DNA of 64,000 bases from Siphonodentalium dalli. Its lineage: Eukaryota; Mollusca; Scaphopoda; Gadilida; Siphonodentaliidae. The DNA lies in NCBI GenBank assembly GCA_032622095.1, contig CP136062.1, positions 2,108,001-2,172,000 of the forward strand. Direction: 5' to 3'. Each line of letters begins with the position of its first letter. Within the stretch, counting starts at the first letter, position 1. A program made the translations under genes and the position numbers. A model generated the notes under the pieces. It did not search any database. It was not told where the DNA came from and saw only the letters and a program-made list of their open reading frames with translations. Positions 1 through 64,000 of the stretch are shown here, piece by piece.

Positions 1-350
1 ATTGGGACAACAATTTTGACTGTTCCAAAAGACACATGAAATAATTGCTTATTATGTCTGACTACTGTTAGTCTGTAATACAGGTGTGTACAGAACATTT
101 ATTTTTATTCATTGACAACTTTCATTGGACTTCCGGTAAAGTTGTTGACAAATCGCTCCATTTTAATGTCCTTATAATATTCATTATTTCTCATTCATGT
201 GGCAATGTTACGTTTTCTAATGTGTCCCAAGTGAAGGAAGGAACGTTATTCGTTTCTAGTTGACGTTTCTAGCAAAACTCATTAACTGTGTTATCGTGTG
301 ACAATATTTGCGCACAGACTTATATCCTGTACGATTAATCCAGCAAAAGT
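1..350. other. Upstream flank, no gene seen
   Basis: AT-rich single-copy sequence with no ORF of note and no recognisable repeat. It ends just before an ATG at 351 in a good animal initiation context (A at -3, G at +4), so it could hold the 5' UTR or promoter of the following ORF. I see no clear TATA box or splice signal that would settle this. Confidence 0.3.
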
Positions 351-1514
351 ATGGAAGGTATACTTACTGAATCAGATCGAATTCTGAATGGGACAGACGA
401 TCCAGGTGTTAACGACGTCGTTCCATCGTATGTTCATGATGACAGAGAGTGTCCGCCCATGCACAGGGATTCTGACTATGACGAAGTCCTGCACAAACTT
501 AATGACTTAGCGTCAATAAACTTAAATGAACCTGCAGACCTATCGATGTCTTTTGTAAAATTAACTGAATCTGGCCCACTGACGGTGGACTTCAGCACAT
601 ACCTCTTTGGGTGCTTGGATATGTTAGAAATACACCCAAAGGGATATTCGTCGATGTGCTTCTGAAATCAACAAATTGGCGCGCAGCAACTCTTAAAGAA
701 ATGCGCATCTCACTCTTCGATGAAATCATGAAGCTTGCAAAATCCGAAAAAATAGACATGAATCTAAATAGCACTCTAAAACAACGAAGATCAAATCGGG
801 AAATGTCCACGGATAGAGAATCGTCACTTGCTGTGAAATATTCTCATGATATCTACCAAATGATGTTATGTATACTTGATGAGAAAATTGAACATATGGC
901 TGACGTCCTCACTGCACCAAAAGTGAAAATCAACAGTCAGGCTATAAATGTTGTGCCCCTCTACAAAGAGAATTTCGAGACGCCAAAAGAAATGTTGGAT
1001 ACCATAGATGACACAAATAAATTCGGACCGATTCACAGTTTGGCAGACTTGTACAAAACAGTTCACGAGATGAAGGAACAGAATAGGAGCTACTCGGAAA
1101 AACTAGCCGCGACAATGAATAAACTTGTAGATAGAATGAATAATAATGACCAGATAATAAATCAGATGTCGGAAAAAATCGACAGAATTGAAGAAAAAAT
1201 CGAGACAATGGAGCTAGACATAGACCGCACAGCCGACGAGAGAAGTTCTGGCGTCTCAAAACTCAAAAACGATATTCGTGGAATTAAAATGGACAATGAA
1301 TCAACGAAAGACGACTTCAAATCACCCAGAAAACACGGGTTATATTGGAACTCTAAAAGCAAAAGGAAAACCCAAAAAGCAGATAAAAATTAACAAGAAC
1401 AACTCTGAAATAACGAAAGAACCCAGTGAAACAACAAATAAATCCAACGACACACCAAATGAAAATGAACATTTAAGTAATGAACCAGATAATATGGTAA
1501 TTGTTAATTGGTAG
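351..1514 (+). pseudogene. Uncharacterised coiled-coil ORF broken by frame changes
   Basis: An ATG at 351 (context AGTATGG) opens a frame that runs to 665. A second frame, open from 569, continues to a stop at 1391-1393. A third (the first frame again) is open through the 3' end to 1514. The overlaps suggest one original protein of roughly 380 residues hit by two indels, near 605-611 and near 1330-1390. The alternative is two short introns. The central part (about 850-1250) is rich in heptad-like E/K/I/L/M spacing (KLVDRM, IINQMSEKIDRIEEKIETM) and looks like a coiled coil of about 65 residues. The C-terminus is Lys/Asn/Glu/Ser-rich and low in complexity. An N-terminal acidic part, a coiled coil and a basic tail could fit an ORF1-type retrotransposon protein, but no RNA-binding or zinc-knuckle motif is visible and no reverse transcriptase follows. 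I do not recognise the family. Confidence 0.4.
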
Positions 1515-4156
1515 CAATGTGATCATTAAGGCCACACGGTGTTAATATGTTTGATCAATTCTTAGGGTGGATAGACACATGCATGTAATTTCGTATGTAA
1601 AAGCCATGCATTGTACATGGTCACACCAATCATTGATAGCATTAGTCGCCTGCGCGCGATCGGACAATTTCAACAGCCGAGACAATTGAGCAGTTATAAG
1701 CCATTATCAAACTAACTGCCATCAAGAAATTTCAGGCGAGTCATAAATTATTTCATGGATTCCGAAATGAATAAATCCTTCTGATATCTGGTGCTGTTTT
1801 TCACGAGTTTTAATTAATTTCGAAAAGTGGATTTGAGTCACCCCTCTATCCATTGATATCAGGAATCCGGCTTTAAACAGACGTGGAATCTTGGATCCAG
1901 TTTAAGTCCGTCGATGTTATACTTGATTTGTTTCTCGTCATTTCAGTGTCATTCAAAATAAAAATAAAATGTGCATAATTTGAAGCTCTTTTAGGGCGGT
2001 TGTGATACACGAGTTTTTAATGTCCCATTAACAATCGGATATGGTGCCTTGATTAACAGGCATTGGCAAATTAAGACAGACAATACCGGTTCGTTGAGAT
2101 TCTTCGAATAGTTTCAGAGCGAGCTCATGTGATAACATTAAATTGGGATTTACATGCAAATATCCATTACAGCGCCAAAAAATTAATGCAGGTACAGCGT
2201 TGAAAGTAAAAAGAGTGACACCCCCCCCCCCCAGTTTTCACTCAGAATTGACATAACAGTATATGTTTCTCAAACCAAAGGTTGAACAAGTTCCTAAAAG
2301 TTTCTGTCACACTTTTAGCTTTTGCACGTTTGAATTATAACCATAATCCATGATTGGGGGAGGGGGCTGATTCTCGAAAGCTTCGAATAACTAAGGGATT
2401 TAGTTGAATGTATCAGCCGGGACTATCTGGGCATGAATGTACAATATGTTTAACTTAAATATTCCATAGTTGTAAATTTTGCGTATACATATATAACACA
2501 AGAGAGGAAAGGTTCGTACATGTAGTTGGAAACTCTTGGAGCTAGACAACCCCTTTCCCGAAAGAATTAAGACACAAAACAGCACCACCTTCTGATTGTA
2601 CTCTCAAATTTAAAGCTGTAATACTATGTTTATAATTATATGAATAACATAAATTGCTGAATATTAGAATAATCACTTATAGCAAACAGACACTACAGAA
2701 ATGACCGTCAACTACAATATTTATAAGTCAGGAGTGGCTTCGTGGCTTCATGTGTGGTGGGGAAGGGGGACAGGACTCCGGGTGCTGCATGCCCCATCCC
2801 AGTCGACGTAAACATCTCCGTAATAATTATAATATTACGTCGACACGAATTCATGTAAAAACCCATTTCCAGGACAATGGGCTTCCCCCAATTTCGTGAC
2901 GTCATACTGACATTCCAAATAAGGAATAATTTATGCGGTTGTATTGGAATGTTACGAGAGGCAGAGATTTACTAGTACAGAACACTGAATAGAGGCATCG
3001 GTTATTTCGCCGCCGATCAGAATCATGCCATTTGTCAAAAGTGTTTTTCTTTAATAAAGCAGCTGGTCAAAATCAATACGACTATTAAAACTAACTTTAA
3101 ATCAGTGCCACATGACCGAGTTAAGCGACTATTGCATTCGCCGTATACAGACGACACCTGAGCTATTTTTACGGGACACGCGCAGCTGTTATCGGTTAGC
3201 CAATCGGGGCCAGCGCTTTCTGGTACCGCTTCCAATCAAAACAAGGAATTCCCTGGTATATCCCCAAGTCTGGAAATAGAATTCCGGCCAGTCCTGTTCG
3301 ACTCAGATGAATTATATGATATACTGAGTCGAAATTTATGTCGACTGGCCCCATCCCACCCGTCGAGGAAATATGCCATGGTCAGTCCGGTATCTTCCGG
3401 GATAATATAGCCCCCCCGTGCTGGGATCATAGCCCCTTTGTTGGGTAAATCCTGGGGACCTCACTGGTATAAAAATCAAGGGGAGGCTGACAATGATTTA
3501 AACAGAAAGTCCAATATTTGGGTTATCGCGCGAACAATTATTTTAAGTGGCGTGACGACTTAGTTCAGACAACGGCTCTTGGGACGTTCAGCCCTTGGCT
3601 CACTATGTTCACACATAGACGCAATGATTGGATTGTCAGCGGACACATATTACATGGTCTGTATAATCCATGTAAAACGACATATACACGACATTTACAG
3701 ATATTACATGCAATATGTGTATCCATCCTTAGATAAAAAAAACATACAATTGTCTGACATGAGATTATCGATGACAAATGATCGCCAGAAATTGCCACGA
3801 ATAGCTCCCATTGGGGCAGAAAGGTTTGAATTCATGGAAGTGCTAAATCATCTCGTTGTCTGTAATGCCATCACCTCATCCAAACTTATGCAGGATGTGC
3901 AATAAATACATGAACATTGATAGATATCGCACTGAGACCACACATGGATCACTTCATAGAAGAGTCGTTCTCATAAAAATGCCTGTTTCCGGGCATGCAC
4001 GATAAGGATAAGTGGGAACAGGTGTCCATACATCAAATGAATTACCAAGAGGTCTTACTTGTAAATAGGTCCCGGTTTAATGTGAGACAGTCGGTCAGGG
4101 GTACGTACATTTGTAAATGGTTCCATGTATCTGTGGTCACAATAAATATGTTCAAA
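1515..4156. other. Non-coding stretch with small palindromes and a C tract
   Basis: No convincing coding region. Visible structures are a 12-C run at 2221-2232, an inverted repeat with arms GTCGACGTAA / TTACGTCGAC at 2802-2844, and a two-part hairpin at 3286-3350 (GGCCAGTC...GACTGGCC enclosing TTCGACTCAG...CTGAGTCGAA). Open frames here, including about 3.58-3.90 kb, start at non-ATG codons and match nothing I recognise. Confidence 0.35.
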
Positions 4157-4600
4157 CTATATCTCGACGTTATAACATAGCGACATACCCTACGAGCTCA
4201 ACCTAGAAAATGTTACTCACTCGCTCGTCTCCGGCCGGCGTTATTAACCCCGCAAATGCCAATATTGGTTAAGTGAGCCCGGGGGAGCCCGGGTGTCTTC
4301 GTGTGTTTTCGGACAGTATATTTTGGTGAAGCGTGGTAGTACAATAACTCCTGAGTGTGAGTTCCAAATATTGACTCGTTGACGCGTCCACGGCCGATGT
4401 TATTAACCCCTCAAAATCCGGTAAAATACCATATAAACAAAAAGAGCCCGGGACCGCCCAGGCGCCCCATAGGGCCGTGGACACTATATCTCGACGTTAT
4501 AACGTAGCGACATACCCCACGAGGTCAACATTGAATTCTACTCGCTCGCTCGACTCCGGCCGGTGTTATTAACCCCGAAAATGTCGATATTGGCTATAAA
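4157..4600. repeat. Diverged direct repeat, ~118 bp, offset 325 bp
   Basis: The stretch starting ACTATATCTCGACGTTATAA at 4157 recurs at 4482. Both copies continue through CGACATACCC, a CTCGCTCG run, TCCGGCCGG and GTTATTAACCCC. A third partial copy of the GGCCG-TGTTATTAACCCC portion lies near 4390. The copies differ by several substitutions, so the duplication is old. There is no coding content. Confidence 0.7.
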
Positions 4601-5398
4601 AGATACGAATAAAAAGCGCCATTCCGCGAATTATAATTCGACTCTCTGACAGATTAGCTACTATTTACCGATCTGCAACCATTACCGCCCGTTTACCTAG
4701 CGTCTGAATTGGGACTCACACACCATCCATCCGAACCTTGCATTACGGAATTGTTCGCGACCCCCCCCCCCCGAATGTCTATAAAATATATTGACTCAAC
4801 TTCAGATTCAGTAGAGCAGACGGAACACGGAAACAGGACCAGTATGGAAGCGTGAATCGAATACGTGGTCGCATGATTTTGTATGTGTATATATATATGT
4901 GTGTGGATACTTCATAGAATCGAAAACGGCTGCGCGGATCTAGCTCAAATTCCGTATATAAGTGTAAAAACACACGGGGATCGTCGGCGTCGCATTTTGG
5001 ACAAGCTCTGAGCACTCCGTGACCCTTAAAGTGCGACCTTCGTTCGGATAAATGGGTTTTGCTATTGATTCGCTCACGATCAAAGAGGCGTAACTCTACA
5101 TTTGTTATATCTGTATATATGTATATTTTTATATCCATATTCACTTCAAACTGCTAAACCCGTTGAGCCAAAACTTGCTAATACCTCGCAAAATATAGAA
5201 TTTACATTTTCTGATATATACATTTTTTGTTACGGCTGATAATCTTACTCTATTTCCGATACATTCAGATTTTATAGCTATAAACATACACCCCTCAATT
5301 CGTGCTAACTCACGCAGCTTATATGGCTGCTGAAATTTAAGTAAATACGAGGCACTGTGATACGTCCCCGAATCTGACTGGACTTCCACTGCCCCAAG
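4601..5398. other. Non-coding stretch with C and TA tracts
   Basis: Contains a poly-C run near 4761-4772 and a TA/TG microsatellite near 4880-4905. Minus-strand open frames across 4779-5389 give compositionally ordinary peptides with no recognisable domain, so I do not call them genes. Confidence 0.3.
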
Positions 5399-5727
5399 CC
5401 ATGAATACCAACAACAACGACATTGTTTGCGAGAAAATAATTAGTTAAAATTACTAAATACACGCAATCCTATTTTCTCTTTACGGCAATGTCAGAATTT
5501 TCGGGGGGCCCCAAACCGTGAATGCCAACAACAACGACCGGAAGCCGTGAATGCCAACAACAACGACATTGTTGGCGAGAAAATAATTAGTTAAAATTAC
5601 TAAATACACGCAATCCTGTTTTCTCTTTACGGCAATGTGAGAATTTTCGGGTGGCCCACAAGCCGTGAATGCCAACAACGACCGAAGCCGTGAATGCCAA
5701 TAACAACGACATCGTTGGCATACTCTT
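5399..5727. repeat. Short tandem repeat with ~147-bp unit
   Basis: The phrase TGAATGCCAACAACAACGAC starts unit copies near 5399, 5546 and 5688, at spacings of about 147 and 142 bp. Extra partial copies of the same phrase lie near 5516 and 5661. Between them the block GAGAAAATAATTAGTTAAAA...TTTACGGCAATGT is nearly identical. This makes about 2.3 units of a minisatellite. Because it has an AAC trinucleotide core at each unit edge, it may have grown by slippage or unequal exchange there. Confidence 0.8.
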
Positions 5728-6682
5728 TTAGGGACGGGTATTATAGCGCGTTGTTGCTTTCCAAGTTTAGGCTTGAATGACGTTATTAATTTTTAATGAA
5801 ACAGAATTTCGACGTGATGAAAATCCGGACAAGAAAAATGGGTTAAAAATCACGTGACTTCCGCCCCGATTTTGCGAAGTATCCTGTGAAAAATACCGAC
5901 TGAGCGATTTTTGTTTTAAGTTTTGAGGTGAGTCGATCAACAACTATTTCAGTTACTCAGGTTAATGTTAATGCCCCGGCCAAATGAACGGCATCATTCC
6001 ATTATGATTTAACAATAGCAGTAATTTGGAAACGACGCCATGACGAATCAATTTGGAGTTATATATCTGATTATATCGCATTTTTCGACACGAAACTTAT
6101 GGAATTTGACTCGAAAAGCGAAACTATAAAAAATTGAAAAACCGATCGATCATTCGATGGCGATGCAATAAATTGAATAGGCCTAATCAAACTCAAAGTT
6201 GAAAGTGCATAACATTTTCAACCACACCCACGAACCATTTTCTTCAACATTTCTGCAACTTGAATGATCATTCCATTACATATTCATATTGGCATTGTTT
6301 ACATTGTAATTTGTGAATCATTTGTGTGGTTTTCTGTCTGAATTAAAACCAGACTGCAGCTTGACTTGAGTCTGTTACAGTAGTGGCACTGGGTGTAGAA
6401 CCGAAAGGCACATATATGAGTATGATATACACAATAGACTACTACACTGACTGAGACAGAACAAAATAATTTTCATGCACGGCAAATGGCGGAAAATCTT
6501 CTGGAACTTGGAAGGAAAATAAATGCTACCACCGTACTAGTTCAGTCGTGAAGTTGACGTAGTGCGTATCATTGGGAGCAGCAATTTGCGAAATGGTCAT
6601 GTTGACCTACCACCGTACCTACTACCGGTAAGTCTAAGTGAATGTTCAGACGACCAGTCCACAATTCAATCATACTAGTAAC
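5728..6682. other. Non-coding stretch, nothing recognised
   Basis: AT-rich sequence with stops in all frames. I see no repeat structure, inverted ends or RNA gene. Confidence 0.3.
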
Positions 6683-6960
6683 TAGGGCTGCAACAATACA
6701 ATTTGTCATTTATTTGACCAATGATACGATACGTAGCATGATACGCAAACAAAATGTTCTGGGAGGATTGTCTGCCTACATGTAAATTGCTAAAAAAAAC
6801 CAGTAAATATGGGTTATTTTCGCTCTCGATGACCTAACATTGTGAAATTTGTGTATGATTGTATCGTGATACACTTCACACAATACGATACACGTATCAT
6901 CACTATCATGTCAAAGCATATCGCAATACATCAAAATCACGATGAATCGTTGCAGATCTA
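6683..6960. mobile_element. MITE-like element with TAGGGCTGCAAC ends
   Basis: The left end TAGGGCTGCAACAAT (6683) is inverted at the right end ATCGTTGCAGATCTA (to 6960), with 13 of 15 positions matching. The interior is rich in ATACGATACG / CGTATCGTGATAC words in both orientations. There is no coding capacity at about 278 bp. Target duplication is not clear, so the superfamily is unassigned. It abuts the Mutator-like remnant directly and probably inserted into it. Confidence 0.6.
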
Positions 6961-7766
6961 ATCATCATAGATGTTGCTATTGACACAAGATACAACAACC
7001 TCCCTCAAACAGGGTATGAGGCAGGGACGCAAACTGTGTCAGTAGCAACAGAACATGTAACTTCAAAAAAAATTCCCTCATCACTTGATGTATGTACAAA
7101 ACTATGCAGTAAAAGAAATTGCACACATGATATGGGCGAAAATAAAGGATGCCGCAGAAAGTATTCAACATTGAAATCAATTTCTTCCAGTGAATCAGCA
7201 TCAATAAAAAATCATTTACAAAAAATAGCAGGAAAAGAAATCGTTGGAGTGAGATCAGTTACCACTGATTGCAGCACTCAAATGGGAAAAGCAATAAGAG
7301 AATATTCAAAACAATCTGGAAACAAAATAAAGCATTACCACTGCTATGTACATAAACTTCGAACATTGCAAAAACATATTAAAACAATCAAACTATGTAC
7401 GGCGATGAATGGAATTGACAAACCTATTTACATGGCCAAGCTGTCTGGAAGCTTCCGAAGGCGGATCCAGACAGAACTAGTTCGTACCAGAAGAACATTC
7501 CATACGGAAGATTCATTCATCAAAAGATTCATTGCAGCCACACAAAAAATGTTTTACCCTGTTTTTCCAATAACCACCAGAACTGTCGTCAATCATCATT
7601 GGTTTGCATTGCACACTTAAAATCATACAGTGCCAGCCATCTACCACACGGCAAACATCTAAATTTAGCGAAAAAGGATAATTTAAAGATCCAATGCATC
7701 ATAAATAAATTTGCAGTTCCCGACACCATCAGCAAACTTTCCAAACTCAATAGTTCAACAAGATGA
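6961..7766 (+). pseudogene. Mutator-like domain transposase remnant, frameshifted
   Basis: The frame open from just after the MITE reads through motifs I associate with invertebrate 'Mutator-like transposase domain' proteins: DTRYNN near the start, GTQTVSVATEHVTSKK, a CTKLCSKRNC cysteine stretch, SSSESASIKNHL, VTTDCSTQMGKAIREY, HCYVHKLRTLQK and later, in another frame, LVCIAHLKSYS and LPHGKHLNLAKKD. The first frame stops at 7620. The family motifs resume in the +2 frame from about 7566 to a stop at 7764-7766. A one-base loss in the T run near 7562-7566 explains the switch. The 5' part is missing or displaced by the MITE, and no terminal repeats of the parent element are visible. The intact protein would be a DDE-type DNA transposase acting in the nucleus; this copy cannot encode it. 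Confidence 0.7.
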
Positions 7767-9000
7767 ACATTCATATGAAATAAATACAAGGATCAGGCCG
7801 TAGGATGTTTAATTTTGTTATTCAACATGGTTTTTTGTCATTATTCAATTGGAGTACCGTGTCATAGGACAATAATGCTGTGATGCATTAATCAGATAAT
7901 AGGTTACGTATCACTCTTTTTATTTAGATGAGCTCTATATGTATTTTCATACTGGTATTAATAAGAATCATGAGGTGTGTAATAAATACTGATGTCAACT
8001 TGGCATATCAGCGCATCAACATCACCGTGTTCTAACAATAGTGGGTACATTCTCGGGTTGATATTCACTGACGAATGTTCATGCAGTGGCCAGTGTCAGA
8101 TAATTTGTCATATTAATGCGCACCTCCCCCAGGGGCTGCACGAAGGCAATTCATAATTGGAAATATACCTATTTCACACACATGTTGACTCCATATATAT
8201 ATGAAAGTGGAATATGAGCAAGGAAACTTCCACTAAATTATTTAGTGAGGATACTGGATAGACACTAAGACAATAGTGATATTATTAGTCTTCTTCGGCA
8301 ACATCAATTGGAGATTTAATATCTGGATGTCGATTTTGGTGGAGCCGAGGGGTTCAAAAAGAGACATACAGGTTAATATATTAAATCCCCATGTACGCTA
8401 CAATGTTGCCAGAGATAACAGTAGCTGACCTAAGTATCCGGTATTAGGTGACATCAAATTCGGCATGCGAGAGCAACGTCATGATTGGCAGAAACGGCCA
8501 GTTCAACTTCATCTTCAATGGTCATTCATATACCCCCATGTTTCACGTGCTCATATATCCCCGATGTTAGCCGCACGTCCTCTTATACCTTGCTGTCAAG
8601 GAAGGGTGATGGGTGATTTATAAGTGGTGTTGTAGACAATCAGATTGCTCTAGTTACAACCGGATGTGGGGACAAATTGATTTATGAGTCATTATCCTTG
8701 AGCTTTAAGGTGACACCCGATCCCTTGAAAAACATGCATGGTGTAATTCAGGTGGCAACTTCAACAGCCATTTATTGTTATAAACCCATTAATATATATA
8801 TGTTTGCAATGCATGCATTGTGCCATTAACTGTTTTTAGTGTCGGTATCGAAAAATAGAGTTATGCCCCTTGATCTGCACAGCAAAAATTGCATTTTTCA
8901 TGCAAAAATCACTCCAAAATAGCCCAGTTTCTGACCATATAACATGAAGATCAGATTTGTTTGGCTTTACTAACCCAACAGTATCACAAAAATGCTGGCA
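7767..9000. other. Non-coding stretch, nothing recognised
   Basis: No ORF with recognisable content, no terminal repeats and no RNA gene. The stretch may include decayed 3' parts of the transposon that supplied the Mutator-like remnant, but I cannot show it. Confidence 0.3.
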
Positions 9001-9199
9001 AAAGGTCGTTCCACACCGGGCGCGAGCGAGCGATTATAACGGCCGTTTTCTAACGTCCGTAGCAGTTCAAAGCGCGCGATTTTTGTGTTCACACCGCAAG
9101 CGACTGAAACGCTCCGTCGCGCGCGATAGTCAGGTTATTATTCTGTGTGTACGCTAATTTCAGGGAAGTTAGGTGGCTGCATGGGGGATACCCCCACCC

Positions 9200-9985
9200 C
9201 ACACACTTATGACTAATGTGTAGGGTTTCTACACACAACGTGTAGCCCTGCTACACAACCATTATTCATTTTTTATCTTAAACATATTTTACACAATAAA
9301 TGGGTCAATTTATACACATTTATAAACACTGGTGTGCATAAAATCAACACATATGCCTTACACATTTTGTGTAAATTCTTACACATAAATATCGTAGACA
9401 AGAATGTAAAGTTCAGTATTCCGAACTGTGGGTATATAGTATTCATGGCAAATTAAATGGAGATTTATATGTTAAAACGTTCTTGGTGTACAATGGTACG
9501 TAATATTTTGCTCTGTCATGTGTGAGTTTTCGTTTTAAATGAACAAACCATGGTCGTGGCGTGGTTGCACGTGATTAGTATTAACGTATTACAACAATCA
9601 TATAAACAAGAGTAAGAGCAGTATTCTTCATGAAAGTTTTAACAAATATATCCTCATATATCATTAATACAATACTCACAAGTCGGAATTCTGAATTACA
9701 TTCCGTGTCTACAATTTGTTTATTCTCGTCACTCAAAATGACATGGGTATTGAGAAAACATATACTCAAACAATATCGCCGTCATGTAGCAGACTATGAA
9801 ACTGAACGCACGCAATGCGCACGCTCTACGTTTTTACACAAGAGTGTGTAATAAAATGTACACATTATGTGTAGAACGGCACTTGGTCAATGTATGTGTA
9901 TGTACAACTACACATTGCTATGTATATTAACCGGGTTTACACATTTGATGTGTAATCGTTTCTACACATTAGTTATAATAGTGCA
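9200..9985. mobile_element. Nested element with TACACA/TGTGTA subterminal repeats
   Basis: Both ends carry the block ACTAATGTGTAG in inverted orientation (left about 9212, right about 9962-9973), with further similarity outward (CACTTATG / CACTATTATA). Inside each end, within about 180 bp, lie roughly ten copies of the hexamer TACACA or its complement TGTGTA in both orientations; the middle 400 bp has few. Clustered subterminal hexamers are typical of transposase-binding regions in several cut-and-paste families. No transposase ORF is present. It sits wholly inside the 9001-10,625 element, so it inserted later or formed part of it. Confidence 0.6.
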
Positions 9986-10239
9986 CCCACCCGGTAATAC
10001 GCGATTATTATTAGTTGATGAATGCATTGTCTCATATTTACCACAACGTCTTTTGGAATGAACTATATAGCCTCGTTATATTCTTTATCATTTCCCCTGA
10101 TTATACCAAAATATAATTCACCAGCCAATGGAGCAGATTATACGGTCCATGATGTTAGTTCTTTACAAGGAATAAACTGAATATAGTAATCTAAGGTGGA
10201 ATTTCAGTCACGAAAAATCATTTGATCATAGCGATATAC

Positions 10240-10345
10240 AGTCATACAGACACACATGGCATACATACATACATACATCCATACAGTCATACAGACACAC
10301 ACAGTCATACAGACACACATGTGCCATACAGACACACATGGCGTT
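10240..10345. repeat. CATA / CAGTCATACAGACACACA low-complexity tract
   Basis: A run of CATA tetranucleotides is followed by three imperfect copies of a unit containing CATACAGACACACA. It lies within the 1.6-kb transposon and is non-coding. Confidence 0.8.
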
Positions 10346-10625
10346 GTACTTCGATTATTAGCCTCTCGCTAAAGTCCTCCATTATCGCGGCGACAAATCA
10401 GTGTGCCGTCATCAAATAGAAAAATTACGGTCGTATAAACACTCTAGTTGAGAGCCGTCCAATTATCTCGCTAGTTTGCAACAAAGCGACAATTCGAGGA
10501 AGCATAGCATCACTGCTATAATCGCCTCGTGGTGTGAACATAAAAATCGCGCGCATTGAACTGATACGGACGTTGGAAAACGGCCGTTATAATCGCTCGC
10601 TCGCGCCCGGTGTGGAACGACCTTT

Positions 10626-11322
10626 AGCTATGCACTATGAAAAAATTGAGGACTTTCGCCGTTAGAATTGAAATGTTTGGAGTTTTGAAAGCAGATGACA
10701 ATTTTTCAAGTGAAAAAACACGATTTCAATTTTACAGCCACTGTTTCCCGCAATGCCAAGTTGACCACTACACACCAAACCACGCCCCCTCTGGCTATAT
10801 TTATAAAAAAAACTTTAGGACACCTTGAACAAATTTAGCATTCCATAACCAAACTTCCCTTGGTCCATGGTCTATATACAAGGGGCCCAATATGGGTGAC
10901 TCTTTTTTACAAGAAATTCACCGCTGCTGATCATTCGAAACTGTGGAGTGTCACCTATAGAACAGGCCGACACAAGATACCTCTCACTACCCAAGCGCCA
11001 TAACTCTATCTCCAATTGTAATACGAAACGGAATGGTTTGTTGCCTGTGTCAAGCAAGCATTATGACCATAGTCGTACGGGTTCGGTGGTTGGGGTGGCT
11101 TGGGTGTGCGTTGCTTTGGTTTCGAGGGCTGGAGCCCCTCCCCCCCCCCCCAACCAGAAACGTTTTCAAACCACAAAATTCGGGCAAGTCGGAATTTATT
11201 TTTGGTCAAATTCGGGTCGTTTTGGGAGATTATAGTTTGATGGATTGAGCCGATAGTAGCAAAGTGTATGATATATGCCAGTATTTTTCAGCTTCTTTTA
11301 AAGAGTGATTTTTTTTAAAGGC
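10626..11322. other. Non-coding stretch, nothing recognised
   Basis: Contains a 10-12 C run near 11,143. Overlapping short frames on both strands across 10.87-11.25 kb are low in complexity and unrecognised. Confidence 0.3.
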
Positions 11323-11326
11323 TTAA

Positions 11327-11784
11327 AGGTACTCAACCCGATAAAACTCCTCTCAATTACTATTTCAATGGCTTCGGGGGTCAAAAATATTTGATTCGAG
11401 TCGAGGAAGTCACCCATCAAAGCTCAGATTTGTTAGATATCGATTTTATAAATCTATTATTTTTCATTATCGGGAATACTATCTGGCCCAGAACTCAGTC
11501 AAAATTGCCACTTGATTTTAGAGTTATTCATCCTTGTCTGTTTGAATAGATTTGAGGTACACATTCAGAGCAGATTACGGCAGTTATTGGTACTCATCTC
11601 GAGAACATAACAAATTTCAAAAATCAATATCTAATAACTCTGAGCTTTGTTTGATGGGTTCCTCGACTCGAATCAAATATTTTTTACCCCCAAAGCCAAA
11701 GAAATAGTAATATAGGACCCTCTGATCGGATTGTTGTTGTTGGAATCTGTTGAGATGGGGACCCTCTTTACGGGTTGAGTACCT
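11327..11784. mobile_element. 458-bp MITE flanked by TTAA duplications
   Basis: Left end AGGTACTCAACCCG at 11,327 and right end CGGGTTGAGTACCT ending at 11,784 are perfect inverted repeats. TTAA lies immediately outside on both sides (11,323-11,326 and 11,785-11,788). Inverted similarity extends inward for more than 100 bp, including AATATTTGATTCGAGTCGAG and CCCATCAAA...GCTCAGA, interrupted by a ~45-bp stretch present only on the right. TTAA duplication is the hallmark of piggyBac and also of Kolobok-type elements. There is no coding capacity. Confidence 0.85.
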
Positions 11785-11828
11785 TTAAAGCTCTACTTTT
11801 TTCATGTAAAATACAAGATCTTCAACTC

Positions 11829-11947
11829 ATTATGTTGGGATATCAGATGTTATGAAACTCGTTTCATAAATTTGATTAACAACTCGCCTACGACTCGTTG
11901 TGAAATTTATCAAACTCGTTTCACAAAATCTAATATCACAACATAAT
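11829..11947. repeat. Fold-back palindrome, ~119 bp
   Basis: The left arm from ATTATGTTGGGATATCAGAT pairs imperfectly with the right arm ending ATATCACAACATAAT. Both arms contain GAAACTCGTTTCA-type words, which are themselves near-palindromic. It lies 40 bp from the TTAA element and could be a small hairpin MITE. Confidence 0.65.
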
Positions 11948-12176
11948 TCGTTGGGGATCTTCTGTATATCATATACCAAAAATGCCGACATATTCATCGA
12001 CGTACAAAGTTTAACTGACATAATATGGTTTATGAACTGCTCTCGTATACTCGTGCATGTAAGAGATGTTATTGTGGGGGGGCGGACAGCGGACATGCAG
12101 CAATTGGCCACGGGATAGCTTGCGAGTGCTTGGGGAACAGGCAAATCATCATTGAGACGCAATCAAACCATGATGC

Positions 12177-12840
12177 AATATCTAATATATATGTTGGGAC
12201 TTCTGTACGTTTGATTAATGTTTGTATGTTAGCTATGGCCGGGAAAACTGCCGGACGGATTGAGCCCAAACTTCCTATCTAAGGGTAAAATACCAGATGG
12301 AGTGTCATCGCACCGCTTCTGAGAACGTCAGAGCACTCATTCTCCAATCCCCCGCCACCGCAATGGCAATTCATGGGTTAATCGCGTGATAGTTAAAGAG
12401 CGTTCGTGTCCGCAGTATCATTGATAAAGAGCATGTATGCGTCCAGACATGAGCGTGTTGTGTCTGTGTACAGACATGAGCGTGTTGTGTGATTCTTATG
12501 TCTGTTCGTACTTATGGGTTCCTGGGAGTGGGGGATATTTTCATCGGGTCAGTTTTTCCGCCCGAGGTGACCTTCACCTTGAAACAGGTACCCACAAATG
12601 ATATAATATATGCCGGGAAAACTGCTGGACGGATTTCGACGAAAGTTGACGGCTACCCACGCATGATCTAATATATGCCGGGAAAACTGCTGGACGGATT
12701 TCGACGAAATTTGATACCTACGGGTGATTTTGTCCGGGGAGTGTTTTGGACGGGTCAAATAGTGACTCCGACCTGACCTTCAAAATTGTCAATTTAAGGT
12801 CAAAGCCCGGACGAAGTCGGCTCACCTGCTAGCATATATA
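12177..12840 (-). repeat. Minus-strand fragment of the ~130-bp repeat family seen in element III
   Basis: Read on the minus strand, this stretch carries the same words as 44,131-44,520. These are TCCGTCCAGCAGTTTTCC, ATCAAATTTCGTCGAAATCC, AAAACACTCCCCGGACAAAA, GGTCAATT...GGTCGG and a tail with ACAGAAGTCCCAA...TATATATTAGATAT. Within it, ATATATGCCGGGAAAACTGC occurs twice (12,608 and 12,674), showing a local duplication of about 66 bp. It is an old, partial copy of the same repeat family, inserted in the opposite direction. Confidence 0.65.
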
Positions 12841-13483
12841 TATACCAAGGAAAATGTCACATATAAGCAATTGGCTTATCGCCAAATCCTTTGCTCTATT
12901 GATAATTTTTTATTTCTTTATATTATGCCTTATATGTGCTAGTTCTTGAGAATAAAATATTGATTACTCTAACCATATTTTCAGTTATATGTACCTATTG
13001 AATGAGTATACAGTTATCACTTGGCTAACACTTTCTATACTAAAGCATCATTGGTGAGTTGTTATCCATAGGAAATGTTCATAAAATTTGTCAACAAAAC
13101 GAACATAGGCAGTTTGTGGAACTTATTATTTACAAATGTCCCTCAATAAATATGACCTCTTCTGCACTTTTATTTATCGGTCGTTTGCTTTTATCACCTT
13201 AACACCCTCCAATAATAGACAATTCCGATGTACAGTTTTTTTAACTGACTGGGATAATCCATTTGGTGGTGAAATCGTTAACCGTTCTAGATTTCTAATA
13301 AAATCACGTATCATGATAATTATGTTTAAATTGTATCAAGTTAGGAGAACTTTAATAACGACCATGCAAGGTATAAAATGTCTTCTCGGTAATCATATAT
13401 AACAACACAATACATATTTATAATAATAAGTATTGCCAATACTGCACAAGTTATAAAGTTTCGTAGTAATTATTAAGGGAAAG
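12841..13483. other. AT-rich non-coding stretch
   Basis: No recognisable repeat, ORF or RNA gene. Confidence 0.3.
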
Positions 13484-13743
13484 AATAAACAAGTGTTGCA
13501 CATCGGAAAACGGCGCTAGTCGAGTTTCTTTTGGCTGAAAGAGTGCATCTGCTGTAAAAGAATTATTTAAATGGGTCTCCAATTGTGTTTTAGTTGTCTG
13601 CCTAACAGTCTCAAAATTGTTAACAAGAAAATATATAAATTTACCCTCCACAGTTATAAGAATAAGCAAGGGGCGCAAATTGGAAAATGGCGCTCGTCGA
13701 TGAGTTTGTTTTGCACAAAAGAGTGGATCTTTCGCAAAAGATC
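13484..13743. repeat. Diverged ~180-bp direct duplication
   Basis: The block AAACAAGTGTTGCACATCGG...GGAAAACGGCGCTAGTCGA...AAGAGTGCATCT at 13,484 recurs near 13,661 as GGAAAATGGCGCTCGTCGA...AAGAGTGGATCT. The duplicated part is about 80 bp and the offset about 180 bp. A minus-strand frame crosses both copies, but the internal repetition of its peptide follows from the DNA duplication and is not evidence for a gene. Confidence 0.55.
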
Positions 13744-13791
13744 GCAATATCTGTAAGCCTCACTTTTCGTCTAGTGCATACATTTATGGAT

Positions 13792-14187
13792 TTAAGTATT
13801 TCTTTCGAGTTGTATATCTTCAAGAAAGAGAGTTTATATGATATCGTAGCCTCAATTTCTCAGAATGAGCAAATTTTATGGTGAAGTATTTTTTAAAAAC
13901 TAGGAAAATCAATGGCTTTTCCACTGTGTTGTCGAGTCTGCAGACCGTGGAAGTACACCCAACACATGAGCATCATCCGATGCGGTCGTACAAAAGGGAT
14001 CACTGTGCTACTCCTTTTTCCAACGTGGACGGACTTTGTTAGTATTGAGGTGAATGGCAACGGTAGTTGTATTTTAATGCCGTTTCTAGCTGCTGTTTCA
14101 AAAAGTTCAAATTGGACTGCACATATAAAAAAGACTTGCCATATATGCGATCATTTGTATGTTCCGGTAGCATGTTTTTCAATCTAG
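13792..14187 (+). pseudogene. Duplicated segment N, copy A (unidentified exon-like piece)
   Basis: This segment is homologous to 14,582-15,018 and 16,932-17,273. In copy B one frame reads FKKTMKKQWHFHCIVESADR and another reads HEHHPMRSKNRDHYATLFPLW then VNDNGRCLVNAFFQLF. Copy A keeps the same words with indels and stops (FHCVVESADRGS, then VNGNGSCIL). It lies just upstream of a GT92-like C-terminal piece in two of the copies, so it may be an upstream exon of the same gene, but I cannot match it to the GT92 domain. The DNG-C spacing faintly recalls OTU proteases, which is weak. Confidence 0.4.
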
Positions 14188-14226
14188 AATTCCCAGATGG
14201 GCCGGACTAATCAGACACAGTTTTAA

Positions 14227-14514
14227 AGTATCGGATGCAACCTCTTCAAAAGAATGTTTCCAGACGAATACTTATTCCCACATAACATTCGACCGAAGAG
14301 TATCATCAAGTCAGAAGAGGTTGATTTGAAGGGTATTCATCAAGTGTTTTGGTTCAAGGATATCAAGAGTGTAGACATTATGGTTGATTCTTCATTAGCG
14401 CTGGTAAATCATTACAGCATGGGCTGGTGGAGCTACATGTTCGAATACCACAATATGTTGGTTTCTAGAACAGAACATAAAGATCGAATCGTCAATAACG
14501 TCAGAGCCAGGTGA
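14227..14514 (+). pseudogene. GT92-like glycosyltransferase C-terminal fragment, copy A
   Basis: The frame is open from a stop at 14,224 to a stop at 14,514, with ATG at 14,254. The peptide carries IRPKSIIKSEEVDLKGIHQV, MVDSSLALVNHY and, near the end, DRIVNNVRAR. This order fits the C-terminal part of glycosyltransferase family 92 (DUF23): an R-K-x-I-(V/I) stretch, a G-I-H stretch and then an (A)-L-x-N/H-H-Y-R motif, followed by a D-x-(L/I)-x-x-N-V ending. Here the usual HYR reads HYS, a change at a strongly conserved position. Family members are Golgi or membrane enzymes that add sugars to glycans. Only about 90 residues are present, so this is a gene fragment. Confidence 0.6.
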
Positions 14515-14581
14515 AACATTCTTTGTGATCCCGGAGCAAATCATAATGTGTACACATTCCTGTCGGTAAACCGTGAACCGT

Positions 14582-15018
14582 TAAGGATTTCTTTCGAGTT
14601 GTGTATCTTCAAGAACGAGTTTATATGATTTCGTAACCTCAATTTCTCAGAATGAGCCAAATTCCGTATTTGATGGTGAAGTATTTAAAAAGACTATGAA
14701 AAAGCAATGGCATTTCCACTGTATTGTTGAGTCTGCAGATCGCGGAAGTCCTGTCTCAATACTCATGTACTTTTGAGTGAAGAAAATAAACAAAATGAAT
14801 TGGAAGTAAGCCTAACACATGAGCATCATCCGATGCGGTCGAAAAACAGGGATCACTATGCTACTTTGTTTCCATTGTGGAAGGACTTTGCTAATATTGA
14901 GGTGAATGACAACGGTCGTTGTCTTGTTAATGCTTTCTTTCAACTGTTTCAAAAAGAACAAATTGGACTGCACATAAGAAAAAACTTGCCACAAACACCT
15001 ATTTCTGATCGTCTGTAG
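14582..15018 (+). pseudogene. Duplicated segment N, copy B
   Basis: Second copy of the segment at 13,792. It begins ATTTCTTTCGAGTTGTGTAT, followed by CTTCAAG, which could serve as a splice acceptor. The two open stretches (QWHFHCIVESADRGSPVSIL, and SLTHEHHPMRSK to RKNLPQT) lie in different frames, separated by a stop near 14,776. It is the best preserved copy and would be the one to use in homology searches. Confidence 0.4.
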
Positions 15019-15083
15019 GTTCCGTAGCCTATTTTTCAATCTAGAATTCCCAGATGGGCCGGACTAATCAGACAGAGTTTTAA

Positions 15084-15371
15084 AGTATCGGATGCAACCT
15101 CTTCAAAAGAATGTTTCCAGACGAATACTTATTCCCACATAACATTCGACCGAAGAGTATCATCAAGTCAGAAGAGGTTGATTTGAAGGGTATTCATCAA
15201 GTGTTTTGGTTCAAGGATATCAAGAGTGTAGACGTTATGGTTGATTCTTCATTAGCGCTGGTAAATCATTACCGCATAGGCTGGTGGAGCTACATGTTCG
15301 AATACCACAATATGATGGTTTCTAGAACAGAACATAAAGATCGAATCGTCAATAACGTCAGAGCCAGGTGA
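15084..15371 (+). pseudogene. GT92-like glycosyltransferase C-terminal fragment, copy B
   Basis: Nearly identical to the fragment at 14,227, with open frame from 15,084 and ATG at 15,111. Unlike copy A it keeps the family's HYR (NHYRIGWWSYM). It ends at the same TGA, after which the sequence follows copy A for only a few bases (GAAACATT) before a fold-back element begins. It is the least damaged of the three, but still lacks the catalytic N-terminal part of a ~250-residue GT92 domain. Confidence 0.6.
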
Positions 15372-15380
15372 AACATTATT

Positions 15381-15530
15381 CAGTTGTCGCCCGTTGTCGA
15401 GGGAGACATTGAGATTTGTCACCCGCTCGAAGAACGGAATGTCTCCCGAGGAGCGAAGCTCCGATGGAGACATTCCGTTCTCGAGCGGGTGACAAATCTC
15501 AATGTCTCCCGAGAAGAAGGGCAACAACTG
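15381..15530. mobile_element. 150-bp fold-back (hairpin) element
   Basis: The whole 150 bp is one long near-perfect palindrome. The left arm starts CAGTTGTCGCCC and the right arm ends GGGCAACAACTG. The inner arms share GAGACATTGAGATTTGTCAC and GCTCGA-GAACGGAATGTCTCC, and the centre is GGAGCGAAGCTCC. Stem identity is well above 90 percent by eye. It interrupts the GT92 copy series directly after copy B. The type is a non-autonomous fold-back or hairpin MITE; the target duplication is unclear. Confidence 0.8.
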
Positions 15531-16351
15531 TTTTGTTATCCGATTATACCACAGAAAATATTCTTGCCATCCACACGCACGATGTTGCACTGAGTCACGA
15601 GTGCTTTCTTTCCCGATTATATATATTTTCAGTAACTACTTATCGTCCCATAACGATTTCCGTTCCATAAACAATAGTCAAGCCGTTAAGCGTGTGGTAA
15701 TCCCGGCGCGTTTATTTACGATTAATTTGGTGGTTAAATCGTCAATATATAGGTCAATTTAATTTAAACCAATACGCCATATAGGTGTGTTCTCGTTTTC
15801 TGCAATGTGGCATATTCAATGTCGTCTTGTATGCGAAATTTACTCTCTATGTTCGTTTCATAACGGTCTTCCCGAAAGCTATTGGGAAGTTGTCAACTTC
15901 ATTAATGTACATTCATATGTGTCAGTGCTCATGGCGATCCTCACATACAATACTTCTATGATCACATTGCAGACATCGCGGAGGATACGCGTACAGTACT
16001 ATTCATTCGCGACAAACGTATGCATTACGTTGCTACCAGCAAACATATATAACCAACCAACTTAAAGGGATCCTCTCTTTCAATCTTGCATCATAATGTC
16101 GACATGAACAAATTGAATCACCGAGATGTTTTGATGTAAAAAGTAAATAATAACACTTGTCCGATAAAAATATCAACTTAAAAGTTCGAATATTAGTGTT
16201 CACTAAATATATGCAAATTAGCAAACACCACAACTGGTGTGTATTGCGAATCCGTGGGGCATAAGATCTATGATTGTTTAGTACCTATAGTGATGTGAAA
16301 TAGATGAGTTACTGCAGTGTGTGTTTGGATATATTCTTGCAATATAGCATC
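15531..16351. other. Non-coding insert between GT92 copies
   Basis: AT-rich sequence found in only one of the inter-copy gaps. No ORF or repeat is recognised. Together with the two fold-back elements it makes up the ~1.17-kb block between GT92 copies B and C. Confidence 0.35.
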
Positions 16352-16544
16352 AGGCGGGCGACAAAAACAATGTCTCCCGGGTCAGCGGGCGACAGTGAGA
16401 TTTGTCGCCCGGCACGTGACAGGACATGGGCCAATCAGAAGGGTGGAAAATAGGGAAGAGGATAACAATATACAGTTGTTGCCCGATGTCGAGGGAGACA
16501 TGGTGACAAATCTCGATGTCTCCCGAGAAGAAGGACAACAACTG
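16352..16544. mobile_element. Deletion derivatives of the fold-back element
   Basis: At 16,473-16,544 a 72-bp palindrome has the same ends as the 150-bp element (CAGTTGTTGCCC...GGACAACAACTG) and the inner word GACAAATCTC-ATGTCTCCCGAG, but the middle of the stem is missing. Just upstream (16,352-16,420) lie more pieces of the same stem (GGCGGGCGACA, CAATGTCTCCCGGG, GTGAGATTTGTCGCCCG). The right edge of the 72-bp copy (CTGGGCCGG) joins straight into GT92 copy C. Confidence 0.7.
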
Positions 16545-16861
16545 GGCCGGACTAATCAGACACAGTCTTAAAGTATCGGATGCAACCACTTCAAAATAAT
16601 GTTTCCAGACGAAATACTTATTCCCACATAACATTCGACCCAAGAGTATCATCAAGCCAGATTAGGTTGATTTGAAGGGTATTCATCAAGTGTTTGGTTC
16701 AAGGATATCAAGAGTGTAGACGTTATGGTTGATTCTTCATTAGCTCTGGTAAATCATTACAGCATAGGCTGGTGGAGCTACATGTTCGAATACCACAATA
16801 TGATGGTTTCTAGAACAGAACATAAAGATCGAATCGTCAATAACGTCAGAGCCAGGTGAAA
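16545..16861 (+). pseudogene. GT92-like glycosyltransferase C-terminal fragment, copy C
   Basis: Third copy of the GT92-like C-terminal piece, clearly dead. Relative to copies A and B it has an extra A near 16,611, an in-frame TAG at 16,663-16,665 and a missing T near 16,692. The conserved HYR reads HYS, as in copy A. It begins at the same GGGCCGGACTAATCAGACA word as the others, here fused to a fold-back element. Confidence 0.6.
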
Positions 16862-16931
16862 CATTCTTTGTGATCCCGGAGCAAATCATAATGTGTACAC
16901 AATGTTCCTGTCGGTAAACCGTAAACCGTTA

Positions 16932-17273
16932 TGTATTTCTTTCGAGTTGTGTATCTTCAAGAACGAGTTTATATGATTTCGTAACCTCAATTTCTCAGAA
17001 TGAGCCAAATTCCGTATTTGATGGTGAAGTATTTAAAAAGACTATGAAAAAGCAATGGCATTTCCACTGTATTGTTGAGTCTGCAGATCGCGGAAGTCCT
17101 GTCTAAATACTCATGTACTTTTGAGTGAAGAAAATATACAAAATGAATTGGAAGTAAGCCTAACACATGAGCATCATCCGATGCGGTCGAAAAACAGGGA
17201 TCACTATGCTACTTTGTTTCCATTGTGGAAGGACTTTGCTAATATTGAGGTGAATGACAACGGTCGTTGTCTT
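16932..17273 (+). pseudogene. Duplicated segment N, copy D, truncated
   Basis: Follows copy C with the same linker seen between A and B (ATCCCGGAGCAAATCATAAT...CGGTAAACCGT). It matches segment N of copy B closely up to AACGGTCGTTGTCTT, then switches abruptly at 17,272-17,275 into a macrosatellite body. The end of this copy is therefore the left breakpoint of the composite repeat region. Confidence 0.55.
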
Positions 17274-18389
17274 CTTAGTCCGAGGAAGAAAATTTGACAG
17301 GGTTGGACATATATTTTTACACTGGGGTGGGGGCAATATTTTCGCAATTTTTTTTTATTATTGACATTCATCTATTTAAGTATGTAGATTCCCTGAACGA
17401 AAACAAACCCATACCGGAAAGGATTTTTGTAATCCGAGAAGAAATGCAAGAGTTACGGGCCCTCAAAGTTTGCAATTTGGTCCCATGTGCTTGTGACCCT
17501 ATCTCCTCCGAAGATGTCGAACTTTGGATGTCGTCTGATATCCCAGTGCGTGCGGTCTGAAGAGAGCACGCGATGGGCCAAATTTTGCCAGTGTCGGTTC
17601 AGTGTTGTGGGTCAGGGGAGGGGTGGTCCGGGGTACCAATTTTGTATTCTTCTCCGAATCGGATGAAACTTGGAATATAACATCCATACCGCCAACCGAT
17701 CTAGAAACTGAAAGAATTTCGAAAATCCATTGAAAAATGTCAGAGTTGTGGACCTTCAAACAATGCAAATTTGGCCCCATATGCTTGTGATCACATCTCC
17801 TCCGAAGATGTCAAACTTTGGATGTCAACTGATACGCCAATGCGTGCGGTCTGAAGAGAGCACGCGATGAGCCAAATTTTGCCAGTGTCGGTTCAGTGTT
17901 GTGGGTCAGGGGAGGGGTGGTCCGGGATACCAAAATTTATTTCATCTCCGAATCATATGAAACTTGATATATAACATATACCATACACGTTGATCATAAA
18001 ACTGAAAACAGATTGTAAATCCGTTAAAAAATGGCGGAGATTTGGGCCCTCAAACTTTGAATGTGGGCCCGTATTCTTTCCAATAAACAAAATGTTATTC
18101 GTCTCTGAATCAGACAAAATTTATAACAAATAATCAATGTAAGTAGCTGATCACAATACTCAAAACAATTTTTAAATCCATTGGAAAATAACGGAGTTAC
18201 GGGCTCTCAAAATTCGCATTTTGGGCCGGGTTTGACTATTTCCCAATCCCGTCACCCAATTTCGAGGCAGGGGTGGGGTCACTCCCAAACACTTGAGATC
18301 AACCCACACATGTTAAGGGAAAGATATAATCATCCTAATTCATATTTTCCGTCCCTTAACTGCGATTTATTGAGCTCATGATTTGCCCT
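17274..18389 (+). repeat. Truncated type III unit body
   Basis: Homologous to 37,760-38,880 and 39,538-40,657 and nearly identical over long stretches. It contains the internal ~302-bp direct repeat (ATCTCCTCCGAAGATGTC at about 17,501 and 17,803, each followed by GAGAGCACGCGATG and GTCAGGGGAGGGGTGGTCC). It starts abruptly inside the unit. Confidence 0.85.
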
Positions 18390-18600
18390 ATTATTATACT
18401 TCCATGGTGTAACCAAGGAAGTATATTGTTTTTCTACTGCGGCCGTTTTCTGTTTAATTGGAAATACTCAGAAACTAATGGGAGGAGGACCGCGAAATCT
18501 CTAGCGAATGTAGGCATCTAAGGTCTACTAAAAATAATGCTATCCGGATGTTGGTCCAATATATTTTGACAGAGTTATGGCCCTTTTTCGATTATTTTTC
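18390..18600 (+). repeat. Type III unit head
   Basis: Starts ATTATTATACTTCCATGG and contains the interrupted palindrome TATACTTCC-A-TGGT / ACCA-A-GGAAGTATA. It ends with GAGTTATGGCCCTTTTTCGA and a TTTTTCATT tail before the next ATTATTATACTTCC. The usual body is missing: the head joins directly to the first 1220-bp unit. Confidence 0.85.
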
Positions 18601-21600
18601 ATTATTATACTTCCATATTTTAATATGGGAGTATATTGTATTTCTGTTGACCCAGTTTTCCGTTTAATTGCAAGTATTCCGAAACTAATGACAGTAGGAA
18701 CGCAAAATTTTCAGGAAATGTAGGCACCTAAGAGTTACTGAAGTTATAGGTATCCCCAGTTCGGCCCAACTTTTCTTTAAGGGGTTATCGCACTTTTAAA
18801 TTTTTTTTTTTATTTTTCTCTATTATTATTCTTCTTCTTCCTAGTAAAAGCGTACCCTTATATCTCAGGAACCGCTAAATGTAGAACGCTGAAATTGTCT
18901 GGGTTTGTACAACTCCCACAGTAGACGGAAGTGTTTCTATTGCGAATTTTGTCCGTTCTTGATTTATGGAGTTATGGGCCTTAAACCGGCCTCTCGCATT
19001 TATCGACAACTGTAGGGTATATCTCGAACGCATTGAGGCAGTGGAACGGGACAAATGTTATGATGTAGAGAAACTTAAACGTGGTTCAGTTCCACAAAAT
19101 GGACGTTGTCCGATTATTAACCGTGGAGTGGGGGACGGTGTTCAAAGTCGTAAAAAATAAAGTCCCTTCGATTGCGACCATACTTACATGTCATAGTCTA
19201 CATTGTACACCGATAACGATGCCGTGAATATTTTGTAAATCGGTCGAAAATTGACAGAGTTACCGACCCCTGAATGTCCAAAAATGACGCAAAAATCCTT
19301 GTGTCCACAACTCCTCCCAGACCGATGCTCGGACAAAGGTTGTTGTTATCAATTAACGATCGGTATGCACGAATGAGCAGGCACGCGAAATTTGGGCATC
19401 ATCGGGCGAAAATTGGCTAGATGCATGCAGATTGAAGTGCTAACATTTGACACTTATACAAGTTTAGAACCCGTTAACGCAGATGAATGGGGTTGGTGTC
19501 ATTCGACGGGGATTATCGAGGCGAATACAATGATGTCAGATTGAAAATAATATTTCGGCGAATAGCTGAGATATGGTCATTTTTTCGAAGTTATGTGTGG
19601 ATATTCACACGCAAATATGCCTATCGTGTAGATCTCACGAAGACGAACTCAATGACACCAGTCGCAACACTCTAGCTTAAAAACCGACTGAGATAGAGAG
19701 GTTTTATCACCAAGTCACCTATTGTCGCGGTAATGGCATTTTCGCATAGAAATGGCTCCACTGAACTCAGAAATGCCAATATTACTTATGCTGACCATCA
19801 CAAACAATTTCAGCAGGTACATTATTATACTTCCATATTTTAATATGGGAGTATATTGTATTTCTGTTGACCCAGTTTTCCGTTTAATTGCAAGTATTCC
19901 GAAACTAATGACAGTAGGAACGCAAAATTTTCAGGAAATGTAGGCACCTAAGAGTTACTGAAGTTATAGGTATCCCCAGTTCGGCCCAACTTTTCTTTAA
20001 GGGGTTATCGCACTTTTAAAAAAAATATTTTATTTTTCTCTATTATTATTCTTCTTCTTCCTAGTGAAAGCGTACCCTTATATCTCAGGAACCGCTAAAT
20101 GTAGAACGCTGAAATTTTCTGGGTTTGTACAACTCCCACAGTAGACGGAAGTGTTTCTATTGCGAATTTTGTCCGTTCTTGATTTATGGAGTTATGGGCC
20201 TTAAACCGGCCTCTCGCATTTATCGACAACTGTAGGGTATATCTCGAACGCATTGAGGCAGTGGAACGGGACAAATGTTATGATGTAGAGAAACTTAAAC
20301 GTGGTTCAGTTCCACAAAATGGACGTTGTCCGATTATTAACCGTGGAGTGGGGGACGGTGTTCAAAGTCGTAAAAAATAAAGTCCCTTCGATTGCGACCA
20401 TACTTACATGTCATAGTCTACATTGTACACCGATAACGATGCCGTGAATATTTTGTAAATCGGTCGAAAATTGACAGAGTTACCGACCCCTGAATGTCCA
20501 AAAATGACGCAAAAATCCTTGTGTCCACAACTCCTCCCAGACCGATGCTCGGACAAAGGTTGTTGTTATCAATTAACGATCGGTATGCACGAATGAGCAG
20601 GCACGCGAAATTTGGGCATCATCGGGCGAAAATTGGCTAGATGCATGCAGATTGAAGTGCTGAAATTTGACACTTATACAAGTTTAGAACCCGTTAACGC
20701 AGATGAATGGGGTTGGTGTCATTCGACGGGGATTATCGAGGCGAATACAATGATGTCAGATTGAAAATAATATTTCGGCGAATAGCTGAGATATGGTCAT
20801 TTTTTCGAAGTTATGTGTGGATATTCACACGCAAATATGCCTATCGTGTAGATCTCACGAAGACGAACTCAATGACACCAGTCGCAACACTCTAGCTTAA
20901 AAACCGACTGAGATAGAGAGGTTTTATCACCAAGTCACCTATTGTCGCGGTAATGGCATTTTCGCATAGAAATGGCTCCACTGAACTCAGAAATGCCAAT
21001 ATTACTTATGCTGACCATCACAAACAATTTCAGCAGGTACATTATTATACTTCCATATTTTAATATGGGAGTATATTGTATTTCTGTTGACCCAGTTTTC
21101 CGTTTAATTGCAAGTATTCCGAAACTAATGACAGTAGGAACGCAAAATTTTCAGGAAATGTAGGCACCTAAGAGTTACTGAAGTTATAGGTATCCCCAGT
21201 TCGGCCCAACTTTTCTTTAAGGGGTTATCGCACTTTTAAATTTTTTTTATTATTTTTCTCTATTATTATTCTTCTTCTTCCTAGTAAAAGCGTACCCTTA
21301 TATCTCAGGAACCGCTAAATGTAGAACGCTGAAATTTTCTGGGTTTGTACAACTCCCACAGTAGACGGAAGTGTTTCTATTGCGAATTTTGTCCGTTCTT
21401 GATTTATGGAGTTATGGGCCTTAAACCGGCCTCTCGCATTTATCGACAACTGTAGGGTATATCTCGAACGCATTGAGGCAGTGGAACGGGACAAATGTTA
21501 TGATGTAGAGAAACTTAAACGTGGTAGAGTTCCACAAAATGGACGTTGTCCGATTATTAACCGTGGAGTGGGGGACGGTGTTCAAAGTCGTAAAAAATAA

Positions 21601-24600
21601 AGTCCCTTCGATTGCGACCATACTTACATGTCATAGTCTACATTGTACACCGATAACGATGCCGTGAATATTTTGTAAATCGGTCGAAAATTGACAGAGT
21701 TACCGACCCCTGAATGTCCAAAAATGACGCAAAAATCCTTGTGTCCACAACTCCTCCCAGACCGATGCTCGGACAAAGGTTGTTGTTATCAATTAACGAT
21801 CGGTATGCACGAATGAGCAGGCACGCGAAATTTGGGCATCATCGGGCGAAAATTGGCTAGATGCATGCAGATTGAAGTGCTAACATTTGACACTTATACA
21901 AGTTTAGAACCCGTTAACGCAGATGAATGGGGTTGGTGTCATTCGACGGGGATTATCGAGGCGAATACAATGATGTCAGATTGAAAATAATATTTCGGCG
22001 AATAGCTGAGATATGGTCATTTTTTCGAAGTTATGTGTGGATATTCACACGCAAATATGCCTATCGTGTAGATCTCACGAAGACGAACTCAATGACACCA
22101 GTCGCAACACTCTAGCTTAAAAACCGACTGAGATAGAGAGGTTTTATCACCAAGTCACCTATTGTCGCGGTAATGGCATTTTCGCATAGAAATGGCTCCA
22201 CTGAACTCAGAAATGCCAATATTACTTATGCTGACCATCACAAACAATTTCAGCAGGTACATTATTATACTTCCATATTTTAATATGGGAGTATATTGTA
22301 TTTCTGTTGACCCAGTTTTCCGTTTAATTGCAAGTATTCCGAAACTAATGACAGTAGGAACGCAAAATTTTCAGGAAATGTAGGCACCTAAGAGTTACTG
22401 AAGTTATAGGTATCCCCAGTTCGGCCCAACTTTTCTTTAAGGGGTTATCGCACTTTTAAAAAAAATATTTTATTTTTCTCTATTATTATTCTTCTTCTTC
22501 CTAGTGAAAGCGTACCCTTATATCTCAGGAACCGCTAAATGTAGAACGCTGAAATTTTCTGGGTTTGTACAACTCCCACAGTAGACGGAAGTGTTTCTAT
22601 TGCGAATTTTGTCCGTTCTTGATTTATGGAGTTATGGGCCTTAAACCGGCCTCTCGCATTTATCGACAACTGTAGGGTATATCTCGAACGCATTGAGGCA
22701 GTGGAACGGGACAAATGTTATGATGTAGAGAAACTTAAACGTGGTTCAGTTCCACAAAATGGACGTTGTCCGATTATTAACCGTGGAGTGGGGGACGGTG
22801 TTCAAAGTCGTAAAAAATAAAGTCCCTTCGATTGCGACCATACTTACATGTCATAGTCTACATTGTACACCGATAACGATGCCGTGAATATTTTGTAAAT
22901 CGGTCGAAAATTGACAGAGTTACCGACCCCTGAATGTCCAAAAATGACGCAAAAATCCTTGTGTCCACAACTCCTCCCAGACCGATGCTCGGACAAAGGT
23001 TGTTGTTATCAATTAACGATCGGTATGCACGAATGAGCAGGCACGCGAAATTTGGGCATCATCGGGCGAAAATTGGCTAGATGCATGCAGATTGAAGTGC
23101 TGAAATTTGACACTTATACAAGTTTAGAACCCGTTAACGCAGATGAATGGGGTTGGTGTCATTCGACGGGGATTATCGAGGCGAATACAATGATGTCAGA
23201 TTGAAAATAATATTTCGGCGAATAGCTGAGATATGGTCATTTTTTCGAAGTTATGTGTGGATATTCACACGCAAATATGCCTATCGTGTAGATCTCACGA
23301 AGACGAACTCAATGACACCAGTCGCAACACTCTAGCTTAAAAACCGACTGAGATAGAGAGGTTTTATCACCAAGTCACCTATTGTCGCGGTAATGGCATT
23401 TTCGCATAGAAATGGCTCCACTGAACTCAGAAATGCCAATATTACTTATGCTGACCATCACAAACAATTTCAGCAGGTACATTATTATACTTCCATATTT
23501 TAATATGGGAGTATATTGTATTTCTGTTGACCCAGTTTTCCGTTTAATTGCAAGTATTCCGAAACTAATGACAGTAAGAACGCAAAATTTTCAGGAAATG
23601 TAGGCACCTAAGAGTTACTGAAGTTATAGGTATCCCCAGTTCGGCCCAACTTTTCTTTAAGGGGTTATCGCACTTTTTAAAAAAATAATTTATTTTTCTC
23701 TATTATTATTCTTCTTCTTCCTAGTAAAAGCGTACCCTTATATCTCAGGAACCGCTAAATGTAGAACGCTGAAATTTTCTGGGTTTGTACAACTCCCACA
23801 GTAGACGGAAGTGTTTCTATTGCGAATTTTGTCCGTTCTTGATTTATGGAGTTATGGGCCTTAAACCGGCCTCTCGCATTTATCGACAACTGTAGGGTAT
23901 ATCTCGAACGCATTGAGGCAGTGGAACGGGACAAATGTTATGATGTAGAGAAACTTAAACGTGGTTCAGTTCCACAAAATGGACGTTGTCCGATTATTAA
24001 CCGTGGAGTGGGGGACGGTGTTCAAAGTCGTAAAAAATAAAGTCCCTTCGATTGCGACCATACTTACATGTCATAGTCTACATTGTACACCGATAACGAT
24101 GCCGTGAATATTTTGTAAATCGGTCGAAAATTGACAGAGTTACCGACCCCTGAATGTCCAAAAATGACGCAAAAATCCTTGTGTCCACAACTCCTCCCAG
24201 ACCGATGCTCGGACAAAGGTTGTTGTTATCAATTAACGATCGGTATGCACGAATGAGCAGGCACGCGAAATTTGGGCATCATCGGGCGAAAATTGGCTAG
24301 ATGCATGCAGATTGAAGTGCTGAAATTTGACACTTATACAAGTTTAGAACCCGTTAACGCAGATGAATGGGGTTGGTGTCATTCGACGGGGATTATCGAG
24401 GCGAATACAATGATGTCAGATTGAAAATAATATTTCGGCGAATAGCTGAGATATGGTCATTTTTTCGAAGTTATGTGTGGATATTCACACGCAAATATGC
24501 CTATCGTGTAGATCTCACGAAGACGAACTCAATGACACCAGTCGCAACACTCTAGCTTAAAAACCGACTGAGATAGAGAGGTTTTATCACCAAGTCACCT

Positions 24601-27600
24601 ATTGTCGCGGTAATGGCATTTTCGCATAGAAATGGCTCCACTGAACTCAGAAATGCCAATATTACTTATGCTGACCATCACAAACAATTTCAGCAGGTAC
24701 ATTATTATACTTCCATATTTTAATATGGGAGTATATTGTATTTCTGTTGACCCAGTTTTCCGTTTAATTGCAAGTATTCCGAAACTAATGACAGTAAGAA
24801 CGCAAAATTTTCAGGAAATGTAGGCACCTAAGAGTTACTGAAGTTATAGGTATCCCCAGTTCGGCCCAACTTTTCTTTAAGGGGTTATCGCACTTTTTAA
24901 AAAAATAATTTATTTTTCTCTATTATTATTCTTCTTCTTCCTAGTAAAAGCGTACCCTTATATCTCAGGAACCGCTAAATGTAGAACGCTGAAATTTTCT
25001 GGGTTTGTACAACTCCCACAGTAGACGGAAGTGTTTCTATTGCGAATTTTGTCCGTTCTTGATTTATGGAGTTATGGGCCTTAAACCGGCCTCTCGCATT
25101 TATCGACAACTGTAGGGTATATCTCGAACGCATTGAGGCAGTGGAACGGGACAAATGTTATGATGTAGAGAAACTTAAACGTGGTTCAGTTCCACAAAAT
25201 GGACGTTGTCCGATTATTAACCGTGGAGTGGGGGACGGTGTTCAAAGTCGTAAAAAATAAAGTCCCTTCGATTGCGACCATACTTACATGTCATAGTCTA
25301 CATTGTACACCGATAACGATGCCGTGAATATTTTGTAAATCGGTCGAAAATTGACAGAGTTACCGACCCCTGAATGTCCAAAAATGACGCAAAAATCCTT
25401 GTGTCCACAACTCCTCCCAGACCGATGCTCGGACAAAGGTTGTTGTTATCAATTAACGATCGGTATGCACGAATGAGCAGGCACGCGAAATTTGGGCATC
25501 ATCGGGCGAAAATTGGCTAGATGCATGCAGATTGAAGTGCTGAAATTTGACACTTATACAAGTTTAGAACCCGTTAACGCAGATGAATGGGGTTGGTGTC
25601 ATTCGACGGGGATTATCGAGGCGAATACAATGATGTCAGATTGAAAATAATATTTCGGCGAATAGCTGAGATATGGTCATTTTTTCGAAGTTATGTGTGG
25701 ATATTCACACGCAAATATGCCTATCGTGTAGATCTCACGAAGACGAACTCAATGACACCAGTCGCAACACTCTAGCTTAAAAACCGACTGAGATAGAGAG
25801 GTTTTATCACCAAGTCACCTATTGTCGCGGTAATGGCATTTTCGCATAGAAATGGCTCCACTGAACTCAGAAATGCCAATATTACTTATGCTGACCATCA
25901 CAAACAATTTCAGCAGGTACATTATTATACTTCCATATTTTAATATGGGAGTATATTGTATTTCTGTTGACCCAGTTTTCCGTTTAATTGCAAGTATTCC
26001 GAAACTAATGACAGTAAGAACGCAAAATTTTCAGGAAATGTAGGCACCTAAGAGTTACTGAAGTTATAGGTATCCCCAGTTCGGCCCAACTTTTCTTTAA
26101 GGGGTTATCGCACTTTTTAAAAAAATAATTTATTTTTCTCTATTATTATTCTTCTTCTTCCTAGTAAAAGCGTACCCTTATATCTCAGGAACCGCTAAAT
26201 GTAGAACGCTGAAATTTTCTGGGTTTGTACAACTCCCACAGTAGACGGAAGTGTTTCTATTGCGAATTTTGTCCGTTCTTGATTTATGGAGTTATGGGCC
26301 TTAAACCGGCCTCTCGCATTTATCGACAACTGTAGGGTATATCTCGAACGCATTGAGGCAGTGGAACGGGACAAATGTTATGATGTAGAGAAACTTAAAC
26401 GTGGTTCAGTTCCACAAAATGGACGTTGTCCGATTATTAACCGTGGAGTGGGGGACGGTGTTCAAAGTCGTAAAAAATAAAGTCCCTTCGATTGCGACCA
26501 TACTTACATGTCATAGTCTACATTGTACACCGATAACGATGCCGTGAATATTTTGTAAATCGGTCGAAAATTGACAGAGTTACCGACCCCTGAATGTCCA
26601 AAAATGACGCAAAAATCCTTGTGTCCACAACTCCTCCCAGACCGATGCTCGGACAAAGGTTGTTGTTATCAATTAACGATCGGTATGCACGAATGAGCAG
26701 GCACGCGAAATTTGGGCATCATCGGGCGAAAATTGGCTAGATGCATGCAGATTGAAGTGCTGAAATTTGACACTTATACAAGTTTAGAACCCGTTAACGC
26801 AGATGAATGGGGTTGGTGTCATTCGACGGGGATTATCGAGGCGAATACAATGATGTCAGATTGAAAATAATATTGCGGCGAATAGCTGAGATATGGTCAT
26901 TTTTTCGAAGTTATGTGTGGATATTCACACGCAAATATGCCTATCGTGTAGATCTCACGAAGACGAACTCAATGACACCAGTCGCAACACTCTAGCTTAA
27001 AAACCGACTGAGATAGAGAGGTTTTATCACCAAGTCACCTATTGTCGCGGTAATGGCATTTTCGCATAGAAATGGCTCCACTGAACTCAGAAATGCCAAT
27101 ATTACTTATGCTGACCATCACAAACAATTTCAGCAGGTACATTATTATACTTCCATATTTTAATATGGGAGTATATTGTATTTCTGTTGACCCAGTTTTC
27201 CGTTTAATTGCAAGTATTCCGAAACTAATGACAGTAAGAACGCAAAATTTTCAGGAAATGTAGGCACCTAAGAGTTACTGAAGTTATAGGTATCCCCAGT
27301 TCGGCCCAACTTTTCTTTAAGGGGTTATCGCACTTTTTAAAAAAATAATTTATTTTTCTCTATTATTATTCTTCTTCTTCCTAGTAAAAGCGTACCCTTA
27401 TATCTCAGGAACCGCTAAATGTAGAACGCTGAAATTTTCTGGGTTTGTACAACTCCCACAGTAGACGGAAGTGTTTCTATTGCGAATTTTGTCCGTTCTT
27501 GATTTATGGAGTTATGGGCCTTAAACCGGCCTCTCGCATTTATCGACAACTGTAGGGTATATCTCGAACGCATTGAGGCAGTGGAACGGGACAAATGTTA

Positions 27601-30600
27601 TGATGTAGAGAAACTTAAACGTGGTTCAGTTCCACAAAATGGACGTTGTCCGATTATTAACCGTGGAGTGGGGGACGGTGTTCAAAGTCGTAAAAAATAA
27701 AGTCCCTTCGATTGCGACCATACTTACATGTCATAGTCTACATTGTACACCGATAACGATGCCGTGAATATTTTGTAAATCGGTCGAAAATTGACAGAGT
27801 TACCGACCCCTGAATGTCCAAAAATGACGCAAAAATCCTTGTGTCCACAACTCCTCCCAGACCGATGCTCGGACAAAGGTTGTTGTTATCAATTAACGAT
27901 CGGTATGCACGAATGAGCAGGCACGCGAAATTTGGGCATCATCGGGCGAAAATTGGCTAGATGCATGCAGATTGAAGTGCTGAAATTTGACACTTATACA
28001 AGTTTAGAACCCGTTAACGCAGATGAATGGGGTTGGTGTCATTCGACGGGGATTATCGAGGCGAATACAATGATGTCAGATTGAAAATAATATTTCGGCG
28101 AATAGCTGAGATATGGTCATTTTTTCGAAGTTATGTGTGGATATTCACACGCAAATATGCCTATCGTGTAGATCTCACGAAGACGAACTCAATGACACCA
28201 GTCGCAACACTCTAGCTTAAAAACCGACTGAGATAGAGAGGTTTTATCACCAAGTCACCTATTGTCGCGGTAATGGCATTTTCGCATAGAAATGGCTCCA
28301 CTGAACTCAGAAATGCCAATATTACTTATGCTGACCATCACAAACAATTTCAGCAGGTACATTATTATACTTCCATATTTTAATATGGGAGTATATTGTA
28401 TTTCTGTTGACCCAGTTTTCCGTTTAATTGCAAGTATTCCGAAACTAATGACAGTAAGAACGCAAAATTTTCAGGAAATGTAGGCACCTAAGAGTTACTG
28501 AAGTTATAGGTATCCCCAGTTCGGCCCAACTTTTCTTTAAGGGGTTATCGCACTTTTTAAAAAAATAATTTATTTTTCTCTATTATTATTCTTCTTCTTC
28601 CTAGTAAAAGCGTACCCTTATATCTCAGGAACCGCTAAATGTAGAACGCTGAAATTTTCTGGGTTTGTACAACTCCCACAGTAGACGGAAGTGTTTCTAT
28701 TGCGAATTTTGTCCGTTCTTGATTTATGGAGTTATGGGCCTTAAACCGGCCTCTCGCATTTATCGACAACTGTAGGGTATATCTCGAACGCATTGAGGCA
28801 GTGGAACGGGACAAATGTTATGATGTAGAGAAACTTAAACGTGGTTCAGTTCCACAAAATGGACGTTGTCCGATTATTAACCGTGGAGTGGGGGACGGTG
28901 TTCAAAGTCGTAAAAAATAAAGTCCCTTCGATTGCGACCATACTTACATGTCATAGTCTACATTGTACACCGATAACGATGCCGTGAATATTTTGTAAAT
29001 CGGTCGAAAATTGACAGAGTTACCGACCCCTGAATGTCCAAAAATGACGCAAAAATCCTTGTGTCCACAACTCCTCCCAGACCGATGCTCGGACAAAGGT
29101 TGTTGTTATCAATTAACGATCGGTATGCACGAATGAGCAGGCACGCGAAATTTGGGCATCATCGGGCGAAAATTGGCTAGATGCATGCAGATTGAAGTGC
29201 TGAAATTTGACACTTATACAAGTTTAGAACCCGTTAACGCAGATGAATGGGGTTGGTGTCATTCGACGGGGATTATCGAGGCGAATACAATGATGTCAGA
29301 TTGAAAATAATATTGCGGCGAATAGCTGAGATATGGTCATTTTTTCGAAGTTATGTGTGGATATTCACACGCAAATATGCCTATCGTGTAGATCTCACGA
29401 AGACGAACTCAATGACACCAGTCGCAACACTCTAGCTTAAAAACCGACTGAGATAGAGAGGTTTTATCACCAAGTCACCTATTGTCGCGGTAATGGCATT
29501 TTCGCATAGAAATGGCTCCACTGAACTCAGAAATGCCAATATTACTTATGCTGACCATCACAAACAATTTCAGCAGGTACATTATTATACTTCCATATTT
29601 TAATATGGGAGTATATTGTATTTCTGTTGACCCAGTTTTCCGTTTAATTGCAAGTATTCCGAAACTAATGACAGTAAGAACGCAAAATTTTCAGGAAATG
29701 TAGGCACCTAAGAGTTACTGAAGTTATAGGTATCCCCAGTTCGGCCCAACTTTTCTTTAAGGGGTTATCGCACTTTTTAAAAAAATAATTTATTTTTCTC
29801 TATTATTATTCTTCTTCTTCCTAGTAAAAGCGTACCCTTATATCTCAGGAACCGCTAAATGTAGAACGCTGAAATTTTCTGGGTTTGTACAACTCCCACA
29901 GTAGACGGAAGTGTTTCTATTGCGAATTTTGTCCGTTCTTGATTTATGGAGTTATGGGCCTTAAACCGGCCTCTCGCATTTATCGACAACTGTAGGGTAT
30001 ATCTCGAACGCATTGAGGCAGTGGAACGGGACAAATGTTATGATGTAGAGAAACTTAAACGTGGTTCAGTTCCACAAAATGGACGTTGTCCGATTATTAA
30101 CCGTGGAGTGGGGGACGGTGTTCAAAGTCGTAAAAAATAAAGTCCCTTCGATTGCGACCATACTTACATGTCATAGTCTACATTGTACACCGATAACGAT
30201 GCCGTGAATATTTTGTAAATCGGTCGAAAATTGACAGAGTTACCGACCCCTGAATGTCCAAAAATGACGCAAAAATCCTTGTGTCCACAACTCCTCCCAG
30301 ACCGATGCTCGGACAAAGGTTGTTGTTATCAATTAACGATCGGTATGCACGAATGAGCAGGCACGCGAAATTTGGGCATCATCGGGCGAAAATTGGCTAG
30401 ATGCATGCAGATTGAAGTGCTGAAATTTGACACTTATACAAGTTTAGAACCCGTTAACGCAGATGAATGGGGTTGGTGTCATTCGACGGGGATTATCGAG
30501 GCGAATACAATGATGTCAGATTGAAAATAATATTTCGGCGAATAGCTGAGATATGGTCATTTTTTCGAAGTTATGTGTGGATATTCACACGCAAATATGC

Positions 30601-31483
30601 CTATCGTGTAGATCTCACGAAGACGAACTCAATGACACCAGTCGCAACACTCTAGCTTAAAAACCGACTGAGATAGAGAGGTTTTATCACCAAGTCACCT
30701 ATTGTCGCGGTAATGGCATTTTCGCATAGAAATGGCTCCACTGAACTCAGAAATGCCAATATTACTTATGCTGACCATCACAAACAATTTCAGCAGGTAC
30801 ATTATTATACTTCCATATTTTAATATGGGAGTATATTGTATTTCTGTTGACCCAGTTTTCCGTTTAATTGCAAGTATTCCGAAACTAATGACAGTAAGAA
30901 CGCAAAATTTTCAGGAAATGTAGGCACCTAAGAGTTACTGAAGTTATAGGTATCCCCAGTTCGGCCCAACTTTTCTTTAAGGGGTTATCGCACTTTTTAA
31001 AAAAATAATTTATTTTTCTCTATTATTATTCTTCTTCTTCCTAGTAAAAGCGTACCCTTATATCTCAGGAACCGCTAAATGTAGAACGCTGAAATTTTCT
31101 GGGTTTGTACAACTCCCACAGTAGACGGAAGTGTTTCTATTGCGAATTTTGTCCGTTCTTGATTTATGGAGTTATGGGCCTTAAACCGGCCTCTCGCATT
31201 TATCGACAACTGTAGGGTATATCTCGAACGCATTGAGGCAGTGGAACGGGACAAATGTTATGATGTAGAGAAACTTAAACGTGGTTCAGTTCCACAAAAT
31301 GGACGTTGTCCGATTATTAACCGTGGAGTGGGGGACGGTGTTCAAAGTCGTAAAAAATAAAGTCCCTTCGATTGCGACCATACTTACATGTCATAGTCTA
31401 CATTGTACACCGATAACGATGCCGTGAATATTTTGTAAATCGGTCGAAAATTGACAGAGTTACCGACCCCTGAATGTCCAAAA
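18601..31483 (+). repeat. Macrosatellite array, 1220-bp unit, 10.6 copies
   Basis: Units start ATTATTATACTTCCATATTT at 18,601 and every 1220 bp after it (19,821; 21,041; 22,261; 23,481; 24,701; 25,921; 27,141; 28,361; 29,581; 30,801). The last is cut after 683 bp at TGAATGTCCAAAA. Units differ by only a few bases. Variants alternate. Units 1 and 3 read GTGCTAACATTTGAC while 2 and 4 read GTGCTGAAATTTGAC. Units 2 and 4 read CTAGTGAAAGC. Units 7 and 9 share TATTGCGGCG while 8 and 10 do not. The palindrome is TATACTTCCATATT / AATATGGGAGTATA. The small frames of 62-64 codons in each unit begin inside shared repeat phrases, and 1220 is not a multiple of three, so I do not treat them as genes. Confidence 0.97.
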
Positions 31484-33010
31484 TAATAAATTTCTCTCCC
31501 TAATGAAGGAAAATGGCTGTTGGAGGAGCTAGAGCGCAGGAGAGTGTGAGACCAGCCCCGGAAAAGCGGTGGGACCAAGCAGGGGTTGTGAGACCAGACC
31601 GAGTGGTGAGACCAACCAGACCGGTGGCGGATGTAAACGGCAGATTTAGCAAAAAAAAAAACAAAAACAAAAAACAAAAAACAAGTCCAGCGCTGTCAAT
31701 TTTTTATTGCATGCTCCGAATTGGAAGAGTGATGCGGACCCGAATATACCACTTGTTAGTTTTTAGGTCGGACCGTTACCGACCTACGACCGGGACAAAA
31801 AATGATCTATTTATAGCATCAAATCTAAACAGGCTTATTATTGAGCAAGATTGATACGGTACCAGATACGGCGGTATCCAGTTGTTACAATTCCAAAGTT
31901 TGACCACTCTAGTATCAAAGCAACCTGTCCAAAAGCGACCTCGCTTCAGGTGGGTTCAAACTTTTGACAAATTTCAACGAAAATCAAAGGGGGGAAATTT
32001 TTCAAAAAATTAGACATCAAGATAAAAAAAATTTGATAAATGGATGTGATAGCTAATGATCATGCGCAACTTAGTCATGTCTGCTTCAATCGCCCTAAAG
32101 CCGAAGGTTTACTCTTGGCGAGGCTTTATAATCTAAATGAGAATAGTTAAGTGCTGTATCACTAACCTATTTTTCCTGCCAAATCGAAAAGGACTAACGA
32201 AAGAGCGAGCTAACGCAGGACCAGGTATTTTGATATACCGTAGATAATTTCCCAAACTTTGAGCGTTCTACTATATAAGCAACCTGCCCAGCAGAGAGCT
32301 CGCATTCGGGTGGGTCCAAATATGAAAATTCCACGGAAAACGAAAGGTGAGAAAATAATCCAAAAATCAAACATGGGGATATAACGTTTTTGATGAGTGG
32401 ATGTTATTAGGAGTATCAACGCGCCACTTGAGTGCGATTTCCTGAGTTTTGGAGCGAAATGTTTACTCATGACGACGCTATAATTATATCGTAAAACGTA
32501 CGTACCACTAACTTAATCGTATCTTGTATGTGATCATGCCAACAATATTTACCGTTTATATTCAAGACAAATAGTATGACTATTTGTGTACTCAATTGTC
32601 TTGTCCGCATTGTGATACAAATTACAATGTCTGTAATTTGGCAGACGTGTCTGTATTCTTTGTACGTGTACAGACATACCTAATGCTATTGAATTATTGA
32701 AGCAGTCTCATATTTCAGAAGTATAGGGCAATCACATGCTACTATTTAGTCACGTAAATTGAATTTTCCCAGATATAACTCGACTTCAAACATTCACTGG
32801 TAAAAGTACTTGTGCACAAATTACCAGAGAAACACAGTACCTGAGACTTTGGTCAACTACGGATGACAGTGAAAACAAACAAACAGGTGTACACCATAAA
32901 AATCAAAACATAAAAGTAGCATCAACGCGAGAAATGGGAAGAGGGAAGAAGAAATAGATAGTGGTGAAGCGCAATACATGTAAAACGAGAATCATTACAA
33001 ACCTTTAATT
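31484..33010 (+). repeat. Element I module region (~350-bp diverged modules)
   Basis: Starts right at the array truncation. It has GGTGAGACCA words in direct repeat, GGTGGCGGATGTAAACGGCAG, an A-rich tract (31,650-31,682), and then two modules beginning near 31,822 and 32,180. Each module carries AAATC-AAA..GG, a GAGC-AG run, TTTGACC/AGCG-TCTACTATA, CAACCTG-CCA, GGTGGGTTCAA and AAATTTCAACGAAAATCAAAG-type words. The same order is found at 35,095 and 43,141. There is no supported ORF. Confidence 0.75.
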
Positions 33011-33057
33011 ATATGGAAGTATACGAATTTCCCACCGGGAATTCGAAAAGCCGCTAG
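33011..33057 (+). other. Element I 3' terminus: inverted arm, hairpin, CTAG
   Basis: ATATGGAAGTATA (33,011-33,023) is the exact complement of the 13-base unit start TATACTTCCATAT. It is followed by a stem CGAATT(T)CCC / GGGAATTCG (33,024-33,045, 3-nt loop, one bulged T), eight bases, and CTAG (33,054-33,057). The next base is T, then TATACTTCC of element II. Confidence 0.8.
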
Positions 33058-35094
33058 TTATACTTCCATATTTTAATATGGAAGTATATTGTTATTCAAT
33101 TTATTATTTTTTTCCAATATTATTTATTATTATTATACTAAGCAATTTTATAACCCTTATATCTCAGGAAGTATGAGAGATAGAGCGCTGGATTTTGGTA
33201 TGTTTATAGCCCTATGATAGTTGTAGTGCATCGGGCTATATAGGATTTTGTCCTAACTTGATTTGCAGAGTTATCTCCCTTTATGTGTAAAACTGGGGGT
33301 TGCAGTATCTCGAAAAGTATGAACAGCAGCAACTTGAAATTTGGACCGTATGTACAACTCAGTAGGCCCTATTGTGTCCATGCTTTACAATTTATGTCCG
33401 AGCTTTCCCTACAGAGTTGTCGCCCATGATTCGCAAAATTCGATTTATTTCATATCCTGTGTCCGCCTATAACATTCAAGGTAGCCAGATATGAGGGCTT
33501 CTATGCAGTTACTTATTAGCAACTTGCTATGAAAATAAGTTTTGAACAGGAACGGACTTATATTTTTGGGGTTTGGGTGGGGGCAAAATTTTCGAAATAT
33601 TTTTTTTCGATGATTTCAACTACTTTTACTGTCGTGTATCTATAGGACGTACTAATGATCCTCCTGAAAGAATTTTGGAAATCGGTTCAGAATTGACCAA
33701 GTTACAGATCATCGAAAATTGTATTCATACATCAATTGAGGAGAAAGTGCTTGTCACTCTATCTCCTCCTAGACGACGCACATAAACTGGATTTGGTTTA
33801 TGTGAGCGTGTTATACACAGAGAGAACACGAGTTGGTAAAATTTTGACCAAGATCGAGTGAAATTTGTCCGCACTAGGGATGGGGTCAAAATTGATAATT
33901 TTTTTGTTGTCTCAGATTTGAACCAAAATTGTTGTGAAGTATCTATAATGTGTATTGAGGGCCATTATGAGTGAATTTTGTGAATCGGTTGCCAACTGTA
34001 GAAATTGTGGCCCCTTCCTTTTTTTCAAGTTTACAGAAAATGCACTATGAATTTAAATTTCTTCAACCGATCGTCACGTGTTTGGTGTCATTCGATGGGG
34101 AATTTCCAGTACTTCAAAACGATTACCTACTTGTGGTATTACGACGATGGAGGCCAGAGATATTCGAAAAGTATGTACTGAACAACATACATATTGGCCT
34201 ACATAGTAGAATATCACCACAGTACCTTACCAGAACCCTACTAAATATTAAAGAGACATCAAATACGAACACAATGACGCAAAAATTAGCTCGATATCGC
34301 GAAAATTGGCCGAGATATGGCGAATTTGCTATCCGCGTCACCAAATTTCGAGGCATGGGTGGGGGTCACACCAGAACGCTCCAACTGAACACAGAAATGT
34401 CAATAAACCATACTATCAACATTCCAATCAATTTTGTGCGATTCCCTTATTATACTTCCATATTTTAATATGGAAGTATATTGTTATTCAATTTATTATT
34501 TTTTTCCAATATTATTTATTATTATTATACTAAGCAATTTTATAACCCTTATATCTCAGGAAGTATGAGAGATAGAGCGCTGGATTTTGGTATGTTTATA
34601 GCCCTATGATAGTTGTAGTGCATCGGGCTATATAGGATTTTGTCCTAACTTGATTTGCAGAGTTATCTCCCTTTATGTGTAAAACTGGGGGTTGCAGTAT
34701 CTCGAAAAGTATGAACAGCAGCAACTTGAAATTTGGACCGTATGTACAACTCAGTAGGCCCTATTGTGTCCATGCTTTACAATTTATGTCCGAGCTTTCC
34801 CTACAGAGTTGTCGCCCATGATTCGCAAAATTCGATTTATTTCATATCCTGTGTCCGCCTATAACATTCAAGGTAGCCAGATATGAGGGCTTCTATGCAG
34901 TTACTTATTAGCAACTTGCTATGAAAATAAGTTTTGAACAGGAACGGACTTATATTTTTGGGGTTTGGGTGGGGGCAAAATTTTCGAAATATTTTTTTTC
35001 GATGATTTCAACTACTTTTACTGTCGTGTATCTATAGGACGTACTAATGATCCTCCTGAAAGAATTTTGGAAATCGGTTCAGAATTGACCAAGT
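33058..35094 (+). repeat. Macrosatellite, 1392-bp unit, 1.5 copies
   Basis: Starts at 33,058 and 34,450 with a perfect 30-nt palindrome (arms TATACTTCCATATT / AATATGGAAGTATA, TT centre). The second copy stops after about 645 bp, shortly after CCAAGTTAT, where sequence diverges from the first copy. The body is clearly homologous to the 1389-bp family further right (TTTGCAGAGTTATCTCCCTT, GATCCTCCTGAAAGAATTTT, GGCATGGGTGGGGGTCACAC), with many substitutions. Frames of 70-165 codons near 33.6-34.5 kb are not conserved in the sister family. Confidence 0.93.
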
Positions 35095-36500
35095 TATAAC
35101 CAATCGAAAATTAAATAATTTGGCTAATGAAGGAGCATGGTAGAGGATGAAGCATAACCGGGGCGGCGACGAAACCATGCTGGGTAATGATACGAGGTCG
35201 GGGTGGTGAGACCAGGCCGAGGGTGGTGAGACCAGGCTGACGGGTGGCGGATGTAAACGGCAGATTTTGCAAAAAAAAAAAACAAAAAAAAAGTCCAGCG
35301 GTATAATATTTTTATAGCTTATTCCGAATGGGAAGAGTGATTCGAACCGGAATATACCATTTTTAAGTTTTTTTCCCGAACCGTTACCGATCTACGACAT
35401 CGACAATAAAAATGACTTATTTTTGGCGCCAAATCCAACGGGCTAATTGATGAGCAAGGTTAATGTAGGAGCAGGTACTGCATTATCCCGTAGGTAGCCC
35501 CCCAAAGTTTGACAGCTCTACTTTAACAGTAAACTATCAAACAGCGTGCTAGCTTCCGGTGAGTTCAGACTTTTTGCAATTTCCAACGAAAATCGAAGGG
35601 GGAAAAATTGTCTAAAAATCAAACATCGATATAACAAAATTTTGATTAGTGGATATGATAGATAGTATCCAAGCGCAACTTATCGATATCTGCTTAATTT
35701 GCCCTAAGGTAGAAGGTTTACCCGTGGCGAGGCTTTATAATGTTAACACGTATATTTAAGTGCTGTATCACTAAGCTATTTTTCTGGCCAAATCCTAAAG
35801 GGTTAATGAAGGAGCGAGGTAATGCAGGAGCAGGTACGTTGATATATTTTTGTTAATATCCCAAAGTTTGACCCCTCTACTCACAGAGCAACCTGACTAA
35901 CGGACAGCTTGTGTTCAGGTGGGTACATATTGGCAAATTCCAACAAAAACCAAAAGTCTAAAAATACTTGGAAAAATCAAATATGGAGATAAAATTTTGT
36001 TGACGTGTGGTTGTGATAAGGGATACCAACGCCCAACACTGGTGCGATTTCTTAAGTTTTAGAGCAAATAATTCACTCGTGGCGACGATATATAGCGTAA
36101 TACATACTACATGCATAGGAACACAGCCTACATCGATATGTGGCAAAAGTCGAATTTCAGGCAGGATAATGAAGGAGTGAGTGAAATGTATGAGCATCTG
36201 CATCAGTATACCATAGATACATCTTGAAAGTTTGACTGTGGTATAAAAGCCATCCGTCTAACGGAAAACACGCACCGGTTGGTCGAGGCTTTTGGCAACT
36301 TCAAGTTAAACTCGCAAAGAACAAAATGGAGAAATTGAGATAAAACAAATTGGATGTGGTCGGTACTATCCACGTGGAAATTCGGTGAATTTGTTTAACT
36401 TTTCAAATGAATGCCCAATGAGTTAATCAAGATTAAGTGCCCGATAGATATTACATGCATTCACTTATCATGTAGAAAAATACTCCCGGATGACAGTATA
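35095..36500 (+). repeat. Element II module region, three ~355-bp modules
   Basis: Begins TAATGAAGGAGCATGG, then GGTGAGACCAGGC in direct repeat, GGTGGCGGATGTAAACGGCAG, and an A-rich tract at 35,269-35,291. Diverged modules start near 35,428, 35,790 and 36,150, each with AATGAAGGAGCGAGGTAATG-like words followed by AAAGTTTGAC. It is homologous to 31,484-32,500 and 43,141-44,130. Confidence 0.75.
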
Positions 36501-37313
36501 CAGTTATAAAATTTAATGTGAAGGGTTAAGAATATGACTAACTCTTTAAATAACAAGTTTGAAATAGTTTTGTGGATACAAAATGATAAATATGAATTAA
36601 AGACCCTTGTCCGGAAAGACTTCTATCAGCTCATATTGAATTTATTTCAAATATTTCATTATGAAATGAGATGTTTAATTGGGACAAGTTATTGATTTAT
36701 TTTTAGAACAGACCTGGTCACTGGTAACAGTAACTATTATTGTTCGTTAGCTGAACAACCACACATTTTTAGACCAGTAGATATTCGAAATGAAATCAAT
36801 ATTAATCAATAGAATAATTTCCGGTCAGAATTCTTCGACTCATATTTAATATGTTATACCCTGATGACTATATAATACATTAAGTATAAGATTATATATG
36901 TGTGTAGATCAGGGTTATGTTTAATGTTAAAGTTATGGACATGATGTGGTTTATAAATTGGGTTACAGTTGTGGATATTGTGAATGTCAAAATTGTGATG
37001 TTGTCAGTTTTACAAAGGATTTGGTTTTGGGTACGTGTATACGTATGACTAGGCTTGTCGAAAGGGTTATGGTAAGGTCAATGTATAGCTATGGATATGG
37101 TTTGCAGGAGGGTAATGAATATGTTCAGGGTATTTTATTGGGTTAGAGTTAAGTGCTGTAGATATGTCTATGGAAAGGGTTGTGATTATGGATCGGCTAC
37201 GACTAAGGCTGTTCTTATTGAAATATCAGGGTTATGAAGCGGTTTATGGGTAAGGATTGAATAGCGGTGGGTGGAGGATTGAATTATGGATGGTGATCGG
37301 GGATGGGGAATTT
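36501..37313 (+). other. Element II tail with degenerate GGGTTA-rich strand bias
   Basis: No homologue elsewhere in the window. From about 36,900 to 37,310 the plus strand is strikingly G/T-rich, with irregular GGGTTA, GGGTTATG and AGGGTTATGG words (CAGGGTTATG, TGGGTTACAG, AAGGGTTATGG, TGGGTTAGAGTTAAG). I see no regular period and no gene. Confidence 0.45.
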
Positions 37314-37359
37314 ATATGGAAGTATCAAAATTCTGCAGGCCAGAATTTTAACCCTCTAG
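37314..37359 (+). other. Element II 3' terminus: inverted arm, hairpin, CTAG
   Basis: ATATGGAAGTAT (37,314-37,325) is the inverted copy of the element's own start. A perfect 9-bp stem AAAATTCTG / CAGAATTTT with a 5-nt loop (37,327-37,349) follows, then AACCCT-type spacer and CTAG at 37,356-37,359. The spacer and CTAG layout matches the other two termini. Confidence 0.85.
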
Positions 37360-39092
37360 TTATTATTATTATTATTATACTGGACACTTTTGCAACCCTT
37401 ATTACTCGAAAAGTACCAGGAGTAGCACACTAAAACTTGGTACGTATCTTGGGATCAAAGAGTTGTATGCCATCGTCGCATAACGAATATTGTCCGCGTT
37501 TTCCCCGAGGAGTTATCTCCCTTTATTTGAAAAAATGTCATTTTATTATCTCGGAAATTATAAGAAGCAGAGCATCGAAAATTAGACCGTATGCACATCT
37601 CGATATGCACTACTGCACACGGGCATAAAAACTTGGGTCCGCCCTTTCCCTGAAGAGTTACCGCCCATAGTTGGCAAACCTCTATTTTATTGTACTCTGT
37701 TGTCCTCCCGTATCATTCCAGATAACTGTATTTGGTTTTTGTAGTCGTGTTGACCGTTGTCAGCTTAGTCCGAGGAAGAAAATTTGACAGGGTTGGACAT
37801 ATATTTTTACACTGGGGTGGGGGCAATATTTTCGCAATTTTTTTTTATTATTGACATTCATCTATTTAAGTATGTAGATTCCCTGAACGAAAACAAACCC
37901 ATACCGGAAAGGATTTTTGTAATCCGAGAAGAAATGCAAGAGTTACGGGCCCTCAAAGTTTGCAATTTGGTCCCATGTGCTTGTGCTCACATCTCCTCCG
38001 AAGATATCGAACTTAGGATGTCATCTGATATCCCAGTGCGTGCGGTCCGAAGAGAGCACGCGATGTGCCAAATTTTGCCAGTGTCGGTTAAGTGTTGTGG
38101 ATCAGGGGAGGGGCGGTCCGGGGTACCATTTTTTTATTCTTCTCCGAATCAGATGAAACTTGGAGTGTAACATCTACACCGCCAACCAATCTAGAAACTG
38201 AAACAATTTCGAAAATCCATTGAAAAATGACGGAGTTGCGGTCCTTCAAACAATGCAAATTTGGGCCCATGTGCCTGTGACCTCATCTCCTCCGAAGATC
38301 ACAAACTTAGGATGTCATCTGATATCGCAGTGCGCGCGGTCTGAAGAGAGCACGCGATGTGCCAAATTTTGCAAGTGTCGGTTCAGTGTTGTGGGTCAGG
38401 GGAGGGGTGGTCCGAGGTACCAAAATTTAGTTCGTCTCCGAATCATATGAAACTTGGTATATAACATCTACCTTATACGTTGATCATAAAACTGAAAACA
38501 GATCGTAAATCCGTTAAAAAATGGCGGAGATTTGGGCCCTCAAACTTTGAATGTGGGCCCGTATTCTTTCTAATAAACAAAATGTTATTCGTCTCTGAAT
38601 GAGACAAAATTTATAAAAAAATAATCAATGTAACTAGCTGATCACAATACTCAAAACAATTTTAAAATCCATTGGAAAATAACGGAGTTACGGGCTCTCA
38701 AAATTCGCATTTTGGGCCGGGTTTGACTATTTCCCAATCCCGTCACCCAATTTCGAGGCAGGGGTGGGGTCACTTCCAAACACTTGAGATCAACCCACAC
38801 ATGTTAAGGGAAAGATATAATCATCCTACTTCATATTTTCCGTCCCTTAACTGCGATTTATTGAGCTCATGATTTGGCCTATTATTATACTTCCATGGTG
38901 TAACCAAGGAAGTATATTGTTTTTCTACTGAGGTCGTTTTCCGTTTATTTCGAAATACTCAGAAACTGATTGCAGTAGGAACGCGAAATCTCTAGCGAAT
39001 GTAGGCATCGAAGGTTTACTAGATATAATGGTATCCGGATTTCCGCCCAATGTTTCTTGGTGGAGTTATGGCCCTTTTGCGATTATTTTTCA

Positions 39093-39093
<1 letters not shown>

Positions 39094-39137
<44 letters not shown>

Positions 39138-39158
39138 TTATTATTCTTATTATTATAC
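39094..39158. repeat. TTA microsatellite between head and body
   Basis: About 20 copies of TTA, interrupted by two CTT variants, separate the head from the body. Similar but shorter tracts occupy the same place at 37,360, 40,872, 41,099, 42,831, 44,679 and 46,433. This is the site where different unit types are joined. Confidence 0.95.
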
Positions 39159-40657
39159 TTGACACTTTTGTAATCACTATTACTCGAAAAGTACAAGAAG
39201 TAGGACACTAAAACTTGGTAAGTAGGTTGGGGTACATGAGTTCTATGCCTATGGCCCATAACGATTTTGTCCGCGCTTTCACCGAGGAGTTATCTCCCTT
39301 TATTTGAAAAAATGTCATTTTATTATCTCGGAAATTATAAGAAGCAGAGCATCGAAAATTAGACCGTATGCACATCTCGATATGCACTACTGCCCACGGG
39401 CATAAAAACTTGTGTCCGCGCTTTCCCTGAAGAGTTACCGCCCATAGTTGGCAAACCTCTATTTTATTGTACTCTGTTGTCCTCCCGTATCATTCCAGAT
39501 AACTGTATTTGGTTTTTGTAGTCGTGTTGACCGTTGTCAGCTTAGTCCGAAGAAGAAAATTTGACAGGGTTGGCCATATATTTTTACACTGGGGTGGGGG
39601 CAAAATTTTCGCAATTTTTTTTTTTTATTGACATTCATCTATTTAAGTATGTAGATTCCATGAACGAAAACAAACCCATACCGGAAAGGATTTTTGTAAT
39701 CCGAGAAGAAATGCAAGAGTTACGGGCCCTCAAAGTTTGCAATTTGGTTCCATGTGCTTGTGCTCACATCTCCTCCGAAGATATCGAACTTAGGATGTCA
39801 TCTGATATCCCAGTGCGTGCGGTCCGAAGAGAGCACGCGATGTGCCAAATTTTGCCAGTGTCGGTTAAGTGTTGTGGATCAGGGGAGGGGCGGTCCGGGG
39901 TACCATTTTTTTATTCTTCTCCGAATCAGATGAAACTTGGAGTGTAACATCTACACCGCCAACCGATGTAGAAACTGAAACAATTTCGAAAATCCATTGA
40001 AAAATGACGGAGTTGCGGTCCTTCAAACAATGCAAATTTGGGCCCATGTGCCTGTGACCTCATCTCCTCCGAAGATCACAAACTTAGGATGTCATCTGAT
40101 ATCGCAGTGCGCGCGGTCTGAAGAGAGCACGCGATGTGCCAAATTTTGCAAGTGTCGGTTCAGTGTTGTGGGTCAGGGGAGGGGTGGTCCGAGGTACCAA
40201 AATTTAGTTCGTCTCCGAATCATATGAAACTTGGTATATAACATCTACCTTATACGTTGATCATAAAACTGAAAACAGATCGTAAATCCGTTAAAAAATG
40301 GCGGAGATTTGGGCCCTCAAACTTTGAATGTGGGCCCGTATTCTTTCTAATAAACAAAATGTTATTCGTCTCTGAATGAGACAAAATTTATAAAAAAATA
40401 ATCAATGTAACTAGCTGATCACAAAACTCAAAACAATTTTAAAATCCATTGGAAAATAACGGAGTTACGGGCTCTCAAAATTCGCATTTTGGGCCGGGTT
40501 TGACTATTTCCCAATCCCGTCACCCAATTTCGAGGCAGGGGTGGGGTCACTTCCAAACACTTGAGATCAACCCACACATGTTAAGGGAAAGATATAATCA
40601 TCCTACTTCATATTTTCCGTCCCTTAACTGCGATTTATTGAGCTCATGATTTGGCCT

Positions 40658-41105
40658 ATTATTATACTTCCATGGTGTAACCAAGGAAGTATATTGTTTT
40701 TCTACTGAGGTCGTTTTCCGTTTATTTCGAAATACTCAGAAACTGATTGCAGTAGGAACGCGAAATCTCTAGCGAATGTAGGCATCGAAGGTTTACTAGA
40801 TATAATGGTATCCGGATTTCCGCCCAATGTTTCTTGGTGGAGTTATGGCCCTTTTGCGATTATTTTTCATTGTTATTATTATTATTATTATTATACTTCC
40901 ATGGTGTAACCAAGGAAGTATATTGTTTTTGTACTGGTGCCGTTTTCCGTTTATTTGGAAATACTCAGAAACTAAGGGCAGTAGGAACGCGAAATCTCTA
41001 GCGATTGTAGGCATCCACGGTCTACTAAGTACAATGGTATCGGAAACTCGGCCGAATGGATTTTGACGGAGTTATGGCCCTTTTTCGATTATTTTTCATT
41101 ATTAT
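40658..41105 (+). repeat. Two type III heads joined without a body
   Basis: The head at 40,658 runs into TTA repeats, and the next thing after them is another head (40,891) of the diverged subtype. The ~1.5-kb body that normally follows a head is absent. Recombination or slippage between TTA tracts would produce exactly this. Confidence 0.85.
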
Positions 41106-43140
41106 TATTATTATACTCGACACTTTTACAACTCCCTAATATCTGAAAGTATAAGGAGTATGAATCTCAAATTGTGTACGTATGTTGGGGTCAAAGAGTT
41201 CTAACCTATCGACGTATAATGAATATTGTCCGCGTTTGCCCTGTGGAGTTATCTCCCTTTATTTGAAAAAATGTCATTTTATTATCTCGGAAATTATAAG
41301 GAGCAGAGCATCGAAAATTGGACCGTATGTACACCTCGGTATGCCCTACTGGCAACCGGCATCAAAACTTGTGTCCGCGCTTTCCCTGAAGAGTTACCGC
41401 CCATAAACAGGGGAACCTCTATTTTATTGTACTCTGTTGTTCTCCCGTATCATTCCAGATAACTGCATTTGGTTTTCATAGCCGTGATGACCGTTCTCAG
41501 TTTAGTCCGAAAAAGAAATTTTAACAGAGTCGGTCATATATTTTTACACTGATGTTGGGGGCAAAATTTTCTCAAAAATATTTTTTTGATCGATATTCAT
41601 CTATTTAAGTATATGCATTCCCTGAACGAAAACAAACCCAAACCAAGAAGGATTTTTGAAATCCGATAAGAATTGCAAGAGTTATAGGCCCTCAAATTTT
41701 GCAGTTTGGGACATGTGCTTGTGACCCTATCTCCTCCGAAGATGTCGAAGTTTGGATGTCAACTGATACACCAACGTGTGCGGACGAAATAGTGCACGCG
41801 GTGGGCCAAATTTTGCCAGTGTCTGTTCATTATTGTGGGTATGGGGAGGGGTGGTCCGTTGGTACCAATTTTTAATTCTTATCGGAATAAGATGAAACTT
41901 GGAATTTAACATCTACAACACCACCCGATCTAGAAACTGAATTTTTTTCGAAATTCCAGTGAAAACTGACAAAGTTAGGGGCCCTCAAATTTTGCAATTT
42001 TGGGCCCATGTGCTTGATAACACATCTCCTCCGAAGATGTCGAACTTTGAGTGTCATCTGATACGCCAATGTGTGAAGGCTGAAGAGAGCACGCGGTGTG
42101 CCAAATATTGCCAGTGTCGGTTCAGTGTTGTGGGTCAGGGGAGGGGTGGTCCGAGGTACCAAAATTTATTTCGTCTCCGAATTATATGAAACTTGGAATA
42201 TAACATCTACCATACACGCTAATAACAAATCTGAAAACAGATCGTAAATCCGTTAAAAACTGGCGGAGATTTTGGAACTCAAAATTTGAATATGGGCCCA
42301 TATTCTTTCCAATAACCAAAATGTTCTTCTTTTCCGAATCAGATGAAATTTATAATATGCAATCTCAGTAAGTAGCATATATCAAAACTGAAAACAATTT
42401 TTAAATCCATTGGAAAATCACGGAGTTATGGTCCTTCAAAAATTGCATTTTGGACCTGGTGTGACAATTTCCCAATCCCATCACCCAATTTCGAGGCAGG
42501 AGTGGGGTCAATTATAAACACTTGAGATCAACACACAAATGTTAAGGACAGTACACAATCATCTTACTTCATATTTTCCATCCCTAAACTGCGAATTGTT
42601 CAGTTCATGATTCGCCCTATTATTATACTTCCATGGTGTAACCAAGGAAGTATATTGTTTTTGTACTGGTGCCGTTTTCCGTTTATTTGGAAATACTCAG
42701 AAACTAAGGGCAGTAGGAACGCGAAATCTCTAGCGATTGTAGGCATCCACGGTCTACTAAGTACAATGGTATCGGAAACTCGGCCGAATGGATTTTGACG
42801 GAGTTATGGCCCTTTTTCGATTATTTTTCATTATTATTATTATTATACTCGACACTTTTACAACTCCCTAATATCTGAAAGTATAAGGAGTATGAATCTC
42901 AAATTGTGTACGTATGTTGGGGTCAAAGAGTTCTAACCTATCGACGTATAATGAATATTGTCCGCGTTTGCCCTGTGGAGTTATCTCCCTTTATTTGAAA
43001 AAATGTCATTTTATTATCTCGGAAATTATAAGGAGCAGAGCATCGAAAATTGGACCGTATGTACACCTCGGTATGCCCTACTGGCAACCGGCATCAAAAC
43101 TTGTGTCCGCGCTTTCCCTGAAGAGTTACCGCCCATAAAC

Positions 43141-44130
43141 AGGGACACACTATACACCGGGATGAATAAACCGAGGGTTTTTTTTAGTACAGAGCTCTAA
43201 AAATTTTATTGCATATTCCGAATTGGACGAAAGATTCGGACTCGAAGATACCGCTTAAAAATGTTTTTACCCCGGACTTTCCGCGTTACGGGGTATGGAA
43301 ATATTGCAACTATTTTTCCCGCCAAATCCAAAACCGGCTGATTAAAGAGCAAGATAATGTCGTAGCAAGAACGGTGACATACTTTATGTACGTGCCTGAA
43401 GTTTGACGGCTATACTGTAAATGTAACATGCCCAACGGAGAATGCGTGTCAGGGTGGGTTGAGACTTTAGGAAAATTCCACGAAAATTGCAAAGGGGGGA
43501 AAATTCAAACATCGAGATAATTGTTTTTGACGAGTCCATCTGATGGCTAGGGTTCACGCGCATCTAGAGCGCAATTTTCTAATTTTCAGATGGAACGGTT
43601 TACTCGTGACAACGCTATATATCATAAATGTGTATACTTATGTAGTCTATCACTAGCCGATTTTTAGCCCCAAATCCAAACGGGCTGATGTAGGAGCGAG
43701 TTTCACGCAGGAGCATGTAAGCCGGTATACTGTAGGCACGCCTACAAAATTTGACCGCTCTACTATAAACGCAACCTGCTCAAGGGAGTGTTTTTGTCGG
43801 TAGGGTTCAGATTTGGCAAATTCCACCGAAGATCAAATGGGGAGAAAATTACTCCGAAAATCAGATATTGAGATAAAAACTTTTCGACGAGTGGATGTGA
43901 TAAGTAGTATCTAAACGCAAGATTAGTACGCTTTTTAAAGATTTAGATTGGACGGTTTAACGCTGGTAGTGTATAACGTTGTAACGGGTGATATATATTA
44001 CTGAAAATCAAACCCTCTCTTCATGACGCAAATTCAAACGGACTTGTCAAGAAGCAAGGCAAATGCGATGAACATTCTCACCGATATACTATATAGGTAT
44101 GCCCGCTCTACTATAAAAGTAACCTATTGT
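43141..44130 (+). repeat. Element III module region (~350-bp modules)
   Basis: Modules begin near 43,322, 43,673 and 44,028 with CCAAATCCAAA-CGGCTGAT-like words, followed by GAGCA-GATAATG, TTTGAC-GCT-TACT, AACATGCCCAACGG and TTCCACGAAAATTGC. The order is the same as in elements I and II, though the GGTGAGACCA leader and A-rich tract are absent. Base-level similarity is modest, so the modules are old. Confidence 0.7.
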
Positions 44131-44530
44131 CACGATTTGACCTGTCCAAAACACTCCCCGGACAAAAGTTTCGCTAGGTATCAAATTTCGTCGAAATCCG
44201 TTCGCTTTACTCGATTTTACCTTGAACTGACCATTTCGAAGGTCAATTTCAGGTCGGGGTCACGATTTGACCCACCCAAAAGACTCCCCAGACAAAAATA
44301 CTCCTAGGCATCAAATTTGGTTGAAATCCGTCTGTTTTACCAGATTTGACCTTGGATTGACATTTTTGAAGGTCAACGTCATGTCGCGGTCACGACTTGA
44401 CCCGTCCAAAACACTCCCTGGACAAAAGTACCAATATTTATCAAATTTTGTCAAAATCCGTCCAGCAGTTTTCCGGTCATATATTAACAGACAACCAAAC
44501 AGACAGAAGTCCCAAAATATATATTAAATT
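44131..44530 (+). repeat. ~130-bp tandem repeats with CCGTCCAGCAGTTTTCC tail
   Basis: TCACGATTTGACC recurs at 44,131, 44,261 and 44,391 (period 130). Each copy continues with CCAAAACACTCCCC-GGACAAAA, ATCAAATTT and GAAATCCGT. The last copy ends GTCCAGCAGTTTTCCGGTCA, followed by AACAGACAACCAAACAGACA. This resembles a widespread invertebrate repeat tail. A minus-strand relative lies at 12,177-12,840. Confidence 0.85.
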
Positions 44531-44638
44531 TAGAAATGTTAATGCAAGTGCACCATCAGATCATAAGACACCAATACGTTGTCGCATGAAGAGGAACACA
44601 CATATACGCATAGCACTCACATGGGATGGGATGGTATA

Positions 44639-44678
44639 CCATGGAAGTATATCTGATTCCATGGAATCTGACCTCTAG
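44639..44678 (+). other. Element III 3' terminus: inverted arm, palindrome, CTAG
   Basis: CCATGGAAGTATA (44,639-44,651) is the complement of the type III start TATACTTCCATGG. It is followed by a perfect 14-nt palindrome GATTCCATGGAATC (44,655-44,668), the spacer TGACCT, and CTAG (44,675-44,678). The next bases are TTATTATTA, the start of element IV. Confidence 0.85.
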
Positions 44679-46430
44679 TTATTATTATTATTATTATTAT
44701 TATCTTATTATTATACTTGACACTTTTGTAATCACTATTACTCGAAAAGTACAAGAAGTAGGACACTAAAACTTGGTAAGTAGGTTGGGGTACATGAGTT
44801 CTATGCCTATGGCCCATAACGATTTTGTCCGCGCTTTCACCGAGGAGTTATCTCCCTTTATTTGAAAAAATGTCATTTTATTATCTCGGAAATTATAAGA
44901 AGCAGAGCATCGAAAATTAGACCGTATGCACATCTCGATATGCACTACTGCCCACGGGCATAAAAACTTGTGTCCGCGCTTTCCCTGAAGAGTTACCGCC
45001 CATAGTTGGCAAACCTCTATTTTATTGTACTCTGTTGTCCTCCCGTATCATTCCAGATAACTGTATTTGGTTTTTGTAGTCGTGTTGACCGTTGTCAGCT
45101 TAGTCCGAAGAAGAAAATTTGACAGGGTTGGCCATATATTTTTACACTGGGGTGGGGGCAAAATTTTCGCAATTTTTTTTTTTTTATTGACATTCATCTA
45201 TTTAAGTATGTAGATTCCATGAACGAAAACAAACCCATACCGGAAAGGATTTTTGTAATCCGAGAAGAAATGCAAGAGTTACGGGCCCTCAAAGTTTGCA
45301 ATTTGGTCCCATGTGCTTGTGCTCACATCTCCTCCGAAGATATCGAACTTAGGATGTCATCTGATATCCCAGTGCGTGCGGTCCGAAGAGAGCACGCGAT
45401 GTGCCAATTTTGCCAGTGTCGGTTAAGTGTTGTGGATCAGGGGAGGGGCGGTCCGGGGTACCATTTTTTTATTCTTCTCCGAATCAGATGAAACTTGGAG
45501 TGTAACATCTACACCGCCAACCAATCTAGAAACTGAAACAATTTCGAAAATCCATTGAAAAATGACGGAGTTGCGGTCCTTCAAACAATGCAAATTTGGG
45601 GCCCATGTGCCTGTGACCTCATCTCCTCCGAAGATCACAAACTTAGGATGTCAATCTGATATCGCAATGCGCGCGGTCTGAAGAGAGCACGCGATGTGCC
45701 AAATTTTGCAAGTGTCGGTTCAGTGTTGTGGGTCAGGGGAGGGGTGGTCCGAGGTACCAAAATTTAGTTCGTCTCCGAATCATATAAAACTTGGTATATA
45801 ACATCTACCTTATACGTTGATCATAAAACTGAAAACAGATCGTAAATCCGTTAAAAAATGGCGGAGATTTGGGCCCTCAAACTTTGAATGTGGGCCCGTA
45901 TTCTTTCTAATAAACAAAATGTTATTCGTCTCTGAATGAGACAAAATTTATAAAAAAAATAATCAATGTAACTAGCTGATCACAATACTCAAAACAATTT
46001 TAAAATCCATTGGAAAATAACGGAGTTACGGGCTCTCAAAATTCGCATTTTGGGCCGGGTTTGACTATTTCCCAATCCCGTCACCCAATTTCGAGGCAGG
46101 GGTGGGGTCACTTCCAAACACTTGAGATCAACCCACACATGTTAAGGGAAAGATATAATCATCCTACTTCATATTTTCCGTCCCTTAACTGCGATTTATT
46201 GAGCTCATGATTTGGCCTATTATTATACTTCCATGGTGTAACCAAGGAAGTATATTGTTTTTCTACTGAGGTCGTTTTCCGTTTATTTCGAAATACTCAG
46301 AAACTGATTGCAGTAGGAACGCGAAATCTCTAGCGAATGTAGGCATCGAAGGTTTACTAGATATAATGGTATCCGGATTTCCGCCCAATGTTTCTTGGTG
46401 GAGTTATGGCCCTTTTGCGATTATTTTTCA

Positions 46431-46460
<30 letters not shown>
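44679..46460 (+). repeat. Single type III unit leading element IV
   Basis: Nearly identical to the unit at 39,159-40,870, with small indels (a lost A near 45,406 and extra bases near 45,599 and 45,653). It ends in a TTA tract (46,433-46,460) that joins straight to the 1389-bp array. The layout is the same as at 17.27-18.60 kb, where a type III unit precedes the 1220-bp array. Confidence 0.9.
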
Positions 46461-46465
<5 letters not shown>

Positions 46466-49400
46466 CTTCCATGTTTTACCATGGAAGTATATTGTTTTTG
46501 TGATTTTTATTTTTCTCTATTATTATTATTCTTTATTCTTCTTAGCAATTTTATAATGAGCATAGCTCAGTCAATACAAGAGTTAGAAAGCTAAAACTTT
46601 GTATGTATATATATGTATACAAACTCTAGTGCTTAGGCCTATTGAGAATCATGTCCTCACTTGATTTGCAGAGTTATCTCCCTTTATGTGAACAATTGGT
46701 GTTTTCAGAACTCCGAAAATATAAGGAGTACAGCACTGAAATTTGGTCGATACATACATCTTGATATCCACTGAATCATGAGCACATCACAAACTCTGTC
46801 CGTCTTTCCTCTCCAGAGTTATCTCCCATATATATGTCAACCTCGAAATGTTCTGATCGCCTGTTCTCACATAGCAAGAAAGATAGCTGGATTTAGTTTC
46901 TATGGTAGTGCTGGCCGTTGTCAATATACTTCACAAAAATAATTTGGACAGGGTCGGACTTACATTTTTTGGTTAGGGTGGGGGCGAAATTTTCGCAATT
47001 TTATTTTTGCGATGATTTCAACCATTTTTACTACCATGTATCTTTAGGACGTACTAATGATCCTCCTGAAAGAATTTTGTAAATCGGTTGAGAAATGTCC
47101 AAGTTACAGACCATCGAATATTATATTCATACATTGGCTGAGGAGAAAGTGGTTGTGAGCACAACTCCTCCTAAACGACGCAAATGAGCAGGATTTGGTT
47201 TATGTGAGCGTGTTACTCATAGAGAGAAGACGAACTGGTGCAATTTTTACCAAGATCCAAAAATATTTGTCCCTATTAGGGAGGGGGCAAAAATTGTAAT
47301 TTTTTTGTCGTCTTCGATTCGAACCAAAATTGTTGTGAAGTATCTATAGGACGTTCTGGGAGTACTCCAGACAGAATTTTGTAAATCGGTTGAAAAATGT
47401 AGAAATTGTGGCCCATTAATTCTTATAAAGTTTACACAAGATACACTATGGATTTAAATTCCTACAACCAATCGTCACTTTTTTGGTGTCATTCGATGGA
47501 GAATTTCTAGTACTTCTAAATAATTACCTACTTACCGTATTATATTGATGGAAGCCAGAGATAATCGAAATGTATACACTGAACAGCATATATATAGGCC
47601 TACATAGTAGAATATTGCCACAATATCTTACTAAAACCCTACTATATAATAAAGGGGCATCAATTGCGAACACAATGCCGCAAAAATTAGCTCGATATCT
47701 CGAAAATTGGCCGAGATATGGTGACTTTTCTACCCGCGTCACCTAATTCCGAGGTATGGGTGGGGGTCACACCAGAAGGTTCCAACTGAACACAGAAATG
47801 TCAAGAAACCGTACTATGGACATAACAATCAATTCCGCGCGATTTCCTAATTATACTTCCATGTTTTACATGGAAGTATATTGTTTTTGTGATTTTTATT
47901 TTTCTCTATTATTATTATTCTTTATTCTTCTTAGCAATTTTATAATGAGCATAGCTCAGTCAATACAAGAGTTAGAAAGCTAAAACTTTGTATGTATATA
48001 TATGTATACAAACTCTAGTGCTTAGGCCTATTGAGAATCATGTCCTCACTTGATTTGCAGAGTTATCTCCCTTTATGTGAACAATTGGTGTTTTCAGAAC
48101 TCCGAAAATATAAGGAGTACAGCACTGAAATTTGGTCGATACATACATCTTGATATCCACTGAATCATGAGCACATCACAAACTCTGTCCGTCTTTCCTC
48201 TCCAGAGTTATCTCCCATATATATGTCAACCTCGAAATGTTCTGATCGCCTGTTCTCACATAGCAAGAAAGATAGCTGGATTTAGTTTCTATGGTAGTGC
48301 TGGCCGTTGTCAATATACTTCACAAAAATAATTTGGACAGGGTCGGACTTACATTTTTTGGTTAGGGTGGGGGCGAAATTTTCGCAATTTTATTTTTGCG
48401 ATGATTTCAACCATTTTTACTACCATGTATCTTTAGGACGTACTAATGATCCTCCTGAAAGAATTTTGTAAATCGGTTGAGAAATGTCCAAGTTACAGAC
48501 CATCGAATATTATATTCATACATTGGCTGAGGAGAAAGTGGTTGTGAGCACAACTCCTCCTAAACGACGCAAATGAGCAGGATTTGGTTTATGTGAGCGT
48601 GTTACTCATAGAGAGAAGACGAACTGGTGCAATTTTTACCAAGATCCAAAAATATTTGTCCCTATTAGGGAGGGGGCAAAAATTGTAATTTTTTTGTCGT
48701 CTTCGATTCGAACCAAAATTGTTGTGAAGTATCTATAGGACGTTCTGGGAGTACTCCAGACAGAATTTTGTAAATCGGTTGAAAAATGTAGAAATTGTGG
48801 CCCATTAATTCTTATAAAGTTTACACAAGATACACTATGGATTTAAATTCCTACAACCAATCGTCACTTTTTTGGTGTCATTCGATGGAGAATTTCTAGT
48901 ACTTCTAAATAATTACCTACTTACCGTATTATATTGATGGAAGCCAGAGATAATCGAAATGTATACACTGAACAGCATATATATAGGCCTACATAGTAGA
49001 ATATTGCCACAATATCTTACTAAAACCCTACTATATAATAAAGGGGCATCAATTGCGAACACAATGCCGCAAAAATTAGCTCGATATCTCGAAAATTGGC
49101 CGAGATATGGTGACTTTTCTACCCGCGTCACCTAATTCCGAGGTATGGGTGGGGGTCACACCAGAAGGTTCCAACTGAACACAGAAATGTCAAGAAACCG
49201 TACTATGGACATAACAATCAATTCCGCGCGATTTCCTAATTATACTTCCATGTTTTACATGGAAGTATATTGTTTTTGTGATTTTTATTTTTCTCTATTA
49301 TTATTATTCTTTATTCTTCTTAGCAATTTTATAATGAGCATAGCTCAGTCAATACAAGAGTTAGAAAGCTAAAACTTTGTATGTATATATATGTATACAA

Positions 49401-52400
49401 ACTCTAGTGCTTAGGCCTATTGAGAATCATGTCCTTACTTGATTTGCAGAGTTATCTCCCTTTATGTGAACAATTGGTGTTTTCAGAACTCCGAAAATAT
49501 AAGGAGTACAGCACTGAAATTTGGTCGATACATACATCTTGATATCCACTGAATCATGAGCACATCACAAACTCTGTCCGTCTTTCCTCTCCAGAGTTAT
49601 CTCCCATATATATGTCAACCTCGAAATGTTCTGATCGCCTGTTCTCACATAGCAAGAAAGATAGCTGGATTTAGTTTCTATGGTAGTGCTGGCCGTTGTC
49701 AATATACTTCACAAAAATAATTTGGACAGGGTCGGACTTACATTTTTTGGTTAGGGTGGGGGCGAAATTTTCGCAATTTTATTTTTGCGATGATTTCAAC
49801 CATTTTTACTACCATGTATCTTTAGGACGTACTAATGATCCTCCTGAAAGAATTTTGTAAATCGGTTGAGAAATGTCCAAGTTACAGACCATCGAATATT
49901 ATATTCATACATTGGCTGAGGAGAAAGTGGTTGTGAGCACAACTCCTCCTAAACGACGCAAATGAGCAGGATTTGGTTTATGTGAGCGTGTTACTCATAG
50001 AGAGAAGACGAACTGGTGCAATTTTTACCAAGATCCAAAAATATTTGTCCCTATTAGGGAGGGGGCAAAAATTGTAATTTTTTTGTCGTCTTCGATTCGA
50101 ACCAAAATTGTTGTGAAGTATCTATAGGACGTTCTGGGAGTACTCCAGACAGAATTTTGTAAATCGGTTGAAAAATGTAGAAATTGTGGCCCATTAATTC
50201 TTATAAAGTTTACACAAGATACACTATGGATTTAAATTCCTACAACCAATCGTCACTTTTTTGGTGTCATTCGATGGAGAATTTCTAGTACTTCTAAATA
50301 ATTACCTACTTACCGTATTATATTGATGGAAGCCAGAGATAATCGAAATGTATACACTGAACAGCATATATATAGGCCTACATAGTAGAATATTGCCACA
50401 ATATCTTACTAAAACCCTACTATATAATAAAGGGGCATCAATTGCGAACACAATGCCGCAAAAATTAGCTCGATATCTCGAAAATTGGCCGAGATATGGT
50501 GACTTTTCTACCCGCGTCACCTAATTCCGAGGTATGGGTGGGGGTCACACCAGAAGGTTCCAACTGAACACAGAAATGTCAAGAAACCGTACTATGGACA
50601 TAACAATCAATTCCGCGCGATTTCCTAATTATACTTCCATGTTTTACATGGAAGTATATTGTTTTTGTGATTTTTATTTTTCTCTATTATTATTATTCTT
50701 TATTCTTCTTAGCAATTTTATAATGAGCATAGCTCAGTCAATACAAGAGTTAGAAAGCTAAAACTTTGTATGTATATATATGTATACAAACTCTAGTGCT
50801 TAGGCCTATTGAGAATCATGTCCTCACTTGATTTGCAGAGTTATCTCCCTTTATGTGAACAATTGGTGTTTTCAGAACTCCGAAAATATAAGGAGTACAG
50901 CACTGAAATTTGGTCGATACATACATCTTGATATCCACTGAATCATGAGCACATCACAAACTCTGTCCGTCTTTCCTCTCCAGAGTTATCTCCCATATAT
51001 ATGTCAACCTCGAAATGTTCTGATCGCCTGTTCTCACATAGCAAGAAAGATAGCTGGATTTAGTTTCTATGGTAGTGCTGGCCGTTGTCAATATACTTCA
51101 CAAAAATAATTTGGACAGGGTCGGACTTACATTTTTTGGTTAGGGTGGGGGCGAAATTTTCGCAATTTTATTTTTGCGATGATTTCAACCATTTTTACTA
51201 CCATGTATCTTTAGGACGTACTAATGATCCTCCTGAAAGAATTTTGTAAATCGGTTGAGAAATGTCCAAGTTACAGACCATCGAATATTATATTCATACA
51301 TTGGCTGAGGAGAAAGTGGTTGTGAGCACAACTCCTCCTAAACGACGCAAATGAGCAGGATTTGGTTTATGTGAGCGTGTTACTCATAGAGAGAAGACGA
51401 ACTGGTGCAATTTTTACCAAGATCCAAAAATATTTGTCCCTATTAGGGAGGGGGCAAAAATTGTAATTTTTTTGTCGTCTTCGATTCGAACCAAAATTGT
51501 TGTGAAGTATCTATAGGACGTTCTGGGAGTACTCCAGACAGAATTTTGTAAATCGGTTGAAAAATGTAGAAATTGTGGCCCATTAATTCTTATAAAGTTT
51601 ACACAAGATACACTATGGATTTAAATTCCTACAACCAATCGTCACTTTTTTGGTGTCATTCGATGGAGAATTTCTAGTACTTCTAAATAATTACCTACTT
51701 ACCGTATTATATTGATGGAAGCCAGAGATAATCGAAATGTATACACTGAACAGCATATATATAGGCCTACATAGTAGAATATTGCCACAATATCTTACTA
51801 AAACCCTACTATATAATAAAGGGGCATCAATTGCGAACACAATGCCGCAAAAATTAGCTCGATATCTCGAAAATTGGCCGAGATATGGTGACTTTTCTAC
51901 CCGCGTCACCTAATTCCGAGGTATGGGTGGGGGTCACACCAGAAGGTTCCAACTGAACACAGAAATGTCAAGAAACCGTACTATGGACATAACAATCAAT
52001 TCCGCGCGATTTCCTAATTATACTTCCATGTTTTACATGGAAGTATATTGTTTTTGTGATTTTTATTTTTCTCTATTATTATTATTCTTTATTCTTCTTA
52101 GCAATTTTATAATGAGCATAGCTCAGTCAATACAAGAGTTAGAAAGCTAAAACTTTGTATGTATATATATGTATACAAACTCTAGTGCTTAGGCCTATTG
52201 AGAATCATGTCCTCACTTGATTTGCAGAGTTATCTCCCTTTATGTGAACAATTGGTGTTTTCAGAACTCCGAAAATATAAGGAGTACAGCACTGAAATTT
52301 GGTCGATACATACATCTTGATATCCACTGAATCATGAGCACATCACAAACTCTGTCCGTCTTTCCTCTCCAGAGTTATCTCCCATATATATGTCAACCTC

Positions 52401-55400
52401 GAAATGTTCTGATCGCCTGTTCTCACATAGCAAGAAAGATAGCTGGATTTAGTTTCTATGGTAGTGCTGGCCGTTGTCAATATACTTCACAAAAATAATT
52501 TGGACAGGGTCGGACTTACATTTTTTGGTTAGGGTGGGGGCGAAATTTTCGCAATTTTATTTTTGCGATGATTTCAACCATTTTACTACCATGTATCTTT
52601 AGGACGTACTAATGATCCTCCTGAAAGAATTTTGTAAATCGGTTGAGAAATGTCCAAGTTACAGACCATCGAATATTATATTCATACATTGGCTGAGGAG
52701 AAAGTGGTTGTGAGCACAACTCCTCCTAAACGACGCAAATGAGCAGGATTTGGTTTATGTGAGCGTGTTACTCATAGAGAGAAGACGAACTGGTGCAATT
52801 TTTACCAAGATCCAAAAATATTTGTCCCTATTAGGGAGGGGGCAAAAATTGTAATTTTTTTGTCGTCTTCGATTCGAACCAAAATTGTTGTGAAGTATCT
52901 ATAGGACGTTCTGGGAGTACTCCAGACAGAATTTTGTAAATCGGTTGAAAAATGTAGAAATTGTGGCCCATTAATTCTTATAAAGTTTACACAAGATACA
53001 CTATGGATTTAAATTCCTACAACCAATCGTCACTTTTTTGGTGTCATTCGATGGAGAATTTCTAGTACTTCTAAATAATTACCTACTTACCGTATTATAT
53101 TGATGGAAGCCAGAGATAATCGAAATGTATACACTGAACAGCATATATATAGGCCTACATAGTAGAATATTGCCACAATATCTTACTAAAACCCTACTAT
53201 ATAATAAAGGGGCATCAATTGCGAACACAATGCCGCAAAAATTAGCTCGATATCTCGAAAATTGGCCGAGATATGGTGACTTTTCTACCCGCGTCACCTA
53301 ATTCCGAGGTATGGGTGGGGGTCACACCAGAAGGTTCCAACTGAACACAGAAATGTCAAGAAACCGTACTATGGACATAACAATCAATTCCGCGCGATTT
53401 CCTAATTATACTTCCATGTTTTACATGGAAGTATATTGTTTTTGTGATTTTTATTTTTCTCTATTATTATTATTCTTTAATCTTCTTAGCAATTTTATAA
53501 TGAGCATAGCTCAGTCAATACAAGAGTTAGAAAGCTAAAACTTTGTATGTATATATATGTATACAAACTCTAGTGCTTAGGCCTATTGAGAATCATGTCC
53601 TCACTTGATTTGCAGAGTTATCTCCCTTTATGTGAACAATTGGTGTTTTCAGAACTCCGAAAATATAAGGAGTACAGCACTGAAATTTGGTCGATACATA
53701 CATCTTGATATCCACTGAATCATGAGCACATCACAAACTCTGTCCGTCTTTCCTCTCCAGAGTTATCTCCCATATATATGTCAACCTCGAAATGTTCTGA
53801 TCGCCTGTTCTCACATAGCAAGAAAGATAGCTGGATTTAGTTTCTATGGTAGTGCTGGCCGTTGTCAATATACTTCACAAAAATAATTTGGACAGGGTCG
53901 GACTTACATTTTTTGGTTAGGGTGGGGGCGAAATTTTCGCAATTTTATTTTTGCGATGATTTCAACCATTTTACTACCATGTATCTTTAGGACGTACTAA
54001 TGATCCTCCTGAAAGAATTTTGTAAATCGGTTGAGAAATGTCCAAGTTACAGACCATCGAATATTATATTCATACATTGGCTGAGGAGAAAGTGGTTGTG
54101 AGCACAACTCCTCCTAAACGACGCAAATGAGCAGGATTTGGTTTATGTGAGCGTGTTACTCATAGAGAGAAGACGAACTGGTGCAATTTTTACCAAGATC
54201 CAAAAATATTTGTCCCTATTAGGGAGGGGGCAAAAATTGTAATTTTTTTGTCGTCTTCGATTCGAACCAAAATTGTTGTGAAGTATCTATAGGACGTTCT
54301 GGGAGTACTCCAGACAGAATTTTGTAAATCGGTTGAAAAATGTAGAAATTGTGGCCCATTAATTCTTATAAAGTTTACACAAGATACACTATGGATTTAA
54401 ATTCCTACAACCAATCGTCACTTTTTTGGTGTCATTCGATGGAGAATTTCTAGTACTTCTAAATAATTACCTACTTACCGTATTATATTGATGGAAGCCA
54501 GAGATAATCGAAATGTATACACTGAACAGCATATATATAGGCCTACATAGTAGAATATTGCCACAATATCTTACTAAAACCCTACTATATAATAAAGGGG
54601 CGTCAATTGCGAACACAATGCCGCAAAAATTAGCTCGATATCTCGAAAATTGGCCGAGATATGGTGACTTTTCTACCCGCGTCACCTAATTCCGAGGTAT
54701 GGGTGGGGGTCACACCAGAAGGTTCCAACTGAACACAGAAATGTCAAGAAACCGTACTATGGACATAACAATCAATTCCGCGCGATTTCCTAATTATACT
54801 TCCATGTTTTACATGGAAGTATATTGTTTTTGTGATTTTTATTTTTCTCTATTATTATTATTCTTTATTCTTCTTAGCAATTTTATAATGAGCATAGCTC
54901 AGTCAATACAAGAGTTAGAAAGCTAAAACTTTGTATGTATATATATGTATACAAACTCTAGTGCTTAGGCCTATTGAGAATTATGTCCTCACTTGATTTG
55001 CAGAGTTATCTCCCTTTATGTGAACAATTGGTGTTTTCAGAACTCCGAAAATATAAGGAGTACAGCACTGAAATTTGGTCGATACATACATCTTCATATC
55101 CACTGAATCATGAGCACATCACAAACTCTGTCCGTCTTTCCTCTCCAGAGTTATCTCCCATATATATGTCAACCTCGAAATGTTCTGATCGCCTGTTCTC
55201 ACATAGCAAGAAAGATAGCTGGATTTAGTTTCTATGGTAGTGCTGGCCGTTGTCAATATACTTCACAAAAATAATTTGGACAGGGTCGGACTTACATTTT
55301 TTGGTTAGGGTGGGGGCGAAATTTTCGCAATTTTATTTTTGCGATGATTTCAACCATTTTTACTACCATGTATCTTTAGGACGTACTAATGATCCTCCTG

Positions 55401-58400
55401 AAAGAATTTTGTAAATCGGTTGAGAAATGTCCAAGTTACAGACCATCGAATATTATATTCATACATTGGCTGAGGAGAAAGTGGTTGTGAGCACAACTCC
55501 TCCTAAACGACGCAAATGAGCAGGATTTGGTTTATGTGAGCGTGTTACTCATAGAGAGAAGACGAACTGGTGCAATTTTTACCAAGATCCAAAAATATTT
55601 GTCCCTATTAGGGAGGGGGCAAAAATTGTAATTTTTTTGTCGTCTTCGATTCGAACCAAAATTGTTGTGAAGTATCTATAGGACGTTCTGGGAGTACTCC
55701 AGACAGAATTTTGTAAATCGGTTGAAAAATGTAGAAATTGTGGCCCATTAATTCTTATAAAGTTTACACAAGATACACTATGGATTTAAATTCCTACAAC
55801 CAATCGTCACTTTTTTGGTGTCATTCGATGGAGAATTTCTAGTACTTCTAAATAATTACCTACTTACCGTATTATATTGATGGAAGCCAGAGATAATCGA
55901 AATGTATACACTGAACAGCATATATATAGGCCTACATAGTAGAATATTGCCACAATATCTTACTAAAACCCTACTATATAATAAAGGGGCATCAATTGCG
56001 AACACAATGCCGCAAAAATTAGCTCGATATCTCGAAAATTGGCCGAGATATGGTGACTTTTCTACCCGCGTCACCTAATTCCGAGGTATGGGTGGGGGTC
56101 ACACCAGAAGGTTCCAACTGAACACAGAAATGTCAAGAAACCGTACTATGGACATAACAATCAATTCCGCGCGATTTCCTAATTATACTTCCATGTTTTA
56201 CATGGAAGTATATTGTTTTTGTGATTTTTATTTTTCTCTATTATTATTATTCTTTATTCTTCTTAGCAATTTTATAATGAGCATAGCTCAGTCAATACAA
56301 GAGTTAGAAAGCTAAAACTTTGTATGTATATATATGTATACAAACTCTAGTGCTTAGGCCTATTGAGAATCATGTCCTCACTTGATTTGCAGAGTTATCT
56401 CCCTTTATGTGAACAATTGGTGTTTTCAGAACTCCGAAAATATAAGGAGTACAGCACTGAAATTTGGTCGATACATACATCTTGATATCCACTGAATCAT
56501 GAGCACATCACAAACTCTGTCCGTCTTTCCTCTCCAGAGTTATCTCCCATATATATGTCAACCTCGAAATGTTCTGATCGCCTGTTCTCACATAGCAAGA
56601 AAGATAGCTGGATTTAGTTTCTATCGTAGTGCTGGCCGTTGTCAATATACTTCACAAAAATAATTTGGACAGGGTCGGACTTACATTTTTTGGTTAGGGT
56701 GGGGGCGAAATTTTCGCAATTTTATTTTTGCGATGATTTCAACCATTTTTACTACCATGTATCTTTATGACGTACTAATGATCCTCCTGAAAGAATTTTG
56801 TAAATCGGTTGAGAAATGTCCAAGTTACAGACCATCGAATATTATATTCATACATTGGCTGAGGAGAAAGTGGTTGTGAGCACAACTCCTCCTAAACGAC
56901 GCAAATGAGCAGGATTTGGTTTATGTGAGCGTGTTACTCATAGAGAGAAGACGAACTGGTGCAATTTTTACCAAGATCCAAAAATATTTGTCCCTATTAG
57001 GGAGGGGGCAAAAATTGTAATTTTTTTGTCGTCTTCGATTCGAACCAAAATTGTTGTGAAGTATCTATAGGACGTTCTGGGAGTACTCCAGACAGAATTT
57101 TGTAAATCGGTTGAAAAATGTAGAAATTGTGGCCCATTAATTCTTATAAAGTTTACACAAGATACACTATGGATTTAAATTCCTACAACCAATCGTCACT
57201 TTTTTGGTGTCATTCGATGGAGAATTTCTAGTACTTCTAAATAATTACCTACTTACCGTATTATATTGATGGAAGCCAGAGATAATCGAAATGTATACAC
57301 TGAACAGCATATATATAGGCCTACATAGTAGAATATTGCCACAATATCTTACTAAAACCCTACTATATAATAAAGGGGCATCAATTGCGAACACAATGCC
57401 GCAAAAATTAGCTCGATATCTCGAAAATTGGCCGAGATATGGTGACTTTTCTACCCGCGTCACCTAATTCCGAGGTATGGGTGGGGGTCACACCAGAAGG
57501 TTCCAACTGAACACAGAAATGTCAAGAAACCGTACTATGGACATAACAATCAATTCCGCGCGATTTCCTAATTATACTTCCATGTTTTACATGGAAGTAT
57601 ATTGTTTTTGTGATTTTTATTTTTCTCTATTATTATTATTCTTTATTCTTCTTAGCAATTTTATAATGAGCATAGCTCAGTCAATACAAGAGTTAGAAAG
57701 CTAAAACTTTGTATGTATATATATGTATACAAACTCTAGTGCTTAGGCCTATTGAGAATCATGTCCTCACTTGATTTGCAGAGTTATCTCCCTTTATGTG
57801 AACAATTGGTGTTTTCAGAACTCCGAAAATATAAGGAGTACAGCACTGAAATTTGGTCGATACATACATCTTGATATCCACTGAATCATGAGCACATCAC
57901 AAACTCTGTCCGTCTTTCCTCTCCAGAGTTATCTCCCATATATATGTCAACCTCGAAATGTTCTGATCGCCTGTTCTCACATAGCAAGAAAGATAGCTGG
58001 ATTTAGTTTCTATCGTAGTGCTGGCCGTTGTCAATATACTTCACAAAAATAATTTGGACAGGGTCGGACTTACATTTTTTGGTTAGGGTGGGGGCGAAAT
58101 TTTCGCAATTTTATTTTTGCGATGATTTCAACCATTTTTACTACCATGTATCTTTAGGACGTACTAATGATCCTCCTGAAAGAATTTTGTAAATCGGTTG
58201 AGAAATGTCCAAGTTACAGACCATCGAATATTATATTCATACATTGGCTGAGGAGAAAGTGGTTGTGAGCACAACTCCTCCTAAACGACGCAAATGAGCA
58301 GGATTTGGTTTATGTGAGCGTGTTACTCATAGAGAGAAGACGAACTGGTGCAATTTTTACCAAGATCCAAAAATATTTGTCCCTATTAGGGAGGGGGCAA

Positions 58401-61400
58401 AAATTGTAATTTTTTTGTCGTCTTCGATTCGAACCAAAATTGTTGTGAAGTATCTATAGGACGTTCTGGGAGTACTCCAGACAGAATTTTGTAAATCGGT
58501 TGAAAAATGTAGAAATTGTGGCCCATTAATTCTTATAAAGTTTACACAAGATACACTATGGATTTAAATTCCTACAACCAATCGTCACTTTTTTGGTGTC
58601 ATTCGATGGAGAATTTCTAGTACTTCTAAATAATTACCTACTTACCGTATTATATTGATGGAAGCCAGAGATAATCGAAATGTATACACTGAACAGCATA
58701 TATATAGGCCTACATAGTAGAATATTGCCACAATATCTTACTAAAACCCTACTATATAATAAAGGGGCATCAATTGCGAACACAATGCCGCAAAAATTAG
58801 CTCGATATCTCGAAAATTGGCCGAGATATGGTGACTTTTCTACCCGCGTCACCTAATTCCGAGGTATGGGTGGGGGTCACACCAGAAGGTTCCAACTGAA
58901 CACAGAAATGTCAAGAAACCGTACTATGGACATAACAATCAATTCCGCGCGATTTCCTAATTATACTTCCATGTTTTACATGGAAGTATATTGTTTTTGT
59001 GATTTTTATTTTTCTCTATTATTATTATTCTTTATTCTTCTTAGCAATTTTATAATGAGCATAGCTCAGTCAATACAAGAGTTAGAAAGCTAAAACTTTG
59101 TATGTATATATATGTATACAAACTCTAGTGCTTAGGCCTATTGAGAATCATGTCCTCACTTGATTTGCAGAGTTATCTCCCTTTATGTGAACAATTGGTG
59201 TTTTCAGAACTCCGAAAATATAAGGAGTACAGCACTGAAATTTGGTCGATACATACATCTTGATATCCACTGAATCATGAGCACATCACAAACTCTGTCC
59301 GTCTTTCCTCTCCAGAGTTATCTCCCATATATATGTCAACCTCGAAATGTTCTGATCGCCTGTTCTCACATAGCAAGAAAGATAGCTGGATTTAGTTTCT
59401 ATGGTAGTGCTGGCCGTTGTCAATATACTTCACAAAAATAATTTGGACAGGGTCGGACTTACATTTTTTGGTTAGGGTGGGGGCGAAATTTTCGCAATTT
59501 TATTTTTGCGATGATTTCAACCATTTTTACTACCATGTATCTTTAGGACGTACTAATGATCCTCCTGAAAGAATTTTGTAAATCGGTTGAGAAATGTCCA
59601 AGTTACAGACCATCGAATATTATATTCATACATTGGCTGAGGAGAAAGTGGTTGTGAGCACAACTCCTCCTAAACGACGCAAATGAGCAGGATTTGGTTT
59701 ATGTGAGCGTGTTACTCATAGAGAGAAGACGAACTGGTGCAATTTTTACCAAGATCCAAAAATATTTGTCCCTATTAGGGAGGGGGCAAAAATTGTAATT
59801 TTTTTGTCGTCTTCGATTCGAACCAAAATTGTTGTGAAGTATCTATAGGACGTTCTGGGAGTACTCCAGACAGAATTTTGTAAATCGGTTGAAAAATGTA
59901 GAAATTGTGGCCCATTAATTCTTATAAAGTTTACACAAGATACACTATGGATTTAAATTCCTACAACCAATCGTCACTTTTTTGGTGTCATTCGATGGAG
60001 AATTTCTAGTACTTCTAAATAATTACCTACTTACCGTATTATATTGATGGAAGCCAGAGATAATCGAAATGTATACACTGAACAGCATATATATAGGCCT
60101 ACATAGTAGAATATTGCCACAATATCTTACTAAAACCCTACTATATAATAAAGGGGCATCAATTGCGAACACAATGCCGCAAAAATTAGCTCGATATCTC
60201 GAAAATTGGCCGAGATATGGTGACTTTTCTACCCGCGTCACCTAATTCCGAGGTATGGGTGGGGGTCACACCAGAAGGTTCCAACTGAACACAGAAATGT
60301 CAAGAAACCGTACTATGGACATAACAATCAATTCCGCGCGATTTCCTAATTATACTTCCATGTTTTACATGGAAGTATATTGTTTTTGTGATTTTTATTT
60401 TTCTCTATTATTATTATTCTTTATTCTTCTTAGCAATTTTATAATGAGCATAGCTCAGTCAATACAAGAGTTAGAAAGCTAAAACTTTGTATGTATATAT
60501 ATGTATACAAACTCTAGTGCTTAGGCCTATTGAGAATCATGTCCTCACTTGATTTGCAGAGTTATCTCCCTTTATGTGAACAATTGGTGTTTTCAGAACT
60601 CCGAAAATATAAGGAGTACAGCACTGAAATTTGGTCGATACATACATCTTGATATCCACTGAATCATGAGCACATCACAAACTCTGTCCGTCTTTCCTCT
60701 CCAGAGTTATCTCCCATATATATGTCAACCTCGAAATGTTCTGATCGCCTGTTCTCACATAGCAAGAAAGATAGCTGGATTTAGTTTCTATGGTAGTGCT
60801 GGCCGTTGTCAATATACTTCACAAAAATAATTTGGACAGGGTCGGACTTACATTTTTTGGTTAGGGTGGGGGCGAAATTTTCGCAATTTTATTTTTGCGA
60901 TGATTTCAACCATTTTTACTACCATGTATCTTTAGGACGTACTAATGATCCTCCTGAAAGAATTTTGTAAATCGGTTGAGAAATGTCCAAGTTACAGACC
61001 ATCGAATATTATATTCATACATTGGCTGAGGAGAAAGTGGTTGTGAGCACAACTCCTCCTAAACGACGCAAATGAGCAGGATTTGGTTTATGTGAGCGTG
61101 TTACTCATAGAGAGAAGACGAACTGGTGCAATTTTTACCAAGATCCAAAAATATTTGTCCCTATTAGGGAGGGGGCAAAAATTGTAATTTTTTTGTCGTC
61201 TTCGATTCGAACCAAAATTGTTGTGAAGTATCTATAGGACGTTCTGGGAGTACTCCAGACAGAATTTTGTAAATCGGTTGAAAAATGTAGAAATTGTGGC
61301 CCATTAATTCTTATAAAGTTTACACAAGATACACTATGGATTTAAATTCCTACAACCAATCGTCACTTTTTTGGTGTCATTCGATGGAGAATTTCTAGTA

Positions 61401-64000
61401 CTTCTAAATAATTACCTACTTACCGTATTATATTGATGGAAGCCAGAGATAATCGAAATGTATACACTGAACAGCATATATATAGGCCTACATAGTAGAA
61501 TATTGCCACAATATCTTACTAAAACCCTACTATATAATAAAGGGGCATCAATTGCGAACACAATGCCGCAAAAATTAGCTCGATATCTCGAAAATTGGCC
61601 GAGATATGGTGACTTTTCTACCCGCGTCACCTAATTCCGAGGTATGGGTGGGGGTCACACCAGAAGGTTCCAACTGAACACAGAAATGTCAAGAAACCGT
61701 ACTATGGACATAACAATCAATTCCGCGCGATTTCCTAATTATACTTCCATGTTTTACATGGAAGTATATTGTTTTTGTGATTTTTATTTTTCTCTATTAT
61801 TATTATTCTTTATTCTTCTTAGCAATTTTATAATGAGCATAGCTCAGTCAATACAAGAGTTAGAAAGCTAAAACTTTGTATGTATATATATGTATACAAA
61901 CTCTAGTGCTTAGGCCTATTGAGAATCATGTCCTCACTTGATTTGCAGAGTTATCTCCCTTTATGTGAACAATTGGTGTTTTCAGAACTCCGAAAATATA
62001 AGGAGTACAGCACTGAAATTTGGTCGATACATACATCTTGATATCCACTGAATCATGAGCCCATCACAAACTCTGTCCGTCTTTCCTCTCCAGAGTTATC
62101 TCCCATATATATGTCAACCTCGAAATGTTCTGATCGCCTGTTCTCACATAGCAAGAAAGATAGCTGGATTTAGTTTCTATGGTAGTGCTGGCCGTTGTCA
62201 ATATACTTCACAAAAATAATTTGGACAGGGTCGGACTTACATTTTTTGGTTAGGGTGGGGGCGAAATTTTCGCAATTTTATTTTTGCGATGATTTCAACC
62301 ATTTTTACTACCATGTATCTTTAGGACGTACTAATGATCCTCCTGAAAGAATTTTGTAAATCGGTTGAGAAATGTCCAAGTTACAGACCATCGAATATTA
62401 TATTCATACATTGGCTGAGGAGAAAGTGGTTGTGAGCACAACTCCTCCTAAACGACGCAAATGAGCAGGATTTGGTTTATGTGAGCGTGTTACTCATAGA
62501 GAGAAGACGAACTGGTGCAATTTTTACCAAGATCCAAAAATATTTGTCCCTATTAGGGAGGGGGCAAAAATTGTAATTTTTTTGTCGTCTTCGATTCGAA
62601 CCAAAATTGTTGTGAAGTATCTATAGGACGTTCTGGGAGTACTCCAGACAGAATTTTGTAAATCGGTTGAAAAATGTAGAAATTGTGGCCCATTAATTCT
62701 TATAAAGTTTACACAAGATACACTATGGATTTAAATTCCTACAACCAATCGTCACTTTTTTGGTGTCATTCGATGGAGAATTTCTAGTACTTCTAAATAA
62801 TTACCTACTTACCGTATTATATTGATGGAAGCCAGAGATAATCGAAATGTATACACTGAACAGCATATATATAGGCCTACATAGTAGAATATTGCCACAA
62901 TATCTTACTAAAACCCTACTATATAATAAAGGGGCATCAATTGCGAACACAATGCCGCAAAAATTAGCTCGATATCTCGAAAATTGGCCGAGATATGGTG
63001 ACTTTTCTACCCGCGTCACCTAATTCCGAGGTATGGGTGGGGGTCACACCAGAAGGTTCCAACTGAACACAGAAATGTCAAGAAACCGTACTATGGACAT
63101 AACAATCAATTCCGCGCGATTTCCTAATTATACTTCCATGTTTTACATGGAAGTATATTGTTTTTGTGATTTTTATTTTTCTCTATTATTATTATTCTTT
63201 ATTCTTCTTAGCAATTTTATAATGAGCATAGCTCAGTCAATACAAGAGTTAGAAAGCTAAAACTTTGTATGTATATATATGTATACAAACTCTAGTGCTT
63301 AGGCCTATTGAGAATCATGTCCTCACTTGATTTGCAGAGTTATCTCCCTTTATGTGAACAATTGGTGTTTTCAGAACTCCGAAAATATAAGGAGTACAGC
63401 ACTGAAATTTGGTCGATACATACATCTTGATATCCACTGAATCATGAGCCCATCACAAACTCTGTCCGTCTTTCCTCTCCAGAGTTATCTCCCATATATA
63501 TGTCAACCTCGAAATGTTCTGATCGCCTGTTCTCACATAGCAAGAAAGATAGCTGGATTTAGTTTCTATGGTAGTGCTGGCCGTTGTCAATATACTTCAC
63601 AAAAATAATTTGGACAGGGTCGGACTTACATTTTTTGGTTAGGGTGGGGGCGAAATTTTCGCAATTTTATTTTTGCGATGATTTCAACCATTTTTACTAC
63701 CATGTATCTTTAGGACGTACTAATGATCCTCCTGAAAGAATTTTGTAAATCGGTTGAGAAATGTCCAAGTTACAGACCATCGAATATTATATTCATACAT
63801 TGGCTGAGGAGAAAGTGGTTGTGAGCACAACTCCTCCTAAACGACGCAAATGAGCAGGATTTGGTTTATGTGAGCGTGTTACTCATAGAGAGAAGACGAA
63901 CTGGTGCAATTTTTACCAAGATCCAAAAATATTTGTCCCTATTAGGGAGGGGGCAAAAATTGTAATTTTTTTGTCGTCTTCGATTCGAACCAAAATTGTT
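46461..64000 (+). repeat. Macrosatellite array, 1389-bp unit, 12.6 copies, continues off the window
   Basis: Units start TTATACTTCCATGTTTTACA at 46,461, 47,851, 49,240, 50,629, 52,018, 53,406, 54,794, 56,183, 57,572, 58,961, 60,350, 61,739 and 63,128. Period is 1389, except 1390 for the first unit (TTACCATGG instead of TTACATGG) and 1388 for units 5 and 6 (one T lost in CCATTTTTACT). Other differences are rare. Units 8 and 9 share CTATCGTAGTGC, and units 12 and 13 share GAGCCCATCAC. Unit 7 alone has GAATTATGTCC and CTTCATATCC. The palindrome has 13-bp arms TATACTTCCATGT / ACATGGAAGTATA. Although 1389 is divisible by three, no frame stays open; the 72- and 75-codon frames in each unit are not supported as genes. 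Confidence 0.97.

Follow-up and report, generated by a model that had tools for sequence, protein, structure and literature searches.

Self-nested Helentron-type elements and kilobase tandem arrays headed by their own 5' ends in the genome of Siphonodentalium dalli

In the present study, Helentron-type elements inserted into one another were found in the window, a 64,000-bp stretch of the genome of the scaphopod Siphonodentalium dalli (C2:2108001-2172000, in a 2.23-Gb genome of nine contigs). From about 17.3 kb on, the window holds a macrosatellite of approximately 1777-bp units (unit B), and other elements have been inserted into this array. This 47-kb stretch is mainly nested and not head-to-tail, because the host unit B resumes after the element ends at 37,359 and 44,678, and the self-nesting is more informative than the head-to-tail reading given in a preliminary description of the same DNA. 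The elements fit HINEs, which are non-autonomous Helentrons; the parts are of known kinds, and their scale and self-targeting are unusual. An account that combines HINE-like Helentrons, self-insertion, double heads, tandem growth and a Helentron partner is, as a whole, considered probable. The unit lengths of the arrays are 1220 bp (A), 1777 bp (B), 1732 bp (B2), 1389 bp (C) and 1392 bp (D). The features of the window are as follows.

17265 to 18604, plus strand: left part of the host macrosatellite B (unit end 17265-18393, next head 18394-18604), the microsatellite of which is interrupted by element A.
18605 to 33057, plus strand: element A, with 10 units of 1220 bp, an 11th head (30805-31483), a tail (31484-33057) and CTAG.
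33013 to 33057, plus strand: 3' terminus of A, with the ATGGAAGTAT arm, hairpin and CTAG.
33058 to 37359, plus strand: element D (4302 bp), head-to-tail behind A, with one 1392-bp unit, a second head (34450-35113), a tail (35114-37359) and CTAG.
37316 to 37359, plus strand: 3' terminus of D, with arm, hairpin and CTAG.
37360 to 38884, plus strand: host unit B resumed, restarting at the (TTA)n tract and rebuilding one unit with 18394-18604.
38885 to 40661, plus strand: intact unit B (1777 bp), an empty site inside the window, with an ATT tract at 39082-39156.
40662 to 40890, plus strand: head of the next unit B, cut within its microsatellite.
40891 to 44678, plus strand: element B2, nested in unit B, with one 1732-bp unit, a second head (42623-43144), a tail (43145-44678) and CTAG.
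44641 to 44678, plus strand: 3' terminus of B2, with arm, hairpin (not significant against shuffles) and CTAG.
44679 to 46222, plus strand: host unit B resumed, rebuilding one unit with 40662-40890.
46223 to 46460, plus strand: head of the following unit B, cut within its microsatellite.
46461 to 64000, plus strand: array C, of 1389-bp units, continuing beyond the window, where a nested copy (head, tail and CTAG) lies and unit C then resumes.

The order of unit array, truncated unit, tail and terminus that had been assigned to every element was recovered in A, D and B2, whereas array C was not shown to be one element. Position 17,272, where the described stretch starts, does not coincide with the end of an element, as unit B starts there mid-unit. 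Modules of approximately 350 bp had also been ascribed to the elements, and in the tail of D repeats occur at a 359-bp offset. Ten or more copies had been claimed for each array; A has 10 full units and C has 12 within the window, whereas D and B2 have one full unit each and do not fit the claim. Between 17 and 64 kb, no frame of at least 150 aa (stop to stop) was found except for one of 165 aa. Unit B also forms long arrays alone, for example at the start of C1.

Complete elements consist of n units, each made of a 5' head and a segment termed X, followed by a further head, a tail and CTAG. Eleven heads were counted in A and two each in D and B2, each element with one 3' end, and 18 heads were counted in array C to 8.4 kb beyond the window. 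The arrays had been described as beginning with the element's own 5' end, which was right: A, D and B2 start exactly at their own heads. Dispersed copies with a single head also exist and consist of head and tail, to which multi-head copies add units of head and X. At the loci L019 and L023, a 5' head of about 515 bp is joined to a tail; the head of L024 is 664 bp long, L013 carries a nearly full unit with a shortened tail, X-type sequence precedes a head at L016 and L020, and the 65 bp ahead of the head at L028 match the end of unit D. The idea that X is a former tail was rejected, since X has no similarity to any tail compared.

A palindrome, formed by TTATACTTCC and then its inverted copy, makes up the 5' end; about 50-240 bp further in, the elements have a TTA-rich tract, and unit B carries (ATT)n near +200. 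The 3' end consists of GGAAGTAT, a hairpin and CTAG. The earlier assignment of Helentron/Helitron2-type ends, with a 3' hairpin and with the 5' end recurring in inverted form close to the 3' end, is judged right, and the common ending reported at 33,057, 37,359 and 44,678 is present at all three positions, with a predicted stem-loop followed by CTAG. In the window, 50 occurrences of the arm ATGGAAGTAT were counted, compared with 0.27 expected. In comparisons with 200 shuffles each, the fraction as stable as the hairpin was 0.01 at 33,057 and 0.02 at 37,359, both unusual, and 0.105 at 44,678, which is not unusual at the 5% level. When 19 distinct termini were folded, including 7 from another family and 1 from a Helentron locus on C8, at most 5% of the shuffles were as stable for 13 termini, and the remaining 6 did not reach this level. 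Genome-wide, the pattern of arm and CTAG gave 2153+2104 matches, compared with 193+212 for the reversed control, and the 5' palindrome (TATACTTCC...GGAAGTATATTG) was found at 10,313 places (4989+5324), compared with 0 for the control. The genome-wide counts of heads, of heads preceded by TWA, of head-to-tail and unit-B junctions and of head pairs come from exact patterns and are lower bounds for the features themselves.

The nesting is most clearly seen when the flanks of the inserts are joined. For the insert at 40,891-44,678, the joined flanks amount to 1768 bp and match the whole intact unit B (1777 bp) at 98.5%; for the inserts at 18,605-37,359, they amount to 1736 bp and match it, again over its whole length, at 94.0%. 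The next element had been said to begin one T after each terminus, and this is so at 33,057 but not at 37,359 and 44,678, where the joined flanks rule out a head-to-tail reading and unit B continues from its (TTA)n tract. The sole direct head-to-tail junction among the three termini is therefore 33,057/33,058, between A and D, the units of which differ, with no unit similarity found. Throughout the genome, 141 of the 10,313 heads (about 1.4%) lie at head-to-tail junctions, some of them in dense runs, e.g. C5:131011802-131055278. Resumption of unit B after CTAG was found at 239 junctions, and the right sides of unit B number 2360, a ratio of about 10%, the two patterns selecting non-identical sets. 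In array C, a CTAG ends 8,355 bases past the window, and unit C then resumes at position 48 with 97% identity. The tail there therefore belongs to a copy nested in array C, and array C was rejected as a single element with 18 heads that would end at this CTAG.

The element boundaries were sampled in 20 stretches around termini, taken from 100 listed matches to the pattern of arm and CTAG; each of the 20 lies on C1 but not in one of the densest clusters. CTAG as the 3' boundary stood for the present group (12 sampled stretches) but was ruled out in 8 of the 20 stretches, where homology continues for about 87-100 bp and a different family is present. These eight (L010, L011, L012, L014, L015, L018, L021 and L025) are left out of the boundary counts, together with a further terminus on the edge of L018. 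In all 12 remaining stretches a 5' head lies upstream of CTAG and a T follows it, TT follows in 11, and the flanks then differ. TWA precedes TTATACTTCC at 13 of the 14 heads in these 12 stretches (the exception is L026), at 31 of the 32 heads in the window, internal heads included, and, genome-wide, at 9943 of the 10,313 heads, whatever their kind. Insertion thus occurs between TWA and TT, without a clear target duplication.

Other genomic copies that share both ends, as the preliminary description anticipated, were found, and so were uninterrupted sites at the CTAG boundary, both through the two joined flanks matched in the window and through L019 genome-wide. Empty sites were sought for two of the 12 dispersed copies (L019 and L023). 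Of 577 candidate places, 40 were scored, and all 40 matched the joined flanks of L019 from about base 1 to 300, at 94-96%. These stretches, of 303-308 bases compared with 300 in the join, span the join, and the border is therefore right to within a few bases. The genome search with the joined flanks of L023 returned no empty site and only its own two flanks, which have two bases of the query in common, as expected from a shared TT. L013 was dropped as an empty site of L019, because the match there is confined to the 5' flank and does not include the 3' flank.

Close pairs of 5' heads, about 200-260 bp apart, were found 589 times in the genome (566 + 23), compared with 3 at one control spacing; outside the window these pairs were counted by pattern, and tandem copies of one pair are non-independent events. 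Such pairs are expected from self-insertion into the tract near the 5' end, and the pairs at C2:2148685 and C2:2154246 are the window inserts at 40,891 and 46,461. Copies insert into the tract of other copies, as seen in the two window inserts and as the junction counts indicate elsewhere. This pair spacing would also be produced by an internal duplication of the 5' module. Among the pairs listed, six at C2:8615451-8625216 are exactly 1953 bp apart and represent a tandem double-headed unit, and runs of three or four heads occur as well, e.g. C1:265093448-265094115; by their positions, double-headed units are thus present in tandem. In addition, five intervals of 4267-4346 bp on C1 are about as long as element D (4302 bp). 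This result suggests that the two-headed element spreads as a whole, though exchange between arrays could also explain the D-size intervals.

Canonical Helitrons start with TC. The elements described herein start with TTATACTTCC and insert between TWA and TT, unlike canonical Helitrons, the target of which lies between A and T (PMC5148889). They are instead consistent with HINE and DINE-1 elements, which have a 5' subterminal repeat with an inverted copy, a microsatellite, a 3' subterminal repeat with a stem-loop and a preference for TT (PMC4067079). In the present study, a 5' subterminal repeat with a nested inverted copy, a 3' subterminal repeat with a hairpin, insertion at TT without target duplication, a microsatellite in the 5' module and no transposase coding were found. 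In contrast to the description of HINE and DINE-1 (PMC4067079), the 5' end is part of the tandem unit here, and sister elements insert preferentially at the microsatellite, which is thus a hot spot. In the Pacific oyster, the Cg_HINE elements are satellite-carrying Helentrons with an array between left and right modules and monomers mostly of 140-180 bp, and some oyster satellites labelled DNA/Helitron have monomers of 1.1-2.1 kb (PMC7492417, PMC8268682). The present elements likewise combine Helentron ends with tandem arrays, whereas their unit starts with the 5' end, a feature of which the available passages of the oyster accounts make no mention (PMC7492417, PMC8268682).

Elements with many 5' ends have also been reported. 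Composite Helitron2 elements of Fusarium oxysporum have several 5' termini and one 3' terminus, which has been attributed to self-insertion (PMC5148889); the duplicated 5' part is typically <200 bp there, whereas hundreds of head pairs and tandem double-headed arrays occur here. Rolling-circle Helitron arrays in plants have multiple 5' ends, a single 3' end and several to several hundred repeats, and have been attributed to terminator-less circles (PMC12628747, citing Xiong 2016). Element A, with 11 heads and one end, and elements D and B2, with two heads and one end each, are similar to these plant arrays, but the explanation given there is circles and not self-insertion at a microsatellite. 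Head-to-tail junctions are mentioned in a further report (PMC5876387). The preliminary statement that the structure was not a described one was therefore wrong in principle, because many 5' ends with one 3' end are known from plants and Fusarium. No report of kilobase arrays built by self-insertion at an element's own microsatellite was found in the open-licence literature.

Regarding a source of enzymes, at least 151 matches to Helitron_like_N were found in the genome. Helentrons encode Rep, helicase and endonuclease domains, often together with OTU. A 2538-aa frame (P0001), the one full protein compared with Pfam, has OTU, Rep and PIF1 domains above the Pfam cut-offs, and an endonuclease match of 23.3 bits, just under the 24.5-bit cut-off. 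Among 64 Rep hits compared on C1-C3 (one C3 hit beyond 280.7 Mb and the hits on C4-C9 were left out), three lie within 50 kb of a junction from CTAG to unit B, all with frames >2500 aa; these are three of the five hits with frames >2000 aa, compared with none of the 59 others (p = 2.4e-4, tested post hoc). On C1, where the left junctions number 84 and the right ones 40, 28 intervals start at a head-pair junction and end at the next junction from CTAG to unit B. Two of these intervals each contain one of the 27 C1 Rep hits, and both hits belong to the long-frame class; the chance of at least two such intervals is about 7e-4, tested after the pattern was noticed. These intervals, C1:169469969-169508106 and C1:214392874-214432325 (38.1 and 39.5 kb), have the same two junction types as borders, and the frames upstream of both Reps (partial frames L037 and L038) have OTU domains.

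The exact 5' motif was absent from the 3.1-3.2 kb upstream of these two Reps; by position, heads lie 24-25 kb upstream of them. In 13 pieces upstream of 12 Rep loci and L031, the exact motif was found in two (L031 and L034), in neither as an element end. At the Helentron frames on C8 (L031, L034), the TATACTTCC located upstream was ruled out as a 5' end, as similarity extends further upstream. The expectation of an autonomous relative with shared ends has positional support from Rep genes inside like-bounded intervals. Because the Rep genes lie within 38-39-kb intervals of the same junction types, the 38-39-kb inserts, located by position, are likely to hold a candidate Helentron-type autonomous partner.

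Herein, we propose a sequence of events for the origin of these arrays. A copy inserts into the TTA-rich tract of another copy, placing a second 5' head approximately 220 bp behind the first. Rolling-circle replication from the outer head to the first 3' end would then mobilise a product with two heads and one tail, as in the self-insertion model proposed for Fusarium. With repeated heads present, arrays would expand through local tandem duplication or unequal exchange, and the enzymes may be supplied by the OTU-Rep-helicase(-endonuclease) Helentron in the 38-39-kb inserts, which by position have the same two junction types. The units of A to D (1.2-1.8 kb) are longer than the spacing of about 220 bp, and X is therefore unexplained by the microsatellite step alone. 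We put forward tentatively, as a possibility that is less likely than not, that a Helentron lineage builds macrosatellites, with its own 5' microsatellite as the preferred target, stacking of heads, transposition from the outermost head, tandem growth and a 38-39-kb autonomous Helentron in the same hot spot.

Several other explanations have to be weighed against this stepwise origin. The arrays might have been made at once, by rolling-circle copying of circles without the 3' terminator, and inserted whole, which we regard as rather unlikely. Many 5' ends with a single 3' end are the signature reported in plants, and array C has just 11 variable columns over 17 units, of which 8 are private and 3 shared. 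However, all 3 shared variants lie in adjacent units (p about 3e-4, calculated after the contiguity was seen), and array A, with 17 variable columns, has a two-unit block repeated across units 1-4. These patterns favour local duplication or exchange for the growth of the arrays, and a rolling-circle birth of an array is also compatible with them. Furthermore, TWA is kept at internal junctions as at chromosomal insertions, which a 3'-deleted circle would not need, an argument drawn from few independent unit types. The earlier suggestion that the 5' end is reused during rolling-circle copying is therefore plausible, but the evidence favours self-insertion followed by local duplication over one-shot copying.

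That complete elements were placed head-to-tail by rolling-circle copying, as previously read, is improbable. This reading is consistent with the single head-to-tail junction of the window and with the 141 found genome-wide, some of them in the dense runs on C5. However, the host unit resumes at two of the three window junctions, the A and D units differ, and insertion leaves the TWA and TT target at its own 5' border, so that repeated insertion also yields such pairs. It is very unlikely that ordinary satellites were invaded by Helentrons and that the palindromic heads are chance satellite sequence: the long independent arrays of unit B would fit, but dispersed elements begin with the same heads at their insertion borders, and the exact start of each of A, D and B2 is its own head, which for A and B2 lies inside unit B. 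Near-identical units assemble poorly, and those of C are almost identical, but an assembly error that inflated or misplaced the arrays is hardly credible, because the two-unit blocks of A and the distinct nested inserts serve as landmarks and the architecture recurs at many loci on several contigs. Self-insertion with subsequent tandem growth is the reading retained here.

The origin of satellites from rolling-circle transposons is debated, and terminator-less circles, self-insertion and unequal exchange have all been considered. The present genome provides hundreds of candidate intermediates of one such route, from the nested copy and the double head to the tandem double head and the kilobase array. 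These candidate intermediates have exact borders, and the routes can therefore be distinguished by sequence. Moreover, candidate giant autonomous Helentrons are located beside the arrays that they would mobilise.

A second HINE-like family was recognized among the C1 stretches sampled around arm, hairpin and CTAG termini (L010, L011, L012, L014, L015, L018, L021 and L025). The arm, which precedes the 3' hairpin, and the CTAG were identical to those of the main group; in this family, homology extends approximately 87-100 bp beyond CTAG, and the internal repeats are offset by approximately 125-130 bp. In L027 (minus strand), another stretch of this sample, the bases preceding the head, i.e. the palindromic 5' end, read as an inverted-repeat element with mutually reverse-complementary ends, and this element ends where the Helentron copy starts.

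The first head of array C (1389-bp units, starting at window position 46461 and running past the window) has one additional C in the loop of its palindrome; this base is absent from the other 16 full units of the array. The following features were observed to the left of array B:

6946-7620, Mutator-like transposase domain match in an open frame (Pfam PF20700)
13948-17277, repeated segments to the left of array B

Among these segments, 14198-14929 and 16543-17277 share 97% identity, and 13948-14520 and 14801-15377 share 91%.

Elsewhere in the assembly, pattern matching located a dense cluster of head-to-tail junctions, with CTAG directly followed by TTATACTTCC, near the middle of C5 (C5:131011802-131055278). 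At the start of contig C1 (C1:119-54901), the right-side motifs of unit B (~1777 bp) begin less than 120 bases from the contig start, and CTAG directly precedes 5 of the 14 motifs among the matches listed. At C1:5364560-5374690, six such motifs follow one another at a constant step of 2026 bp, longer than the usual unit, and this spacing possibly represents a composite unit.
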